Source: Aureimonas sp. Leaf427
GTDB lineage: Bacteria > Pseudomonadota > Alphaproteobacteria > Rhizobiales > Rhizobiaceae
Reading direction: 5' to 3'
Length of the DNA: 64,000 nt
NCBI RefSeq assembly: GCF_001425485.1
Contig: NZ_LMQW01000012.1
Location: forward strand, 43,170-107,169
Positions within the stretch are counted from its first letter, which is position 1. Each line of letters starts with the position of its first letter. Of the stretch, positions 1 through 64,000 are shown one piece after another. The position numbers and the translations under genes are program-made. A model generated the notes under the pieces. The model was not told where the DNA came from, did no database searches, and was given only the letters and a program-made list of their open reading frames with translations.

Positions 1-312
1 GGAATCGTGGAAGGCGTAGGTCATGGCGAAGGGCTCGGCGACCTCGGGGAAGCCCGCTTCCAGCTCGGCGAGCGAAACGCCCTCCTCCGAGACGAGGCCG
101 ACGCGCATGAAGAAACCGCCGGTGTCGAGATCGTCGAACTGCGCGCTGTCGACGACGTTGCAGCCCTTGGCCGCGAGGTAGGTGGAGATCGCCGCGACGA
201 TCCCGCGGGTCGACCGGCAGGTCACGGTGAGAACCAGGGAGAGCGGAGGCTTCGCCGCGCCGTCCGCCCGAGGCGCGGAGGCGGTGTTCGGGCGGGCGGA
301 TGCTTCAGACAT
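1..312 (-). CDS. purU: Formyltetrahydrofolate deformylase, N-terminal part (cut by window edge)
   Basis: PurU hydrolyses 10-formyl-THF to formate and THF in the cytoplasm. Only the first 104 residues lie in the window. They hold a short Ala/Pro-rich leader, then the ACT-type sensor start (LVLTVTCRSTRGIVAAIS) and the family signature NVVDSAQFDDLDTGGFFMRV, ending in AFHDS. The ATG at 312 overlaps the gmaS stop in the 8-base string ATGTCTGA, so the two are translationally coupled. Its place as last visible gene of mgsABC-gmaS suggests it drains one-carbon units from N-methylglutamate oxidation to formate. That role is inferred from context; the family call is firm. Confidence 0.9.
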   Translation of the reverse strand, partial: MSEASARPNTASAPRADGAAKPPLSLVLTVTCRSTRGIVAAISTYLAAKGCNVVDSAQFDDLDTGGFFMRVGLVSEEGVSLAELEAGFPEVAEPFAMTYAFHDS

Positions 313-1612
313 CGAGGGTCGTCTCCCGCTCCCAGGCGGTGAAATGGCTGCAGAAGCTGTTCCACTCCTGCCGCTTCAGCTTGAGATAGGCGGCCGAGAA
401 CTCGGCGCCCATCGCGGCCTGAAGCCCCTCGTCCTTCTCGTATTCGCGCAGCGCGTCCAGAAGGTTCAGCGGCAGCTTCGGCGCGTCCGTGATCGTGTGC
501 CCGTCGCGATACATGTCGATATCGTGGTGCGGGCCGGGATCGGCCTTGGTGCGGATGCCGTCGAGCCCGGCTGCGATGACGATCGCCTGGAGGAGATAGG
601 GGTTCACGGCGCCGTCGGGCAGCCGAAGCTCGAAACGGCCGGGGCCGGGCACGCGCACCATGTGGGTGCGGTTGTTGCCCGTCCAGGTGACGGAGTTCGG
701 CGCCCAGGTCGCGCCGGAAATCGTGCGCGGCGCATTGATGCGCTTGTAGGAATTGACCGTCGGATTGGTGATCGCGGCGAGCGCCGAGGCGTGTTTCATG
801 ATGCCGCCGAGAAAGGTGCGGCCCTGTTCGGAGAGCCCGAAGGGCATGGCCTTGTCGGCGAAGGCGTTGGCCGTGCCGTCCGTGTTCCAGACCGAGACAT
901 GGCAGTGGCAGCCGTTGCCGGTCAGGCCCTTGAAGGGTTTCGGCATGAAGGTCGCGCGGAGCCCGTGCTTCTCGGCGACGGACTTGACCATGAACTTGAA
1001 GAAGGAATGCTTGTCGGCCGTCTGCAGCGCGTCGTCAAACTCCCAGTTCATCTCGAACTGGCCGTTCGCGTCCTCGTGGTCGTTCTGGTAGGGCTTCCAG
1101 CCGAGCGCCAGCATGTGGTCGCAGATCTCGGCGATGACGTCATAGCGGCGCATCACGGCCTGCTGGTCGTAGCAGGGCTTCTCGGCCGTGTCGTATTCGT
1201 CGGAAATGGTCTTGCCGTCGGGCGAGATCAGGAAGAACTCGGCCTCGACGCCGGTCTTGACGCGCAGGCCCTCCGCGGCCGCCTCCGCGACCAGCTTCTT
1301 CAACAGGACGCGCGGCGCCTGATCGACCGGCTTCTCCTCCATCACGCAATCGGCCGCGACCCAGGCGACCTCCGGTTTCCAGGGAAGCTGGACGACGGAG
1401 GCGGCATCGGGAACGGCGAAGAGGTCGGGATGGGCCGGCGTCAGATCCAGCCATGTGGCGAAACCCGCAAAGCCCGCGCCGTCCTTCTGCATGTCCGCGA
1501 TCGCCTGCGCCGGCACGAGCTTGGCGCGCTGTCCACCGAAGAGGTCGGTGTAGCTGATCATGAAATACTTGACGCCCTTTTCGGCGGCATAGGCGGTGAG
1601 ATCGGTCGTCAC
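305..1612 (-). CDS. gmaS: Gamma-glutamylmethylamide synthetase (type III glutamine-synthetase family)
   Basis: Predicted to ligate monomethylamine to glutamate with ATP, giving gamma-glutamylmethylamide, the entry step of the indirect N-methylglutamate pathway. The 435-aa protein has the glutamine-synthetase fold features of the GlnT/GmaS branch: EAEFFL, NDHEDANGQFEMNW, NGCHCHVS, NPTVNSYKR, and a C-terminal RFELRLPDGAVNPYL block. The start is GTG at 1612 with GAGGGG 7 bases upstream. It follows mgsC by 88 bp on the same strand and overlaps purU. Family members are often annotated only as type III glutamine synthetase (glnT). The adjoining mgsABC and the mgd genes nearby favour GmaS, but substrate preference cannot be read from sequence alone. 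Confidence 0.87.
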   Translation of the reverse strand: MTTDLTAYAAEKGVKYFMISYTDLFGGQRAKLVPAQAIADMQKDGAGFAGFATWLDLTPAHPDLFAVPDAASVVQLPWKPEVAWVAADCVMEEKPVDQAPRVLLKKLVAEAAAEGLRVKTGVEAEFFLISPDGKTISDEYDTAEKPCYDQQAVMRRYDVIAEICDHMLALGWKPYQNDHEDANGQFEMNWEFDDALQTADKHSFFKFMVKSVAEKHGLRATFMPKPFKGLTGNGCHCHVSVWNTDGTANAFADKAMPFGLSEQGRTFLGGIMKHASALAAITNPTVNSYKRINAPRTISGATWAPNSVTWTGNNRTHMVRVPGPGRFELRLPDGAVNPYLLQAIVIAAGLDGIRTKADPGPHHDIDMYRDGHTITDAPKLPLNLLDALREYEKDEGLQAAMGAEFSAAYLKLKRQEWNSFCSHFTAWERETTLDV

Positions 1613-1700
1613 GGAGGTCCCCTCGGGTGGCTGACTTGTGGGAAGGTGGGAGCGATCCGACCGCTCCCCCCGAAGCCGGCCGTATCCGGCGGTCGTTCGG

Positions 1701-3029
1701 TCAGAAGCCGGCTTTGCCGGGGTACCATTCCGTGCCGGCCAGCGGCACGCGGGCCATGGCGGCAGCTTCGAGGGTCAGGGCGCAGAGATCCTCGGGCTCG
1801 AGATTGTGCAGATCGTTGTGGCCGCAGGCGCGCGCGATCGTCTGCGCCTCCAGCGTCATGACCTTCAGATAATTGGCGAGGCGCCGGCCGGCCGCGATCG
1901 GATCGAGGCGCTTGGCGAGCTCGGGGTCCTGCGTGGTGATGCCGGCGGGGTCCTTGCCCTCGTGCCAGTCGTCGTAGGCGCCGGCGGTCGTGCCGAGCGC
2001 CTGGTACTCGGCCTCCCATTTCGGATCATTGTCGCCGAGCGCGACGAGCGCCGCCGTGCCGATCGCCACCGCATCGGCGCCGAGCGCCATGGCCTTGGCC
2101 ACGTCCGCCCCGTTGCGGATGCCGCCGGAGACGATGAGCTGCACCTTGCGGTGCATGCCGAGATCCTGCAGCGCCTGCACGGCCGGGCGGATGCAGGCGA
2201 GGATGGGCTGGCCGACATTCTCGATGAAGACGTCCTGCGTCGCCGCCGTTCCGCCCTGCATGCCGTCGAGCACCACGACGTCGGCACCCGACTTCACGGC
2301 GAGCGCCGTGTCGTAATAGGGCCTGGAGCCGCCGACCTTGACGTAGATCGGCTTCTCCCAGTCGGTGATCTCGCGCAGCTCGGTGATCTTGATCTCCAGA
2401 TCGTCCGGCCCCGTCCAGTCGGGATGGCGGCAGGCCGAGCGCTGGTCGATGCCCTCCGGCAGGTTGCGCATCTTGGCGACGCGCGGCGAGATCTTCTGCC
2501 CGAGCAGCATGCCGCCGCCGCCGGGCTTGGCGCCCTGCCCGACCACGACCTCGATCGCGTCGGCCCGGCGCAGGTCCTTGGGGTTCATGCCGTAGCGGGA
2601 CGGCAGATACTGGTAGACGAGCACGTCGCTATGCCCGCGCTCCTCGTCCGTCATGCCGCCGTCGCCCGTCGTCGTCGAGGTGCCCGACAGGCTCGCGCCG
2701 CGCCCGAGCGCCTCCTTGGCATTGCCGGACAGGGCGCCGAAGCTCATGCCCGCGATGGTGATCGGGATCTTCAGGTGGATCGGCTTCTTGGCGAAGCGCG
2801 TGCCGAGCGTGACCGAGGTGTCGCAGGTCTCGCGGTAGCCTTCGAGCGGATAGCGCGAGATCGAGGCGCCGAGGAAGAGAAGGTCGTCGAAATGGGGCAC
2901 CTTGCGCTTGGTGCCGCCGCCGCGAATGTCGTAGATGCCCGTCGCCGCCGCGCGGCGGATTTCCGCCAGCGTGTGGTCGTCGAAGGTCGCGGACTTCCTC
3001 GGCGGCGTATGCGGGTTGTGATAGCTCAT
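1701..3029 (-). CDS. mgsC: N-methylglutamate synthase subunit C (FMN-binding glutamate-synthase domain)
   Basis: Homologue of the FMN/TIM-barrel synthase domain of glutamate synthase (also called GlxD). In the methylamine pathway it makes N-methylglutamate from gamma-glutamylmethylamide or methylamine and 2-oxoglutarate. The 442-aa protein shows ITIAGMSFGALSGNAKEAL, the flavin-loop motif VVGQGAKPGGGGMLLGQKIS, and the late-barrel stretch VVVLDGMQGGTAATQDVF and LIVSGGIRNGADVAKAMALGADAV, all typical of GltB-like synthase domains. The start at 3029 has AGGA upstream. It lies third in mgsA-mgsB-mgsC-gmaS-purU. A stand-alone glutamate synthase role is possible but unlikely given gmaS and the mgd genes. 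Confidence 0.88.
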   Translation of the reverse strand: MSYHNPHTPPRKSATFDDHTLAEIRRAAATGIYDIRGGGTKRKVPHFDDLLFLGASISRYPLEGYRETCDTSVTLGTRFAKKPIHLKIPITIAGMSFGALSGNAKEALGRGASLSGTSTTTGDGGMTDEERGHSDVLVYQYLPSRYGMNPKDLRRADAIEVVVGQGAKPGGGGMLLGQKISPRVAKMRNLPEGIDQRSACRHPDWTGPDDLEIKITELREITDWEKPIYVKVGGSRPYYDTALAVKSGADVVVLDGMQGGTAATQDVFIENVGQPILACIRPAVQALQDLGMHRKVQLIVSGGIRNGADVAKAMALGADAVAIGTAALVALGDNDPKWEAEYQALGTTAGAYDDWHEGKDPAGITTQDPELAKRLDPIAAGRRLANYLKVMTLEAQTIARACGHNDLHNLEPEDLCALTLEAAAMARVPLAGTEWYPGKAGF

Positions 3030-3107
3030 GTCCGCGTCCTGAAGCTCATCGTGTCTCTGTCGGGTCCGGGCGGCGCCTCGGACCGATCCTCGTGCTGCCG
3101 CTCGTCT

Positions 3108-3145
3108 GCGTCGGCGCCGCTAGTCAGCGTCGGCGCCGCTAGTAA
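3108..3145. repeat. 19-bp tandem duplication across the mgsB stop codon
   Basis: Two adjacent 19-bp copies, GCGTCGGCGCCGCTAGTCA and GCGTCGGCGCCGCTAGTAA on the plus strand, differ at one base and are followed by a partial third copy (GCGTCGGC). The downstream copy carries the mgsB TAG stop, so the other copy repeats the end of the gene just beyond it. It looks like replication slippage and leaves the reading frame intact. Confidence 0.85.
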
Positions 3146-3825
3146 GCGTCGGCATTGTCGATGTTGAACGTGTAGAGGCGGCGCGCCGAACCGTAGCGCC
3201 TGAACTCCTCCGGCCGGACGTCCTCGATGCCGGCCTTGGCGAGAAGGCCGGCCAGGATGTCCAGATGCTCCGGCCGCATCTCCTTCTCGATACAGTCGGC
3301 GCCGAGACTCTTCACGGAGCCGCGCACGAAGAGGCGGGCCTCGTAAAGACTGTCGCCCAGCGCGTCGCCCGCATCGCCGAGAACGACGAGATTGCCCGAC
3401 TGCGCCATGAAGGCCGACATGTGGCCGATCGAGCCGCGAACGACGATGTCGATGCCCTTCATCGAGATGCCGCAGCGCGAGGCGGCATTGCCCTTGATGA
3501 CGAGGAGCCCGCCCTGCCCGGTCGCGCCCGCATATTGCGAGGCGTCGCCCTCGATGACGACCGTGCCGGACATCATGTTCTCCGCCACGCCCGGCCCGGC
3601 CGAGCCCTCGACGGTGACGGTGCCGCCGTCGTTCATGCCGCCGCAGTAATAGCCGACGGAGCCTTTCACCTCGACGCTCAAGGGGCCGTCGATGCCGACC
3701 GCGATGGCATGGCCGCCACGCGGGTTCAGCACCTCGAAGGCGGTGTCGTTGGCCCCGGCGGGGACGGCATGGAGCGCCTGGTTCAGCTCGCGGAGCGGGG
3801 TGACGGCAAGGTCGAAGACGGGCAT
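3139..3825 (-). CDS. mgsB: N-methylglutamate synthase subunit B (GXGXG domain)
   Basis: A 228-aa protein made almost entirely of the glutamate-synthase GXGXG beta-helix domain (GlxC). Repeated turns such as GSVGYYCGGMNDGGTVTVEG, GPGVAENMMSGTVVIEGDASQYAG and GQGGLLVIKGNAASRCG are visible. In glutamate synthase this domain forms part of the ammonia tunnel between amidotransferase and synthase. Here it should bridge MgsA and MgsC. The ATG at 3825 is chosen because AGGA lies upstream and it gives the family length; longer in-frame extensions run into mgsA. The gap to mgsA is 44 bp. Confidence 0.88.
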   Translation of the reverse strand: MPVFDLAVTPLRELNQALHAVPAGANDTAFEVLNPRGGHAIAVGIDGPLSVEVKGSVGYYCGGMNDGGTVTVEGSAGPGVAENMMSGTVVIEGDASQYAGATGQGGLLVIKGNAASRCGISMKGIDIVVRGSIGHMSAFMAQSGNLVVLGDAGDALGDSLYEARLFVRGSVKSLGADCIEKEMRPEHLDILAGLLAKAGIEDVRPEEFRRYGSARRLYTFNIDNADAY

Positions 3826-3869
3826 GGCGAGGTCCTGCGCGGAAGGGCTCGGGTCGAAAGGGCGGCGGA

Positions 3870-4778
3870 TCAGGCCGCCTGGCGGTGGTCCCAGAAGTAG
3901 ACGGTCGCCGGCTCGGGCTCCCAGACGCGGGCGGTCTCGATGCCGGGCAGGTTCACCAGCGCGCGGTATTCCGAGCCGAAGGCAACGTACCGGTCGGTCT
4001 CGGCCATGACGGCGGGCTTGCAGGCGACGGGATCGCGCAGGACGCCGAAGCCCGATTGCGTGCCGACGACGAAGGTGAAGAAGCCGTCGAGATCGTCGAG
4101 CGCGCCGGACAGCGCCTGTCCGAGATCCTTGCCCTCGTTCATCTCGGCCGTCAGGTAGGCGGCGGCGACCTCGGTGTCGTTCTGCGTCTCGAAGCGCATG
4201 CCCTTGCGCACGAGTTCGCGGCGCAGGTTGTTGTGGTTGGAGAGCGAGCCGTTGTGGACGAGGCACTGGTCGGCGCCCGTCGAGAACGGATGCGCGCCCA
4301 TCGTCGTGACGGCCGATTCCGTCGCCATGCGGGTGTGGCCGATGCCGTGCGTGCCCGACATGGAGGAGACGCCGAAACGGGCGACGACGTCCTTGGGAAG
4401 CCCGACCTCCTTGTAGATCTCGACGCTCGCGCCCGCCCCCATGACGCGGATCGTCGGCGAGATCGCGGTCAGGGCCGCGCGGGCGGCGTCCGCATGTTCG
4501 GCGCCCATGGTGACGACGGCATGGGTGCTCTTCACCGCGACGCGCGCGGTGCCGGCGGTGGCGGGGCCGAGCTTCTCGGCAAGGCCCGCGAAATCGGCGT
4601 CCGGCCGGGCCGACTGGATGGTGATCTTGGTCAGGCCGTCGGCCTTGCCGCCGTAGATCGCGATCCCGGCGGAGTCCGGCCCGCGATCGGTCATGGTGAT
4701 CAGCATGTCGGAGAGGAGCGCGCCGAGCTGCGGCTCCAGAGTCTTATCCTTCAGGAACAAACCGACGATGCCGCACAT
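3870..4778 (-). CDS. mgsA: N-methylglutamate synthase subunit A (class II glutamine amidotransferase)
   Basis: A 302-aa Ntn-type amidotransferase (GlxB). After removal of the initiator Met, Cys2 (MCGIVGLF) would be the catalytic nucleophile. Other class II landmarks are the HGIGHTRMATES block and the HNGSLSNHNNLRREL block. It supplies nitrogen by cleaving the gamma-glutamyl amide, here presumably gamma-glutamylmethylamide. The start at 4778 is fixed by the need for Cys2. It is first in the mgsABC-gmaS-purU operon, with a 110-bp gap to the XRE regulator gene upstream that holds an operator-like motif (4844-4861). Confidence 0.88.
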   Translation of the reverse strand: MCGIVGLFLKDKTLEPQLGALLSDMLITMTDRGPDSAGIAIYGGKADGLTKITIQSARPDADFAGLAEKLGPATAGTARVAVKSTHAVVTMGAEHADAARAALTAISPTIRVMGAGASVEIYKEVGLPKDVVARFGVSSMSGTHGIGHTRMATESAVTTMGAHPFSTGADQCLVHNGSLSNHNNLRRELVRKGMRFETQNDTEVAAAYLTAEMNEGKDLGQALSGALDDLDGFFTFVVGTQSGFGVLRDPVACKPAVMAETDRYVAFGSEYRALVNLPGIETARVWEPEPATVYFWDHRQAA

Positions 4779-4843
4779 GGCAAATCCTTCCGATCGGGTG
4801 GCATGCCCCTTTATGCCGGATGACGGTCGTCTCGGCAATCGGT

Positions 4844-4861
4844 AGGAAACAATTTTTCTTC
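4844..4861 (-). promoter_or_regulatory. Operator-like motif upstream of mgsA
   Basis: On the minus strand this reads GAAGAAAAATTGTTTCCT, with a GAAA-N5-TTTC dyad, 66 bases upstream of the mgsA start. A close match (GAAGAAATTATGTTTCCT) sits at 5753-5770 in the divergent region on the other side of the XRE-cupin gene; 15 of 18 positions agree. Two copies bracketing a regulator gene suggest its binding site. This is inference from the sequence; no known consensus was used. Confidence 0.55.
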
Positions 4862-4888
4862 TCAGGCAATCACTGCGCCGGCTACGTG

Positions 4889-5590
4889 TCAGTCGGCGGC
4901 CGTTCCCGGCTGCGGGTAGCAGATGATGGAGAGGTAGCGGCAGGGCAGCGTCACGAGCTGCTCCGGCCCGTGCGGCGCGTCGGCGTCGAAGAAGAGGCTG
5001 TCGCCCGGCTGCATCTGGAAGAGGTGCGAGCCATGCCGGTAGACGACCTCGCCCTCCAGCATGTGCAGGAACTCCATGCCCGCATGCTGGAAGGTCGGGA
5101 AAACGTCGGATTCTTCCGTCAACGTGATGAGATAGGGCTCGACGGTGACGCCGCTCGTGTTGCCGTCGATATGGCCGAGGAGGTTGTACTGATGGCCCGC
5201 CCGCGTGCCCCGGCGCTCCAGCTCCACGCCCTCGCCGCTCTTGACGAAGACCGCCCGGCGCTCGTCCTCGAACCGCCGGAAGAAGGCCGTCAGCGGCACG
5301 CCCAGCGCGCGGGACAGGGCCTGGAGCGTCGTCAGGGAGGGCGAGATATTGCCGTTCTCGATCTTCGACAGCATGCCGAGCGAGATGCCCGTCGCGGAGG
5401 CGAGATCGCTGACGGTGATGCCGAGCTTCTTGCGGAAGGCGCGGACCTCGTGGCCGATGGCGAGCTCGAGATTGTTCTCCTTGGGCTCCCGGACCGCGTG
5501 GGGGTCCTGGCGCAGAGCCTGCACGGCGCCTTTGGGAACCGGCCGTTCCGTCGGCTCGGGCGCGGGGTTCTCTTCGAGGGTCTTCTTCAT
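4889..5590 (-). CDS. XRE-family regulator with C-terminal cupin sensor domain
   Basis: A 233-aa cytoplasmic regulator. Residues about 45-105 form an XRE helix-turn-helix (IGHEVRAFRKKLGITVSDLA, then TGISLGMLSKIENGNISPSL), and about 135-228 a small cupin (GHIDGNTSGVTVEP, FQHAGMEFLHMLEGEVVYRHG, GDSLFFDADAPHGPEQL). This layout is common in regulators of amine, polyamine and amino-acid use, where the cupin is thought to sense a small ligand. It lies upstream of mgsA on the same strand and divergent from a permease. Both flanking regions carry the same palindrome-like motif, so it probably controls both units and itself. The start is chosen at the first ATG giving a normal-length N terminus; the ribosome site is weak. 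Confidence 0.85.
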   Translation of the reverse strand: MKKTLEENPAPEPTERPVPKGAVQALRQDPHAVREPKENNLELAIGHEVRAFRKKLGITVSDLASATGISLGMLSKIENGNISPSLTTLQALSRALGVPLTAFFRRFEDERRAVFVKSGEGVELERRGTRAGHQYNLLGHIDGNTSGVTVEPYLITLTEESDVFPTFQHAGMEFLHMLEGEVVYRHGSHLFQMQPGDSLFFDADAPHGPEQLVTLPCRYLSIICYPQPGTAAD

Positions 5591-6032
5591 CGCAAAAAGG
5601 CGGCCTTCGCGGGCAGGGTCCGGGCCGCGCGGCCGACGGATGGGATCATTCGCCGATGAAGACCACCAATTCCCGAAAATGACAAATCCGCTGCCCGGGC
5701 CGCCCGGGCGTCGGAGCCCCAAGGGAACCGCCTGCCTCGAAAAGGACAGTGCGAAGAAATTATGTTTCCTTTCACGAAATTCTTTTGACAAGCGTTTCCG
5801 TGCGGAACATGATCCCTGCAACAGCCGACCGCCGATGGGTCGAAACCGCCGATCGGCGAGCAATCGCCCTTCGGATCGCACCGACATGAAGACGAGACCT
5901 CCGCGTCGCCGCCCTTCCAGCGGATTTCGGAGGTCGTGACGTTCCGGCATGTCCAGCACTTCGTCTGCGGACGATGCGGAACCGGGTCGTTATTCACAAG
6001 CCATACATGTGAGCGAGGGAGCGGTGCCCGCG
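5591..6032. promoter_or_regulatory. Divergent regulatory region, XRE regulator / APC permease
   Basis: A 442-bp region without a convincing gene, locally AT-rich around 5750-5800. It holds the operator-like motif at 5753-5770 and a TTGACA box at 5785-5790 that, with a 17-bp spacer and CATGAT at 5808-5813, could be a plus-strand promoter for the permease. An alternative permease start (ATG 5949, with GGAGGT at 5929-5934) would shorten the region. Confidence 0.5.
5753..5770 (+). promoter_or_regulatory. Operator-like motif upstream of the permease
   Basis: GAAGAAATTATGTTTCCT contains the dyad GAAA-N5-TTTC and matches the motif upstream of mgsA. It ends 14 bases before a TTGACA element, a position from which a bound regulator could block or recruit polymerase. 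Proposed as the second site of the XRE-cupin regulator. Confidence 0.5.
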
Positions 6033-7745
6033 ATGTCGACGGTGACGATCAAAGACGACCTTTCATCTTCCGGAAAGCTGCACCGCAGCATCGACTGGAC
6101 CGGGGCCTTCTGGGTCGCGAGCGGCGTTCCCGCCCTCGTCCTCTTCTCGATCGGCGGCATTGCGGGAACGGTCGGAAACCTCGCCTTCGCGGTCTGGATC
6201 GTCTCCATGATCATGGGCTTCATCCAGTCCTTCACCTATGCCGAGATCGCCGGCCTCTTTCCCAACAAGTCCGGCGGCGCCTCGATCTACGGCGCCTCGG
6301 CCTGGGTGCGCTACGCCAAGCCGATCGCGCCGCTCTCGGTCTGGTGCAACTGGTTCGCCTGGTCGCCCGTCCTCTCGCTCGGCTGCTCGATCGCCGCGGC
6401 CTACATCCTCAACGCGCTCGCCCCGGTTCCCGCGCTCGACAGCGCCTCGGTCGCGGGCTGGATCTCGGCCAACGGCGCGGCGCTGACCGTTCCCGATGCC
6501 GAGAAGGCGGCCGCCGCCGTGACGGCGCTGACGCCCTCGATCCGCACCTGGACCCTCTTCCAGACCACGCTCGGCCCGGTGTCGCTCTCGCTGAACGCGG
6601 CCTTCTTCATCGGCGCGATCCTGATGCTCGCCACCTTCGCGATCCAGCATCGCGGCATTCTCGGCACGGCCAAGGTGCAGAAGTATATCGGCCTCATCGT
6701 CATCATTCCCATGGCGATCGTCGGCATCGTGCCGCTGTTGAACGGCAGCGTGAACTGGTCGAACTTCTCGCCCTTCGTGCCGCTCGCCGCGGCCTATGCG
6801 CCCGAGCCCGGCGCCTGGAACGTCACCGGCTGGACGCTCGTCCTCGGCGGCATGTTCATCGCGGCCTGGTCGACCTACGGCTTCGAGACGGCGGTCTGCT
6901 ACACCAGCGAGTTCCGCGATCCCGGCCGCGACACGTTCAAGGCCATCTTCTTCTCCGGCCTCCTGTGCCTCGCCCTCTTCAGCCTCGTGCCCTTCACCTT
7001 CCAGGGCGTGCTCGGCCTCGACGGCATGCTGGCGACGCCGATCGTCGACGGCTCGGGCGTGGCGGCGGCCATGGCGCACATGGTCGGCGGCGGCGCCTTC
7101 ATCGAGAGCCTGCTCGTCATGCTGATGATCCTGGCGCTGATGCTCTGCCTGATGACGGCGATGGCGGGCTCCTCGCGCACGCTCTACCAGGGCTCCGTCG
7201 ACGGCTGGCTCCCGAAGTATCTCAGCCATGTCAACGAGCACGGCGCCCCGACGCGGGCCATGTGGACCGACCTCGTGGTCAATCTCGTCGTGCTCGCCAT
7301 CGCCTGCGCCGATGCGACCAGCTTCTTCTTCATCCTCGCCGTCTCCAACTGCGGCTACATCATCTTCAACTTCCTGAATCTGAATTCGGGATGGCTTCAC
7401 CGGATCGATTCCGGCCATGTCCTCCGCCCCTACCGGGCGCCGACGATCCTGCTCGTGCTCGGCGGCGTCTTCGCCTTCGTGAACGTCGTCTTCATGGGCG
7501 CCGGCGCCAAGGTCTGGAACCCGTCGGCGCTCTGGGCGGGGCTCATCACCGCCGCGCTCATCGTGCCCGTCTTCTGCTACCGCCACTACATCCAGGACCG
7601 CGGCCAGTTCCCCGCGCAGATGCTGGAGGATCTCGGCGTCAAGCCGGGCGAGCGGATGGTGCGCAAGGCGGGCATGCTGCCTTACCTGACCCTCGCCGCC
7701 GGCGTCGCCACCGTGCTCGTGTCCAACTGGTTCTTCCAGATCTGA
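6033..7745 (+). CDS. APC-superfamily amino acid/amine permease
   Basis: A 570-aa inner-membrane protein with about twelve hydrophobic segments, beginning DWTGAFWVASGVPALVLFSIGG and including the early-helix motif GLFPNKSGGASIYGASAWVRY typical of APC transporters. It probably imports a substrate of the island (a methylated amine, gamma-glutamyl compound or related amino acid); the substrate cannot be read from the sequence. ATG 6033 is preferred because it begins just ahead of the first membrane helix, but ATG 5949, preceded by GGAGGT, is also possible and would add 28 residues. It is first in the plus-strand series permease, dmm genes, tmm, tdm and is divergent from the XRE-cupin gene. Confidence 0.82.
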   Translation: MSTVTIKDDLSSSGKLHRSIDWTGAFWVASGVPALVLFSIGGIAGTVGNLAFAVWIVSMIMGFIQSFTYAEIAGLFPNKSGGASIYGASAWVRYAKPIAPLSVWCNWFAWSPVLSLGCSIAAAYILNALAPVPALDSASVAGWISANGAALTVPDAEKAAAAVTALTPSIRTWTLFQTTLGPVSLSLNAAFFIGAILMLATFAIQHRGILGTAKVQKYIGLIVIIPMAIVGIVPLLNGSVNWSNFSPFVPLAAAYAPEPGAWNVTGWTLVLGGMFIAAWSTYGFETAVCYTSEFRDPGRDTFKAIFFSGLLCLALFSLVPFTFQGVLGLDGMLATPIVDGSGVAAAMAHMVGGGAFIESLLVMLMILALMLCLMTAMAGSSRTLYQGSVDGWLPKYLSHVNEHGAPTRAMWTDLVVNLVVLAIACADATSFFFILAVSNCGYIIFNFLNLNSGWLHRIDSGHVLRPYRAPTILLVLGGVFAFVNVVFMGAGAKVWNPSALWAGLITAALIVPVFCYRHYIQDRGQFPAQMLEDLGVKPGERMVRKAGMLPYLTLAAGVATVLVSNWFFQI

Positions 7746-7759
7746 CAGGCTCGCTCAAA

Positions 7760-7789
7760 GCGTGGCGCGGGGCATCTCCCGCGCCACGC
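7760..7789 (+). terminator. Strong 12-bp hairpin between permease and dmmA
   Basis: Arms GCGTGGCGCGGG (7760-7771) and CCCGCGCCACGC (7778-7789) are perfectly complementary around a six-base loop. It lies 15 bases after the permease stop and 28 before the dmmA start. There is no T-run after it, so it is either a weak terminator or an RNA-stability/processing element that sets different levels of permease and demethylase. Confidence 0.55.
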
Positions 7790-7816
7790 CTCAACGGCAT
7801 TCGCAGAGACCCGACC

Positions 7817-8419
7817 ATGCAGCTTTCCGACATCAAGAGCCGCCCGCTCTATGCCAAGCTCCGGCTCCAGCCGAAGGCGCGGCACCATCTCCTCGCCTGC
7901 GAGGGCGAAGGCGCGCTCGCCGCGGAAGAGGCCTTCGCCGGAGCGGGCGAAGCGCTGGCGCGCACGACGATCGTGTACCGGCCGGGGGCAAGCGCCTCGA
8001 AGCATCACCAGCATCGGCTCGCCGCCCTTTCCCCCGAGGCGCTCCACGTTCTGCCCTCCGGCGAAACGGCGATGATCCGGCTCGCCGCGCTCCTCGCCAA
8101 GGCGACGATGGGCACGCATCTCTATCTCGCCGGCACGGAGGACTTCATCGGCGAGGCGCGGCGCGTCGCCGCCGAAAGCGGACTCACCGAGGATGCCGTG
8201 CAGTGCGAGCATCGCGGCGCCCTGTCCCGCCGCGTGCAGTGCGTGCACTGCAAGGGCTTCACGGCCGAGGTCGTGGCGAGCCCCGTTCCCTGCAGCCATT
8301 GCGGTCTGGCGCTCCTCGTGCGCGATCACTATTCGCGCCGCCTCGGCGCCTTCATGGGCGTGTGCATCGATGCCGAGGCGCCCGGCGAGATTCCCGCCGC
8401 GGAGGCGTTTCCGGCATGA
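7817..8419 (+). CDS. dmmA: Dimethylamine monooxygenase small subunit, DmmA-like, with zinc ribbon
   Basis: A 200-aa protein placed first in a four-gene module matching the haem-dependent oxidative N-demethylase (dimethylamine monooxygenase). An N-terminal alpha/beta region (about 1-135) precedes a CxxC...CxxC ribbon with Cys142, Cys145, Cys159 and Cys162 that likely binds zinc or iron. It is thought to be an accessory or electron-transfer subunit; its exact role is not clear to me. Its TGA overlaps the next ATG as ATGA at 8416-8419. Naming of the small subunit as DmmA follows my recollection of current family names and could differ between authors. Confidence 0.75.
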   Translation: MQLSDIKSRPLYAKLRLQPKARHHLLACEGEGALAAEEAFAGAGEALARTTIVYRPGASASKHHQHRLAALSPEALHVLPSGETAMIRLAALLAKATMGTHLYLAGTEDFIGEARRVAAESGLTEDAVQCEHRGALSRRVQCVHCKGFTAEVVASPVPCSHCGLALLVRDHYSRRLGAFMGVCIDAEAPGEIPAAEAFPA

Positions 8420-9381
8420 GCGGCGGCGTCGAATACAAGGTCCGCGTCGTGGAGGCCGAGCCCGTCTCGTCCTCGGTCCGGCGGCTGCGCATGGAGCGGA
8501 TCTCGGGCGGGGACCTGCCGCCCTATTCGGCGGGGTCCCACACGGTGGTGACGCTGGAGACCGGCGAGCGCCGCGTGAAGAACGCCTATTCCCTGCTGGC
8601 CGGCACCCTCGCCGGCGGCGCGGCCTACGAGATCGCCGTCCAGCGCAGCTTGCACTCGCGCGGCGGCTCGGCCTTCATCCACGACCGCGTGGCGGTCGGC
8701 ACGGAGCTGACGCTCTCGGCGCCGGTCAATCTCTTTCCGGTCAACCGCACAGCGAAGCGCCACGTCCTCGTCGCCGGCGGCATCGGCATCACGCCGATCG
8801 CGGCGATGGCCGAGGAGCTGGCCGCCGCCGCCGCGCCCTACGAGATCCACTACGCCATGCGCGACGAGGCGAGCGGCGCCTTCGCGGAGGCGCTCGCGGC
8901 GCGGCATGGAAAGCGCCTGCGCCTCTACGTCAGCGCGCGCCGGGAGAGGCTCGCCGTGCGCGACGTCCTCCTCCACCAGCCGCTCGGCACGCATCTCTAC
9001 GTCTGCGGCCCCGAGCGCATGATCGAGGGCATGCTCGGCGACGCGCGCGAGGCGGGCTGGCCGGAGCGCGCGCTCCATGCCGAGCGCTTCCTCGCGCCCG
9101 AGGGCGGCGACCCCTTCGCGCTCCGGCTCCAGCGCTCCGGCCTGTCGCTCACCGTCGGCGCGCACCAGACGCTTCTCGAAGCCATCGAGGAGGCCGGGGT
9201 GGATGCGCCCTATCTCTGCCGGGGCGGGGCCTGCGGACAATGCGCGACGGCCGTGCTCGCCGCCGACGGCACGCTGCTCCACGCCGACCACTACCTGTCC
9301 GATGCCGAAAAGGCGGCGGGGACCACGATCATGACCTGCGTCTCGCGCCTGTCGGGCCGCGAACTCGTCCTCGACCTTTGA
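8416..9381 (+). CDS. Dimethylamine monooxygenase reductase subunit (flavin/2Fe-2S, PDR/VanB type)
   Basis: A 321-aa phthalate-dioxygenase-reductase-like protein that should carry electrons from NAD(P)H to the haem N-demethylase. Visible parts are the flavin-binding barrel (AGSHTVVTLETGE, RVKNAYSLLAG), the nucleotide-binding domain (HVLVAGGIGITPIAAMAEEL, YVCGPERMIEGML) and a C-terminal plant-type ferredoxin with CRGGACGQCATAVL plus a distal Cys in IMTCVSRLSG. That is the four-Cys 2Fe-2S set. It starts at ATG 8416 overlapping dmmA and is followed 14 bp later by the haem subunit. The family call is firm; the partner is inferred from gene order. Confidence 0.87.
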   Translation: MSGGVEYKVRVVEAEPVSSSVRRLRMERISGGDLPPYSAGSHTVVTLETGERRVKNAYSLLAGTLAGGAAYEIAVQRSLHSRGGSAFIHDRVAVGTELTLSAPVNLFPVNRTAKRHVLVAGGIGITPIAAMAEELAAAAAPYEIHYAMRDEASGAFAEALAARHGKRLRLYVSARRERLAVRDVLLHQPLGTHLYVCGPERMIEGMLGDAREAGWPERALHAERFLAPEGGDPFALRLQRSGLSLTVGAHQTLLEAIEEAGVDAPYLCRGGACGQCATAVLAADGTLLHADHYLSDAEKAAGTTIMTCVSRLSGRELVLDL

Positions 9382-9395
9382 ACGGAGGCGCTGCC

Positions 9396-10439
9396 GTGCC
9401 GACCCTGTCCTTCAAGTCCGAAACCTTCCGCGACGACTTCACCTTCTCCAACAGCCCGCAGGCGATCCGGCGCTTCCCGTTTCCGTTCGATCAGGACGCG
9501 TACATGTACAGCGTCAACATCGAGCAGCACGTCCCGAACGCCGCCCGCTCGACGACCGACTTCCCGATCGACATCGACGAGCACTACGTCGCCGAGATGG
9601 AGGACCGGGCCCTCGTCCTGAGAGAGGACCCGCTGCGCTGCCAGTCGCTGCCGCACATGATGACGGCGGAATGGGATCTCATGGAACTCCTGATGACCTC
9701 GATGGCCGAGGCCTATCCCGAGCACTTCTCCCTCGCCCGGACGGGCGAGCGCTGGCACTGGATCAACCGGCCGCTCGGCATCGAGCAGAGCTTCACCTTC
9801 GGCGACGCGGCCACCCTGCCGCAGGGGCCGATGGAATACGTCACGCGCCAGTGCCAGGGCGACTTCTGCCTGCTCGACCAGCGCGAGGACAATCTCTGGA
9901 TGGATGCCGGCATGGTGACGACCCAGGCCGACTGGTCGCTCGATTTCGATCTCGGCATGAACTTCATCGAATGGCACGGGCCGGTGCCGCTCGCCCACGA
10001 TCTCGGCGTCTTCGACAGGGCGTTGAAGTTCCTTCTCAACCTTCAGCAGGGCCGCCCCGTGCGGCGCCTGAACTGGACGATGACGATCAATCCCCGCCTC
10101 GATACGAGCCCGGAGAACTACCACCTCTGGGGCATCGACAAGGCGAGCGTGACGCCGGACAATGTCGGAGAGAAGGTTCACCTGCGCGTCGAGCTTCAGG
10201 CGCTCTGGCGCCTGCCGCGGTCGAACGCGATCGTCTTCTCGATCCGAGGCTATCTGATCAGCCTGGACGAGCTGGCGACGCAGGCGAAATGGGCGCGCCG
10301 TCTCCACCGGGTGCTGAAGAGCCTGCCGCCGGAGATCGTCGGCTACAAGGGCCTCGGCCGGTTCCGCGACACGGCGATCGACTGGCTGGCGGCCCGCGAC
10401 GACGGGGCGGCGACCTCGCCCGGCTTCGGGCCGGACTGA
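9396..10439 (+). CDS. Haem-dependent oxidative N-demethylase catalytic subunit (DUF3445)
   Basis: A 347-aa protein of the DUF3445/HODM family, in which a PAS-like fold binds haem and oxidatively removes a methyl group from dimethylamine, giving methylamine and formaldehyde. Conserved stretches include RFPFPFDQDAYMYSVNIEQH, HWINRPLGIEQSFTFGD, YVTRQCQGDFCLLDQREDNLWMDAG, and LRVELQALWRLPRSNAIVFSIR. Translation most likely starts at GTG 9396, with GGAGG at 9384-9388 seven bases upstream; the first in-frame ATG would lose conserved sequence. It sits between the reductase and a GcvT-like subunit, as in the described four-subunit enzyme. Confidence 0.87.
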   Translation: MPTLSFKSETFRDDFTFSNSPQAIRRFPFPFDQDAYMYSVNIEQHVPNAARSTTDFPIDIDEHYVAEMEDRALVLREDPLRCQSLPHMMTAEWDLMELLMTSMAEAYPEHFSLARTGERWHWINRPLGIEQSFTFGDAATLPQGPMEYVTRQCQGDFCLLDQREDNLWMDAGMVTTQADWSLDFDLGMNFIEWHGPVPLAHDLGVFDRALKFLLNLQQGRPVRRLNWTMTINPRLDTSPENYHLWGIDKASVTPDNVGEKVHLRVELQALWRLPRSNAIVFSIRGYLISLDELATQAKWARRLHRVLKSLPPEIVGYKGLGRFRDTAIDWLAARDDGAATSPGFGPD

Positions 10440-10502
10440 GCCTCCCCGCCCGACGCCCCTTCCAACGAACCCGACGACGCCTTTCGAACCGGAGGAACAT
10501 CG

Positions 10503-11636
10503 ATGACCGCATCCTGGAGATTTTCGGCTCTGGCGGATCGCCACCGCACCCTCGGCTCCAAGCTCGAAGACTGGAGCGGCATGGGAACCGCCTGGTCCTA
10601 CGAGGGAAGCGCCGAGGCGGAATATGTCGCGATCCGCACCAAGGCCGGGCTGATGGACGTGTCCGGCCTGAAGAAGGTCCATGTGACCGGCGCCCACGCC
10701 TCCCATCTCCTCGATCTCGCCACGACGCGCGACGTGGAGAAGATCTATCCCGGCAAGTCGGCCTATGCCTGCATGCTGAACGAGGCCGGCAAGTTCACCG
10801 ACGACTGCATCCTCTACCGCACGGGACCCAATACCTGGATGGTCGTCCACGGCTCCGGCACCGGGCACGAGGAGCTGCAGAAGGCGGCGCTGGGGCGGGA
10901 CGTCTCGATCCGCTTCGACGACAATCTGCACGACCTCTCGCTGCAGGGGCCGCTCGCCGTCGACTATCTCGCCCGGCACGTCCCCGGCATTCGCGACCTC
11001 AACTACTTCCATCACATGCAGACGCAGCTCTTCAAGCTGCCGGTGATGATCTCGCGCACCGGCTATACCGGCGAGCGCGGCTACGAGATCTTCTGCCGCG
11101 CGCAGGATGCCGGCACGATTTGGGACCGCATCCTGGAGGAGGGCCGCGAGATGGGCATCATCCCCTGCCGCTTCACCACGCTCGACATGCTGCGGGTCGA
11201 AAGCTACCTGCTCTTCTACCCCTACGACAATTCGCAGAAATACCCGTTCGCGGGCGAAGGCCCCGGCGACACGCTCTGGGAACTCGGCCTCGACTTCACG
11301 GTCAGCCCCGGCAAGACGGGCTTTCGCGGCGCCGAGGAGCATTACCGCCTGAAGGGCCGGGAGCGCTTCAAGATCTTCGGCGTGAAGCTCGACGGAATGG
11401 AGCCGGCCGACGAGGGCGCACCGATCTTCCGGGGCGACAAGCAGGTCGGCGTCGCCACCTGCGGCATGGCCTCGCCGCTCGCCAAGGCCTCGATGGCCAT
11501 CGCCCGCCTCGACGTCGACTGCGCCGTTCCCGGCACGGAGCTCTCCGTGCAGAACGCCTCCGGCCCGATCCGCGCCGTGGCGGCGACGCTGCCCTTCGAC
11601 GATCCGAAGAAGCTGAAACGCACCGCGAAGGGATGA
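10503..11636 (+). CDS. GcvT-family tetrahydrofolate-binding subunit of dimethylamine monooxygenase
   Basis: A 377-aa aminomethyltransferase-fold (GcvT) protein. Features are LMDVSGLKKVHVTG near residue 55, NDLHDLSLQGPLAV-like folate-loop sequence (LHDLSLQGPLAVDYL), and the family hallmark SRTGYTGERGYEIFCR. Such proteins bind THF and capture formaldehyde as methylene-THF; in the N-demethylase system this is the delta subunit (DmmD-like). The start has GGAGG at 10490-10494. The 63-bp gap from the haem subunit and shared strand place it in the same operon. A RIME-like repeat follows. Confidence 0.82.
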   Translation: MTASWRFSALADRHRTLGSKLEDWSGMGTAWSYEGSAEAEYVAIRTKAGLMDVSGLKKVHVTGAHASHLLDLATTRDVEKIYPGKSAYACMLNEAGKFTDDCILYRTGPNTWMVVHGSGTGHEELQKAALGRDVSIRFDDNLHDLSLQGPLAVDYLARHVPGIRDLNYFHHMQTQLFKLPVMISRTGYTGERGYEIFCRAQDAGTIWDRILEEGREMGIIPCRFTTLDMLRVESYLLFYPYDNSQKYPFAGEGPGDTLWELGLDFTVSPGKTGFRGAEEHYRLKGRERFKIFGVKLDGMEPADEGAPIFRGDKQVGVATCGMASPLAKASMAIARLDVDCAVPGTELSVQNASGPIRAVAATLPFDDPKKLKRTAKG

Positions 11637-11650
11637 ACTACCGAGGTCGG

Positions 11651-11750
11651 CGCGAGGCGCCCCTCTCTGCCCTGCCGACCGTAACGAGACCGATCTCCCC
11701 CTCGAGGGGGAGATGCCGGCAGGCAGAGGGGGGCGCCGTCGAGCGCTCCT
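11651..11750. repeat. RIME-like intergenic palindromic repeat, copy 1
   Basis: Outer arms GGCGCCCCTCTCTGCC (left) and GGCAGAGGGGGGCGCC (right) surround a perfect 22-bp palindrome at 11693-11714 made of ATCTCCCCCTC and GAGGGGGAGAT. The element resembles the rhizobial intergenic mosaic elements (RIME). A second, longer copy lies at 13211-13350, so the two flank tmm. A transcript would fold strongly here, which may protect or terminate the upstream message. Confidence 0.8.
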
Positions 11751-11828
11751 TCAAAGCCAGATAGCCGCCGAGCCGCCGAACCCACGACATCCGCTCGCCC
11801 CGCGGGCCATCCGGATCAGGAGACCATC

Positions 11829-13184
11829 ATGCCAAAACGTGTCGCCGTCATCGGTGCGGGTCCGAGCGGGCTCGCGGTGCTTCGGGCCTTCGAGAGCGCG
11901 CGGCGTGCGGGGGCCGAGGTGCCGGAGGTCGTCTGCTTCGAGAAGCAGTCCAACTGGGGCGGGCTCTGGAACTACACGTGGCGCACGGGTCTCGACGAGT
12001 TCGGCGAGCCCGTCCACGGCTCCATGTACCGCTATCTCTGGTCGAACGGGCCGAAGGAATGCCTGGAATTCGCCGACTACTCCTTCGAGGAGCATTTCGG
12101 CCGGCCGATCCCGTCCTATCCCCCGCGCGCCGTCCTGCACCACTACATTGCCGGGCGCGTCGAGAAGAGCGGCGTCCGCTCCTATATCCGCTTTCTGACG
12201 CCGGTTCGCTCGGTCGTCTGGTCCGAGGAGAGGCAGACCTTCTCGGTGACGGTGAAGGATCTCGCCAAGGATCTGCACTACACGGAAGAGTTCGACGACG
12301 TGGTCGTGGCCAACGGCCATTTCTCCGTACCGAACGTGCCGTACTTCCCCGGCATCGAGAGCTTCCTCGGCCGCGTCATGCACGCCCACGACTTCCGCGC
12401 CGCCGACGAGTTCGCGGGCAAGAACATGCTGATGATCGGCTCCAGCTATTCCGCCGAGGACATCGCCACCCAGTGCCACAAATACGGCGCGGCTTCCGTC
12501 ACCTTCAGCTACCGCACCAAGCCCATGGGCTTCGAATGGCCCGAAAGCTTCGAGGAGAAGCCGCTCCTGGAACGGCTCGTCGGCAAGACCGCGCATTTCA
12601 TCGACGGCACGACGAAGCAGGTGGATGCCATCGTGCTCTGCACGGGCTACCAGCACGCCTTCCCCTTCCTGCCCGACGATCTGCGCCTCAAGACCAACAA
12701 CCGGCTCTATCCGCTCGGCCTCTACAAGGGCGTCGTCTGGGAGGGGAACCCGCATCTCTTCTACATCGGCATGCAGGACCAGTATTATACGTTCAACATG
12801 TTCGACGCCCAGGCCTGGTATGCGCGCGACGTGATCCTGGGGCGCATCGCCCTGCCCCCAGCGGCCGAGCGCGAGGCCGACATCAAGGCTTGGCGGGCGC
12901 GCGAGGAAGCGCTGCAGAACCCGTTCGAGGGCATCGACTTCCAGACCGACTACGTGCGCGATCTTCTCGCGGCCACCGACTATCCTTTCCTCGACGTCGA
13001 CAAGGTGGCCGAGCTCTTCAAGGAATGGGAGCACCACAAGGTCGAGGGCATTCTCACCTACCGCAACCGCGCCTATCCGTCCGTCCTCACCGGCAACCTC
13101 GCCCCCGTTCACCACACGCCCTGGATGGACGCGCTCGACGACTCGCTGGAGACGTTCCTGGCGATCAAGGAGGCGGCGGAGTAG
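11829..13184 (+). CDS. tmm: Trimethylamine monooxygenase (flavin-containing monooxygenase)
   Basis: Bacterial FMO that oxidises trimethylamine (and some other methylated amines) to trimethylamine N-oxide with FAD, NADPH and O2. The 451-aa length equals that of characterised Tmm proteins. Motifs: FAD-binding GAGPSG near residues 10-15, the FMO signature [11 protein letters not shown] at 179-189, the NADPH-binding [10 protein letters not shown] from 204, and CTGY at 271-274. It is followed by tdm, whose product uses the N-oxide, which supports Tmm over a general FMO. RIME-like repeats lie on both sides, so its mRNA may be separately processed. A start at ATG 11829 gives the usual N terminus. 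Confidence 0.9.
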
Positions 13185-13210
13185 GATTAACGTCAAAGAG
13201 GACGATCGTT

Positions 13211-13350
13211 CGCGCGAGGCGCCCCCCTCTGCCTTGCCAGGCATCTCCCCCTCAAGGGGGAGATCAGTCTCGTCACGAACATCGCAGCTGCCGATCTCCC
13301 CTTGAGGGGGAGATGTCCGGCAGGACAGAGGGAGGCGCCGTGGAGCGCTC
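13211..13350. repeat. RIME-like intergenic palindromic repeat, copy 2 (two-hairpin form)
   Basis: The same outer arms as copy 1 (CGAGGCGCCCCCCTCTGCC on the left, GAGGGAGGCGCCG on the right) enclose two internal hairpins rather than one: ATCTCCCCCT/AGGGGGAGAT at 13243-13264 and ATCTCCCC/GGGGAGAT at 13294-13314. This suggests a compound element formed by fusion of two single units. It fills most of the gap between tmm and tdm. Confidence 0.8.
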
Positions 13351-13410
13351 GCCCTGCAAAGCTTCCGCCGGACGCCCCCGCCCGGCCCCATCAACCCGAG
13401 GGAGGACGGC

Positions 13411-15795
13411 ATGACGATCTGGATGGGCGATACGGGCGCTGCGGCGATCCCCGCCCCGGCGCTTCGCCCGACCTCGGCCGTCATCCGCGGCGGCGGGGGG
13501 CGGCTCTTCGCGCTGAAGGCCGGCGACCGGATGGTCGTGCGCGATGCGGAAGGGCTCCAGCCCGCCCTCCTCTACGGCTTCGGCGCGCCAGACGCGCTGC
13601 GCGGCCTGCCCGGGCGCCCGGCGCCCGGTCTCCCAGCCGCGCTCGCCGCGACGAAGCTCGTCCTTCCCGCTTTCCCGGCGCTCTCGGCGGAGCCTGCCCT
13701 CTCGGCTGATCTCTTCGGCGACGGCGCCCCGGCCGGGGCCTCCCTCACGCTCGAAGCCAGCGGAGATCTTCTCTGCCTCCTGCTGGCGCCCGGCGGCGCC
13801 ATGGCGCCGGATGCGCAGGACACGCCGACCGATCTTCTGGTCGAGATCACGCCGAAGGTGGAGCGCACCGGCGAGATCCCGCCGCCGCTCGATCCCGCCC
13901 TCGTCCTCGACCGACGCATTCTCGCGGCGACGGCGGCGGCCTACGAGGTGAAAGCCGGGCAATACATCCAGATCATCGACGTCGACGGGCGCCAGTGCTC
14001 GGACTTCCTCGCCTTCGACGCGGCGGAGTTGAAGGCCGGGCGCGAATACGACCTCGACCCGACGACGACGCGCACGCTGATGGGCTCCAGCTTTTCCGGG
14101 CCGGGCCTCCATTCCAAGTATTTCGACAGCCGCATGCGCCCGCTGGTCGAGGTCGTGCACGACACGGTCGGGCGCCATGACACGTTTCTCCTCGCCTGCA
14201 CGGCGAAATACTACGAGGACATGGGCTATCCCGGCCATTCCAACTGCACGGAGAACTTCAACAAGGTGCTCGCCCCCTTCGGGGTCTCCGAGCGGCAGGG
14301 CTGGCCGGCGATCAACTTCTTCTACAACACGTTCGTCGACGCCCATGACAGGATCGCGATGGACGAGCCCTGGTCGCGGCCGGGCGACTACGTGCTCCTG
14401 CGCGCGCTGACCGATCTCGTCTGCGCCTCCTCCTCCTGCGCGGACGACATCGACCCCGCGAACGGCTGGATGCCGACCGATATCCATCTGCGCGTCTACG
14501 ATGCCGCCTGCCAGTTCCAGAACGGAAGCGCCCACCGGATGACCCCCGACGCCGAACCCCGCATGAGCCGCGAAAGCGGCTTCCATCCCCGCACCTCCGC
14601 CCTCACCCGCAGCTTCGAGGACTATCGCGGCTTCTGGCTGGCCAGCAGCTATGCGCAGGCCGGGCCGATCGAGGAATACTGGGCCTGCCGCGAGCGCGCG
14701 GTCGTCACCGATCTCTCGGCGCTGCGCAAGTTCGAGATCACCGGCCCCGATGCGGAGGACCTCCTGCAGCTCGCCGTCCCGCGCGACGTGAAGAAGCTCG
14801 CGGTCGGGCAGATCGTCTATACGCCGCTCTGCTACGAGCATGGCGGCATGATCGACGACGGCACGATCTTCCGCATGGGCGCCCACAACTTCCGCTTCGT
14901 CTGCGGCGACGAGTTCTCGGGAACCTGGCTGCGCAGTCTTGCCGAGAAGCACGGGCTGAAGGCCTTCGTGCGCAGCTCCACCGACCAGCTGCACAATCTC
15001 GCCGTCCAGGGGCCGGCCTCGCGCGGAATCCTGAAGCGCGTGGTCCGAACGCCGCCGCACCAGCCGACGCTGAACGAGCTGCAATGGTTTCGCTTCACCA
15101 TCGGCCGGATCGCCGACCGCCCCATCGTCGTCTCGCGCACCGGCTATACGGGGGAGCTAGGCTACGAGGTCTGGTGCCATCCGGGCGACGCCGTCGCGGT
15201 CTTCGATGCGATCATGGAAGCGGGCCAGCCGGACGGGCTGACCCCGATGGGGCTTCTCGCCCTCGACATGGTGCGCATCGAGGCCGGGCTCGTCTTCGCC
15301 GGCTACGACTTTTCCGACGAGACCGACCCCTTCGAGGCCGGCATCGGCTTCGCCGTTCCCAAGGCGAAATCCGACCCCTATGTCGGCGCCGACGCGATCG
15401 TCCGGCGGCGCGACAACCCGCATCGCCGGCTCGTCGGTCTCGAGATCGAAGGCAACGAGCCGATCGGCCATGGCGATGCCGTCTATCTCGGACGGGCGCG
15501 GACGGGCGTCGTGACGAGCGCGACGAAGTCGCCGATCCTCGGCAGGTCGATCGCTCTCGCCCGGCTCGACGTCTCGGTTTGCGCCGCCGGAACGCGGGTG
15601 GAGATCGGGAAGCTCGACGGGCACCAGAAGCGCATCGCGGCGACGGTCGTGCCCTTCCCGCACTACGATCCGCAGAAGACGCGCGTTCGCACGCCGGCCC
15701 CGACTGAGGCGGAGGCGAGCGGCATCGCGCCCGAGGGCGATCCGGCCTCCACGGCGAGCGACGATCCGCGCGGCGCGGTCAATCGCGGGGCGTAG
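13411..15795 (+). CDS. tdm: Trimethylamine N-oxide demethylase (DUF1989 + GcvT)
   Basis: Tdm cleaves trimethylamine N-oxide to dimethylamine and formaldehyde. The 794-aa protein has the diagnostic two-part layout: a DUF1989 region (about 150-350, with GQYIQIIDVDGRQCSDFLAF, SNCTENFNKVLAPFG and VCASSSCADDIDP, whose cysteines are likely metal ligands) and a C-terminal GcvT folate-binding domain from about 400 (VTDLSALRKFEITG, SRTGYTGELGYEVWC). The GcvT part is thought to capture formaldehyde on THF. The start has GGGAGG upstream. An extra N-terminal stretch of about 130 residues (Ala/Pro-rich) precedes DUF1989. It lies next to tmm and ends 14 bp from the convergent AraC regulator gene. Confidence 0.9.
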   Translation: MTIWMGDTGAAAIPAPALRPTSAVIRGGGGRLFALKAGDRMVVRDAEGLQPALLYGFGAPDALRGLPGRPAPGLPAALAATKLVLPAFPALSAEPALSADLFGDGAPAGASLTLEASGDLLCLLLAPGGAMAPDAQDTPTDLLVEITPKVERTGEIPPPLDPALVLDRRILAATAAAYEVKAGQYIQIIDVDGRQCSDFLAFDAAELKAGREYDLDPTTTRTLMGSSFSGPGLHSKYFDSRMRPLVEVVHDTVGRHDTFLLACTAKYYEDMGYPGHSNCTENFNKVLAPFGVSERQGWPAINFFYNTFVDAHDRIAMDEPWSRPGDYVLLRALTDLVCASSSCADDIDPANGWMPTDIHLRVYDAACQFQNGSAHRMTPDAEPRMSRESGFHPRTSALTRSFEDYRGFWLASSYAQAGPIEEYWACRERAVVTDLSALRKFEITGPDAEDLLQLAVPRDVKKLAVGQIVYTPLCYEHGGMIDDGTIFRMGAHNFRFVCGDEFSGTWLRSLAEKHGLKAFVRSSTDQLHNLAVQGPASRGILKRVVRTPPHQPTLNELQWFRFTIGRIADRPIVVSRTGYTGELGYEVWCHPGDAVAVFDAIMEAGQPDGLTPMGLLALDMVRIEAGLVFAGYDFSDETDPFEAGIGFAVPKAKSDPYVGADAIVRRRDNPHRRLVGLEIEGNEPIGHGDAVYLGRARTGVVTSATKSPILGRSIALARLDVSVCAAGTRVEIGKLDGHQKRIAATVVPFPHYDPQKTRVRTPAPTEAEASGIAPEGDPASTASDDPRGAVNRGA

Positions 15796-15809
15796 AGCCG
15801 GACCGCGCT

Positions 15810-16778
15810 TCAGGCGCCCCCGCCCGCCCGCGCGCGACGAGCCGCGCCGGGCGGTTCGCCGAAGGCCTCCAGATAGCGGCGGGACAGGTGGCCGGCGCTG
15901 GAGAAGCCGGTCGCGAAGGCGATCTCGGCCAGCGAAAGCGGGCTCTGCGCGACGAGGCGCCGGGCCTGTTCGAGCCGGATGCCGCGATACTGCGCGCCGA
16001 AGCTCGAGCCCATATGCTCGGCGAAGAGGCGGTCGAGATGGCGCGGCGAGACCCCGGCAAAACGCGCCATCGCATCGCGCGTCAGCGGCGCCTCGATCGT
16101 GCCGATCATCTTTTCCAGGACGGCGACCAGAACCGGGTGATGGACGCGAAAGCGCTCCGACAGCGAGGCGCGCTGCGGCCCGGCCGCGCCGGAAACCTCG
16201 GTGTGGAGATACCAGTCGGCGACCCGGCGCGCGAAACCGGCGCCCATGCGCTCGGCGATCAGCGCGTGCATCATGTCGAGCGGCGCGACGCCGCCGCCGC
16301 AGGTCAGCCTGTTTCCGTCGATCACGAAGCGCGCTTGTTCCGGCCGAAGCGTCGGAAAGGCCTCGATCAGCGCCGGCGCATGCTCCCAGTGGACGGTGAA
16401 GCGGCGCCCTTCCATGAGCCCCGCCGCCACCAGGAGATAGGGCCCGCCGGAAATGCCGCCGATGCGCACGCCATCCGTGGCGGCGCGGCGAAGGCTCGCA
16501 TGGACCTCCGGCCGGTTCCAGTCCCTCGGGCCGCCGCCCGCGCAGACGAAGAGCATGGACAGGCCGGAGCCCCGGCCCGGCAGGGGCTCGGCCGGCGCCG
16601 CCATGCCGGAGGACGACGGCACCGGGTCGGCCTCGCCGAAGACGCGGATGCGGTAGAGATCGCGGCCGGCGATGAGGTTGGCGGCGCGGAAGGGCTCGCT
16701 GGCGGAGGCGAACGACATCAGCGCAAAGCCGGGCACGAGGATAAAGCCGATCTCCTGGATCGTCGGGTCGCCGTTCAT
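15810..16778 (-). CDS. GlxA/GbdR-like AraC-family regulator
   Basis: A 322-aa transcription regulator: residues about 8-175 form a DJ-1/PfpI-like amidase-fold sensor (IGFILVPGFALMSFASASEP, GGISGGPYLLVAAGLM) and the C-terminal 100 residues an AraC double HTH (MARFAGVSPRHLDRLFAEHMG, SLAEIAFATGFSSAGHLSRRYLEAFG). The sensor part resembles GbdR, the activator of glycine betaine/dimethylglycine/sarcosine use. It is divergent from mgdABCD with a 77-bp gap containing 13-14-bp direct repeats, so it probably activates mgd and controls itself. ATG 16778 is preferred over the TTG at 16814, which would place the repeats inside the gene. Confidence 0.85.
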   Translation of the reverse strand: MNGDPTIQEIGFILVPGFALMSFASASEPFRAANLIAGRDLYRIRVFGEADPVPSSSGMAAPAEPLPGRGSGLSMLFVCAGGGPRDWNRPEVHASLRRAATDGVRIGGISGGPYLLVAAGLMEGRRFTVHWEHAPALIEAFPTLRPEQARFVIDGNRLTCGGGVAPLDMMHALIAERMGAGFARRVADWYLHTEVSGAAGPQRASLSERFRVHHPVLVAVLEKMIGTIEAPLTRDAMARFAGVSPRHLDRLFAEHMGSSFGAQYRGIRLEQARRLVAQSPLSLAEIAFATGFSSAGHLSRRYLEAFGEPPGAARRARAGGGA

Positions 16779-16812
16779 GTCCCAAATCGTGCTCGATCCG
16801 TCCCATTCGTGC
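16779..16812. promoter_or_regulatory. Direct repeats in the AraC regulator / mgdA intergenic region
   Basis: GTCCCAAATCGTGC (16779-16792) and GTCCCATTCGTGC (16800-16812) lie head to tail about 20-21 bp apart, two helical turns, in the 77-bp gap between the divergent AraC-type regulator and mgdA. Spacing and direct orientation are typical of AraC-family sites. The first repeat abuts the regulator's start codon, fitting autorepression. Confidence 0.5.
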
Positions 16813-16855
16813 AAGCGCGAGGGGCCGGCCGGAGCGCATAAAGGGGGGACGCCGA

Positions 16856-18124
16856 ATGGAGCCCGCCCGTCCCATGCGCTATTCCGCCCTCTCGGTCTTC
16901 CTGAACGGTCTTCGCGGCAACGGCCACTGGGCCGAGGCCTGGCGCAGCCCGGAGCCGAAGGCGCATTACGACGTCGTGATCGTCGGCGGCGGCGGGCACG
17001 GACTGGCGACGGCCTACTACCTCTCCAAGACCTTCGGCATCCGCAACATCGCGGTGATCGAGAAGGGCTGGCTCGGCTCCGGCAATATCGGCCGCAACAC
17101 GACGATCATCCGCTCGAACTATCTCCTGCCCCGCAACAACCCGTTCTACGAGCTGTCCATGAAGCTCTGGGAGGGCCTGGAGCAGGACTTCAACTACAAT
17201 GCCATGGTCTCGCAGCGCGGCGTCCTGAACCTCATCCATTCCGACGCGCAGCGCGACGCCTATACGAGGCGCGGCAACGCCATGCGCCTGCACGGCGTCG
17301 ATGCCGAGCTTCTCGACCGCGAGGCCGTGCGGGACAAGCTGCCCTTCCTCGACTTCGACAATGCGCGCTTTCCCATCAAGGGCGCGCTGATGCAGCCGCG
17401 CGGCGGCACGGTGCGGCACGACGCGGTGGCCTGGGGCTATGCGCGGGGCGCCGACAGCCACGGGGTCGACATCATCCAGAATTGCGAGGTGACGGCGATC
17501 CGGCGCGAGAACGGGCGGATCGCGGGCGTCGAGACGACGCGCGGCTTCATCGGCGCGGGCAAGCTGGCCCTCGCCACGGCCGGCCATTCCTCGGCGACGG
17601 CGGCCATGGTGGACATGGTCCTGCCGCTGGAGAGCCATGTGCTCCAGGCCTTCGTCTCGGAAGGGCTGAAGCCCTTCATCGACCAGGTCGTGACCTTCGG
17701 CGCCGGGCATTTCTACGTCTCGCAGTCCGACAAGGGCGGGCTCGTCTTCGGCGGGGACATCGACGGCTACAATTCCTATGCCCAGCGCGGGAATCTGGCG
17801 ACCGTGGAGCATGTCGCGGAAGCCGGCGTCGCGATGATCCCGGGCCTGTCGCGGGTGCGGGTGCTGCGCTCCTGGGGCGGGGTCATGGACATGTCGATGG
17901 ACGGCTCGCCCATCATTGACCGCACCCATATCGACAATCTCTACCTGAACGCCGGCTGGTGCTATGGCGGCTTCAAGGCGACGCCGGCCTCCGGCTTCTG
18001 CTTCGCCCATCTGATCGCCAGGAACGAGCCGCACGAGACCGCCCGCGCCTTCCGGCTCGATCGCTTCCGGCGCGGCCACGCCATCGACGAAAAGGGCCAG
18101 GGCGCCCAGCCGAACCTCCACTGA
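16856..18124 (+). CDS. mgdA: N-methylglutamate dehydrogenase subunit A (SoxB-like FAD oxidoreductase)
   Basis: Homologue of sarcosine oxidase beta subunit. It should oxidise the N-methyl group of N-methylglutamate, freeing glutamate. The 422-aa protein has an FAD-binding VIVGGGGHGLATAYYL near residue 43, the family stretch GSGNIGRNTTIIRSNYL, and a C-terminal LNAGWCYGGFKATPASGFCFAHLI. The start at 16856 has a GGGGGGA ribosome site; the downstream ATG 16874 (MRYSALSVFLNG) lacks one but matches shorter relatives. It leads the mgdABCD operon. Against a plain sarcosine oxidase stands the co-located gmaS-mgsABC, which makes N-methylglutamate. Confidence 0.87.
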   Translation: MEPARPMRYSALSVFLNGLRGNGHWAEAWRSPEPKAHYDVVIVGGGGHGLATAYYLSKTFGIRNIAVIEKGWLGSGNIGRNTTIIRSNYLLPRNNPFYELSMKLWEGLEQDFNYNAMVSQRGVLNLIHSDAQRDAYTRRGNAMRLHGVDAELLDREAVRDKLPFLDFDNARFPIKGALMQPRGGTVRHDAVAWGYARGADSHGVDIIQNCEVTAIRRENGRIAGVETTRGFIGAGKLALATAGHSSATAAMVDMVLPLESHVLQAFVSEGLKPFIDQVVTFGAGHFYVSQSDKGGLVFGGDIDGYNSYAQRGNLATVEHVAEAGVAMIPGLSRVRVLRSWGGVMDMSMDGSPIIDRTHIDNLYLNAGWCYGGFKATPASGFCFAHLIARNEPHETARAFRLDRFRRGHAIDEKGQGAQPNLH

Positions 18125-18188
18125 ACGAGCGGCCCTTCCCTTTCCCGCCTCCCCATCCGCCGAAGCACCCGAGCAGGACACGAACGAC

Positions 18189-18467
18189 ATGGCGAGCCTC
18201 ATCCGCTGCCCCCATTGCGGGGCACGTCCGAAGGAGGAGTTCACGATCCGGGGCGCCGCGCTGGAGCGGCCGGCGCCGGACGCCTCCGACGAGGCGTGGT
18301 ACGCCTATGTCTATCTGCGCGAGAACCCGCGCGGGGCCTATGACGAATATTGGCACCACAGTTCGGGCTGCCGCCGCTGGCTGATCGTCTCGCGCAACAC
18401 CATCACCCACGAAAGCTCGGGCGTCCGCGACGTCGCGCTCGGCACGGCGGCGGAGATGCCGGCATGA
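18189..18467 (+). CDS. mgdB: N-methylglutamate dehydrogenase subunit B (SoxD-like, zinc-binding)
   Basis: The 92-aa delta-subunit homologue. It has the characteristic N-terminal CPHCGARPKEEF and the later HHSSGCRRW, which together supply the zinc ligands seen in heterotetrameric sarcosine oxidase, and the conserved YAYVYLRENPRGAYDEYW. It is structural rather than catalytic. It lies 64 bp after mgdA, and its TGA overlaps the mgdC ATG (ATGA, 18464-18467). Confidence 0.88.
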   Translation: MASLIRCPHCGARPKEEFTIRGAALERPAPDASDEAWYAYVYLRENPRGAYDEYWHHSSGCRRWLIVSRNTITHESSGVRDVALGTAAEMPA

Positions 18468-21424
18468 GCGCCCGCCGCCTGCCCTCCGGCGGCCGGATCG
18501 ACCGCACGCGGACGATCCGCTTCACCTTCGACGGCGAGGCCCTGACCGGCCATCCCGGCGACACGCTCGCCTCCGCGCTTCTCGCCAACGGGCGCGTGCT
18601 GATGGGGCGGTCCTTCAAGTATCACCGGCCGCGCGGCGTCGTCACCGCGAACTCGGCCGAGCCGAACGCGCTGGTGACGGTCGGCGCGGGCGGGCGGCGG
18701 GAGCCGAACAGCCGGGCGACCATGGTGGAGCTGCACGACGGGCTCGACGCCGTCAGCCAGAACCGCTGGCCCTCGCTGGAAAGCGATATCGGCGCGGTGA
18801 ACGGCCTGCTATCGCCCTTCCTGTCGGCGGGCTTCTACTACAAGACCTTCATGTGGCCGGCCGCCTTCTGGGAGAAGGTCTACGAGCCCTTCATCCGCCG
18901 CGCCGCCGGGCTCGGCACGGCCAGCTACGAGGCCGACCCCGACCGCTACGAGAAGGCCTTCGCGCATTGCGACCTTCTCGTCGTGGGCGCCGGCCCCGCC
19001 GGCCTCGCCGCCGCGCTGACGGCGGGCCGCGCCGGGGCGAGCGTCATCCTGATGGATGAGAACGCGGAGGCCGGCGGCTCGCTGCTCCACGATCCCGCCC
19101 GGATCGACGGCCGACCCGCCTCCGCCTTCGCGGCCGGCCTGCTGGGCGAGCTGGCAAGCTTTCCGAACGTGCGCGTCGTCCCGCGCACGACCGTCTTCGG
19201 CTGGTACGACGACATGGTCTTCGGCGCGGTGGAGCGCACGGGCAAGCATCTGGCCGCGCCCATGCCCGGCCATCCCGCCGAGCGCCTCTGGCGCGTCGTC
19301 GCACGGCGGGCGATCCTTTCGACCGGTGCCGAGGAGCGCCCGCTCGTCTTCGGCGGCAACGACCGGCCGGGCGTGACGACGGCCGAGGCCGCCATGGCCT
19401 ATGCCGGGCGCTATGGCGTCGCCGTCGGGCAGCGCGTCTGCGTCTTCGCCAATTCCGATGCGGGCGCGCGCACCGCCGCGACGCTGGAAGCCGCCGGCAT
19501 CGAGGTCGCGGCGCTCGTCGATTCGCGGACGGACGTGCAGACCCCGGCCGTCGAGGCCCGCCTCTACAAAGGCGCCACCGTCACCGGCACCGCCGGCCGC
19601 CGGGCGCTGCGCTCCGTCACGATCCGCCGGAACGGCGCGGAGGAGGTCGTCGAGGCCGATGCGCTCGCCATGTCCGGCGGCTTCAGCCCGCGCATCCATC
19701 TCGCCTGCCATCGCGGCGGCAAGCCGCGCTGGAGCGAGACGCACGCGGCTTTCCTCGCGCCGGACGGCCTCAGGGGTCTGACGCTCGCCGGCGCATCGAC
19801 GGGCGCTTCGACGCTGGCCGCCTGCCTTGCGGAAGGCTCCGCCGCCGCTCTCGATGCGCTCGGCGACCTCGGCCGCTCCGGCACCGCGCCCGAATTCGGC
19901 GCCATCGAGAACGATGCTTCGGCTCGGCCGGCAAAGCCCCTCTGGCGCGTGCCGGCGGCGAAGGGCAAGGCCTTCGTCGACTTCCAGAACGACGTGCATC
20001 TCGGGGATCTCGGTCTCGCCGTTCGCGAGGGCTTCGGCCATGTCGAGCTGGCCAAGCGCTACACGACGAGCGGCATGGCGACCGACCAGGGCAAGCTGTC
20101 CAACGTCAACGCGATCGGCATTCTTGCCGAGGCGCGCGGCGTCTCGCCGGCCGAGGTCGGCACCACGACCTTTAGGCCCTTCTACACGCCCGTCTCCTTC
20201 GGCGCCCTGACCGGCACCGCGAAGGGCCGCCATTTCCAACCCGTCCGCCGCTCGCCGCTCCACGGCTGGGCGGAGCTGAACGGGGCGGAGTTCGTCGAGA
20301 CCGGGCTCTGGTATCGCTCGTCCTACTTCCCGCGCGCGGGCGAGACGGGCTGGCGCCAGAGCGTCGACCGGGAGGTGCTCACCGTGCGCGAGGCCGCCGG
20401 GCTTTGCGACGTCTCGACCCTCGGCAAGATCGAGATCTTCGGCCGCGACGCCGCCGAATTCCTGAACCGCGTCTATTGCAACGGCTTCCTGACGCTGGCC
20501 GTCGGCCGGGCGCGCTACGGCATCATGCTGCGCGAGGACGGCATGGTCTACGACGACGGCACGACGAGCCGGCTCGGCGAGACCCACTTCCTGATGACGA
20601 CGACGACCGCGCTCGCGGCCGGCGTCATGACGCATCTGGAATTCTGCGCCCAGACGATCTGGCCCGAACTCGACGTGCGCATCGCGTCGGCCACCGACCA
20701 GTGGGCGCAGATGTCGCTGGCCGGGCCGAAGGCGCGCGAAATCCTTTCCGCCGTCGCGGACGAGGACGTCGCCGACGAGGCCCTGCCCTTCATGGCCGCG
20801 CGGGAGGCGAGCTTTCTCGGCGGAGAGATCCGGGGCCGGCTCTTCCGCATCTCCTTCTCCGGCGAGCTCGCCTACGAGATCGCGGTGCCGGCCGCCTTCG
20901 GCGAGGCGATGGCGGACGCGCTGATGGAGGCAGGCGCCGCGCACGGCATCTGCGCCTATGGCACGGAGGCGCTCGGCGTGCTGCGCATCGAGAAGGGGCA
21001 CGTCACCCATGCGGAGATCAACGGCACGGTGACGCCGGCCGATCTCGGCCTCGGCAAGATGGTCTCGGCGAAGAAGGCCGACTTCATCGGCAAGCACATG
21101 CTGGGACGCGAAGGGCTGCTCGCGCCGGACCGGCCGCGCCTCGTCGGCGTCCGGCCCCTCGACCCCGGCCAGAGCTTCAGGACGGGCTCGCACATCCTCG
21201 CCAAGGGCGCCGAAGCCACGCTCGAGAACGACCAGGGCTATGTCACGTCGAGCTGCTTCTCGCAGACGCTCGGCTCGACCATCGGCCTTGCCCTCGTCGT
21301 GAACGGGCCGGAGCGCCATGGCGAGGAGGTCGTCGCCTGGAACGGCCTCGCCGGCCAGTTCACGCCGGCCGTCCTCGTCGATCCGGTGTTCGTCGATCAG
21401 AAGAACGAGAAGCTCCATGTCTGA
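18464..21424 (+). CDS. mgdC: N-methylglutamate dehydrogenase subunit C (SoxA-like, NAD/FAD and folate-binding)
   Basis: The 986-aa alpha-subunit homologue. An N-terminal ferredoxin-like segment (to about 115, with GRSFKYHRPRGVVTANSAEPNAL) is followed by a nucleotide-binding pyridine-nucleotide-disulfide-type domain (GAGPAG at about 175-180) and, from roughly residue 620, a GcvT-type THF-binding domain that accepts the methyl group as methylene-THF. NAD is the presumed acceptor in N-methylglutamate dehydrogenase. The ATG overlaps the mgdB stop and its own stop overlaps the mgdD ATG in ATGTCTGA. Length agrees with SoxA proteins, about 950-1000 residues. Confidence 0.88.
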   Translation: MSARRLPSGGRIDRTRTIRFTFDGEALTGHPGDTLASALLANGRVLMGRSFKYHRPRGVVTANSAEPNALVTVGAGGRREPNSRATMVELHDGLDAVSQNRWPSLESDIGAVNGLLSPFLSAGFYYKTFMWPAAFWEKVYEPFIRRAAGLGTASYEADPDRYEKAFAHCDLLVVGAGPAGLAAALTAGRAGASVILMDENAEAGGSLLHDPARIDGRPASAFAAGLLGELASFPNVRVVPRTTVFGWYDDMVFGAVERTGKHLAAPMPGHPAERLWRVVARRAILSTGAEERPLVFGGNDRPGVTTAEAAMAYAGRYGVAVGQRVCVFANSDAGARTAATLEAAGIEVAALVDSRTDVQTPAVEARLYKGATVTGTAGRRALRSVTIRRNGAEEVVEADALAMSGGFSPRIHLACHRGGKPRWSETHAAFLAPDGLRGLTLAGASTGASTLAACLAEGSAAALDALGDLGRSGTAPEFGAIENDASARPAKPLWRVPAAKGKAFVDFQNDVHLGDLGLAVREGFGHVELAKRYTTSGMATDQGKLSNVNAIGILAEARGVSPAEVGTTTFRPFYTPVSFGALTGTAKGRHFQPVRRSPLHGWAELNGAEFVETGLWYRSSYFPRAGETGWRQSVDREVLTVREAAGLCDVSTLGKIEIFGRDAAEFLNRVYCNGFLTLAVGRARYGIMLREDGMVYDDGTTSRLGETHFLMTTTTALAAGVMTHLEFCAQTIWPELDVRIASATDQWAQMSLAGPKAREILSAVADEDVADEALPFMAAREASFLGGEIRGRLFRISFSGELAYEIAVPAAFGEAMADALMEAGAAHGICAYGTEALGVLRIEKGHVTHAEINGTVTPADLGLGKMVSAKKADFIGKHMLGREGLLAPDRPRLVGVRPLDPGQSFRTGSHILAKGAEATLENDQGYVTSSCFSQTLGSTIGLALVVNGPERHGEEVVAWNGLAGQFTPAVLVDPVFVDQKNEKLHV

Positions 21425-21971
21425 GATCGCAAGCCGACGGATCGCGCCCCGCCCCGCCCTGCCGCAGGCGCCGCTCGGCGGGCCGGGCTCGGCCCTCGTC
21501 CTGGCCGCACTGCCGGAGGGCCATGTCCTGCAGGCGCTCGCGGAACCGGCGGCGGACGATGTGAGCACCCGTCTCGCCGGGATCGGCGACGGCGGCCCCT
21601 TCGCGGTGCGCCCCCTCTCCCCCGGCCAGTGGTTCGTCGTCGGGGACGCGCCGCTGTCTCCGGCGGCCCTTACCGAACGGGCGAGCGGGATCGCCGATGT
21701 CGCGGCGCTCAGCGATCAAAGCAGCGGCCGCGTGCGCATCGCGCTTCGCGGTCCTGCCGCCGAAGCGGTGCTCTCGCGCGGAACGGCGGTCGACGTGTCG
21801 CGCATGGCCTTCCCCATCGGCCGCTCCGCGCAGACGCTGTTCGGCCATATCGGCATCCACCTCACCCGCGTCGGGGAGGATGCGTTCGAGCTGATGGTCC
21901 TGCGCAGCTTCGCGACGAGCCTCTGGGAGGAGCTGCGCGATCTCGGAGAGCCGCATTTCGGCGGGTCCTGA
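21417..21971 (+). CDS. mgdD: N-methylglutamate dehydrogenase subunit D (SoxG-like)
   Basis: The 184-aa gamma-subunit homologue, a reduced GcvT-like fold that packs against the alpha subunit. Recognisable pieces are VRPLSPGQWFVVGD, the central SDQSSGRVRIALRGPAAEAVLSRG and a C-terminal LMVLRSFATSLWEELRDLG. Translation starts inside the last codons of mgdC (ATGTCTGA), the same 8-base coupling string found at gmaS/purU. Last gene of the operon. Confidence 0.85.
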   Translation: MSEIASRRIAPRPALPQAPLGGPGSALVLAALPEGHVLQALAEPAADDVSTRLAGIGDGGPFAVRPLSPGQWFVVGDAPLSPAALTERASGIADVAALSDQSSGRVRIALRGPAAEAVLSRGTAVDVSRMAFPIGRSAQTLFGHIGIHLTRVGEDAFELMVLRSFATSLWEELRDLGEPHFGGS

Positions 21972-22017
21972 AACGATCGGCGCTCGAAAACCGGCGGTTC
22001 CGTCAAGCCAACGGGAT

Positions 22018-22046
22018 TGCGGCGGTCGCATTCCGAGGCCGCCGCA
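22018..22046. terminator. Possible hairpin between mgdD and the convergent autotransporter
   Basis: Arms TGCGGCGG and CCGCCGCA (8 bp) enclose a 13-base loop in the 89-bp gap between two convergent genes. No clear T-run follows on the plus strand. A terminator is plausible by position only. Confidence 0.35.
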
Positions 22047-22060
22047 TCCGACGTTCCAGC

Positions 22061-25000
22061 TTAAAAAGACAGTCCGAACTGCAGGTCGACGCGGTTCTCG
22101 GAAGCGTCCGATCCGAACTGCCCGCTATAGGTGACGCCGAGCTTGGAAGCGGACGTCACGGCAAAGCCGAGTCCGAGTTCGAGGAGGGCGGCATCCTTCG
22201 TCAGAGGAGCGCCTTCGATCGAGAAGGTGTCGCTGGTGGCGAAGGCGAGGTCCGTCGTCGGGGTGGGATCGCCGAAGGCATGGCGCCATCCGGCCAGTCC
22301 GTGCGCGGTCAGCGTCAAGCCGCCGATATCGATCTCGCCCGCAGCCCGAAGCCCGAGCGTCGAGATCGTCTCGCCCTCGGTTTGGCTTTGACCGCGAAGG
22401 GCCGCGGCGCCGCCGGTCTCCCCGAAGCCCTCCGTATCCAGATGGACGTAGGCGAGCTGGGCGAAGGGATCGAGGCGGATGCCGGGCGCAAGGTCGATCG
22501 CGTAGCTCGCCTCGCCAAAGACCTGCGCTGCGCCGCTATCGTAACCGGCCTCGAGCCTATCCGAGAAACCGCCGAACACGACGGAGCGCGTGGTGTCCAC
22601 CTCGTTCCAGCTGTAACCCGCGCCGGCCTTCAGCTGAATGCGCCCGAGGTCCAGGCCGGCATAGAGGCCAGCATGGAGGCCGTCGATCTCGGCGGATGCG
22701 TCGCGGCCGTCGAGATCGACCGATCCCCGACTGTAGCCCCCCAGGAACCCGAGCCGGAGATCGTCCCCGACAAAGCCGTCGCCGCCGATCAGAACGCCGC
22801 CAAGGTCCCGGTCGAAGGAGGCGACGCCGGAGCCGGCAGCATTTCGCCCGGAGGAGCGGTAGCCCGCGATCCAGGCGCCGCGGGTCTCGTCACTTTCGAA
22901 CGTACTGGCCAGCCGGTCCAGCGCTGCCCGGCGCAGGAAACCGGCCTCCTCGACGAGGTCGGTCTTCACCGAGGCGTGGATCTCGCCGGACAGTTCATCG
23001 AAAGCGCGGCGCGCCTCGGAAGCGTTCGAGAAAAGAAGGGCGTTGTAGAGGGAAAGGCTTGCCGAGCCCGCCGCCTGATCGAGCCCGTCGAGCGCCCCGG
23101 CGGTCTCGCGCCCGTTCCGCGTCGTTGCGGCGCTGGCGAAGGATGCGGCGCCCTCACCCGTGCGAAGGCCGAGCAGCACGCGGTCGCTCGCATAAAGAAG
23201 CGTGGAGCGCAGGAAGGCGCTGTCGATCGAGAGCGCACCGAAGCGTCCGACGACGTCGCTCGCGGTGAGAATCGTGTAGGTCTGGCCGTCGCGATAGCTG
23301 ACCGTCGGATCGAGCGCGACGATGTCGACGCCCGCCCCGCCCAGCGTCGCCGTGCCGCGAACGTCGATCCGGTCGGCCTCGCCACCCGCACCGATCTCGA
23401 CCGCATAGGTGGAGCCGGCGGCATAGGTGAGATCGCCGTCGACGGCGATCGCGCCGATGGAATTGCCGGGCGCGATGGTGGCGCCCGCATCGAGACGGGT
23501 CGTCCCGATCGTTCCGTTTCCTTTGAGAATGCCGCCGGATGCGACCGTGACGCTGCCGCCGAGCGTGCCGTTGACGGAGAGGACGCCGTCGACGGTCGTG
23601 ACGCCCGCGAAGGACGAGTTGTCGCCGCTCAGGCGGACGATGCCGCCCCCCGCGAAGAGGAGCACGCCGGGGCCGGAAAGGGCGCCCGCATAGACGCCGT
23701 CATAGGTCTGATCGAAGGTGAAGTTTGCGCCGGCATCGATCCGAAGATCGCCGAAGAAGCGGTCGGAGGCCGACGTGACGCCGCCCGCCTCGATGGTCCA
23801 GTCGAGATCGCTGCGGCCCGCGAGCGTCAGCTGCCCGGCGCCGCGCTTGACCATCTCGCCGGCCTCGCCGCCGAGGCCGCCGATGGTCCCTGTCAGCGTT
23901 GCCGCCGAGTCTTCCGTCAGGACGACCGTGCCGGCATTGGCGATGGAGCCCTTGATTGAACGGCTCGATCCCGACAGCGTGCCGGCGGAGACGAGCGTAT
24001 CGCCCCGGTAGTCGTTCTCGCCGGCCAGTTCCAGCGTGCCTGCACCGATCTTGACGAGCGAGCCGTCGCCCTCGATGCGGCCGCCGAAGAGCGTCGAACG
24101 ATCGTTGGCGCCGACCGTCAGCGTGCCGCCTTCGAGATCGACGAGACCGGCCCCTTCGAGCGATCCGATCGTCTGCGCGAAGCCGGAAAGCGCCAGGGTT
24201 CCCCCCGCCTCGACGTCGAAGGCGGAGCGCCCTGCGAAGGCCCCCTCGCCGCCGGCCTTCAGCGTGCCGCCGCGCACGATGCTCCGGCCGGTATAGTCGC
24301 TCGTGCCCGAAAGGGTCAGGATGCCCGTTCCGGCTTTGACGAGGCCGCCTCCGGTTCCGCCGGAGGCGCCGCCATCCGAGATCCGGCCGTCGAAGTCGAT
24401 GAAGGCCTCGTTCGTCGTGAGTTCGAGGAGCTTTCCGCCGAGATAGACCGAACCGGCGCCGCGAATGGCGCCGAGCCCGAGGCCGCCCTCTGCCACACCC
24501 GAAATGTCGAGAGCCGCGCCGTCGTCGATCTGGATTTCGGCATTGCCGCCCGACGAACGGCCGGAGAAGACGGCGACGGCGTCCGGCCTCAGACCGATCC
24601 GCGCAGTACCGGCCGTCGCTTCGTCGCCGAATGTCAGAAGGCCAGCATTGTCGATCTCGGCATCCGCCGCGCTGCTCCGGCTGGCGAAGATGATGGTGGA
24701 GGACGCATTGCCGACGATGGCCGCGTTTGCCGCGGTGCTGTCGCCGTCGAACCGGAGGAGATGGTCGTTGGTGATCGAAGCGGTGCCGGCGCTCGCGCGG
24801 TCGGTGAAGCTCGTGACGCCCGTCGCATTGACCGTCAACGTCGCATCGCCGAGCGTGCTGTCGCCGGCAAAGCCGAGGGTGCCATTGTTGGTGATGGCCG
24901 AGGAGCCCGCCGTGCTGCGATCGGAGAAGTCGATCGAGCCCGTGCCGTTGTTGACGATCCGCGATGCGGCGGCGTCGGCGTCGCCCGTCAGGATCAGCGC

Positions 25001-25540
25001 GCCGTTGTTCGCGATCCCTGCATTTCCGCCGCTCGCCTGCCCGGACAGGGTCAGCGTGCCAGCGCCGTTGTTGGTGATCGTAGCGGCGCCGAGACGCGAA
25101 CGCTCATGGAAGGCGAGGAGATCGTTGTTGGTGACGAAGGCCCTGCCCGCCGTGCTGTCGCCTTCGAAGCGGATGGTGCCGCCATCGTTCGCGACGATCC
25201 TCGCATCCGCCGCCGTCGCTTGGCCGCCGAAATAGACCGTACCGCCGCCATTGGCTGTGATCGATCCGGAGTCGATTCCCGCCGAGGAGGCGTCGAGGAA
25301 GATCGTCGAGCCGCCATCGTTGACGATCGGCGCGGCTTCGCGCGTCGCCTGATCTCGAAAGACGACGGCCTGGCCTGCTAAGGTCGTCAGAGGCGTCGCG
25401 CCGGCGGACTGGGTGTTCTCGAAGACCGTCGCGGACGAATAGGCCGGCTCCTGCGCCGCTGCACCCGGCACCTGCAGCAAAGCGCCGAGACTGACCCCTG
25501 CCGAAAGAAGGACCCTCGGCGAGCGAAAGGCGAGAAACAT
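22061..25540 (-). CDS. Autotransporter with repetitive beta-helix passenger and outer-membrane barrel
   Basis: A 1159-aa type V secretion protein. A signal peptide (about 1-29, ending PGAAA) leads into a passenger in which a unit of about 20 residues of the form NNGxGxLxFxxxSxAGxAxI recurs roughly a dozen times to about residue 330. Autotransporter-associated beta-strand repeats follow (for example GLVKAGTGILTLSGTSDYTG and SLVKIGAGTLELAGENDYRG). The C-terminal ~280 residues form the membrane barrel (from about ETRGAWIAGYRSSGR), ending in Phe. Probable role: adhesion or aggregation at the cell surface; the ligand is unknown. It is divergent from the cellulose operon across an AT-rich region. 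No protease motif was seen in the passenger. Confidence 0.85.
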   Translation of the reverse strand: MFLAFRSPRVLLSAGVSLGALLQVPGAAAQEPAYSSATVFENTQSAGATPLTTLAGQAVVFRDQATREAAPIVNDGGSTIFLDASSAGIDSGSITANGGGTVYFGGQATAADARIVANDGGTIRFEGDSTAGRAFVTNNDLLAFHERSRLGAATITNNGAGTLTLSGQASGGNAGIANNGALILTGDADAAASRIVNNGTGSIDFSDRSTAGSSAITNNGTLGFAGDSTLGDATLTVNATGVTSFTDRASAGTASITNDHLLRFDGDSTAANAAIVGNASSTIIFASRSSAADAEIDNAGLLTFGDEATAGTARIGLRPDAVAVFSGRSSGGNAEIQIDDGAALDISGVAEGGLGLGAIRGAGSVYLGGKLLELTTNEAFIDFDGRISDGGASGGTGGGLVKAGTGILTLSGTSDYTGRSIVRGGTLKAGGEGAFAGRSAFDVEAGGTLALSGFAQTIGSLEGAGLVDLEGGTLTVGANDRSTLFGGRIEGDGSLVKIGAGTLELAGENDYRGDTLVSAGTLSGSSRSIKGSIANAGTVVLTEDSAATLTGTIGGLGGEAGEMVKRGAGQLTLAGRSDLDWTIEAGGVTSASDRFFGDLRIDAGANFTFDQTYDGVYAGALSGPGVLLFAGGGIVRLSGDNSSFAGVTTVDGVLSVNGTLGGSVTVASGGILKGNGTIGTTRLDAGATIAPGNSIGAIAVDGDLTYAAGSTYAVEIGAGGEADRIDVRGTATLGGAGVDIVALDPTVSYRDGQTYTILTASDVVGRFGALSIDSAFLRSTLLYASDRVLLGLRTGEGAASFASAATTRNGRETAGALDGLDQAAGSASLSLYNALLFSNASEARRAFDELSGEIHASVKTDLVEEAGFLRRAALDRLASTFESDETRGAWIAGYRSSGRNAAGSGVASFDRDLGGVLIGGDGFVGDDLRLGFLGGYSRGSVDLDGRDASAEIDGLHAGLYAGLDLGRIQLKAGAGYSWNEVDTTRSVVFGGFSDRLEAGYDSGAAQVFGEASYAIDLAPGIRLDPFAQLAYVHLDTEGFGETGGAAALRGQSQTEGETISTLGLRAAGEIDIGGLTLTAHGLAGWRHAFGDPTPTTDLAFATSDTFSIEGAPLTKDAALLELGLGFAVTSASKLGVTYSGQFGSDASENRVDLQFGLSF

Positions 25541-26032
25541 GGATCGTCTCGGTCAAAGAGGTAAGGCGCATGCGAATTATCATCCGCAGCTGATCCGTGA
25601 CTGAGCTTCCGCGACCCCGCAAGCGCAAGTTGCGGCAGGGACCTGATCCGGTCCGCGACGATGCAGATTTGCATCGTCGATCTCAGGATATCAGGCCATT
25701 CGCAGAGAGTTCCGCCATGCCGAGGCCCCCACCGCAGCACCTTCTAGGAAATAAGTCTTACGAAATAATCTCGTTGCCTCCCAGAACGCCTCCGCGGCAA
25801 CCGAGTGCCCATACGTCATGCAGACGATTGATATAAAGCCGTTTTCTTCTCCGTTCGTAAATCGTCAGACAAACTGCTTTTCACCAAGCCAACACGGCGC
25901 CGTGATCAACAATACCTTAATTATAAGCGCTGGTTATATTATTAACTGTGCCCTGAGCATTTGGTTGCATTCGATGCAACCGTCGTTCTATTGATTATAA
26001 GCCATTTATTCAAAACTATATTGGAGTGCCCG
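25541..26032. promoter_or_regulatory. AT-rich divergent region, autotransporter / cellulose operon
   Basis: A 492-bp gap with no credible gene. From about 25,740 and especially 25,840-26,020 it is far more AT-rich than the rest of the window, with runs such as TTAATTATAAGCG and TTATATTATTAACTG (25918-25956). It presumably carries both promoters and regulator sites; AT-rich sites of this kind suit MucR-type or nucleoid-associated proteins. The bcsA ribosome site TTGGAG lies at its end. Confidence 0.5.
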
Positions 26033-28258
26033 ATGCGCGTGTCAGCGACGGCGTTGTTTTGGCTGTGTTCGGCCGTCCTTTCCGTCTTCCTGATCGTCCA
26101 GCCGATCAGCGTCGAGGCGCAGTTGGCGATCGCGCTGACCGCGATCGTTCTGGCGGCCGCGATCTACGTCCTGAAACTCGGCGGCATCTGGCGGCACGCC
26201 TTCCTGGCGCTCGCGACCGCGGTCGTGCTGCGCTACGCCTATTGGCGCACGACGGCGACGCTGCCCTCGTCGGACGACCTCGTCAGCTTCATTCCGGCGA
26301 TGATCCTCTACGCGGCGGAGATGTACTGCATCCTCTTCCTCTTCATGAGCGTCTTCGTCGCCATCGATCCGCTTCAGCGCAGGCCTGCCAGGCAACTCGA
26401 CGACGACGCGCTGCCCCATGTCGACGTCTTCGTGCCGTCCTACAACGAGAGCTCGGACATCCTGTCCCTCACGCTGTCGGCCGCCAAAGCGATGGATTAT
26501 CCGGCCGACCGCCTGAACGTCTTCCTGCTCGACGACGGCGGCACCGACCAGAAGCGCAACGCCCGCGACGCTCGCTCCGCCGCCGCCGCCCAGCGCCGCC
26601 ATGTCGAACTGCAGGCCCTGTGCCGCACGCTCGGCGTCACCTACCTGACCCGCGCCCGAAACGAGCATGCCAAGGCCGGCAATCTCAACAACGGCCTCGC
26701 CAACAGTTCGAGCGAACTCGTCGTGGTCTTCGACGCCGACCACGCCCCGGCCCGGGAGTTCCTGCGCGAGACGGTCGGCCATTTCCGCGACGACGAGAAG
26801 CTCTTCCTCGTTCAGACGCCGCACTTCTTCTCCAATCCCGATCCCCTGGAGCGCAACCTCTCGACCTTCGATAAGATGCCGTCCGAGAACGAGATGTTCT
26901 ACAGCTCGATCCAGAAGGGTCTCGACAAGTGGAACGCGACCTTCTTCTGCGGCTCGGCGGCCGTGCTGCGCCGCCGCGCTCTCGATCAGGTCGGCGGGTT
27001 CGCCGGCGTCACGATCACGGAAGACTGCGAGACGGCGCTGGAGTTGCACTCGCGCGGCTGGACCAGCCGCTATGTCGACCGGCCGATGGTGACGGGCCTA
27101 CAGCCCGAGACGCTGTCCAGCTTCATCGGCCAGCGCTCGCGCTGGTGCCAGGGGATGATCCAGATCTTCCTTCTGAAGAACCCGATCTTCAAACCCAATC
27201 TCTCCATCGCCCAGAAGATCTGCTATCTATCGAGTTCGATGTGCTGGTTCTTCCCGCTGCCGCGCATGGTCTTCCTGCTCTCGCCGCTCCTGTTCATCTT
27301 CTTCGACCTGAAGATCTTCGACGTCTCGACGCAGGAATTTGTCGCCTACACGCTGACCTATCTCGCCATCAACACGCTGATCCGGAACTATCTCTACGGC
27401 TCGGTGCGCTGGCCCTTCGTCTCCGAACTCTATGAATACGTCCAGACGGTCTATCTCTTCCGCGCCGTCTTCAGCGTGCTGTTCAACCCGCGCCGTCCCA
27501 CCTTCAACGTCACGGCCAAGGGCGAGACGATGAAGGAAGACCGCCTCTCGCCGCTGGCTCTGCCCTATTTCGGCATCTTCGCCATCCTCGTCGCGGCCTT
27601 CGTCTATTCGATCTACCGCTACCAGACGGAGCCCCAGGTCGGCGGCATTCTCCTCGTCGTTGCCGCCTGGAACGTGTTGAACCTCCTGATCGCCGGCGCC
27701 GCCCTCGGCGTCGTGACCGAGCGCCGCGAGCGGCGCCAGGCGCCGCGCACCATCTCCGACCGCGCCGCCACCCTCGTCATCGACAATGCCGAGATCCCGA
27801 TCCAGGTCGACGACACCTCGCTCAGCGGCGCCAAGGTCACGCCGCTCGGCCCTATCCCGAACCTGCATGGCGGACGCCGCGGCCACATCGTCGTCACCGG
27901 TCTCGGCAGTCGCGGCGAGCTCGGCCGCATCCCCGTCTCCCTGCGCTCCGTCATCCAATGGGACGGCACGGTCTCAATCGGGCTGCGCTACGAGGCGGAT
28001 GCCAGCGACTACGCCATGATCGCGGAGCTGATGATGGGCGACATGGAGGCGGTGCGGCACCAGCGCGAAGCCCGCCGCCGTCCGCGCGGCATGATCAAGG
28101 GCGGCATGACCATCGTGCTGTGGGGCGTGCGCTATCCCCTGAAGGCCTTCCGCCACCTCGTCTTCGACCGCAACGGGACCAAGGCGGAAACGGTGTCCGC
28201 TACGGAGACCTCGATCGCCCCCTCCATCGCCCCGGTTTCGGCCGCGGACGCCCACTGA
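26033..28258 (+). CDS. bcsA: Cellulose synthase catalytic subunit
   Basis: A 741-aa inner-membrane family-2 glycosyltransferase that polymerises UDP-glucose into beta-1,4-glucan and passes it through its own channel. Visible in order: N-terminal membrane helices, the D of FLLDDGG, DAD at about 234-236, TED at 329-331, QRSRW at 367-371, further helices, and a C-terminal PilZ domain with RxxxR at about 568-572 and the DDTSLSG motif at 593-599, which bind cyclic di-GMP. All catalytic and activator residues are present. ATG 26033 has GGAG six bases upstream; a longer in-frame start at 25961 lacks one. First gene of bcsA-bcsB-bcsZ-TPR. Confidence 0.93.
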   Translation: MRVSATALFWLCSAVLSVFLIVQPISVEAQLAIALTAIVLAAAIYVLKLGGIWRHAFLALATAVVLRYAYWRTTATLPSSDDLVSFIPAMILYAAEMYCILFLFMSVFVAIDPLQRRPARQLDDDALPHVDVFVPSYNESSDILSLTLSAAKAMDYPADRLNVFLLDDGGTDQKRNARDARSAAAAQRRHVELQALCRTLGVTYLTRARNEHAKAGNLNNGLANSSSELVVVFDADHAPAREFLRETVGHFRDDEKLFLVQTPHFFSNPDPLERNLSTFDKMPSENEMFYSSIQKGLDKWNATFFCGSAAVLRRRALDQVGGFAGVTITEDCETALELHSRGWTSRYVDRPMVTGLQPETLSSFIGQRSRWCQGMIQIFLLKNPIFKPNLSIAQKICYLSSSMCWFFPLPRMVFLLSPLLFIFFDLKIFDVSTQEFVAYTLTYLAINTLIRNYLYGSVRWPFVSELYEYVQTVYLFRAVFSVLFNPRRPTFNVTAKGETMKEDRLSPLALPYFGIFAILVAAFVYSIYRYQTEPQVGGILLVVAAWNVLNLLIAGAALGVVTERRERRQAPRTISDRAATLVIDNAEIPIQVDDTSLSGAKVTPLGPIPNLHGGRRGHIVVTGLGSRGELGRIPVSLRSVIQWDGTVSIGLRYEADASDYAMIAELMMGDMEAVRHQREARRRPRGMIKGGMTIVLWGVRYPLKAFRHLVFDRNGTKAETVSATETSIAPSIAPVSAADAH

Positions 28259-28278
28259 CCGCTCGAAGGATGACCGTC

Positions 28279-30657
28279 ATGACCTCCGGCCTGCGACGCA
28301 CCCTCGCTGCGGCAACCATCCTCGGCGCCTCGCTCCACGCGCTTCCCTCCCATGCGGGCCCCGTGTCCGCCTTCGATCCCAATGCCGGGTCGCAGGCGGC
28401 ACCTGCGGCAGCCAAGGGCGCACCGGACGGGCTCAGCCGCTTCGCCCTCGAACAGGACCAGCTCTCGTTTCAGGGCGAGAACGGCCGGCTCGACGCCCCG
28501 CTCTTCGTGACGGCGGCCCAGTCCGCCATGCCGGCGCGGCTCGTCTTCAACATCGACAGCGCGATCTCGGTCCTGCCCGAGACCTCGCGGATGACGGTCC
28601 TCGTCAACGACCTGCCGGTGACCGAAACCAGGCTCGGCCTGACCGGGCGCCAGACCATCGAGGCCGAACTTCCCTCCGGCCTGCTGCAGCCCGGCTTCAA
28701 CGGCGTGCGCATTCTCGTCGAGCAGCATCACCGCGTCGACTGCTCGCTTCCCGGCACCTACGAGCTCTGGACGAAGATCGACCCGGCCACGAGCGGCCTC
28801 GCCTTCGGCGCCGCTTCCAACGTGCTGACTGGGCTCGATGAGCTCGGCTCGATCCAGCCCGGCCCCGACGGACGCATCCATGTGCGCGGCATCGTCGGCA
28901 AGGGCGCGACGGGGCCGGTCATCGACCAGACGATGACGGCGATCCAGGCCGCGACGCTTCTCGGCTATTTCGACGCGCCGATCGTCGACGTCTCCAACCA
29001 GCCGGGCGAAGGCGCGGGGCTCGACGTGATCGTGGGAACGATGGGCGAGGTGTCCGGCCTCGTCGGCAATGCCTCGGGCAACACCGAGTTTCCCTTCGTC
29101 ACCCTCCTGCCCGCCTCGGGCGGCAAGCGCGCGACGCTCGTCGTCTCCGGCGTCACGGCCGACGACGTCCGGCTGAACCTTGCCGAGCTCGCCGGAAAGG
29201 CGCGGGCGACGGAACCGACCGGGCCGCTGGCGGGGCAGCAGAGTCTGGCCATGTTCCAGGGCAAGACCATGAACAGCGGCGAGACCGTCCGCTTCGAGGA
29301 TCTCGGCGTCGACGCCCGGCCCTTCACCGGCCGCCTCTATCGGGACGAATTCCGCATCGTCCTGCCCGCCGACTTCTACGCGGCGGACTACGACTACGCC
29401 TCGATCGCCCTCGACGCCGCCTTCTCCGCTGGCCTCAAGGAAGACGCGCAGCTGATCATCCGGGCGAACGACAAGGTCGTGACGACCCTTCAGCTCAGCT
29501 CCTCCAAGTCGGGACAGTTGCGCCAGCAGAAGATGCGCGTCCCGCTCAACGCGCTGAAGCCCGGCATCAACGTCTTCCGCATCGAGGCGCTCGTTCCGAG
29601 CGCGATGGACGCGGCCTGCGAGGCGCCGATGCAGGCAAGCCCCACCGTCCGCTTCGCGCTGGCGGGAACCTCCTCTTTCACCCTGCCGCACATCGCCCGC
29701 GTCGGCCATGCGCCCGACATCTCGGCGATGACGGCGGGCATCGCGGAAGCGAACCGGACAATCGAGAAAGGCCTCACCGTCTTCGTGCCGAACTACGACC
29801 GGCAGCTTCTGGGCGCGGCCGCGACCTTCGTCTCGAAGATCACCAGCTCCACGCGCAAGATCCAGCCGGTCCACACGACCTCGGTCATGCCGCTCGACAT
29901 CAAGGACGACCTGATCGCCTTCGGCAGCAGCAACGCCCTGCCGCCCGAGCTTTTCGACACGATCCGCGTCGCCAGAGCCGAGAACGGCACGGGGGTGGCC
30001 GATGCCGCCGCCGCTTCGCCGAGCTTCGTCTCCGCTGCGTCGGCCGCAGGCCTTTCCCCGGCCGCCCCCTCGAAGGGCGCCATGTCGGAGGCGGAGGCGA
30101 TGAAGGCGGCGATGGAGGCCGCCGCCGGCACCACGGCGCCCACGCCCGAGCCGCAGCAGGAGGCCGCGCTGACGAGCAGCGTCAACCGGGCACTGGACGA
30201 TCTGTCCATGTCCTTCGGCTGGGCCGCGAGCCAGATCCGGGACTTCTCGCTGGCGCAGACGAGCCCGACGCTTTTCACCCCGTCCCCCGACGCCGCGCTC
30301 ACCATCGCGCAGATGCCCTCGCCCAACCAGTCCGCCTCGGCCTGGACCATGGTGACGGCGCCGACGCCCGCCGGCGTCGTCTCCGGCGTGGAGAGCGCGA
30401 CGAGCCGCCAGCGCTGGGCCTCGCTCAGCGGTGCGGTCTCGGAAATTTCGGGCGAGAACGGGCACGTTACCAGCCAGGAGGCCACCAGCGAGCGGCTCTA
30501 CGAAACGCAGCCCCGGTCCTTTTCCAATGCGCGCCTCGTGCTTGCCGGCTGGTTCTCCCGCCACACCGAGCAGTATCTGGCCGCCATGATCGGCACGCTT
30601 CTGCTCCTCGGCCTTGCGACCGGGCTATTCCTGCGCGGCGTCGGCGAGAAGAACTGA
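28279..30657 (+). CDS. bcsB: Cellulose synthase regulatory subunit, periplasmic
   Basis: A 792-aa periplasmic partner of BcsA with a signal peptide (ending HALPSHA) and a C-terminal membrane anchor (YLAAMIGTLLLLGLATGLFL) that BcsA needs for activity. The paired carbohydrate-binding/flavodoxin-like segments of BcsB are recognisable (FNIDSAISVLPETSRMTVLV, NGVRILVEQHHRVDCSLPGTYELWTKID, FYAADYDYASIALDAAF, RIEALVPSAMDAACEAP). ATG 28279 is favoured over ATG 28270 because GAAGGA lies eight bases upstream of the former and overlaps the latter. An Ala/Pro-rich linker of about 100 residues near the C terminus is longer than I would expect. Overlaps bcsZ as TGATG. Confidence 0.9.
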   Translation: MTSGLRRTLAAATILGASLHALPSHAGPVSAFDPNAGSQAAPAAAKGAPDGLSRFALEQDQLSFQGENGRLDAPLFVTAAQSAMPARLVFNIDSAISVLPETSRMTVLVNDLPVTETRLGLTGRQTIEAELPSGLLQPGFNGVRILVEQHHRVDCSLPGTYELWTKIDPATSGLAFGAASNVLTGLDELGSIQPGPDGRIHVRGIVGKGATGPVIDQTMTAIQAATLLGYFDAPIVDVSNQPGEGAGLDVIVGTMGEVSGLVGNASGNTEFPFVTLLPASGGKRATLVVSGVTADDVRLNLAELAGKARATEPTGPLAGQQSLAMFQGKTMNSGETVRFEDLGVDARPFTGRLYRDEFRIVLPADFYAADYDYASIALDAAFSAGLKEDAQLIIRANDKVVTTLQLSSSKSGQLRQQKMRVPLNALKPGINVFRIEALVPSAMDAACEAPMQASPTVRFALAGTSSFTLPHIARVGHAPDISAMTAGIAEANRTIEKGLTVFVPNYDRQLLGAAATFVSKITSSTRKIQPVHTTSVMPLDIKDDLIAFGSSNALPPELFDTIRVARAENGTGVADAAAASPSFVSAASAAGLSPAAPSKGAMSEAEAMKAAMEAAAGTTAPTPEPQQEAALTSSVNRALDDLSMSFGWAASQIRDFSLAQTSPTLFTPSPDAALTIAQMPSPNQSASAWTMVTAPTPAGVVSGVESATSRQRWASLSGAVSEISGENGHVTSQEATSERLYETQPRSFSNARLVLAGWFSRHTEQYLAAMIGTLLLLGLATGLFLRGVGEKN

Positions 30658-31745
30658 TGGTTCGCATCAAGACCCTTCTCGCCACCGTCGCGGCCCTCCT
30701 CTACATGTCGATCACCCCGCCCCCATCCGCCGCCGCACCGCCCGTCGTTCCGGCGGCCTCGGCGGGCGAGGATCTCATCCTCGGCAGCTGGATGCTCTAT
30801 GCCAGCCGCTTCGTCTCGCCCGAGGGCCGGGTGATCGACGACGTCAACGGCGGCATCAGCCATAGCGAAGGCCAGGGCTACGGCATGCTGATGGCGGTCG
30901 CGGCCGATGACCGCGCCAGCTTCGAGCGGATGCACGCCTGGACGAAGCGCGAACTCTTCGTTCGCGGCGACGGCTTGGCGGCTTGGCGCTGGGCGCCCGA
31001 GGCCGATCCGCACGTCACCGACCGCAACGACGCGACCGACGGCGACCTTCTGATTGCCTGGGCGCTCCTGCGGGCGTCCAAGCGATGGGACCAGTCGGCT
31101 TGGCAGGACGAGGCGAAGACGATCGTCGACGCTGTCGTCGAGAAGGCCGTGACGAAGAGCGCCTTCGGCGAGCTTCTCCTTCCGGCCGTCGACGGATTTC
31201 GCGAGGGCGAACAGGCGGACGGGCCGGTCGTGAACCTCTCCTACTGGGTGTTTCCAGCGCTGGAGGAGCTCGGCACGATCGCGCCGAAGCTCCGTCGCTC
31301 GAAGATCGCCGACAACGGCCTGCGCCTTCTGAAAGAGGCCCGGTTCGGCCAGTCCGGCCTTCCCGCCGACTGGACGGCGCTCGCCAGCGAACGTCCCATG
31401 CCCGCCAGCGGCTTTCCCGCCGAGTTCGGCTACAACGCCATCCGCATCCCGCTCTATCTCGCCTGGTCGAAGACGCCGGACCGGCAGCTTCTCTCCGGCC
31501 TCGCCGATAGCCTGTCGGCGGAAGCGGGCGGCCTTCGCACCGTCGATCTCGCCACCGGCATGCCCAAGGACGCCTTGTCCGATCCGGGCTACCGGGCTGT
31601 GAACGACGTGGTGCGCTGCGCGCTCGGCCGATCCGACCGAGCGGAGGCCGCCGGGTCTTTCCAGGCCACGAACTACTATCCCAGCACCCTGCACATTCTC
31701 GCCTTGATGGCGCTCGCAGAAAGGTACCCGCAATGCCTGCGATAA
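30657..31745 (+). CDS. bcsZ: Cellulase of the cellulose operon (glycoside hydrolase family 8)
   Basis: A 362-aa exported endo-beta-1,4-glucanase with a signal peptide (about 1-27) and GH8 features: HSEGQGYGMLMAV containing the proton-donor Glu, AWRWAPEADPHVTDRNDATDGDLLIAWALL containing the conserved Asp, and a C-terminal FQATNYYPSTLHILALMAL. BcsZ trims nascent cellulose and is required for, or tunes, synthesis in many bacteria. The start codon overlaps the bcsB stop by one base, and its last 13 bases overlap the next gene. Confidence 0.92.
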   Translation: MVRIKTLLATVAALLYMSITPPPSAAAPPVVPAASAGEDLILGSWMLYASRFVSPEGRVIDDVNGGISHSEGQGYGMLMAVAADDRASFERMHAWTKRELFVRGDGLAAWRWAPEADPHVTDRNDATDGDLLIAWALLRASKRWDQSAWQDEAKTIVDAVVEKAVTKSAFGELLLPAVDGFREGEQADGPVVNLSYWVFPALEELGTIAPKLRRSKIADNGLRLLKEARFGQSGLPADWTALASERPMPASGFPAEFGYNAIRIPLYLAWSKTPDRQLLSGLADSLSAEAGGLRTVDLATGMPKDALSDPGYRAVNDVVRCALGRSDRAEAAGSFQATNYYPSTLHILALMALAERYPQCLR

Positions 31746-33688
31746 AGAGCCTGACGCTTTCGGTCTCGGTCCTGGTCCTCCTGGCGGCCGGCGCGGCGCA
31801 GGGCGCCAGCCCCGCCGCGCCGGCGTTCGGCGGCCTTTCGGCGCCGGCCATATCCGGCGCCTCGAGCGCGCCGGCCGCGCCCGCCTTCGCCCCGCCCGCG
31901 CCCCCCGCGATTGCACCGGCGGCCGCCGTTCCTGTGGCGCCCGGCGCCAACCCCTTCGCGCCGCCCGTCGCGGTCGTGCCAGCCCCCGTGCCGGTGGCGG
32001 CCCAGGCGGCCGCGCCGCCGGCTGCCGAGGCCCCGGCCTTCAAGCCCGCGGCCGTGCCCGTGGCGGCCGCACCGGCGGTCGACGGGGCCGTCGCCGATGG
32101 CGATAAGGTCGACGAGGCGGCTCTTCGCTACTACGCCTCGACGCGCGATCTCGTGCGCGTCGGTGCCGAGATCCGACGCCTGAAGGCGCTGCATCCCGGC
32201 TGGCAGCCGCCGGCGGACCTCTTCGCCAAGGCGGAGACGGCGGATGAGAGCGACCTCTGGGCGCTCTTCGCCGCCAAGAACTTCGCCGGCCTCGACGCGG
32301 CCTTCGCCGAGCGCGCCAAGGCAGCGCCCGGCTGGAAGCCCTCGGCGGACCTTGCCGGCAAGGTCGCGATCGAACGGGCACGGTTCGAGATGGGCGCCGC
32401 GGCCGGAACGGGCGACTGGACCTCCGTCGTCGCGGCGGCCGGGCGCTATCCCGACGCGCTGACCTGCGCCAACATCGATCTTCTCTGGTCGCTCGGCGAA
32501 GGCTATGCGCGGATCGGCAACAACGCCAAGTCCTTCGATCTCTACAGCTACATCCTGAAATCCTGCGAGGACCCGGCCGAGCGTCTGGCGACGGTCCAGA
32601 AGGCCTCGCAGCTCCTGCCGCCGGAGGGTCTGGCGGCGCTGACCGCCCTCGGACGCCCGCTCGCGAACGGATCGACTGAGTTCGCCTCGCTGCGCTTCGA
32701 TCCCGTGCGCACGCAGATGGGCAAGGTCGCATCGGGCGAGTCGGAGCTTGCGCCCGATTCCGCGCAGCTCCAGGCCTTCGCCGATGACATCGCGCGGAGC
32801 CGGAACCAGGGTGATGCGCTGCTCTTCGGCTGGTATCTCTATGCCGAGAAGGATTTCGCCGGCGCCATCGACTGGTTCAAGGCCGCCGCCAAGCTCGGCA
32901 ACGATACGAAGGCGCAGGAGGGCATCATTCTCGCCCTTCGCGCTGGCGGGCAGGTCGAGGAGGCGGAAACTTTCGCGGAGGAAAACCGGACGCGCTCGGC
33001 CGATCTTGCCAAGGTCTATGTCGAACTCGTCTCGACGCGCCTGACGGAGAACGATTCCTCGGCCACGCTGGAGGAGGCCCAGCTGCGCAGCTTCGTCGAG
33101 GCCGCCGAGCTTTCCAAATCCGCGCTCGGCGCCCAGTCGCTCGGCTGGAACTATCTGGCCAAGAACAAGCTCGACGATGCCCGCACCTGGTTCGAAAAGT
33201 CGGTCGAGTGGCAGGCGACCAAGGAAGGCGTGACCGGGCTCGCCATCGTCGCGGCGCGCTCCAAGAACCGCGGCGAGCTGCGCGAGATCACCGCGAAATA
33301 CGGCGACAGCTTTCCCGAGCTTGCCAGCGTGCAACTCGCCTCCGCTCCGAGAGCCGCCGCGCCCGCCCGCAAGCAGGCGCAGGCCAAGCCCGCCGGAAAG
33401 GCAACAGGAAACAAGAACGGCGGCGGCGATTCGACCTTGCTGGACGAGGCGAATGCCGCCTTCAAGGCCCGCAAGTACAAGGACGCGCTCGCCCTTCTCG
33501 ACAAGCGCGAGAGCCTCCAGGGCCACAATGGCGGCGCGGAGGTGTTGCGCGGATGGGCGAACCTGAAGCTCGGCCGCTTCGACGAGGCGCGCCGCGTCTT
33601 CAAGCAGGAAAACAGCCGCCGCTCGACAAAGGACACCCGCTTCGGCATCGGCGCGGTCTCGAACGAACAGTACAACGCCTGGAACTGA
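31733..33688 (+). CDS. TPR/Sel1-like periplasmic protein of the cellulose operon
   Basis: A 651-aa protein with a signal peptide (to about residue 25) and a Pro/Ala-rich linker to about 120, then alpha-helical repeats of TPR/Sel1 type (for example ALLFGWYLYAEKDFAGAIDWFKAAAKLG, LGWNYLAKNKLDDARTWFEKSVEW, LRGWANLKLGRFDEARRVFKQ). It lacks the long C-terminal beta-barrel of BcsC. It may act as a periplasmic scaffold, like the TPR protein called BcsK in some alphaproteobacterial operons; that equivalence is inference. Its start lies inside bcsZ, so it is coupled. A terminator follows. Confidence 0.78.
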   Translation: MPAIKSLTLSVSVLVLLAAGAAQGASPAAPAFGGLSAPAISGASSAPAAPAFAPPAPPAIAPAAAVPVAPGANPFAPPVAVVPAPVPVAAQAAAPPAAEAPAFKPAAVPVAAAPAVDGAVADGDKVDEAALRYYASTRDLVRVGAEIRRLKALHPGWQPPADLFAKAETADESDLWALFAAKNFAGLDAAFAERAKAAPGWKPSADLAGKVAIERARFEMGAAAGTGDWTSVVAAAGRYPDALTCANIDLLWSLGEGYARIGNNAKSFDLYSYILKSCEDPAERLATVQKASQLLPPEGLAALTALGRPLANGSTEFASLRFDPVRTQMGKVASGESELAPDSAQLQAFADDIARSRNQGDALLFGWYLYAEKDFAGAIDWFKAAAKLGNDTKAQEGIILALRAGGQVEEAETFAEENRTRSADLAKVYVELVSTRLTENDSSATLEEAQLRSFVEAAELSKSALGAQSLGWNYLAKNKLDDARTWFEKSVEWQATKEGVTGLAIVAARSKNRGELREITAKYGDSFPELASVQLASAPRAAAPARKQAQAKPAGKATGNKNGGGDSTLLDEANAAFKARKYKDALALLDKRESLQGHNGGAEVLRGWANLKLGRFDEARRVFKQENSRRSTKDTRFGIGAVSNEQYNAWN

Positions 33689-33713
33689 CGACGTCGGGTC
33701 TTTCCAAGCCGAC

Positions 33714-33753
33714 AGAAAAGGGATCGCGGTCTTCGGAGGGCGGTCCCTTTTCT
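33714..33753 (+). terminator. Rho-independent terminator after the cellulose operon
   Basis: Arms AGAAAAGGGA (33714-33723) and TCCCTTTTCT (33744-33753) pair perfectly, with a further partly paired GC-rich core between them. The T-run is built into the 3' arm. It lies 26 bases after the stop of the last bcs gene. Confidence 0.75.
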
Positions 33754-34008
33754 CATTGGTGCGGACCTCCGCCAGCTCGTCCTCGTCGATCCGATCGGCG
33801 GCATCGCCGCTTCGCTTTCCGTCCGCGCCCCGGCGCGCCATCTTTCCCGGTAGCGCTCGCACGCTAGGTTCGATCGAACGCGCGATGGTCGATGGCACCC
33901 ATCGGCGCCAGGAGGATGTCGGCGAGCGTCCTTCGAAGCCGACGCGCCGGAGACCTCCGTTCGACCGAGGCGACCACGCCTCTTCCGAGGACAAGGACAC
34001 CCGATCCC
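33754..34008. other. Leader region of the SIS-domain gene
   Basis: Together with the terminator this makes a 320-bp gene-free gap. I see no extra gene. An upstream in-frame extension of the SIS gene exists (ATG-like start at 33892) but reads as Arg-rich, unconserved sequence. AAGGA at 33993-33997 is the probable ribosome site for the GTG at 34009. Confidence 0.4.
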
Positions 34009-34575
34009 GTGAACAGCCCGACGAACCCCATCTACCGGAACGCCATCGCCGAGCTCGGCACGGTCTTCGAGCGCATCGACGATGCCAAGGTCGACGCGGC
34101 CGTCGAGGCGATCGCCGGCGCTGGAACGACGGTCGTCTTCGGCGGCGGCCGCGAGCGCCTTCAGATCATGGGCTTTGCCATGCGCCTCTATCACATGGGC
34201 GTTCCCGTCGCGGTCGAGGGCGACATGACGACGCCTCCGGTCGGGTCGGGCGATCTCTTCCTCCTGACCGTCGGGCCCGGCGAGATCTCCACCGCCGTCG
34301 CGCTGATCGACGTGGCGAAAAAGGCGGGCGCCAAGGTCCTCGCGATCACGGCGCAGCCGGAGGGCCGGGCCGCCCGGATGGCCGACGAGGTGCTTCTCCT
34401 GCCGGCCCAGACGATGGCGGACGACCAGGGGACGGCGCGCAGCTCGGTCCTGCCGATGGGCTCGCTCTACGAGGGCGCGCTCTTCGTGCTCTTCGAGGTG
34501 ATGATCCTGAAGCTGCGCGACCGGCTGAACGTCACGCCCGAGGCGATGCGCGCCCGTCACACCAATCTCGAATAG
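34009..34575 (+). CDS. SIS-domain sugar isomerase, 6-phospho-3-hexuloisomerase-like
   Basis: A 188-aa single SIS domain of the HxlB type. Markers are TTVVFGGGRERLQIMGFAMRLYHMG, the phosphate-binding LTVGPGEISTAVALIDVAKKAGAKVLAIT and the C-terminal MGSLYEGALFVLFEVMIL. HxlB converts 3-hexulose-6-phosphate to fructose-6-phosphate in the ribulose monophosphate path for formaldehyde. No hexulose-phosphate synthase gene is beside it, so another phosphosugar is equally possible. GTG 34009 is chosen for length and ribosome site. The following small gene starts one base after its stop. Confidence 0.75.
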   Translation: MNSPTNPIYRNAIAELGTVFERIDDAKVDAAVEAIAGAGTTVVFGGGRERLQIMGFAMRLYHMGVPVAVEGDMTTPPVGSGDLFLLTVGPGEISTAVALIDVAKKAGAKVLAITAQPEGRAARMADEVLLLPAQTMADDQGTARSSVLPMGSLYEGALFVLFEVMILKLRDRLNVTPEAMRARHTNLE

Positions 34576-34576
34576 G

Positions 34577-34933
34577 ATGCGGCTCGCGCCGGAACCACCG
34601 AAGGCCGGAAGCGCTCCCAGCGACGCATTTCTCGATCGGTTCGCCGCCCTTCCCGCCGGCTACAGCGAAGGCCTCTATCGCGGCCGGCGCTATGGCGTGA
34701 CGGTGCGCATGTCCGAGGACGGGCGGCGAAGCTGGCTCTTCGGCGAGGCGCTCGGCGGCGGCGACCACGTCAGCTGCAATCTCTACCGCCTGGGGGAGCG
34801 GACCCTTCTGAAGCCCTGCGAGATGGCGCCGGACAAGGTGATCGACTTCGTCCTGGCTTTCCAGCCTGTGGGCCAGCCGGGGGTCCGGCCGGCCATCCCG
34901 GCGCCGCAGGTTCGCGCCGATCGAAAAGCGTGA
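34577..34933 (+). CDS. Small hypothetical protein downstream of the SIS gene
   Basis: A 118-aa protein I do not recognise. It begins right after the SIS stop (TAGGATG), which indicates translational coupling. A central part with regular beta-type sequence (EGLYRGRRYGVTVRMSEDGRRSWLFGEALGGGDHVSCNLYRL) reads like a real folded domain; the ends are Pro-rich and probably disordered. There is no signal peptide or membrane helix. A role alongside the SIS enzyme is only suggested by position. Confidence 0.6.
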   Translation: MRLAPEPPKAGSAPSDAFLDRFAALPAGYSEGLYRGRRYGVTVRMSEDGRRSWLFGEALGGGDHVSCNLYRLGERTLLKPCEMAPDKVIDFVLAFQPVGQPGVRPAIPAPQVRADRKA

Positions 34934-34985
34934 GAGGATCGAGCCGCCGCGACAGGACGGTCGCGGCGGGTTTCGGGAGGCGTCG

Positions 34986-35504
34986 ATGGGCGACGAGCAT
35001 GATCATTCGCATGGGCATTCAGCGTCACACGATCCTGCGGCGGGCGAGCCGCGCTGGAAGCATGACGGCATCCGCGTCATCAGGGGCGACGCGCTGGACG
35101 CCAACACGCCGCAGACGCCGGGCATGTTCCGGCAGGCCGCGATCAACGCCGCGCGCGTCGGGGCGCAGAAGATCTGGGCGGGCACGGTCAGCATCGCGCC
35201 GGACGCCAAGACCGGCGTCCATCATCACGGCGCGCTGGAAAGCGTGATCTACGTCGTCAGCGGACGGGCGCGGCTGCGCTGGGGCGACCGCCTGGAATTC
35301 GTCGCGGAGGCAGGGCCCGGCGACTTCATCTTCGTGCCGCCCTACGTGCCGCACCAGGAGATCAACGCCGACCCGACCCAGCCGCTGCAATGCGTCCTGG
35401 TGCGCTCGGACAACGAGGCGGTGGTGGTCAACATCACCGATGTCGATCCGGTGGAGAAGCCCGAGGAGGTCTACTGGACCGACCCCATTCACTCCCATCC
35501 CTGA
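34986..35504 (+). CDS. Single-domain cupin protein with His-rich N terminus
   Basis: A 172-aa cytoplasmic cupin. The metal-binding cupin motif 1 is seen in TGVHHHGALESVIYVVSGRARLRWG and motif 2 in GPGDFIFVPPYVPHQEIN. The N terminus (HDHSHGHSASHD) is rich in His and may hold metal. GGGAGG lies just upstream of the ATG. It could be an enzyme or a small-molecule binder; nothing nearby fixes the substrate. Confidence 0.75.
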   Translation: MGDEHDHSHGHSASHDPAAGEPRWKHDGIRVIRGDALDANTPQTPGMFRQAAINAARVGAQKIWAGTVSIAPDAKTGVHHHGALESVIYVVSGRARLRWGDRLEFVAEAGPGDFIFVPPYVPHQEINADPTQPLQCVLVRSDNEAVVVNITDVDPVEKPEEVYWTDPIHSHP

Positions 35505-35541
35505 TCGGCCGGAGGGAAACGCGCGGGACCATCCGCGGAGA

Positions 35542-35586
35542 GCTTTGTACGGTTTCGTACGCTCGCCTCGCTTCGTACGGTTTCGT
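35542..35586. promoter_or_regulatory. Pair of 17-bp direct repeats upstream of the LuxR-type gene
   Basis: GCTTTGTACGGTTTCGT (35542-35558) and GCTTCGTACGGTTTCGT (35570-35586) match at 16 of 17 bases and are 28 bp apart, within the 168-bp gap before the LuxR-type gene. Repeated sites so close to a promoter suggest a regulator's operator. Confidence 0.5.
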
Positions 35587-35672
35587 CTGGAGCGGGCTCG
35601 GGCCGTTGATGCCGGAAGGACTGTCGCTCTACCAAGGCGGAATGGGGAACGAGAAGGGCCTTGGGAGCGGGG

Positions 35673-35918
35673 ATGGACCAGCCGAGCGAACGCCCGCCGC
35701 GCGATCTCTCGCCGGGCGACATCCGCTGCCTGCAGGCGCTCGCAGCCGGCGGATCGGAGACGACGCCGAGCCTGGATCTCGGCCTCGAGCCTGACCTCGG
35801 GGAGCAGGCGATCGACCTTTACCTTGCCTCGCTCTACCGCAAGCTGGGAACGCGAAGCCGGACGCATGCCGTCGCCATCGCGCTCTACGAAGGGATCATC
35901 CGGCTGGGAACCGCCTGA
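35673..35918 (+). CDS. Small LuxR-type helix-turn-helix protein
   Basis: An 81-aa protein that is little more than a GerE/LuxR DNA-binding domain: LSPGDIRCLQALAAGGSET, then YLASLYRKLGTRSRTHAVAIALYEGII, which aligns with the recognition and dimer helices of response-regulator outputs. No receiver or ligand domain is present. The region expected to hold the first HTH helix (TTPSLDLGLEPDLGEQAID) is atypical, so DNA binding is uncertain. ATG 35673 with GGGAGCGG upstream is preferred over the TTG at 35661. Convergent with the Crp/Fnr gene. Confidence 0.7.
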   Translation: MDQPSERPPRDLSPGDIRCLQALAAGGSETTPSLDLGLEPDLGEQAIDLYLASLYRKLGTRSRTHAVAIALYEGIIRLGTA

Positions 35919-35948
35919 GAGCGCCGCGGTGCAGCCGGGCGGGCTCGA

Positions 35949-36692
35949 TCAGTTGGCCGTGGCCGGCGCGGCCCACGAGCCGCCGATCAGCCGATCGTAG
36001 GCGCGCTCCGGTATGCCGTAGCAGGCACCCGCGATCTCCTCGAGCCGGACCCGGTCGCGGATCTGCACCCGGGCGCGCGTGGCCTTGATCGCCCCGAGGC
36101 CTTCCAGAACGTGGATCTCGTTCGTGACCCCGGCCCGACGGACACCCAGCATGAGCGACAGAAAGTCGTGAGTGAGCGGAAGGTCCGCGCTGTCCAGCCG
36201 GTCGTGGCACATCAACAGCCAGCGGGCGAGCCGCTCGTTCATGTTGAAGCGTCCGTTGGCCAGGGCCGACTGCGCGAGCTGGATCTGATAGGTGTAGACA
36301 TAGCGGCGCATCAGCCTGTCGAGGGCGCGATCCTCCTCCATGGCCTGAAGGAGATGCGTCGCCAGGATGCGATAGCCCGAGCCCGCGACCTGCATGAAGG
36401 TCCCGTTGGAGGTGCGGTCGACGTCGAGGACGAGATGGATGGCGGACATGCCCTCCCGGCCGATATGGCCGACCTCGATCTGCTCGTTCTCCTCGCCGCC
36501 GGAAAAGGCGATATTGGAGCCCAGACCGCTTTCGAGAAAGATCAGATGCGACGTTGCTTCCCGAGGCTCGACGAGCACCGTCTTCAGGGGAAGCTCGACG
36601 TGCTCCAGATGCGGCTGGAGCTTGGCGAAGCTCTGGGGGGAAACCGCCTGCAAGATGCGATTCCTGCACGCCTTTTGCATCGGCAACGACAT
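35949..36692 (-). CDS. Crp/Fnr-family transcription regulator
   Basis: A 247-aa regulator with an N-terminal cyclic-nucleotide-binding-type beta barrel (LKTVLVEPREATSHLIFLESG, EQIEVGHIGREGMSAIHLVL) and a C-terminal winged helix (LPLTHDFLSLMLGVRRAGVTNEIHVLEGLGAI). It has no Fnr-type iron-sulfur cysteine cluster and lacks the classic cAMP-binding loop, so its signal is unknown. ATG 36692 has GAGGGGGA upstream. Its promoter region holds an array of CAGTAAT-type half-sites (36726-36758). Such proteins in rhizobia often govern stress or micro-oxic responses. Confidence 0.85.
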   Translation of the reverse strand: MSLPMQKACRNRILQAVSPQSFAKLQPHLEHVELPLKTVLVEPREATSHLIFLESGLGSNIAFSGGEENEQIEVGHIGREGMSAIHLVLDVDRTSNGTFMQVAGSGYRILATHLLQAMEEDRALDRLMRRYVYTYQIQLAQSALANGRFNMNERLARWLLMCHDRLDSADLPLTHDFLSLMLGVRRAGVTNEIHVLEGLGAIKATRARVQIRDRVRLEEIAGACYGIPERAYDRLIGGSWAAPATAN

Positions 36693-36725
36693 GAGGTTCC
36701 CCCTCGTCGGGGAGAGCCCGCGCTC

Positions 36726-36758
36726 ATTACTGAGTCCGCAGTAATTTCGGCTTACTGC
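36726..36758. promoter_or_regulatory. Array of ATTACTG/CAGTAAT half-sites upstream of the Crp/Fnr gene
   Basis: ATTACTG (36726-36732) and CAGTAAT (36739-36745) form a perfect inverted repeat with a 6-bp spacer, and CTTACTG (36751-36757) adds a third half-site at the same pitch, giving a second dyad GCAGTAA-N7-TTACTGC (36738-36758). A further CAGTAAA lies at 36790-36796. The sites lie 34-66 bp upstream of the crp start and could serve the divergent gene as well. Confidence 0.6.
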
Positions 36759-36909
36759 ATTCAATATCGTGGCAGTGGGGGTGAGATACCAGTAAACAGA
36801 TGAATAGTCAGCGGACGGTTCCGCCATTCTGCCTTCTGTACGTTTTTTACATTGTTCCCCATTTACCCAGTGATAAGCTTTGAGCGCTGTTGAGAAAAAA
36901 GGCCGCAGA

Positions 36910-37227
36910 GTGCGCTACTTCTTCCACATTCGCCATCACGACGAGATCGTCAGGGACATGGAAGGCGCCGAACTCGAGGACGCCGAGCTGGCGCGGCAAG
37001 AGGCCGTCCAGTGCGCCCGCGACATCATCGCGGAGCGGATCAGGACCGGAACGCCGCTGCACGTGGACACGACCCTGGAGGTGCGGGACGCCGAAGACAG
37101 GGTCGTTCTCCTGCTCTCCTTCGCCTCCGTCCTCCTGACGGGCATGACAGCGTCCGAGCCCGTTCTCGACCGCGGCGGGCACCCGCCGCTCTCCGCCAAG
37201 GGCTTTCGCCGCCGCCAAGCGCACTGA
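36910..37227 (+). CDS. DUF6894-family small protein
   Basis: A 105-aa protein starting VRYFFHIRHHDEIVRDMEG with the ELEDAELARQEAVQCARDIIAE helix that marks the DUF6894 family, common in Hyphomicrobiales and of unknown function. GTG 36910 matches the usual MRRYFF-type start; an upstream TTG (36880) adds a Lys/Arg stretch. It is divergent from the Crp/Fnr gene and convergent with marR. Confidence 0.72.
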   Translation: MRYFFHIRHHDEIVRDMEGAELEDAELARQEAVQCARDIIAERIRTGTPLHVDTTLEVRDAEDRVVLLLSFASVLLTGMTASEPVLDRGGHPPLSAKGFRRRQAH

Positions 37228-37247
37228 AAGCCCGATCCGCCCCATCC

Positions 37248-37709
37248 CTATCGAAGACGGTTCAGCCGGTTCGTCAGATGCACCTGACACTCGGCCAGAC
37301 TGGCGGCGATGGCCGGGCACTGGTCCCGGCCGAAGGCCCGGACGAACTCCTCCTCCAGCTCCCGCCTTGCCTCCAGAAGCTGGCTTCGAGCCTTCAAGCC
37401 TGCGGGGGTAATGCGCACGAGCGTGCGGCGGGCATCCCGGACGTCGCCGATCCGCTCGACCATTCCCCTGGCGACCAGACGATCCATCATCTTGGACACG
37501 GTGGACGGCCGGATCGAAAGCTGGTCGGCGATCGCGGAAATGGTGATGCCCCGGGCGTCCGCCGCGAGCAGAAGCTCGTCCTGCCCGTTGTGGAAGCCGA
37601 GCTTGGCGAGCTTGATTCCGTGGAGCGCGCGCATCGATTTGGAAATGCCGATCAGCAAAGGCACGATATCGGAATCGGCGGAACCGATAGGCTCAAAAGC
37701 GGTCATCAT
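37248..37709 (-). CDS. MarR-family transcription regulator
   Basis: A 153-aa winged-helix regulator. The MarR core is clear: HNGQDELLLAADARGITISAIADQLSIRPSTVSKMMDRLVARGMVERIGDVRDARRTLVRITPAG, with the D-x-R-x-x wing tip. MarR proteins usually repress a neighbouring gene and release it on binding a small molecule or on oxidation. It is divergent from the cNMP/thioredoxin-reductase-like fusion, its likely target. Confidence 0.85.
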   Translation of the reverse strand: MMTAFEPIGSADSDIVPLLIGISKSMRALHGIKLAKLGFHNGQDELLLAADARGITISAIADQLSIRPSTVSKMMDRLVARGMVERIGDVRDARRTLVRITPAGLKARSQLLEARRELEEEFVRAFGRDQCPAIAASLAECQVHLTNRLNRLR

Positions 37710-38158
37710 CCGTCATCCGTCTTGAAAAAACGAGTTCGCATTCGTCAGTCTTCCTTTGTATTCCCGGACATGGATTTCACCAAGCGAGACATCGCCAAAT
37801 GTCGAAACGGCCTGCGTCGCATAAGGGGTCCGCGGCAGTCGCACGGCCTGACACGACGAGATCGGCAAGGGGCGCGGCGCGTTCGGCAGGTCCGTGCCCG
37901 CGTGTTTCGTGACGCTGTGAACGCGCGGGATCGAGCGGGCCCGGCGATCCTCATACCGCGGACGACCTGCCGCTCGACGCCGGGAGCGGCCCGGCTCTAC
38001 GTCGCCGGCCTGTCGTCGTTCGGGCGGGCGCCCGGTCGATCGCCTCTTGCGCAAGCCGTCCTCTCGCCCTCCTGATGGGCCGACCGCGACCGCGCCGAAA
38101 AACGCCGCCGGGCTCGCCATCGGGTTTGCCCCCGCGTCCGACGCAGAAGGAGAACGGG
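37710..38158. promoter_or_regulatory. Divergent region, marR / cNMP-reductase fusion
   Basis: A 449-bp gap with no convincing gene. The first 100 bp next to marR is relatively AT-rich and probably holds both promoters. The remainder is GC-rich and shows only unconserved frames. AAGGAG ending seven bases before ATG 38159 is a good ribosome site. Confidence 0.4.
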
Positions 38159-39811
38159 ATGAGCGACATCGGCCATCGCGAGCATCAGATGTTTCCGGTG
38201 CTGGACGCTGCCCAGATCGCCTCGGCCCGGCGCTTCGCCAGCGGGGCGGAGCGGGTCTTCGGGCCCGGCGAGACCATCTACGAGATCGCCGCGACCGGCG
38301 CGCCCGCCTGGCTCATCCTCGCCGGCGCGATCGACGTCGTGCGCCGGGACGGGCTGAGCCGCGAGGCGCCGATCACCCATCACGGGGTCGGCCAGTTCAC
38401 CGGCGAGGTCGCGCAGCTCGCCGGGCGGCCCTCGCTGGTCGGGGCGCATGCCGGGCCGGAAGGCTGCACCGCCCTGCCCTTCGATCCCGCGCATCTTCGC
38501 GCGCTCATGGTCGGCTCGGCCGATGTCGGCGAGACCGTAATGCGGGCGCTGATCCTGCGCCGGGTCGCGCTGATCGCGGAGGGCGGCGCCGGGACGATCC
38601 TGATCGGGGCGCCCGGCAGCCGGGAGATCGTGCGCCTGCAGGGCTTCCTCACCCGCAGCGGCTTTCCCGTCCTGACGCTCGATGCCGATTCCGACGACGA
38701 GGGGCGCGCGCTGATCGAGCGGGCGGGGCTCGGCGCCGACGACCTGCCGCTCGTCGTCTGCCCGAGCGGCGCGATCCTCAAGCGGCCGAGCGACCGCGAC
38801 GTGGCGGCCTGCCTCGGCATGACGCCGGCCTTCGATCCCGCCGAGATCTACGACGTCGCCGTCGTCGGGGCGGGACCGGCGGGGCTCGCCACCGCCGTCT
38901 ATGCGGCCTCCGAAGGCCTGCGGGTCGTCGTCCTCGACGCGCAGTCGACCGGCGGCCAGGCCGGCGCCTCGTCGCGGATCGAGAACTATCTCGGCTTTCC
39001 CACCGGCATTTCCGGCCGGGCGCTGGCCGGCCGCGCCTTCAACCAGGCCCTGAAGTTCGGCGCCGAGATCGCCGTTCCCGTCGAGGTCGAACGGCTGGAC
39101 TGCACCGAGGCGGGCCTGTCGCTCGTCCTGTCGGACGGCCAGAGCCTGCGCACGCGCTCCGTCGTCATCGCGTCCGGGGCCCATTACCGAAAGCCGGATC
39201 TGCCCGATCTCGCGCTGTTCGAGGGCGCCGGCGTCTCCTATTGGGCCTCGCCGATCGAGGCCCGCCTTTGCGCGGGCGAGGAGATTGCCCTCGTCGGCGG
39301 CGGCAATTCGGCGGGACAGGCGATCGTCTTCCTCGCCCCGCAGGTGGAACGGCTGCATCTCGTCGTGCGGCGCGCGCTGTCGCAGACCATGTCGCGCTAT
39401 CTCATCGAGCGCATCGAGAGCCTGCCGAACGTCACGATCCACCAGGGCTACGAGGCCGTGCAGCTGGAGGGAGACGCCGCGTCGGGCCTTCGCGCCGTCA
39501 CCTTCGAGGGCCGCGGGGGCGAAGCGCCCCTTCGCATCCCCTTGCGCCATCTCTTTCTCTTCATCGGAGCCGATCCGAATGCCGCCTGGACGAAGGACTG
39601 CGTCGAGACGGACGCGAAGGGCTTCGTCGTGACCGGCCGATCCAGACTCTCGCTGGAGACGAGCGTGCCCGGCGTCTTCGCGGTCGGAGACGTGAGGGCG
39701 GGGTCCACCAAGCGGGTCGCGGCCGCCGTCGGCGAAGGCGCCGCAGTGGTCGCCCAGATTCACGCGATGATCGCCGAGCAGGCGGCCGGGACGGCGGCAC
39801 CCGTCAGTTGA
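38159..39811 (+). CDS. Cyclic-nucleotide-binding domain fused to thioredoxin-reductase-like flavoprotein
   Basis: A 550-aa fusion. Residues about 10-130 form a cNMP-binding-type barrel (GPGETIYEIAATGAPAWLILAGAIDVV, GVGQFTGEVAQLAGRP), about 140-220 a small glutaredoxin-like linker domain, and from about 235 a thioredoxin-reductase-like unit with FAD motif VVGAGPAGLATAVYAASEG, NADPH motif ALVGGGNSAGQAIVFLA and FAVGDVRAGSTKRVAAAVGEG. The usual redox-active CxxC of thioredoxin reductase is missing: the place reads SYWASPIEARLC. It therefore resembles ferredoxin/flavodoxin-type reductases or a redox sensor. It is divergent from marR and overlaps the convergent permease gene by 8 bp. Confidence 0.82.
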   Translation: MSDIGHREHQMFPVLDAAQIASARRFASGAERVFGPGETIYEIAATGAPAWLILAGAIDVVRRDGLSREAPITHHGVGQFTGEVAQLAGRPSLVGAHAGPEGCTALPFDPAHLRALMVGSADVGETVMRALILRRVALIAEGGAGTILIGAPGSREIVRLQGFLTRSGFPVLTLDADSDDEGRALIERAGLGADDLPLVVCPSGAILKRPSDRDVAACLGMTPAFDPAEIYDVAVVGAGPAGLATAVYAASEGLRVVVLDAQSTGGQAGASSRIENYLGFPTGISGRALAGRAFNQALKFGAEIAVPVEVERLDCTEAGLSLVLSDGQSLRTRSVVIASGAHYRKPDLPDLALFEGAGVSYWASPIEARLCAGEEIALVGGGNSAGQAIVFLAPQVERLHLVVRRALSQTMSRYLIERIESLPNVTIHQGYEAVQLEGDAASGLRAVTFEGRGGEAPLRIPLRHLFLFIGADPNAAWTKDCVETDAKGFVVTGRSRLSLETSVPGVFAVGDVRAGSTKRVAAAVGEGAAVVAQIHAMIAEQAAGTAAPVS

Positions 39812-41225
39812 CGGGTCCGTCGACGTCGAGATGGCTCATGGACGTGTCGGGGGAGCCTTTGCGCGAGCGCATGAAGGCGACGGTGCCGAACCAGAGCGCG
39901 ACGCCGATCGCCAGGAGGATGGCCGCGACGAGATACTGGACGGGATCGCGGCCCGTCCAGGGACCGACGAGAAAGGCGCAGGACAGGGCGCCGAGAACGG
40001 GCAGCGCGGTCGGGGTGCGGAAGTGCTTGTGGGGCACCTTGTCCTTGCGCAGCACGAGGACGGCGACGTTGACGACGGTGAAGACGCCGAGCAGCAGCAG
40101 CGCCGTCGTGCCGCCGAGAGCGGGAACTTCGCCGACGAAGGTGATGAGGCCGACGGCGAGCAGCGTCGTGAAGAGGATCGCGACATGCGGCGTGCGGCGG
40201 CCGCGATGCACCCGGCCGAAGATGCCCGGCAGCACATGCTCGCGGCTCATCCCGTAGACGAGGCGGCTCGCCATCAGCATGTTGATCAGCGCGGAATTGG
40301 CGACGGCGAACATGGTGATGACGCCGAAGATGCCGATCGGAAAGCCCGGCGCGCCGGCCTGGACCACCTTGAGGAGCGGCGTATCGCCCTCGCCGAGTTC
40401 GGCGGCCGGCACGAGCGTGATCGCGGAGATCGAGACGAGCACGTAGATGAGGCCCGTGACGAGCAGGCCGCCGAGCAGCACCTTGGGGAAGATGCGCACG
40501 GGGTCCTTGGTCTCCTCGGCCATGTTCACCGAATCCTCGAAGCCGACCATGGCGAAGAAGGCGAGCGTGGTGGCCGTGATGACGCTCCAGAACATGCCCT
40601 TGTCGCCCGCCGGCTCGAAGGTCCAGATCCGCGACACGTCGCCCTGCCCGCCCATGATCGCCCAGAGGCCGATCGTGATGATGATGAGGAGGCCGGTCAG
40701 CTCCACGAGGGTGAGGACGACATTGGCCTTCACGCTTTCGCCGACGCCGCGGACGTTGACGATGGCCACCAGCGCCATGAAGGCGAGCGCCGTCAGCGTC
40801 ACGTCCCATCCCGCCAGATCGAGGTCGAAGGCGGCTGACATATTGGCGGCGAAGGCGCGGCTCGCCGTCGAGGCGGAGGTGATGCCCGAGGCCATCACGG
40901 CGAAGGCGATGATGAAGGTGACGAAATGGATGCCGAAGGCCTTGTGCGTGTAGAGCGCGGCGCCGGCGGCTTTCGGATATTTCGTGACGAGTTCGAGATA
41001 GGAAAAGGCGGTGAGAAGCGCGACGCCGAAGGCGACGAGGAAGGGCAGCCAGACGACGCCGCCGACCTCGGCCGCGACCTGGCCGGTCAGCGCGTAGACG
41101 CCCGTTCCCAGGATGTCGCCGACGATGAAGAGGAGAAGGAGCTTCGGCCCCATCACCCGCTGAAGACCCTCGTCGCCCGAGCCGACCCCTCCGGCGCTCC
41201 CGCCCTGAACCGCGTTCACCGACAT
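39804..41225 (-). CDS. APC-superfamily amino acid permease
   Basis: A 473-aa inner-membrane transporter with about twelve hydrophobic segments. The consensus start of APC proteins is present (LLLLFIVGDILGTGVYALTGQVAAEVGG), as is the helix-6 type FFAMVGFEDSVNMAEETKDPVRIFPK, the YAT/CAT-like signature for amino acid exchangers. ATG 41225 has GGGAGG eight bases upstream. The substrate is not evident. Its 3' end overlaps that of the reductase fusion by 8 bp in convergent orientation, so antisense effects are possible. Confidence 0.85.
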   Translation of the reverse strand: MSVNAVQGGSAGGVGSGDEGLQRVMGPKLLLLFIVGDILGTGVYALTGQVAAEVGGVVWLPFLVAFGVALLTAFSYLELVTKYPKAAGAALYTHKAFGIHFVTFIIAFAVMASGITSASTASRAFAANMSAAFDLDLAGWDVTLTALAFMALVAIVNVRGVGESVKANVVLTLVELTGLLIIITIGLWAIMGGQGDVSRIWTFEPAGDKGMFWSVITATTLAFFAMVGFEDSVNMAEETKDPVRIFPKVLLGGLLVTGLIYVLVSISAITLVPAAELGEGDTPLLKVVQAGAPGFPIGIFGVITMFAVANSALINMLMASRLVYGMSREHVLPGIFGRVHRGRRTPHVAILFTTLLAVGLITFVGEVPALGGTTALLLLGVFTVVNVAVLVLRKDKVPHKHFRTPTALPVLGALSCAFLVGPWTGRDPVQYLVAAILLAIGVALWFGTVAFMRSRKGSPDTSMSHLDVDGPVN

Positions 41226-41479
41226 GCCCTGCCCTCCCAAACGCTACAGACCCTTTGGCGGAAACATGTCGCTCCCTACATAAAAAGACAGTGATCCGGC
41301 CCGGCTTCGAGGAACGTTTCCGCCCGTCTCGAGCGCGGCGGGCTCGGGGGCTCCTCCGCGGACGACGCTCCGCTCGCGGGACGCATGCGGGCCCGCGAAC
41401 GCCGATCTTGCCGAGGTCTGTCGCTTTCCCGCGCCGGATACCCCATATGCGGGCGACGCATTCACCGACAGGAGCGCAA

Positions 41480-41644
41480 ATGAAAAAGCCGAACTTCGAT
41501 TTCGAGCGTCGCGAGCGCGACAAGGCCAAGGCCGCCAAGAAGGCCGAGAAGGCCGCGGCCAAGGCGTCCAAGGGTCCGGCCGATGCCGGCGCGGACGGGT
41601 CCGAGGCATCGGAGCCGACATCCAGCGCCGAGACGACGACCTAG
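41480..41644 (+). CDS. Small Lys/Ala-rich protein
   Basis: A 54-aa charged protein starting MKKPNFDFERRERDKAKAAKKAEK and ending in a Ser/Thr/Glu tail. AGGAG lies five bases upstream of the ATG. Proteins with this start recur in Hyphomicrobiales genomes without a known function. It is likely a single charged helix followed by a disordered tail. A perfect palindrome (GAACCTG-T-CAGGTTC, 41644-41658) touches its stop codon. Confidence 0.7.
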   Translation: MKKPNFDFERRERDKAKAAKKAEKAAAKASKGPADAGADGSEASEPTSSAETTT

Positions 41645-41769
41645 AACCTGTCAGGTTCGCGCTGAACCAGACGGGCTCTCGATTCCTTTGTCGTCGTTTG
41701 TCTTTTCGGGATAACCGGCTCCCACCTATCCCTGACAAACTCTAAAATCAGTCCATCGGGAATTCAGAC

Positions 41770-41949
41770 ATGTCGAATAGCAAACCTGCGGGCAAGGGTC
41801 CGAAGACGGCGCCCGGCGAGGAGCCGTACGAGGCCGATGCCTTCGCCAAGAAGTACGGCCTGCCCATCGGCGAGGCGAAGACGATCATCAAGCGATACGG
41901 CCCGTCCCGCAAGAAGCTGGACTCGCACATGGCGGCCCGGGACGCCTGA
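41770..41949 (+). CDS. Small protein, DUF3606-like
   Basis: A 59-aa protein. The C-terminal half (DAFAKKYGLPIGEAKTIIKRYGPSRKKLD) looks like the short helix-turn-helix-like DUF3606 domain seen in many rhizobial small proteins; the N terminus is Gly/Pro-rich. The function is unknown. There is no strong ribosome site, but the codon use and conserved-looking helices support a real gene. Confidence 0.62.
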   Translation: MSNSKPAGKGPKTAPGEEPYEADAFAKKYGLPIGEAKTIIKRYGPSRKKLDSHMAARDA

Positions 41950-42126
41950 TCCCGGACGCCGCGCGCCCTGGCGATCCGCTGGATGCGCAAGGCGGCGCTG
42001 TGTCATCGCCCGGCGGCGCGCAGGGGTGCTTCGGTTCGGGATCGCAAGCACTCGCCGCCGCCCGGAGGGATCGCTCGAGATCTCGCCATCCCCGAACGCT
42101 TCCCGATACGGTCGGGCCGGACGGGA

Positions 42127-43464
42127 TCAGGCCTCGCGCCCTCCCACATGCCGCGCCAGTAGCGCCCTGACGCCGACGCGCGCCTTCAGCCGCGCGGCCA
42201 TGAGATAGGTTCCGCCGAACTTGCGCTGGAGAAACAGCGTATCGGTCGGCGGCAGGCGCCAGCCATCCCGCTCGCCGGCAAACTCCAGGCCCTCCTCGCG
42301 CAGTCTCCTCAGATAGTTCGTGTCGCCGAAGTCGAACGTGTCGGAGGCCAGGAGCGGCCCCTTCGCCGTGTCGAACATGGCCATGACCTTCTCGCGATGG
42401 CGCTGGGGCACGGCCCCGTCGATGAGGCCCAGCGCCGTCAGCGCCGCCTCGGCGGCGCCGCGATCGTCGGACAGGCCGGCCGCGGCGAGCACCCGGCACC
42501 CTTCGGAAAAGCCCGGCTCGAAGGCGCGCGTCGCGCCGAAATCGAGAAGCACGATCTGCCGCGTCGAGGGATCGTAGCGGTAATTGGCAAGGTTCGGATC
42601 GGTCTGCATCAGCCGGAAGTCGAAGAGTTCGCGCAAGGCCAGGTCGATCAGCAGTCCCGCGATCCGGTCGCGCTCCTCCTGCGGCGCGGCGTCCAGCGTT
42701 TCGATCGGAACGCTCTCCAGATAGGACATGGCAAGGACGTTCGTGCCGGTGAGATCGCGATGCACGGCGGGGAGCCTGAAGTTGTCGTCGTCCCGCAGCA
42801 AGTCCCCGAAGCGGTCCAGGCAGTCCGCCTCGCGCTCGTAGTCGGCCTCCTCGCGCAGCTGCCGCTTGGCCTCGCCGAGCAGAGGCGCGATGTCGAGATG
42901 GCGCGGCACGATGCCGGACATGCGCAGGAGCGTCGCGACATTGTCGACGTCGCTGTCGATGCTGCGCCGGACGCCGGGATACTGGATCTTGATCGCAAGG
43001 TCCCGCCCGTCTTTGGTGCGAACGCGGTGGACCTGACCGATCGAGGCGGCGGCGATCGGCCGGAACGGAAAGCGTTCGAACCGGTCGAGCCAGCCCGGCC
43101 CCCATTCGCGATCGAGCACCGACTGGAGCTGGCGGACCGGCATCGGCTCGGCATCGGCGCGAAGCCTTGCCATGATGGCGGAGAGTTCGGGCGGCAGGAT
43201 GTCGCCGGCCTCCATCGACAGAAGCTGGCCCATCTTCATCGCCGCGCCCCGCAGATGCGACAGCTGCTCGGTCACGCGCAGGACATTGCCGGGGGTCAGG
43301 AGAAGGTCTTCCAAACGGGGCCGCTCCCCGCGAGCCAACTGGCGCGCCCCGTCGAGCAGCATGCCGCCGGCGAGCCCCGTCGCCATGCCGCCCAACCGGG
43401 CAAGCCGCGAGAGGCGGCGGCTGGGCACGGCCGAGCCGCCGGCGGAGGGAAAGCGAGGCGCCAC
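42127..43464 (-). CDS. ABC1/UbiB-family atypical kinase
   Basis: A 445-aa ADCK/UbiB protein. Family marks are the KxGQ motif (AAMKMGQLLSMEAG), the Ala-rich loop that replaces the kinase glycine loop (AAASIGQVH), the VAIK-type lysine (LAIKIQYPGV), and QTDPNLANYRYD with VLLDFGATRAF. These proteins act as ATPases supporting ubiquinone or other lipid metabolism. The GTG at 43464 is a tentative start; a longer frame to 43566 exists but is Arg-rich. It stands alone between small genes. Confidence 0.82.
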   Translation of the reverse strand: MAPRFPSAGGSAVPSRRLSRLARLGGMATGLAGGMLLDGARQLARGERPRLEDLLLTPGNVLRVTEQLSHLRGAAMKMGQLLSMEAGDILPPELSAIMARLRADAEPMPVRQLQSVLDREWGPGWLDRFERFPFRPIAAASIGQVHRVRTKDGRDLAIKIQYPGVRRSIDSDVDNVATLLRMSGIVPRHLDIAPLLGEAKRQLREEADYEREADCLDRFGDLLRDDDNFRLPAVHRDLTGTNVLAMSYLESVPIETLDAAPQEERDRIAGLLIDLALRELFDFRLMQTDPNLANYRYDPSTRQIVLLDFGATRAFEPGFSEGCRVLAAAGLSDDRGAAEAALTALGLIDGAVPQRHREKVMAMFDTAKGPLLASDTFDFGDTNYLRRLREEGLEFAGERDGWRLPPTDTLFLQRKFGGTYLMAARLKARVGVRALLARHVGGREA

Positions 43465-43699
43465 GAGAACCGGCCTTTCGAGACGTGGCCCCTTGCGGCC
43501 ACCCTTCCCGATTGCGGCCCGGACTTCGTCCCCAGCGAGGCGAGGCGCTGCGGCGCATCGTAACACCCGGGCGAGGCGGCGGTGCGCCTAACCCGAACGT
43601 CGCCGACGACGAGCCTCGGTGTTTCTTTTGCGAATGCTTCGAGCCTCGAACGCAGCTCATATCAACGGCCGAGGATGCCGACGCATCCGGCCGTCGGCA

Positions 43700-43897
43700 T
43701 CAATGCAGGCGGCGGCGGATGACGTGGCGCTGCAGCGGGATGTCCATGCGCACGTCGTGGAACTGCCCCGCCATCTTCACCTCGGCGGCCGCCATCTCGC
43801 AGAGTTCCAGAAGATCGTCGCAGCAGGCCAGAGCCAGCGCTTCCTCTTCGTCCATGCTGCACTTGGAAAGCGCGTTCACGACTTCGCTGTAGGTCAT
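43700..43897 (-). CDS. Small hypothetical protein
   Basis: A 65-aa acidic protein (MTYSEVVNALSKCSMDEEEA, then ALACCDDLLELCEMAAAEVKM) with three or four cysteines and predicted helices. I do not recognise it. There is no clear ribosome site, and it could be a chance frame, but no competing frame covers this gap. Confidence 0.45.
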   Translation of the reverse strand: MTYSEVVNALSKCSMDEEEALALACCDDLLELCEMAAAEVKMAGQFHDVRMDIPLQRHVIRRRLH

Positions 43898-44072
43898 CGC
43901 CGGGTCTCGCAGACAAGGACGGGGTTGTTAAGGATCATCCTGGCCCCCGATCCTTGGGCCGGACTGGAGGCGCCTCCATCCGGGTCTGGTTGAGCGGCGG
44001 CGGAGCCTTATCTCGGGACGTGTCGCAGCCGACCGGATCGGTCGGAGGGCTGCCGGCGAGGAGACGTCCACG

Positions 44073-44306
44073 ATGAGATTTGGAACGCGCAACAAGCTCT
44101 TCGCGCTGATCGCCGGCGGCGTCGTCGTCCTTGCGGGCGTCGTCGCCATCGGGGTCCGCCAGTTCGACGGCGAACTCGAGGTCGTCGACCGGCAGGAGCG
44201 CTGCGTCGCCATCGTCCGATCCGCCCATCCCGACGGCGCCACCGACACCGAGAAGCAGCAACTGGCCGAATGCCGCGCGGAAGGGTGGCAGCCCCCGCCG
44301 CTGTGA
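44073..44306 (+). CDS. Small membrane-anchored hypothetical protein
   Basis: A 77-aa protein with one N-terminal membrane helix (LFALIAGGVVVLAGVVAIGV) after a basic start, then a short periplasmic part with two cysteines (ERCVAIVRS...LAECRAEGW) that could form a disulfide. GAGGAG precedes the ATG. Function unknown. Confidence 0.6.
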   Translation: MRFGTRNKLFALIAGGVVVLAGVVAIGVRQFDGELEVVDRQERCVAIVRSAHPDGATDTEKQQLAECRAEGWQPPPL

Positions 44307-44686
44307 GAATGCCGACCCGGCATTGGAAAGACACAAGGCCTTTGAGCTGCCGTGCTCGTCTCTTCTTTCGGGAAGGCTGCGACGACAGCAACGCGGCCCC
44401 GGCGCGCTCTTCCTACTTGCGATGGCACGCCGTTTCCGGCCGAGCGCTCCCGCCTGCCGTCACCGCCGGGGAACGGAAACCGCGCGCCCTGCCCATAGGA
44501 AGCCTTCGGTCCTTTTCCCCGATCTACGGCCAAGACCCGAAGATTTGGCGACGCAACGTCGAGATCGACAACCGACCATGAGAAAGAGCGAACTTCGGTT
44601 TTTTCCTATGTTGCTAAAGATCGGCGGCCGCCTTATTTTGCGACGAGAAGATTGATTTGGATACTACGGGACACAAGGATTTTAGA
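44307..44686. promoter_or_regulatory. Upstream region of mucR
   Basis: A 380-bp gap without a supported gene. The final 110 bp is AT-richer than its surroundings (44,590-44,686) and carries AAGGA at 44674-44678 as the mucR ribosome site. MucR proteins commonly repress their own promoters through AT-rich sites, so an operator is likely here, though I cannot point to exact bases. Confidence 0.4.
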
Positions 44687-45178
44687 ATGGATTCGGAAAA
44701 CACTTTCGACCAGGCGATGATGCTCGATCAGACGATCCATATCGTTGCGGCCTATGTCAGCAACAATCGCGTGGCGGAAGCCGATCTTCCCGCGCTGATC
44801 TCCTCCGTCTTCGCGGCGCTGACCTCAACGACGACCGCGGCGCAAGCCGTTCCCGAGCCGGAACCTCTGGTTCCCGCGGTGCCGGTGAAGAAGTCTGTGA
44901 CGGACGACTACATCACCTGCCTGGAAGACGGAAAGAAGTTCAAGTCGCTGAAGCGTCACCTCATGACGCATTACGATCTGACGCCCGACGCTTACCGCGC
45001 CAAGTGGAAACTTCCCGCCGACTATCCGATGGTGGCGCCGAACTATGCGGCCGCCCGCTCCGCTCTTGCCAAGACCATGGGCCTCGGCCGCAAGCCGGGC
45101 GAGCGCACTGCCGCCGAGCCCGCGCAGAAGGCGCCGAAGGCCCGCGCATCCCGCAAGCAGCAGGAAGCCGCCGAGTAA
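44687..45178 (+). CDS. mucR: MucR/Ros-family zinc-finger transcription regulator
   Basis: A 163-aa global regulator of the MucR/Ros family, which in rhizobia and Brucella controls exopolysaccharide, motility and virulence genes through AT-rich sites. The finger reads C78-x2-D81-x9-H91-x3-H95 (CLEDGKKFKSLKRHLMTH), with Asp in place of the second Cys as in other MucR proteins. The following DLTPDAYRAKWKLPADYPMVAPNYAAARS is the family core. An N-terminal helical region (about 10-50) mediates oligomer formation in relatives. ATG 44687 is preferred over a TTG ten codons upstream because of its ribosome site. It could act on the nearby AT-rich bcs/autotransporter promoters. Confidence 0.92.
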   Translation: MDSENTFDQAMMLDQTIHIVAAYVSNNRVAEADLPALISSVFAALTSTTTAAQAVPEPEPLVPAVPVKKSVTDDYITCLEDGKKFKSLKRHLMTHYDLTPDAYRAKWKLPADYPMVAPNYAAARSALAKTMGLGRKPGERTAAEPAQKAPKARASRKQQEAAE

Positions 45179-45302
45179 CGATCGCAAGGATCGAGATCGC
45201 GCCGCGAAGGGTCTCGGACACGCAAGTGTTCGGCGGCCTTCGCGGCGTCTTCCACGGCCGGATGCACCGACGACACGGGCCGTCGGCAGGAGGCGCCGTC
45301 CC

Positions 45303-45878
45303 ATGTTCGATGCCTGCGAATGGCTGAACGAGCCGAAGTCCTGGTCGCTCGGCGAGGATGGGCTCGATGTCGTCACGGACGACCGGACCGACTTCTGGCG
45401 CGAGACCCATTATGGCTTTTCGCGCCATAGCGGCCATGTCTTCGGCCTGCAACGCAGCGGTCCCTTCACGGCTTCGCTGCGGGTGCGTGCCGCTTACGAG
45501 CATCTCTACGATCAGGCCGGGCTGATGGTCCGGATCGACGAGGCCCACTGGATCAAGGCCGGCATCGAGCTGTCCGACGGCGCCGCCTGCCTCGGCAGCG
45601 TCCTAACAGTCGGGCAGTCGGACTGGGCGACCGGGCCTTTCGCGGGCGATCCGACCGACATCTTCCTGCGCGTCACGATCGGCGAGGGCGTGCTTCGCCT
45701 GCAGGCCTCGGGCGACGGGACGACGTGGCCGCTCGTGCGGCTGGCGCCCTTTCCGCGCGCCGAGCGCTACTTCGTGGGGCCCATGTGCTGCACGCCGGAG
45801 CGGAGCGGGCTGAAGGTCTGCTTTTCCGACTTCAAGGTCTCTGCCCCCTTGGGCAAGGATCTGCACGACCTCACCTGA
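45303..45878 (+). CDS. DUF1349 family protein
   Basis: A 191-aa protein with a concanavalin-like beta-sandwich of the DUF1349 type. Conserved stretches are DFWRETHYGFSRHSGHVFGL, YDQAGLMVRIDEAHWIKAGIEL and FVGPMCCTPERSGLKVCFSDF. Members are mostly uncharacterised and may bind or act on carbohydrate. AGGAGG lies nine bases upstream of the ATG. There is no signal peptide, so it is likely cytoplasmic. It is convergent with the pentulose kinase. Confidence 0.82.
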   Translation: MFDACEWLNEPKSWSLGEDGLDVVTDDRTDFWRETHYGFSRHSGHVFGLQRSGPFTASLRVRAAYEHLYDQAGLMVRIDEAHWIKAGIELSDGAACLGSVLTVGQSDWATGPFAGDPTDIFLRVTIGEGVLRLQASGDGTTWPLVRLAPFPRAERYFVGPMCCTPERSGLKVCFSDFKVSAPLGKDLHDLT

Positions 45879-45956
45879 CGCCCCTCCCTCACCGACTTGT
45901 CCGGTCGCCTCGACACGCTCCGGGCAGGAGCGGATCGAACGGGGACACCTCGCGTC

Positions 45957-47591
45957 CTATCCCGGCTCGGCGAAGAGAGCCCGAATTCGCCGCTCGCTTT
46001 GCTGGAGAAGACGGAAGGCTTCGTATTTGCGTCGATGGAAGTCGGCGGCCTGCGGGTTGGGATGGATCGTGGCGCCCCGATGGCACATGGCGACGGCGGC
46101 GGCCGCCAGATCGGGCACGGCGCCGGAGGCGACGGCGCCCAGCATGGCGGCGCCCAGAAGCACGGGCTCCGGCGTCTGCGGCAGCGCCACGTCGAGCCCG
46201 GACGCGTCCGACAAGATCCGGCGCAGCAGCTGCGAGCGCGCGGCACCGCCGGAGACGACGATCGTCTCGAAGCTCACGCCTTTTTCGCGATTGGCCTCGA
46301 TGATCTGCCGCGTGCCGTAGCAGAGGCCGCAGAGCACGGCGACGAAGAGGCGGGTCAGATCCTCTTCGTCGGCGGCAAGGGTCAGGCCCGCCAGAACGCC
46401 GGTCGCATGCGGATCGGCCTCCGGGGCGCGGTTGCCGAGAAGCTCGGGCACGACATGGAGGCGGCCCGCCAGTTCCGCCGCCGCGTCGATCGAGCCGGCG
46501 AGACGGATCGCGTTCGCCTCCAGACGGTCGAAGATCGTGGCGCCCTCCGCCGTTGCAGCCTGCAGCGTCGCGGCGTGGGCGGGATGGAGCGCAATCAGGT
46601 GGTCGAGCGCCGCGCCATAGGCGGACTGGCCGCCCTCGAGCAGCCAGTAGCCCGGCAGCATCGCGCCGAAATAGGGGCCCCAGACGCCGTCGACGAAGAC
46701 CGGCTCGCGCGTCAGCGCCATCGAGCAGAGCGAGGTGCCCATGATGAGCGCCAGTTCCGATGCGGGATCGGCGGCGCTCCCGTCGGCACCGGCGGCGCCG
46801 AGCGTGCCGACGCCGCCGGCATGGGCGTCGATCAGCGAGGCGCCGACGGGAAGGCCGGGGCGAAGGCCGAGATCGTCCGCGGCTGCCGCGGTGAGGCCGT
46901 TGCCGAGGGGCGTCGCGATATCGACGATCCGCGATCCGATGCGGGCGAACCCGTCGAAGGCGAGTTCGCCGAGGCCGATCGTCTCGAAATAGTCGCGGTC
47001 CCAGCGGCGCTCATGCGCCAGATAGGTCCATTTGCAGGTGACGGTGCAGACGGAGCGTTCCGCAGCTCCGGTCGCGCGGAAGGTGAGAAAATCGGCGAGA
47101 TCGAAGAAATGGGCGGCCTTGGCGAAGGTCTCCGGCTGGTTTTCCTTCAGCCAGAGCAGTTTCGGCGTCTCCATTTCCGGCGAGATCGTGCCGCCGACAA
47201 AGTCGAGCACGGCATGGCCGGTCGCGTTGATCCGCCGCGTCTGGTCCATCGCGCGATGGTCCATCCAGACGATGACGTTGCGCTCGGGCTCGCCGCTCGG
47301 GCCGACGGCGAGCGGCCGTGCCTGCGCGTCGAGGACGACGAGCGAGCAGGTCGCGTCGAAGCCTACTCCGCGAACGCTCGTGGGCGACACGCCGGACGTC
47401 GCCAGCGCCTCGCGGACGGAGGCCGAGACGGCCTGCCAGATATCCTCGGAGGACTGCTCGACGATATCGCCGGCCTCCCGCCACATTCGGATCGGGCGCT
47501 TCGCCACCGCGACGAGCCGTCCCGCTCCGTCGAAGAGCCCGGCGCGCGCACTGCCCGTGCCGACGTCGATGCCGAGGAAATGGTCGTTCAT
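45957..47591 (-). CDS. FGGY-family pentulose (ribulose-type) kinase
   Basis: A 544-aa sugar kinase that phosphorylates a pentulose with ATP. The N-terminal actin-fold phosphate motif GIDVGTGSARAGLFD, the substrate part VIVWMDHRAMDQTRRINATG with TISPEMETPKLLWLKEN, and the C-terminal VVSGGAARSQLLRRILSDASG match the ribulokinase branch of FGGY kinases. The exact sugar (D-ribulose, L-ribulose or another) is undecided. It is not next to other pentose genes. ATG 47591 is the conserved start; the frame extends upstream without conservation. Confidence 0.85.
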   Translation of the reverse strand: MNDHFLGIDVGTGSARAGLFDGAGRLVAVAKRPIRMWREAGDIVEQSSEDIWQAVSASVREALATSGVSPTSVRGVGFDATCSLVVLDAQARPLAVGPSGEPERNVIVWMDHRAMDQTRRINATGHAVLDFVGGTISPEMETPKLLWLKENQPETFAKAAHFFDLADFLTFRATGAAERSVCTVTCKWTYLAHERRWDRDYFETIGLGELAFDGFARIGSRIVDIATPLGNGLTAAAADDLGLRPGLPVGASLIDAHAGGVGTLGAAGADGSAADPASELALIMGTSLCSMALTREPVFVDGVWGPYFGAMLPGYWLLEGGQSAYGAALDHLIALHPAHAATLQAATAEGATIFDRLEANAIRLAGSIDAAAELAGRLHVVPELLGNRAPEADPHATGVLAGLTLAADEEDLTRLFVAVLCGLCYGTRQIIEANREKGVSFETIVVSGGAARSQLLRRILSDASGLDVALPQTPEPVLLGAAMLGAVASGAVPDLAAAAVAMCHRGATIHPNPQAADFHRRKYEAFRLLQQSERRIRALFAEPG

Positions 47592-47857
47592 GGGATGCCG
47601 TTCCGCTTGCTTTCCCGGCCCTTTCGGAGGGACGGTCGCGGCAGGATATCGGCCGACGAGCCTTTGCGGCAACGCCGTCCGCGCGGCATCGACGGCTTTT
47701 CGCCGAAGAGACGAGGCCGACGCATCGCTCGCCGCCTCCAGAGCCGCGCTTGGCCCCGCCGCGACGGGGCCGCTTGCTCTCGCGGCGTGGGAGATCGATA
47801 AGGGCGCTGTCCGGCCGGCTCTTCGCGGCCGATCCGCAACCGTTTTGAAGCGGCGCC

Positions 47858-49567
47858 ATGCTCTCCCGATTCTTCGCCTACTACCGGCCCTATCGCGGCC
47901 TGTTCCTCGTCGATTTCTGCTCGGCGGTCGTCTCCGGCCTTCTCGAGCTCGGCTTTCCCATCGCGGTCGCCCTCTTCATCGACGACCTCCTGCCGAGCGG
48001 GCGATGGGACCTCATCGTGCTCGCCTCGCTCGGGCTTCTCGCCGTCTACGTGCTCAACACAGGGCTGATGGCGGTCGTGAACTACTGGGGCCACATGCTC
48101 GGCATCAACATCGAGACCGACATGCGGGCCAAAGCCTTCGACCATCTGCAGAAGCTCTCCTTCGCCTATTTCGACAACCACAAGACCGGACATCTCGTCG
48201 CGCGCCTGACCAAGGACCTGGAGGAGATCGGCGAGGTCGCCCATCACGGGCCGGAAGACCTCTTCATCGCGATCATGACCTTCATCGGGGCCTTCCTCCT
48301 GATGATGTCGGTCAATGTGGAACTCGCCCTCATCACCGCCGTCATCGTGCCCTTCGGCACCTATCTGACCGCGCGCTACGGCGGGCGGATGACGCAGACC
48401 TGGCGCTCGATCTACGGCAGCGTGGCCGACTTCAACACGCGCATCGAGGAGAATGTCGGCGGCATCCGCGTGGTGAAGGCCTTCGCCAACGAGGACCACG
48501 AGCGCTCGCTCTTCGCCGTCAACAACGGGCGCTACCGGGCGCGCAAGCTCGACGCCTATCGCATCATGTCGAAGACGCTGACGCTGAACTACCTCTCGAT
48601 GCGCCTGACGCAGGTCGTCGTCATGGTCGCGGGAACCTGGTTCGTGATCTCGGGCTCGCTGACGCAGGGCGGCTTCGTCGGCTTCCTCCTCCTCGTCAAC
48701 GTCTTCTTCCGCCCCGTCGAGAAGATCGCCTCGGTCATCGAGACCTATCCGAAGGGTGTCGCCGGCTTCCGCCGCTATGCCGAGTTCATCGACACCGCGC
48801 CGGACATCGAGGACCGTGCGGACGCCGTCGCGGTCTCCTCGGTTCGGGGCGCGATCCGCTTCGACCACGTGACCTTCGGCTATACGCCGGAGCGCCCCGT
48901 CATCTCCGATCTCAGCTTCCAGATCGCGGCGGGCGAGACGGTCGCCTTCGTCGGCCCATCGGGCGCGGGAAAGACGACGATCTGCTCGCTCGTGCCGCGC
49001 TTCTACGAGGTCTCGTCGGGGCGCATCCTGATCGACGAAGAGGACATCCGCGCCATGACGCTCGCCTCGCTGCGGCGCCATATCGGCGTCGTGCAGCAGG
49101 ACGTCTTCCTCTTCGGCGGCTCCATCCGCGACAACATCGCCTATGGCCGCCTCGGCGCCACGGAGGACGAGATCCGAGAGGCGGCCGAGCGGGCGCACCT
49201 GACGCAGACGATCCTGCGCCTTCCCGGCGGCTTCGACACGATCGTCGGCGAGCGCGGCGTGAAGCTCTCGGGCGGGCAGAAGCAGCGCCTGTCGATCGCC
49301 CGCATGTTCCTCAAGAACCCGGCGATCCTCATTCTCGACGAGGCGACCTCGGCGCTCGACATGGAGACGGAGCGCGCCATCCAGACCTCGCTGCAGGAGC
49401 TCTCGGCGGGCCGCACGACGCTGATCATAGCCCACCGGCTCGCCACCATCCGCCACGCCGACCGCATCATCGTCGTCGACGAGAACGGCATTGCCGAACA
49501 GGGCCACCACGAGGACCTTCTCGGCGCGGGCGGGCCCTATCGCCGCCTGCACGACGCGCAGTTCTGA
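47858..49567 (+). CDS. ABC exporter, MsbA-like (fused membrane and ATPase domains)
   Basis: A 569-aa half-transporter that should act as a homodimer in the inner membrane. Residues about 1-315 hold six membrane helices; the ATPase follows with Walker A GPSGAGKTT (366-374), signature LSGGQ (470-474), Walker B ILILDEATSAL (from about 490) and a switch His (IIAHRLA). The cargo (lipid, peptide, siderophore or drug) is not evident. It is followed by a siderophore receptor gene 166 bp downstream on the same strand, so export of a siderophore is one possibility, though separate transcription is likely. Confidence 0.87.
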   Translation: MLSRFFAYYRPYRGLFLVDFCSAVVSGLLELGFPIAVALFIDDLLPSGRWDLIVLASLGLLAVYVLNTGLMAVVNYWGHMLGINIETDMRAKAFDHLQKLSFAYFDNHKTGHLVARLTKDLEEIGEVAHHGPEDLFIAIMTFIGAFLLMMSVNVELALITAVIVPFGTYLTARYGGRMTQTWRSIYGSVADFNTRIEENVGGIRVVKAFANEDHERSLFAVNNGRYRARKLDAYRIMSKTLTLNYLSMRLTQVVVMVAGTWFVISGSLTQGGFVGFLLLVNVFFRPVEKIASVIETYPKGVAGFRRYAEFIDTAPDIEDRADAVAVSSVRGAIRFDHVTFGYTPERPVISDLSFQIAAGETVAFVGPSGAGKTTICSLVPRFYEVSSGRILIDEEDIRAMTLASLRRHIGVVQQDVFLFGGSIRDNIAYGRLGATEDEIREAAERAHLTQTILRLPGGFDTIVGERGVKLSGGQKQRLSIARMFLKNPAILILDEATSALDMETERAIQTSLQELSAGRTTLIIAHRLATIRHADRIIVVDENGIAEQGHHEDLLGAGGPYRRLHDAQF

Positions 49568-49672
49568 AGGCCCCCTTCGTCCGGCGAAGCCGCAATGTGG
49601 CAAAACCGTGACACAGAGATCTGAAACGCCGAGCCGAAGGACCTGCCGACGCCGCCCGAGCGCCTGTAATGT

Positions 49673-49687
49673 TGACTCCTACTATCA
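49673..49687 (+). promoter_or_regulatory. IRO-box-like site (TGA-N9-TCA) upstream of the siderophore receptor
   Basis: TGACTCCTACTATCA matches TGA-N9-TCA, the iron-responsive operator recognised by RirA in rhizobia. It lies 46 bases upstream of the receptor start, where it could block transcription under iron-replete conditions. The motif is short, so chance is not excluded. Confidence 0.5.
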
Positions 49688-49732
49688 TGTTACATACCGA
49701 CGGGCATCGCCTTGATTTCAAAGGAGCCTCCG

Positions 49733-51922
49733 GTGAGCCCAGTCTCTCGTGCCCATTCCGCTCGCCGACTCGCCGGCCGAAGCCGCGCTCTTTTGACATC
49801 CGGCGCCGCGCTCTGCGCGCTCACGGCGGCGACGGTCGGGGCGGGGGCCCAGACGAGCGAGCCGATCGTGCTGGAGACCGTCACGCTCGAAGGCAGCGGC
49901 TCCGGCGCCACGACCGGCGCGGCTTCGAGCGGCGTCACCACGCCGGCGGGCGCGACCAGCGCGCTGAAGGGCGCCGGCTCGCAGCGCGCGACCCCGCAGG
50001 TCGTCTCCGTCGTCGGCCGCGACCAGCTGGACAAGCGCGACGTGCAGACGGTCGACGAGGCGACGCGCTACTCCGCCGGCATCCAGGGGCAGAAATACGG
50101 CTCCAACAATCGCCTCGACTGGTTCAACATCCGCGGCTTTCCCGCCGAGGCGGACGGTCTCTTCCTCGACGGGCTCGCGCTCTTCTCGACCGCCTTCTCC
50201 TCCTGGCGCGTCGATCCGACGACGCTCGACCGCGTCGAGATCCTGCGCGGCCCGGCTTCCGTGCTTTACGGCGGCTCCTCGCCGGGCGGCCTCGTCAATC
50301 TCGTCTCCAAGCGCCCGACCAAGACGAAGCAGGGCGAGGTCGAGGTCGGCGTCAACGAATGGGGCCAGGGCTACGTCTCGCTGGATTCCGGCGGGCCGCT
50401 CGACGAGCAGGCGATCTGGTCCTACCGGCTGAACGCCAAGCTCTTCGGCGGCGACCAGTATGCCGAGGAGGGCGACGAGTTCGAAGGCGTCGTCGCGCCC
50501 AGCATCAACTGGTCGCCGGACGCCGACACGAGCGTCACCGTCTACGGCTACTACCAGAACGACGATTCCAACAACACGCCGGGCTTCCTGCCCTATGTCG
50601 GAACCGTCGTTCCCGCCGCCTACGGCAAGATCCCGCGCGACTACTTCTCCAGCGAACCCGGCGTCGACACGTTCGAGCGCGATCAGGCGATGATCGGCTA
50701 CGAGCTGGAGCATAAATTCAACGAGACGTTCACGGTCCGCCAGAACGCGCGCTACGCCCATCTCGATTCGACCTACCGCGTCGTCTACGGCTTCGGCTAC
50801 GCGCCGGGATCGACGACCGACATCAACCGCATCGACTTCCTGACGACGCCGAACGCGGACTCGTTCAACATCGACACGCAGGGCGAGGCGCGCTTCGACA
50901 CGGGCGCCGTCGACCATGTGCTCCTCGGCGGCATCGACTATCGCCGCTTCGAGATCGACGACTTCCAGGCCGTGGGCAGCCTTCGCCCGATCAACGTCGT
51001 GAACCCGGTCTACGGGCTGAATGCCGGGCCGATCAACCCGCCCTATATCGACAACGTCCAGACGCTGAACCAGACCGGCCTCTACCTTCAGGACCAGATG
51101 ACCTACGACAAGCTCGTGGTCACGCTGAACGGCCGCTACGACTTCCTCTCCAACGATCTCGACAACCAGCTTGCCAATGGTCGGGACGCCTCCTCGGACG
51201 AGGGCGCCTTCAGCGGGCGGGCGGGCGCGGCCTATCTCTTCGACAACGGCGTCACGCCCTATGTCAGCTATTCCCACTTCTTCACGCCCGTCGTCGGCAT
51301 CAATGCCGACACCAACGCACCGCTGGAAGCGGGCGACGGCGACCAGTACGAGGTCGGCGTCAAGTATCAGCCGGCCGATCTCGACGCGGTCTTCACCGCC
51401 TCGCTCTTCGATCTGACGCGCAGCAAGGTCGTGACCAGCGCGATCATCGACGGCATCACGCGCAGCGTCCAGACCGGCGAGATCCGGTCGCAGGGCGTCG
51501 AGTTCGAGGCCAATATCGGTCTCGGCAACGGCTTCAGCCTGCTCGCCGCCTTCACCGCAATGGATCTGGAAGTGACGCGCTCCGGCGAGCTCGATCTCGG
51601 CAAGGTGACGCCCGCCACGCCCGAGGAGTTCGGCTCGGTCTGGCTCGACTACACGATCCAGTCCGGCGCGGCCGAGGGCCTGAGGCTCGGAGCCGGCGTG
51701 CGCTATGTCGGCGACTCCTATGCCGACCGCGCCAATGCCTTCAAGGTGCCGGACTACACGGTGGTCGATGCCGCCATTTCCTACGAGAAGCCGACCTGGC
51801 GCGCCCAGCTGAACGCCTCGAACCTCTTCGACAAGGAAACGGTCCAGTGCGGACCGGACGCCAATTCCTGCTTCTACGGCGACGCGCGCAAGATTTCCGC
51901 GAGCCTCGCCTACAAGTTCTGA
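49733..51922 (+). CDS. TonB-dependent siderophore receptor
   Basis: A 729-aa outer-membrane receptor for iron-siderophore uptake. After a signal peptide (to about residue 38, GAGAQ) comes the plug domain (VVSVVGRDQLDKRDVQTVDEATRY, FNIRGFPAEADGLFLDG, RVEILRGPASVLYGGSSPGGLVNLVSKRP) and a 22-strand-type barrel ending in LAYKF with a terminal Phe. The plug sequence is closest to the ferrichrome/hydroxamate receptor group; the ligand is inferred. GTG 49733 with AAGGAG seven bases upstream is preferred over TTG 49712. An IRO-like box precedes it and a strong terminator follows. Confidence 0.9.
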   Translation: MSPVSRAHSARRLAGRSRALLTSGAALCALTAATVGAGAQTSEPIVLETVTLEGSGSGATTGAASSGVTTPAGATSALKGAGSQRATPQVVSVVGRDQLDKRDVQTVDEATRYSAGIQGQKYGSNNRLDWFNIRGFPAEADGLFLDGLALFSTAFSSWRVDPTTLDRVEILRGPASVLYGGSSPGGLVNLVSKRPTKTKQGEVEVGVNEWGQGYVSLDSGGPLDEQAIWSYRLNAKLFGGDQYAEEGDEFEGVVAPSINWSPDADTSVTVYGYYQNDDSNNTPGFLPYVGTVVPAAYGKIPRDYFSSEPGVDTFERDQAMIGYELEHKFNETFTVRQNARYAHLDSTYRVVYGFGYAPGSTTDINRIDFLTTPNADSFNIDTQGEARFDTGAVDHVLLGGIDYRRFEIDDFQAVGSLRPINVVNPVYGLNAGPINPPYIDNVQTLNQTGLYLQDQMTYDKLVVTLNGRYDFLSNDLDNQLANGRDASSDEGAFSGRAGAAYLFDNGVTPYVSYSHFFTPVVGINADTNAPLEAGDGDQYEVGVKYQPADLDAVFTASLFDLTRSKVVTSAIIDGITRSVQTGEIRSQGVEFEANIGLGNGFSLLAAFTAMDLEVTRSGELDLGKVTPATPEEFGSVWLDYTIQSGAAEGLRLGAGVRYVGDSYADRANAFKVPDYTVVDAAISYEKPTWRAQLNASNLFDKETVQCGPDANSCFYGDARKISASLAYKF

Positions 51923-51933
51923 CGCGAAAGCTG

Positions 51934-51985
51934 AAAAGGGCCTGACGCCGACGGGATTTCCCCTCGGCGTCCGGCCCTTTTTTTT
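51934..51985. terminator. Strong bidirectional terminator, receptor / uxuB
   Basis: A stem of GGGCC-GACGCCGA pairing with TCGGCGTC-GGCCC is flanked by AAAA on the left and a run of eight T on the right. It lies between convergent genes and can end transcription in both directions. Confidence 0.88.
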
Positions 51986-52002
51986 CGTTCGCGGTCCAGG
52001 TT

Positions 52003-53481
52003 TCAGGCGCTCGTCGTGGCGAAGGAGGCGGCGACCTTGGCGGCGCCTTCGGAGAGGACGCGCTCCAGCGCGGCGCGGACCGCTTGGCGGAAGGGACCGG
52101 AGGCCGGAAGGTCGGCGCCGAAGACCTCGGCCATGCCGAGATAGGCTTCGAGCAGCCCGTCCGCGGTGCGCCGTCCGGCGGTCGCCGATGCGATGGCCGA
52201 GGCCAGGGGATCGCGCACGTCGATCGCCTGGCCGCCCTCGCCTTCGCCGGTCGCGTAGACCATCCAGGCGGCGAGCCCGAGCGCCAGCCGATCGAAGCTC
52301 TGTCCGGCGGCGAGCCGGTCGCGGATCGTGCCGAGCAGGCGCTGCGGCACCTTCTGCGAGCCGTCCATGGCGATCTGCCAGGTGCGGTGGCGCAGCGCGG
52401 GATTGCGGAAGCGCTGGAGAAGCTCAGCGCGATAGGCGGCGAGATCGAAGCCGGGCAGGACGGGCAGCGTCGGCGAGACCTCCTCCTCCATCATGCCGGC
52501 GAGAAGCTCGCCGAAGCCCGGCGCGCCCATCGCGTCGGCCACCGTCTCGTGGCCGGCGAGATAGCCGAGATAGGCGAGCGTCGAATGGCTGCCGTTGAGA
52601 AGGCGCAGCTTCATCAGCTCGAAGGGCTCGACCTCCGCCACGAAGGTCGCGCCCGCCGCGCCCCAGTCGGGCCGCCCGGCGGTGAAATGATCCTCGATCA
52701 CCCACTGCGAGAAAGGCTCGCCCATCACCGGCCAGCGGTCCTCGACGCCGAGAGCGGCTTCCACCAGCGCCCGGTCGGCGTCCGTCGTCGCGGGGACGAT
52801 GCGGTCGACCATGGTGGAGGGGAAAGCGACCTCGCGCTCGACGAACTCGCCGAGATCGGGACCGCGCAGGGCAGCGAAGCGGGTGACGACGCGGCGGACG
52901 GTCCGCCCGTTCGAGGGGAGATTGTCGCAGGAAAGGACGGTGAAGGGCGGCACGCCCGCCGCATGGCGGCGCGCCAGCGCCTCGACCAGGAAGCCGACCG
53001 CCGAACGGGGCGCTTCCGGGTGCGCGAGATCGTGGACGATGTCGGGATGGGTCTCGTCGAGCTCGCCCGTCGCGGGGCGGTGGCAATAGCCCTTTTCCGT
53101 GACGGTCAGAGAGACGATGCGCGTCTCGGGCGCCGTCATCGCGGCGAGAACGGCGGCGGGGTCCTCCGGCGCGACCAGCGAGGCGCGGATGGCGCCGATC
53201 ACCTCGAAGCGGTCGCCCGAGCCGTCGCGGACCGCCACGGTGAAGAGCCCGTCCTGCGGCGCCAGCGCGTCCCGCGTCTCGGGGCTGCGCAGCGAGACGC
53301 CGGTGATGCCCCAGGCGGGATCGGCACCCAGCACATGCTCGGTGTAGACGGCCTGATGGGCGCGGTGGAAGGCGCCGAGGCCGAGATGGACGATGCCGGT
53401 CCGCAGCGTCGCGCGGTCGTAGGAGGGGCGGCGGACGCTCTCGGGAAGGCCGGCGAGCGCCGTGTCGGATAGGCGGGTCAT
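52003..53481 (-). CDS. uxuB: Fructuronate reductase / mannitol-dehydrogenase family
   Basis: A 492-aa long-chain dehydrogenase that should reduce D-fructuronate to D-mannonate with NADH. It carries the N-terminal IVHLGLGAFHRAHQAVYT, the cofactor-region TEKGYC, the catalytic K-x5-N-x2-H motif (KLRLLNGSHS) and LSCDNLPSNG. Mannitol or arabinitol dehydrogenases share these, but uxaC and uxuA in the same locus support UxuB. ATG 53481 has GAGGACC upstream. It is the last gene of the uxaC-ABC-uxuB operon, 65 bp after the second permease. Confidence 0.85.
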   Translation of the reverse strand: MTRLSDTALAGLPESVRRPSYDRATLRTGIVHLGLGAFHRAHQAVYTEHVLGADPAWGITGVSLRSPETRDALAPQDGLFTVAVRDGSGDRFEVIGAIRASLVAPEDPAAVLAAMTAPETRIVSLTVTEKGYCHRPATGELDETHPDIVHDLAHPEAPRSAVGFLVEALARRHAAGVPPFTVLSCDNLPSNGRTVRRVVTRFAALRGPDLGEFVEREVAFPSTMVDRIVPATTDADRALVEAALGVEDRWPVMGEPFSQWVIEDHFTAGRPDWGAAGATFVAEVEPFELMKLRLLNGSHSTLAYLGYLAGHETVADAMGAPGFGELLAGMMEEEVSPTLPVLPGFDLAAYRAELLQRFRNPALRHRTWQIAMDGSQKVPQRLLGTIRDRLAAGQSFDRLALGLAAWMVYATGEGEGGQAIDVRDPLASAIASATAGRRTADGLLEAYLGMAEVFGADLPASGPFRQAVRAALERVLSEGAAKVAASFATTSA

Positions 53482-53546
53482 GGATAGGTCCTCAAGATCG
53501 TCGTCGTGCTGCGGCGGAGCGGGCGACGGCCGCTCCGCCGCAACCC

Positions 53547-54392
53547 TCAATGGGCGGGTTGGGTCTGCTTGGCCCGGGCGACGATCTGCGTCGGATTGAC
53601 GAAGCGCAGCGCCAGAATCAGCCAGAAGAGAGTCGTCACCATATAGACCACGGCCATGGCGTCGATCGACTGCGAAGCGCGAACGCCCGACGCGAAGACC
53701 GCGTAATAGAGGGAGACGACGAGGGTCTGGCTGGTTGGGCCGGCCACGAGGAAGGTCAGCTCGAACATGGCGATCGTGCGCACCAGGACCAGAAGCAGCG
53801 CCGCCAGCATGCCCGGCAGGAGGAGCGGCAAAAGGATGCGCAGGAAGAGGCTGCCCGTCCCCGCCCCGAAGACGCGCGCGGCGGCCTCCACGCGCGGATC
53901 GATCTGCTCGATGAAGGGAATCATGACGAGCACGACGAAGGGGATGGAGGGCACGAGATTGATGATGACGACGCCCCAGAACGTGCCGCCGAGGCCGGTC
54001 TGGTAGAGCAGCGTCGCCAGCGGGATGCCGTAGGTCAGCGGCGGCACGAGAAGCGGCAGCAGGAAGACGAGGATGGCGAAGCGCTTGCCCGGAAACTCCC
54101 GCCGCGCCAGCGCATAGGCGGTGGTGATGCCGATCGCGCCGGAGAGAAGCGTCACCAGGAAGACGATCTGGAAGGTGACGAGCAGCACCTCCGTCAGCTG
54201 GAACTCGCGCCAGGCAGAGAAGTACCAGCGCGTGGTGAAGTCCACCGGCAGCCAGGTGCCGAGCCAGCGCGTCGCCAGCGAGTTCACCACGACCGTGCCG
54301 ATCACGCCGAGGAGGTTGAGGATGAAGAGGATGGCCACCGCCCAGACGGCGGTGCGCCAGAGCTTCGAGCCGATGCCGCGATCCCGGATCAT
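53547..54392 (-). CDS. ABC importer permease 2 of the hexuronate operon
   Basis: A 281-aa inner-membrane protein with six hydrophobic segments and the ABC permease EAA loop (EAAARVFGAGTGSLFLRILLPLLLPG). It belongs to the spermidine/putrescine/iron-type binding-protein-dependent group and should pair with the upstream permease. Only 4 bp separate the two genes. The substrate is inferred to be a uronate from the flanking uxaC and uxuB. Confidence 0.87.
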   Translation of the reverse strand: MIRDRGIGSKLWRTAVWAVAILFILNLLGVIGTVVVNSLATRWLGTWLPVDFTTRWYFSAWREFQLTEVLLVTFQIVFLVTLLSGAIGITTAYALARREFPGKRFAILVFLLPLLVPPLTYGIPLATLLYQTGLGGTFWGVVIINLVPSIPFVVLVMIPFIEQIDPRVEAAARVFGAGTGSLFLRILLPLLLPGMLAALLLVLVRTIAMFELTFLVAGPTSQTLVVSLYYAVFASGVRASQSIDAMAVVYMVTTLFWLILALRFVNPTQIVARAKQTQPAH

Positions 54393-54396
54393 GGAT

Positions 54397-55314
54397 TCAG
54401 CCTTTCGTGCCGCCGGCGGGGCCGCGGTAGAAGAAACCGCGCAGCCCCAGGACGAGGAGGACGACGACGAGCTGGACGACGCCCATGATGATGGCGATCG
54501 CCGAGCCCAGCGAGTGGTTGTACTCTTCGAAGGCCGCCGCATAGGCCGCGATCGAGATGACGCGCGTCGGCCCGGCGGGGGCGCCGAGAAGGACCGCCGA
54601 GGGGAAGACCGCGAAGGCCTGCACGAAGGCGAGGCAGAAGGTGACGGCCAGACCCGGCACGAGAAGCGGCAGGAAGATGCGGGTGAAGCGCCTTCTGGCA
54701 TTGGCGCCGAGGGTGGCGGCCGCCTGCTCGATCGCGGGATCGATGCCGGTGACGTAGGAGAGCGTCAGGAGGAAGGCGAAAGGAAAGCCTGTGATGAGCA
54801 GCGAGGCGAAGACGCCCCAATAGTTGTTCGTGAGGCGCAGCGGCGCGTCGAGGATGCCGACCGTCAGGAGCGTGCGGTTGAACCAGCCCTGGGGGCCGAG
54901 GAAGTTCAGGAGCCCTTCGGCGACGAGCACCGTGCCGAGCGTGATCGGCAGGACGAGGATCACCGTCAGAAGCCGCTGATGGCGCATCAGCCGGACGCGG
55001 AAGGCGATCGGCACGGCGAGCGCGAGGTTCAGCACCGTCACCGGCACGGCCAGCCAGAGCGTGGCGGCGATCGTGTTGTAGAGGAACGGGTCGGAGAAGA
55101 AGCGCTGGTAGTTCGCGTACCAGGCGCCCTCCGCCGGCGTGATGGAATCCACGACGCCGTAGAGGAACGGATAGACGAAGAGCGCGAGGACGGCGAGGAG
55201 GCCGGGCAGGACGAGAAGCGTCGTGCCGTCGAAGCCGCGCACGGCGAGCCGGGTGCGCAGCGGCGGGCGGCGGGCCGGGCGGGCGGGGGAAGCGGCGAGT
55301 GCGGCCCCGCTCAT
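54397..55314 (-). CDS. ABC importer permease 1 of the hexuronate operon
   Basis: A 305-aa permease with six hydrophobic segments and an EAA-type loop (EQAAATLGANARRRFTRIFLPLLVPG). The first helix follows an Arg-rich cytoplasmic start of about 30 residues. The ATG overlaps the stop of the ATPase gene (ATGA, 55311-55314), a sign of coupled translation. Confidence 0.87.
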   Translation of the reverse strand: MSGAALAASPARPARRPPLRTRLAVRGFDGTTLLVLPGLLAVLALFVYPFLYGVVDSITPAEGAWYANYQRFFSDPFLYNTIAATLWLAVPVTVLNLALAVPIAFRVRLMRHQRLLTVILVLPITLGTVLVAEGLLNFLGPQGWFNRTLLTVGILDAPLRLTNNYWGVFASLLITGFPFAFLLTLSYVTGIDPAIEQAAATLGANARRRFTRIFLPLLVPGLAVTFCLAFVQAFAVFPSAVLLGAPAGPTRVISIAAYAAAFEEYNHSLGSAIAIIMGVVQLVVVLLVLGLRGFFYRGPAGGTKG

Positions 55315-56429
55315 CGGGCCGCCTCCTCGAAGACCAGCGTGCGCAGCGGGTCCGGCCGCAGGAGAACCGGCTCGCCATGGGCGAGCGAGGTGTCGGCGCG
55401 GAAGTAGATGACGGATTCGCCGAGCACCGCCGAGCCGAACCAGGCCCGGCCGCGATACTCGATGGAGCGCACGGTCGCGCGAAAACCCTCGCCGAGCCCG
55501 TCGCGCACGGCGACGAGATCCTCCGGCCGCACGGAGACCATGACGGGCGTGCCGGCGCGGAGCCTTGCGGCGGCGGGCAGGACGAGGCGGCTGCCGCCGA
55601 CCTCGACCGTGCCCGAGCCGTCGGCGACACGCCCGGCGACGCGGGTGCGAAATCCCATGAAATCGGCGACGTCGACATCGACCGGGCGGTCGTAGAGGTC
55701 TTCCGGCACGCCGGTCTGGCGGATCAGCCCGTTCGACATGACGACGATGCGGTCGGCGAGCGACAGGGCCTCGTCCTGGTCGTGGGTGACGTAGATCGTG
55801 GTCGAGCCGATCGCCTCGTGGATGGCGCGGATCTCGGCGCGCATTTCCAGGCGCAGCTTGGCGTCGAGATTGGAGAGCGGCTCGTCCATGAGGACGATCG
55901 AGGGCCGGATGACGATGGCTCTCGCGATGGCGACGCGCTGCTGCTGGCCGCCCGAGAGCTGGCCGGGCAGCTTGTCGCCCTGCGAGCGCAGGCGGACCAG
56001 ATCGAGCGCGGCATCGATGCGCCCCTCGGCTTCCGCCTTCGGCACGCCCTGCATGGCGAGGCCAAAACCGACATTCTTGCGGATCGTCATGTGCGGGAAG
56101 AGCGCGTAGCTCTGGAACACCATGCCGAAACCGCGCTCTTCCGGCGCCAGATCGTGGATCGGCCGGCCGTCCAGGCGGATTTCGCCGCCGGTCAGCGGCA
56201 GGAGCCCCGCGATGCAGTTCAGCGCCGTCGACTTGCCGCAGCCGGAGGGCCCGAGCAGCGCGATGAACTCGCCGCGCTCGACGGTGAGGTCGATGCCGTC
56301 CAGCGCCCGGTAGGAGCCGAAGGCGCGTTCGAGGCCGACCAGTTCCAGCCGGCCGCCGCCGGCATGGCGGGCGGCCGGGCCGGGCGTCTGGCGGATGGGG
56401 GCGGCGGCGATTGCGGGGGAAGCGTTCAT
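55311..56429 (-). CDS. ABC importer ATPase of the hexuronate operon (PotA/MalK type)
   Basis: A 372-aa ATPase: Walker A GPSGCGKST, Q-loop region MVFQSYALFPHMTI, signature LSGGQQQRVAIARAI, Walker B IVLMDEPLSNLDAKL and switch His in YVTHDQDEAL, followed by a C-terminal TOBE-like regulatory domain. This subunit type serves sugar, polyamine, iron or organic-acid importers. It is preceded by the binding-protein gene and coupled to permease 1. ATG 56429 begins an Ala-rich leader of about 25 residues; a slightly later start is possible. Confidence 0.88.
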   Translation of the reverse strand: MNASPAIAAAPIRQTPGPAARHAGGGRLELVGLERAFGSYRALDGIDLTVERGEFIALLGPSGCGKSTALNCIAGLLPLTGGEIRLDGRPIHDLAPEERGFGMVFQSYALFPHMTIRKNVGFGLAMQGVPKAEAEGRIDAALDLVRLRSQGDKLPGQLSGGQQQRVAIARAIVIRPSIVLMDEPLSNLDAKLRLEMRAEIRAIHEAIGSTTIYVTHDQDEALSLADRIVVMSNGLIRQTGVPEDLYDRPVDVDVADFMGFRTRVAGRVADGSGTVEVGGSRLVLPAAARLRAGTPVMVSVRPEDLVAVRDGLGEGFRATVRSIEYRGRAWFGSAVLGESVIYFRADTSLAHGEPVLLRPDPLRTLVFEEAAR

Positions 56430-56527
56430 CGCGAGACAGGCTCCAGGAGGAGACGCGGCCGAACGGTTCGGCCGTCGGGAAGCCGGCGGCGGACGCAAGG
56501 CGCGCCGCCGGCGAACGAAAGGCGGGT

Positions 56528-57718
56528 TCAGCCCTTCTTGGAGCCGACCCGCTCGTCCCAGATGCGGAAGGCCGCGACGAGCTTGTCGGCGTCGAGCGGG
56601 GTCTCCAGCGGATTGCCGGCGATCCACCCGTCATATTCGGGACGGCCGTATTCGTTGATCGCGTCCTGGCTCGACTGCGGCGCCATGGAGAGCGGCACGT
56701 CCTTCACTGCCGGGCCCGGATAGAAGTAGCCCTCGTCATAGGCATAGGCCTGGGACTCCGGCGTCAGCATGAAGTTCATGAGATCGAGGAGGACGGCGAG
56801 CTTCTCCTCCGAGACGCCCTTCGGCACGACCATGTAATGGGCGTCCGTCACCCAGTGGAACCCGGCGAGCGTGCCGACCGCTGCTTCCTGCGGCACGGTG
56901 CCGAGAACGCGCGGATTGATGTCCCAGCCGGTCGTCGTGATGACGATGTCGCGCGTGCCCTCGCCGAACTCGCGCATCGTCTGCGTCGTGCCGGTCGCGT
57001 AGTACTCGATGTTCTGGCCGAGCTCCTCCAGATAGGCCCAGGTCTTGTCCCAGCCCTTCACGGGATCGCGCGGGTCCGCGTCCTTCAGGAGATAGGGAAG
57101 GCCCATGAGGAAGGTGCGGCCGGGGCCGGAATTGGCGGGACGGGCATAGATGAACTTGTTCTTGTTCGCCTTCGTCCAGGCCAGCAGCTCCTCGGCGCTC
57201 TTCGGCGGCGTCGGCACGCGGTCCGGCATGTATTCGATGAGCGGACCGGACGGGTAGTAGGAGACGACGACGCCGTGGTTCTTCGCCATGGCCTGCATCT
57301 TGAAGGCCTGGGGAATGTAGATGGATTCGAGGTTCGGCAGTTCCGCCATGTAGGGCGAGAGGTCCGTCCAGATCCCCTGGTCGAGGCCGGCCGAGAGCGC
57401 GTCCGTGCCGGTGAGGACGAGGTCGATATCGACCCGGCCCGCGCCCTGCTGGGCCTTCAGCTTGCCCGGCAGTTCCGGGGCCGGCGCCTTGGTGAAGACG
57501 ATGCGGCTCGCCCATTCCGGCCGCGCCTCGGTGTAGCGCTCCATCGCGGCCTGGGTCAGCGCCAGATTGCCGGCGACGTCGGCGACCGTGATCGTCACGG
57601 GGCTCGCGGGCTGGGCCAGCGCCGCGAAGGCCTTTCCTCCGAAAAGATTACCGCCGAAGAGGCCCGCGCCGGCAAGACCGGCACTCGCCCCGATGAAATG
57701 TCTGCGGTTCATGCGCAT
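56528..57718 (-). CDS. Periplasmic substrate-binding protein of the hexuronate ABC importer
   Basis: A 396-aa extracellular solute-binding family 1 protein. The N terminus carries a Tat-type twin-arginine signal (MRMNRRHFIGASAGLAGAG), so it is probably exported folded. The body resembles the spermidine/iron/thiamine-type binding proteins (TITVADVAGNLALTQAAMERY, IDLVLTGTDALSAGLDQGIW, KSAEELLAWTKANKNKFIYARP). As an operon mate of uxaC and uxuB it is expected to bind glucuronate, galacturonate or a short oligouronide; no binding residues can be assigned with confidence. Confidence 0.85.
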   Translation of the reverse strand: MRMNRRHFIGASAGLAGAGLFGGNLFGGKAFAALAQPASPVTITVADVAGNLALTQAAMERYTEARPEWASRIVFTKAPAPELPGKLKAQQGAGRVDIDLVLTGTDALSAGLDQGIWTDLSPYMAELPNLESIYIPQAFKMQAMAKNHGVVVSYYPSGPLIEYMPDRVPTPPKSAEELLAWTKANKNKFIYARPANSGPGRTFLMGLPYLLKDADPRDPVKGWDKTWAYLEELGQNIEYYATGTTQTMREFGEGTRDIVITTTGWDINPRVLGTVPQEAAVGTLAGFHWVTDAHYMVVPKGVSEEKLAVLLDLMNFMLTPESQAYAYDEGYFYPGPAVKDVPLSMAPQSSQDAINEYGRPEYDGWIAGNPLETPLDADKLVAAFRIWDERVGSKKG

Positions 57719-57815
57719 GGTCGTTTCTCCCGTTGGTGCGACGCCCTCCCGAGGCGCCGGTGATGGCCGAGGCGTCCCCGGCGCCGCAGGCGGCGCATCG
57801 GAAACGCGGTGTTGC

Positions 57816-59216
57816 CTAGAGCCGGTAGGCCTTCTTCGCGAGGCCGTAGGCGAGATCGCCGGCGACCTCGAAAGCCTCGTCCTCGTCGAGGCGCCCGTCG
57901 CAGACGAGGCGCGCGAGATAGGCGCAGTCCACCCGCCGCGCGACGTCGTGCCGGGCGGGGATCGAGAGGAAGGCGCGCGTGTCGTCGTTGAAGCCGACCG
58001 TGTTGTAGAAGCCCGCCGTCTCGGTCGTCGTCTCGCGGAAGCGGCGCATGCCTTCGGGACTGTCGAAGAACCACCAGGCGGGGCCGAGCTTCAGCGCGGG
58101 ATAATGGCCGGCCAGCGGCGCGAGTTCGCGCGAATAGGCGGTCTCGTCCAGGGTGAAGAGGATCACCGTCACGTTCGGATCGTTGCCGACGGCAGAGAGA
58201 AGCGGGCGCAGGGCGTGGACGTAGTCGGTGCGGCCGGGAATGTCGGCGCCCTTGTCGAAGCCGAAGCGCTCGAAGAGCGGGCCGTTGTGGTTGCGAACGG
58301 AGCCCGGATGGATCTGCATGACGAGCCCGTCGTCGCGGCTCATCCGCGCCATCTCGGTCAGCATCTGCGCGCGGAACAGCTCGGCCTCGGCGGGTGCCGC
58401 CTTGCCCGCCAGAACCTTGCCGAACAGAGCTTCGGCCTCGGCCGGTGCCAGATCGGCCGTCAGCGCGGAGGGGTGGCCGTGGTCGGTCGCGGTCGCGCCG
58501 CGCGCCTTGAAATAAGAGCGCCGAATGCGATGGGCCTCGAGATAGCCGGCATAGGTCTCTGGCTGGCCCGTCATGGCGAGGAAGCGCTGCAGCGCCTCGG
58601 CAAAGCCCGGACGCTCGGGGTCGACCACGGCGTCCGGCCGATAGGTCGGCAGAACGCGCCCGGTCCAGCCGCTGGCGCGCACGGCGTCGTGATGGGCGAG
58701 ATCGTCGAGCGCGGAATCGGTCGTGGCGATCGCCTCGATGCCGAAACGCTCGAAGAGGGCGCGGGGCCGGTAGGCGTCGTCCTCGAGCGCGGCGGCGATC
58801 CGGTCGTAGATCGCGTCGGCTGTCATGGGGGAGAGGCGTTCCTCGATGCCGAAGACCGTCTCCAGCGCATGCTCGAACCAGAGGCGCGAGGGCGTGGCGC
58901 GAAAGAGGCGGTAGTTCTCGGCAAAGAGCCGCCAGATGCGGCGGCCGTCCAGCTCCACCGGACCGCCATCGGCGCGGGGCACGCCGAGCGATTCCAGCGG
59001 CAGCCCTTGCGAATAGAGCATGCGGAAAATGTAGTGGTCGGGAATGACGAAGAGCGCGGCGGGATCGGAAAAGCGCTCGTTCCGCGCATACCAGACGGGC
59101 TCGGTGTGGCCGTGCGGCGAGAGGATGGGCAGGCGCTCGACGGTCTGGAACAGCGCCTTCGCGACGGCGCGCGCCTCCGGCTCGATGGGCAGAAGCCGAT
59201 CTCGATCGAGCGCCAT
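57816..59216 (-). CDS. uxaC: Glucuronate (uronate) isomerase
   Basis: A 466-aa metal-dependent aldose-ketose isomerase converting D-glucuronate to D-fructuronate (and galacturonate to tagaturonate). The amidohydrolase-type metal motif is SPHGHTEP near residue 32, with LFVIPDHYIFRMLYSQG, GIEAIATTDSALDDLAHH and the C-terminal GFNDDTRAFLSIPARHDVARR. Length agrees with E. coli UxaC (about 470). ATG 59216 has GGAGG upstream. First gene of the minus-strand operon, divergent from gntR; the 113-bp gap holds a candidate GntR operator. Confidence 0.92.
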   Translation of the reverse strand: MALDRDRLLPIEPEARAVAKALFQTVERLPILSPHGHTEPVWYARNERFSDPAALFVIPDHYIFRMLYSQGLPLESLGVPRADGGPVELDGRRIWRLFAENYRLFRATPSRLWFEHALETVFGIEERLSPMTADAIYDRIAAALEDDAYRPRALFERFGIEAIATTDSALDDLAHHDAVRASGWTGRVLPTYRPDAVVDPERPGFAEALQRFLAMTGQPETYAGYLEAHRIRRSYFKARGATATDHGHPSALTADLAPAEAEALFGKVLAGKAAPAEAELFRAQMLTEMARMSRDDGLVMQIHPGSVRNHNGPLFERFGFDKGADIPGRTDYVHALRPLLSAVGNDPNVTVILFTLDETAYSRELAPLAGHYPALKLGPAWWFFDSPEGMRRFRETTTETAGFYNTVGFNDDTRAFLSIPARHDVARRVDCAYLARLVCDGRLDEDEAFEVAGDLAYGLAKKAYRL

Positions 59217-59264
59217 GTCGGAACCTCCCTCTCCGTCCGCCTCTCCCGAAGGCCGCCGGTCATC

Positions 59265-59303
59265 TTGGCAAACCATACAGATTGATATACTAGCGTGTCA
59301 ATC
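59265..59303. promoter_or_regulatory. Promoter and GntR-type operator between uxaC and gntR
   Basis: TTGGCA (59265-59270) and TATACT (59286-59291) make a possible plus-strand promoter with a short 15-bp spacer. Across it lies an inverted repeat, GATTGATA (59280-59287) and TGTCAATC (59296-59303), seven of eight bases matching. A repressor bound here would cover the -10 element. The placement fits autoregulation and uxaC control by the GntR protein. Confidence 0.55.
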
Positions 59304-59329
59304 GACCCTTCCGAGGCGTTTGCCGTCGC

Positions 59330-60040
59330 ATGACCTCGCTTCTGTCCTCGCCCCTGCCCCGCGTGCCCTCGCAGCGCCTCCAGCGCCGCGTCACCACGGC
59401 GACGCAGATCTTCGAAGTGCTGAAGAGCGAGATCATCGCCTCGCGGCTGCAGCCGGGCCTCGCCCTGCAGGACCGCATGCTGACCGAGCGCTTCGGCGTG
59501 TCGCGCACGCCCGTTCGCGAGGCCCTGATCCGGCTGTCGGAAATCGGCCTCGTCGACATCTTTCCCCAGGCCGGGACCTTCGTCTCCCGCGTGCCGGTCG
59601 GCGCCATTCCGGAAGCCGTGGTGATCCGCAAGGCGCTGGAGGGCGTGACGGTCGAGGCGGCCGCGCTCTCGCAGGCGCCGGACCGCGAGGCCCGGCTCGC
59701 CGCCATCATCCGCCGGCAGAAGGCGATGGCGCTCGTCGGCGACATCGACGCCTTCCACGAGGCCGACGAGGCCTTTCACGCCGAGCTCGCCGAGATCGCG
59801 AACCATCCCGGCATCTGGACGCTGCTGAAGCAGGTGAAGGTGCAGATCGACCGCGCCCGCCGCATGACGCTCCCCGTTCTCGGCCGGATGGACCACGTCA
59901 TCGCCGAGCACGAGGCGATCGCCGACCATGTCGTCGCCGGCGATGCGGTCGCCGCCCGCGCGGCGATGATGGACCATCTGAACGCCGTCATCCCCGACGT
60001 CGCGGAGCTGCGGGGCCTCTATCCCGACTATTTCGCCTGA
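59330..60040 (+). CDS. GntR-family regulator, FadR/FCD type
   Basis: A 236-aa regulator: N-terminal winged helix (DRMLTERFGVSRTPVREALIRLSEIGLVDIFPQAGTFV, about 50-90) and a C-terminal all-helical FCD ligand domain with metal-type residues (FHEADEAFHAELAEIA; HVIAEHEAIADHVVAGD). UxuR/ExuR-type regulators of uronate genes are of this class; they leave DNA when a uronate binds. It sits between the divergent uxaC operon and uxuA and probably represses both. Confidence 0.88.
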   Translation: MTSLLSSPLPRVPSQRLQRRVTTATQIFEVLKSEIIASRLQPGLALQDRMLTERFGVSRTPVREALIRLSEIGLVDIFPQAGTFVSRVPVGAIPEAVVIRKALEGVTVEAAALSQAPDREARLAAIIRRQKAMALVGDIDAFHEADEAFHAELAEIANHPGIWTLLKQVKVQIDRARRMTLPVLGRMDHVIAEHEAIADHVVAGDAVAARAAMMDHLNAVIPDVAELRGLYPDYFA

Positions 60041-60053
60041 TCGGCGGTATCGG

Positions 60054-60125
60054 CTCCCTGCCGGGACCTCAAGATCGCTCCCCTTCGGGGACGTCAAGGA
60101 TCGGTTTCCTGCGGAAACCTCAAGG
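60054..60125 (+). repeat. Three tandem hairpin units between gntR and uxuA
   Basis: Three degenerate units, each about 25 bp, each a short stem-loop followed by TCAAG(G)A: stems TCCC/GGGA (60055-60066), TCCCC/GGGGA (60079-60091) and GGTTTCC/GGAAACC (60103-60119). Linkers read CTCAAGATCG, GTCAAGGATCG and CTCAAGGA. Stem sequences differ while pairing is kept, the mark of conserved RNA structure. The array ends just before the uxuA ribosome site. Confidence 0.65.
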
Positions 60126-60137
60126 AAAGGACGACGC

Positions 60138-61343
60138 ATGCGACAGGGCTGGAGATGGTTCGGACCGGAGGCCACCGTGACGCTGGACGAGGTGCGCCAG
60201 GTCGGTGCGACCGACGTCGTCTCGGCGCTGCACGAGGTCCCCATCGGCGAGGTCTGGACGCCGGAGACGGTCGAGGCGCGGCGTCAGCTGATCGAGACGG
60301 CGCCCGCCGGCCGGGTGCCGCTGCGCTGGTCGGTCGTCGAAAGCATTCCCATTCCCGACGCCGTCAAGCGCACGGGCGGCGCGGCGAAGGCGGAGATCGA
60401 GGCTTGGATCGCCAGCCTCGAATCCGTCGGCAAGGCGGGAATCGGCATCGTCTGCTACAATTTCATGCCCGTCGTCGACTGGTGCCGCACCGATCTCGAC
60501 TACGTCACCGACACCGGCGCCACCGCCATGCGCTTCGATTTCGAGAGCTTCGCGGCCTTCGAGCTGCACATCCTCCAGCGCGTCGGGGCGGAACTCGACT
60601 ACACGCCGGAGGAGCAGGCCCGCGCGCGCAGGACGTTCGAGGCGATGGACGAGACGGCCGTCGCCGACCTCGTGCGCAACATCGCGAGCGCCCTGCCCGG
60701 CTCCACCACCGAGCCGATGACCATCCCCGCCTTTCGCGACAAGCTCGCGACCTATCGGGACGTCGACGCGGCCACGCTGCGCCGCCATCTCGTGGAGTTC
60801 CTGGAGGCCGTGACCCCGGCCGCGGAAGCCTTCGGCGTTAAGCTGACGCTCCATCCCGACGATCCGCCGCGTCCGCTCTTCGGCCTGCCGCGCATCGCCT
60901 CCACGGAAGCCGACTATGCCGCGCTCTTCGAGGCCGTGCCCTCGCCCGCCAACGGCATGTGCTTCTGCACGGGCAGCCTCGGCGTGCGGGCGGAGAACGA
61001 CCTTCCCGCGATCGCCCGCCGCTTCGCCCCGCGCATCCATTTCGCGCATTTGAGGGCGACGACGCGCGAGGCGGACCCGCGCAGCTTCCACGAATCGGCC
61101 CATCTCGACGGCGACGTGGACATGGTGGCGGTGCTTCGCGAACTCGTGGCGGAGGATCGGCGGCGCGGGCCGGGCGAGACGATCGTCTTCCGCTCCGACC
61201 ATGGGCACCGGATGCTGGACGATCTCAACAAGGCGGTGACGCCCGGCTATCCCGCGACGGGACGCATGCGCGGCCTCGCCGAGCTTCGCGGCATTCTCCA
61301 CGCCCTCGGCCATCCGCCGGAAGCGCCGGCGCGTGCGCTCTAG
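60138..61343 (+). CDS. uxuA: Mannonate dehydratase
   Basis: A 401-aa TIM-barrel enzyme that dehydrates D-mannonate to 2-keto-3-deoxy-D-gluconate, following UxuB. Recognisable are MRQGWRWFGPEATVTLDEVRQVGA, GIGIVCYNFMPVVDWCRTDL, the metal-site segment VKLTLHPDDPPRPLFGLPRI, the GMCFCTGSLGV stretch, and VFRSDHGHRMLDD. Length matches the family (about 390-400). GGAAAGG lies just upstream of the ATG, after the tandem hairpins that separate it from gntR. A KDG kinase and aldolase are not in this window. Confidence 0.93.
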   Translation: MRQGWRWFGPEATVTLDEVRQVGATDVVSALHEVPIGEVWTPETVEARRQLIETAPAGRVPLRWSVVESIPIPDAVKRTGGAAKAEIEAWIASLESVGKAGIGIVCYNFMPVVDWCRTDLDYVTDTGATAMRFDFESFAAFELHILQRVGAELDYTPEEQARARRTFEAMDETAVADLVRNIASALPGSTTEPMTIPAFRDKLATYRDVDAATLRRHLVEFLEAVTPAAEAFGVKLTLHPDDPPRPLFGLPRIASTEADYAALFEAVPSPANGMCFCTGSLGVRAENDLPAIARRFAPRIHFAHLRATTREADPRSFHESAHLDGDVDMVAVLRELVAEDRRRGPGETIVFRSDHGHRMLDDLNKAVTPGYPATGRMRGLAELRGILHALGHPPEAPARAL

Positions 61344-61366
61344 CGGCGGCGCTTCGAGGGAAGAGC

Positions 61367-62482
61367 TTAGACCGACGAGCCGAGAAGGGGCGCGATGACA
61401 GGGCCCTCGTCCTCGTGCTCCTCCAGCGTCTCGGCGCTCGCCTCGGCGCGGTCGAAGAACGCATCGGCATCGAGCCAGACGAGGTCGGTCGGCACGGAGA
61501 AGGGCCCGACCGCCGTGCCGCCGTAGATCGCGGAGACGACGAGCTGCCGGCCGTCGTCGGAGGGGCCGCAATGGATCGTGTCCGGCCGGCCCTCCGCGAG
61601 ACCGCGACGGCGCCGCGCCTCGTCCATGGGGATGGCGACGCTCTCCCAGGCGAGGGCGGCGGCCGCCTCCGGCCAGTCGAGCGGCGTGCCGAGGACCAGT
61701 CCCGGCACGTCGGCCGCATAGGTATCCTGCCAGGATTGCGTCGCGGCGATCCTCGCCAGATCCTCCGCCTCCATCTCCTCGTCGGAAATGTCGATCTCCA
61801 TGAGGGCGGGCATCATCTCGATCCCGACGAGGACGGCGGCGGAAGGCCCGGTGCCGGACGCCTGGAAGGCGGGCAGCGCGAGCGCCTCCACGAGCGCGCC
61901 GACCGTTTCCGGCGCGTCCTCGGCCTCGCCCGACCAGGCGGCGGCCAGGCGATCCGAGAGCGCATCGTGCAGACGGCGAACGAGGCTCGGCGTGGTCGTC
62001 TTCGTATCGAAGGCGGCGAGCGGCAGGAGGATCGGGAAGACCGCGCAGCGGCCGCCCTCCAGCGTGACGCCGGACTCTTCGAAGGAGGCGGCGAGACGGG
62101 CGTTCTCCGAGGGATCGCGGGCGAAGTCCGCCATCCGGTCCGGCGCGCCCGCGACGGGGCAGAGGATCAGCCGCGTGCCGCACTCGCTCACGGCGCCGCC
62201 GGGCTGCTCGGTCTGGAGAAGGCCCGTGCCGGCCTCGATATAGGCCTCGACGAGGAAGTCCGGATAGAGCTCCTCTAGGATGTCGTGGAGATCGTCGGAA
62301 AGCCGCGTCCAGGCCGCGTCGAAATCGGCGCGCGACAGAGCCGGGCCGAGCAGGCCGACCTGCCCCTCGCCCGCAAAGGCCGCGGCCGCGCGCAGGATGT
62401 CCGCCTCCGTCGGCGTCTTCGCGCGCTTCACCGCCTGCTTGGCGATCTTGGCCGAGGCCCGTCGATCCGCGCGATTGCCCAT
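61367..62482 (-). CDS. Hypothetical protein, 371 aa
   Basis: I do not recognise this protein. It starts with a basic segment (MGNRADRRASAKIAKQAVKRAK) like those of nucleic-acid- or ribosome-associated proteins. The rest is an acidic alpha/beta sequence with a strongly acidic tract (EIDISDEEMEAEDLARI) and an acidic C terminus. There is no signal peptide or membrane helix. GGGAGG six bases upstream of the ATG supports the start. It is convergent with uxuA; no function is proposed. Confidence 0.7.
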   Translation of the reverse strand: MGNRADRRASAKIAKQAVKRAKTPTEADILRAAAAFAGEGQVGLLGPALSRADFDAAWTRLSDDLHDILEELYPDFLVEAYIEAGTGLLQTEQPGGAVSECGTRLILCPVAGAPDRMADFARDPSENARLAASFEESGVTLEGGRCAVFPILLPLAAFDTKTTTPSLVRRLHDALSDRLAAAWSGEAEDAPETVGALVEALALPAFQASGTGPSAAVLVGIEMMPALMEIDISDEEMEAEDLARIAATQSWQDTYAADVPGLVLGTPLDWPEAAAALAWESVAIPMDEARRRRGLAEGRPDTIHCGPSDDGRQLVVSAIYGGTAVGPFSVPTDLVWLDADAFFDRAEASAETLEEHEDEGPVIAPLLGSSV

Positions 62483-62582
62483 GCTGGCCTCCCGATACCG
62501 TCCTGTCCCGCTGAGGGACCGCAGCCGCTGCCTAATCGGCGGCGGCGCCGGCGTCCATTGGGGAAAGCGGACTTCGTGAGCG

Positions 62583-62996
62583 TCAGCTGGCGAAAACGCC
62601 CTCGAAATCCTGGAAGCCCTTCACCTCGATCGGATTTCCCGAGGGATCGAAGAAGAACATGGTGCGCTGCTCGCCGGGCTCGCCCTCGAAGCGCACGACC
62701 GGGGGAATGTCGAAGGCGACGCCGCCGGCCTTCAGCCGCTCGGACAGGTCCAGCCAGTCGGCCAGCGGCAGGACGACGCCCAGATGCGGCATCATCACCA
62801 TGTGGTCGCCGACCCGCCCCGTGCGCGTGACCTCGAAGGGCTTGCCGAGATGGAGCGAGATCTGGTGGCCGAAGAAGTCGAAATCGACCCAGGTCTCCGT
62901 CGAACGCCCCTCCTTGCAGCCGAGCACGCCGCCGTAGAAGCGGCGGGCCTCGTCGAGATCGGTGACGTGATAGGCGAGATGGAAGAGCGAGCGCAT
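62583..62996 (-). CDS. VOC-superfamily (glyoxalase/dioxygenase-fold) protein
   Basis: A 137-aa protein with two beta-alpha-beta-beta-beta modules. The opening FHLAYHVTDLDEARRFYGGVLGC and the closing RTMFFFDPSGNPIEVKGF are typical of VOC proteins, and the His and Glu at these places are the usual metal ligands. The substrate is unknown. GGAG lies upstream of ATG 62996. It follows the pxpC-like gene by 44 bp on the same strand and may share its operon. Confidence 0.83.
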   Translation of the reverse strand: MRSLFHLAYHVTDLDEARRFYGGVLGCKEGRSTETWVDFDFFGHQISLHLGKPFEVTRTGRVGDHMVMMPHLGVVLPLADWLDLSERLKAGGVAFDIPPVVRFEGEPGEQRTMFFFDPSGNPIEVKGFQDFEGVFAS

Positions 62997-63040
62997 GGAA
63001 GACTCCGGGTTCGTCTGGAAGGTCGGTCGGGGCGGCCGGC

Positions 63041-64000
63041 TCAGGGCCGGCGCTCCCTCTGCCGGCTGTCGCCGGCGGGCTTCTCGGCAAGGCCGGCGAC
63101 GATCTCGTCCAGCACCTGCCGCTCCTCGATGGCGAGATCCTCGGCTCGGCTCTGCGAGATCGCGGCGAAGCGGACGGGCCGCCCGCTCGGCGTCTGCGCG
63201 AGCCGGGCGACGTCGACCGAGGCGAGCGTCGCGATCTTCGGATAGCCGCCGGTCGTCTGGCGCTCCGCCATCAGCACGATCGGCTGGCCGGAGCCCGGCA
63301 CCTGGATCGAGCCGAGCGCGGTGCCGTCGGAGACGATGTCGTGGCCGCCGGCCGCCGGCAGAGGCGGTCCGGCGAGAACCTGCGCCATGCGGTCGCGGCT
63401 GGCCGAGACGATGTAGGGCTCGCCGAGGAAGCGCCGCAGGATCTCGGGCGAAAAACGTCCGTCCTGCGGCCCCTTCACCACCCGGATCGGGCGGTTCGAG
63501 CGCCAGACCGGTCGGTTCAGCGCCAGGAGGGGCGCTGGCTCGGCCTGCCCGAGCGGCAGGCGGTCTCCGGCAACCAGCCGGCGCCCCTCGTGGCCGCCGA
63601 GTCCGCTGCGCAGATGGGTCGAGCGCGACCCGAGCACCGGCGGCGTGTCGATGCCGCCGGAGATCGCAAGATAGGCCCAGACGGCGTCGCGCATCGCGCC
63701 GATCGTCAGCATCGAACCCGGCCGAAGGACGTGGCTCTCCCACAGCCAGATCGGCGTGCGGTCGATGCGCACGTCCACCGCCCCGCCCGTGACCGCGATG
63801 CGGACGGGCTCGGTCGCTTCGAACCGCCCGCCGACGCCGGCAAATTCGAGGCCCGCCGCCGCCGGCCCGTTGCCGACGAGCGCGTTCGCGATGCGGAACG
63901 AGGGCACGTCCATCGGACCGGCGCGCGAGACGCCGGCATGCTGGAGACCGGGGCGGCCGAGATCCTGAACCGTGACCATCGGTCCGGCCTCGTGGACGGC
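63041..64000 (-). CDS. pxpC: 5-oxoprolinase subunit C / biotin-dependent carboxyltransferase family (5' end cut)
   Basis: At least 319 residues of the PxpC/KipA family. The conserved start AGPMVTVQDLGRPGLQHAGVSRAGPMD is followed by YLAISGGIDTPPVLGSRSTHLRSGLGGHEGR and the C-terminal RQTTGGYPKIATLASVD. PxpABC hydrolyses 5-oxoproline to glutamate; pxpA and pxpB are expected just beyond the window edge. The frame stays open past an internal ATG (63979) to base 64000 with family-like residues (VHEAGP), so the true start probably lies outside. The gene could also belong to a related carboxyltransferase set. Confidence 0.82.
   Translation of the reverse strand, partial: AVHEAGPMVTVQDLGRPGLQHAGVSRAGPMDVPSFRIANALVGNGPAAAGLEFAGVGGRFEATEPVRIAVTGGAVDVRIDRTPIWLWESHVLRPGSMLTIGAMRDAVWAYLAISGGIDTPPVLGSRSTHLRSGLGGHEGRRLVAGDRLPLGQAEPAPLLALNRPVWRSNRPIRVVKGPQDGRFSPEILRRFLGEPYIVSASRDRMAQVLAGPPLPAAGGHDIVSDGTALGSIQVPGSGQPIVLMAERQTTGGYPKIATLASVDVARLAQTPSGRPVRFAAISQSRAEDLAIEERQVLDEIVAGLAEKPAGDSRQRERRP

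Follow-up and report, generated by a model that had tools for sequence, protein, structure and literature searches.

Positions 1–21971 of the window (the whole 64,000-nucleotide stretch of Aureimonas sp. Leaf427 DNA analysed here) carried gmaS, mgsABC, dmmABC with dmmD, tmm, tdm and mgdABCD, together with a part of purU, as identified by matches to curated NCBIfam and Pfam profiles. The minus strand, read from right to left, held genes for an XRE-cupin regulator, mgsA, mgsB, mgsC, gmaS and the first 104 codons of purU. The plus strand held tmoP, dmmA, dmmB, dmmC, dmmD, tmm, tdm, mgdA, mgdB, mgdC and mgdD in that order, with a minus-strand gene for an AraC/GlxA-type regulator placed between tdm and mgdA. 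Each gene named in the initial annotation of this region matched its own family, confirming the placement given there.

All genes of the N-methylglutamate pathway (gmaS, mgsABC and mgdABCD) were found in the island. The gamma-glutamylmethylamide synthetase gene gmaS (305–1612, minus strand) encodes a GmaS-type glutamine synthetase III that scored 676.1 bits on TIGR03105 against an NCBIfam cut-off of 469.6, and its best PDB match was the type III glutamate-ammonia ligase 7cql (E 2.7e-188, residues 3–434), which we take to be a GmaS entry. The three N-methylglutamate synthase subunits exceeded cut-offs for Pfam domains only and comprised the FMN glutamate-synthase-like subunit mgsC (1701–3029, minus strand; Glu_synthase, 6.7e-88), the GXGXG subunit mgsB (3139–3825, minus strand; GXGXG, 9.6e-11, with the start picked from the reading frame) and the class II glutamine amidotransferase subunit mgsA (3870–4778, minus strand; GATase_6, 5.2e-21, with its start at MCGIVG). 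The dehydrogenase subunits followed on the plus strand as the SoxB-like mgdA (16856–18124; TIGR01373, 711.4 bits, cut-off 529.45), the SoxD-like mgdB (18189–18467; SoxD, 3.7e-29, over the Pfam cut-off), the SoxA-like mgdC with its GcvT domain (18464–21424; TIGR01372, 1423.3 bits, cut-off 1164) and the SoxG-like mgdD (21417–21971), which at 128.3 bits fell below the TIGR01375 cut-off of 143.95 and exceeded that of Pfam SoxG.

The aerobic trimethylamine (TMA) oxidation set lay between these two groups on the plus strand, with Tmm and Tdm over curated cut-offs and DmmABC, including the haem alpha subunit, recognized by Pfam domains. The dimethylamine monooxygenase subunit gene dmmA (7817–8419; PF22290 and PF22289) was followed by dmmB (8416–9381; Fer2 and NAD_binding_1) for a reductase subunit with a 2Fe-2S domain, by dmmC (9396–10439; PF11927, 7.3e-71) for the haem-binding alpha subunit of an oxidative N-demethylase, and by dmmD (10503–11636; GCV_T, 2.1e-59) for a GcvT-like protein; DmmA and DmmC both exceeded their Pfam cut-offs. 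The closest solved structure to DmmC was the haem-dependent oxidative N-demethylase 5lte (E 1.1e-143, residues 3–335 of 347). Trimethylamine monooxygenase, encoded by tmm (11829–13184), scored 838.6 bits on NF058570 against a cut-off of 675, and its closest solved structures were Tmm-type flavin monooxygenases (8b2d, 5ipy and 6kbw). The demethylase of trimethylamine N-oxide (TMAO), encoded by tdm (13411–15795) and combining DUF1989 and GcvT domains, scored 1259.6 bits on NF053776 (cut-off 1100) and was closest to the solved TMAO demethylase 9q59; alignment with the Methylocella silvestris TVC protein showed that the metal-site Cys, His and Asp residues quoted for DUF1989 in PMC12560246 are kept. 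The initial annotation of a near-complete TMA-to-formate pathway was therefore sound, as every gene belongs to a curated or domain family and Tmm, GmaS, Tdm and DmmC have solved relatives. Stop codons inside some Tdm matches were considered as possible read-through and dropped, being most likely alignments that overran the natural stop.

The initial annotation had also suggested that an APC permease takes the part of TMAO importer, and this was borne out by tmoP (5949–7745, plus strand), whose APC-family product scored 894.4 bits on the curated TMAO permease model NF053774 (cut-off 690), indicating that a predicted importer, TmoP, is present in the island. The same gene name denotes the TMAO permease in the Figure 1 legend of PMC5520151, which covers the clusters of Ruegeria pomeroyi and M. 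silvestris. One ABC importer was seen in the window (53547–57718); its ATPase was nearest to 2-aminoethylphosphonate and polyamine types, below every cut-off shown, and its parts sit among uronate genes. The reported absence of the ABC importer TmoXWV from the window, judged by this one importer, therefore looks right. The surrounding uronate cluster (52003–61343) comprised a fructuronate-reductase-like gene, the ABC importer parts, glucuronate isomerase (UxaC) and mannonate dehydratase (UxuA), and a second APC-type permease gene was located at 39804–41240, away from the island. Next to the island was a gene for a 1159-residue autotransporter (22061–25540), followed at 25961–31745 by genes for a cellulose-synthase-like glycosyltransferase, BcsB and a family 8 glycosidase.

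Two resident regulators had been proposed, and both were recovered. The AraC/GlxA-type protein (15810–16814, minus strand, divergent from mgdA; HTH_18 and DJ-1_PfpI domains) has an AraC-type helix-turn-helix and adjoins the mgd operon, in agreement with the type and place of R. pomeroyi TmaR, an AraC-type regulator beside mgd whose main clade is defined by >44% identity to SPO1584 (PMC13390433). Regulators adjacent to mgd in Thalassospira, Neorhizobium and a Rhizobium plasmid shared 58%, 55% and 65% identity, respectively, with the window protein. By type and position, it is most likely a TmaR-type activator. The XRE-cupin protein (4889–5590, minus strand; HTH_3 and Cupin_2) has a PuuR-like architecture and gave a partial match to the PuuR model, 61 of the 211 cut-off bits. 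PuuR regulates the related gamma-glutamylputrescine pathway. Of the 14 loci in which mgsA was matched, 11 had the XRE-cupin gene upstream of it and three had at most 253 bases of upstream sequence, too short to tell; the gene was also present on plasmid CP007069. An XRE gene is listed in PMC7574528 too, in passages that do not state its function. The XRE-cupin protein is most likely another regulator, acting locally on the mgsABC-gmaS side. By analogy, it might further respond, like PuuR, to a gamma-glutamyl or N-methylglutamate intermediate and set the methylamine half independently of the TmaR-type activator, a tentative and rather unlikely extension. Twelve sequences upstream of XRE genes were searched for a common operator; no motif emerged, with 9-mers shared by at most 5 of the 12 and the sole shared 6-base inverted repeat present in 3.

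The SoxBDAG-like genes at 16856–21971 might alternatively encode a sarcosine oxidase and not N-methylglutamate dehydrogenase, as the matched NCBIfam subfamily models carry that name and the closest solved structures of MgdA and MgdC are of heterotetrameric sarcosine oxidase. We consider this improbable, given that the genome has a second SoxB-like gene, 53% identical, on contig C5, that mgdA relatives adjoin gmaS in several genomes, and that the window copy accompanies a TmaR-type regulator and N-methylglutamate genes, an arrangement shared with R. pomeroyi mgd (PMC13390433); on sequence context, mgdABCD is the probable assignment. Another concern was raised by purU, which the initial annotation had placed inside the 22 kb. 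This held for codons 1–104 (1–312, minus strand, frame 312–1), whose ACT domain scored 25.6 bits (1.1e-5), just below the Pfam cut-off of 27. The remainder lies upstream of the window on the same contig, with Formyl_trans_N matched in L009:17432–18094. The start codon of purU overlaps the end of gmaS. The gene is interrupted by a single N flanked on both sides by a 99-base direct repeat, an arrangement resembling an assembly seam; just past purU there is another N, this one with a 171-base repeat. A second purU copy near the lon and clpX genes (contig C23, L010:6177–7149) contains this N and its 99-base direct repeat too and is 98.7% identical over 973 bases to the island copy (window 1–234 and upstream, contig C12), and the seam looks like an assembly problem resulting from two near-identical copies. 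These irregularities could also be taken as signs that the island is degenerate or misassembled and that the set is non-functional in this strain, which we regard as very improbable since the remaining genes are open frames of expected lengths and their order agrees with that in relatives. At its N-terminus the island PurU is about 22 residues longer (312–238) than the C23 copy. In another genome (G094) the two purU copies differ, with the island copy matching more closely (90% vs 83%), so the second purU of the host may derive from the island copy. FolD, needed between methylene-tetrahydrofolate (methylene-THF) and PurU, is encoded outside the island, at a distance of about 172 kb from its end on the same contig.

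The most substantial alternative concerns the fate of formaldehyde, which the initial annotation had proposed to be trapped on THF at each demethylation. GcvT domains of Tdm (85 rows, the host's own being L092), DmmD (42) and MgdC (7) were aligned with E. coli GcvT, and the equivalents of D96, Y101, E195 and R223 in the mature E. coli protein were examined. The D96 and E195 equivalents were invariant in all three (85/85, 42/42 and 7/7). Y101 was kept in the window DmmD, in all 16 rows of its subclass and in 18 of 26 rows of a more distant one; Tdm carried F (69/85) or L (16/85) at this position, and MgdC S or A. The R223 equivalent was lost in Tdm, DmmD and MgdC alike, with L in 85/85 Tdm rows and L or M in MgdC. 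Sarcosine oxidases of the 2gag_A type use folate, and 2gag_A itself aligned with M at R223; the loss of R223, shared also by DmmD, is therefore not decisive alone. Judged by these residues, DmmD is favoured as the best candidate folate trap and Tdm is doubtful in this role; MgdC is plausible by relationship, the residue test saying little about it. A broader version, in which the island is mainly a folate trap where Tdm, DmmD and MgdC each bind THF, no free formaldehyde arises and PurU drains the carbon to formate, is possible with the balance somewhat against it. It agrees with the D96 and E195 equivalents kept by all three proteins and the Y101 kept by DmmD, with the position of purU after gmaS both here and in relatives, and with the requirement for dmmD in R. 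pomeroyi during growth on TMA and TMAO (PMC5520151). It is opposed by the substitutions at Y101 and R223 in Tdm and MgdC and by the finding that dmmD is not essential on dimethylamine (DMA; PMC5520151). PMC12560246 further reported that TMAO demethylation needs no THF, which slightly lowers formaldehyde release, and took the missing Y101 and R223 as an argument that Tdm's use of THF is probably vestigial. The host additionally encodes three Fae-family proteins (contigs C1, C2 and C49), one of their genes lying about 2 kb from the single Mch gene on contig C1, as well as formate-THF ligase. Parts of a predicted methanopterin formaldehyde route are thus present, and folate with PurU need not be the sole formaldehyde sink.

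The initial annotation had regarded the complete set side by side as unusual, and this view was not upheld by published clusters, by genomes of the family and genus, or by a Rhizobium plasmid. The window's family was represented by 151 genomes, the host's among them, and 30 of these had a close tdm homologue (E up to 1e-150). Together with two more from the genus, these gave 32 tdm-bearing genomes that were searched for gmaS, dmmC, mgdA and tmm. All five markers were present in 23 of the 32, and in 10, including the window's genome, all five started within a 30-kb span of a single contig, a lower bound owing to contig breaks. Among the best 80 of 582 tdm loci, Neorhizobium lilium (L014) had the same order from mgsB through mgdD, the araC gene included, and five others (L012, L013, L015, L016 and L017) had the same order from mgsB to tdm before their sequence ended about 10 kb past tdm without an mgd match, such that the order mgsBA/XRE-tmoP-dmmABCD-tmm-tdm is common to L012–L017. 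Thalassospira profundimaris (L089) carried mgsABC, gmaS (truncated where the stretch ends), dmm, tmm, tdm, mgd, XRE and AraC genes in a rearranged form, and no tmoP match was found in that stretch. Most of the remaining loci in these best 80, many on short contigs, showed the set in part only. As gene order is conserved in relatives, chance assembly of the island can be ruled out. Relatives of tdm (E up to 1e-100) occurred on 139 of 72,556 plasmid records, 95 of them from Rhizobium; the one plasmid record examined, CP007069, had all island genes, 47–91% identical in the aligned portions, and purU immediately followed gmaS.

The window mgdA was 84–87% identical to those of eight genomes of other genera vs 72–73% to three of its own genus, and gmaS was 87% identical to that of G088 vs 65–66% to those of G151 and G154, two genomes of the same genus in which the markers were spread over >150 kb. 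These identities suggest that modules, mgd among them, have been exchanged between lineages. Recent acquisition of the island was considered and rejected: its GC content (66.1–72.8% in 2-kb steps over 1–22 kb) was similar to that of the rest of the window (63.5–72.0%) and no tRNA or Rfam matches were found in the window, so there was no sign of a foreign insert.

We interpret the locus as a methylated-amine catabolic island like those of Roseobacters, Paracoccus and Methylocella, with a probability of about 0.93. Gene content, order, family membership and conservation are observed, and its function, regulation and carbon fate in this strain are predicted from sequence. TMAO would enter via TmoP or be formed from TMA by Tmm, and Tdm would convert it to DMA and formaldehyde. 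DmmABC would then demethylate DMA to methylamine, with DmmD probably passing formaldehyde to THF, after which GmaS, MgsABC and MgdABCD would convert methylamine to ammonium and methylene-THF; FolD, encoded outside the island, and then PurU would yield formate. The TmaR-type activator would be encoded beside mgdA, and the XRE-cupin protein would act locally on the mgsABC-gmaS side. A TMA-to-ammonium island that has mostly been discussed for marine Roseobacters thus recurs in compact form in both chromosomes and plasmids of a rhizobial family. The annotations of such genes inspected there were generic or wrong. The finding is relevant to the question of which organisms use up methylated amines on land and plants; it involves no new chemistry.

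Both main points of the initial annotation, the complete cluster and folate trapping, are already in print for other Alphaproteobacteria. Folate trapping of methyl groups was proposed in PMC7574528, which described Rhodobacteraceae clusters with folD, purU and GlxA-type and XRE regulators, and trapping by DmmD was proposed in PMC5520151, a study of the dmm genes and of DmmD function. A TMA cluster was published for R. pomeroyi DSS-3 (SPO1548–1588), where tmm, tdm, dmmDABC, gmaS-mgsABC and mgdABCD form one chromosomal cluster with an AraC-type regulator by mgd, as in the window; expression of the cluster genes is induced jointly, and growth on the respective amines requires tmm, tdm, dmmA and tmaR (PMC13390433, PMC5520151). 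R. pomeroyi differs in having the ABC importer TmoXWV and the GntR repressor TmoR, where the window has TmoP and an XRE-cupin gene beside mgsA, and in placing dmmD before dmmA, whereas it follows dmmC in the window. M. silvestris shares with the window a TmoP-type permease, Tmm, Tdm and DmmABC (PMC5520151), and NF053774 and NF053776 appear, from their model names, to be based on this species. In M. silvestris TVC (L038) we found dmmCBA, tmoP, a dmmD-like gene, tmm and tdm, with the DmmD-like protein only 37% identical and its gene apart from dmmABC, and no matches to gmaS, mgs or mgd within the 10 kb tdm flanks. Paracoccus sp. N5 and P. aminovorans pAMV1 likewise have compact islands with TMA, DMA and N-methylglutamate genes and CH2=THF oxidation, and theirs also include serine-cycle genes (PMC4543880, PMC8235418); PMC4543880, which covers Paracoccus sp. 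N5 and Roseobacters, termed such sets compact methylotrophy islands, and PMC8235418 also treats Aminobacter. Plasmid CP007069 of Rhizobium leguminosarum bv. trifolii CB782 carries, at 133750–160063, the same mgdABCD, GlxA-type and XRE-type regulators, mgsABC, gmaS, purU, dmmDABC, tmm, tdm and tmoP, several of them mislabelled in the record (tmm as a potassium transporter, the XRE gene as MerR). Its gene order differs from that of the window, as dmmD precedes dmmA and seven further annotated genes lie between tmm and tdm.
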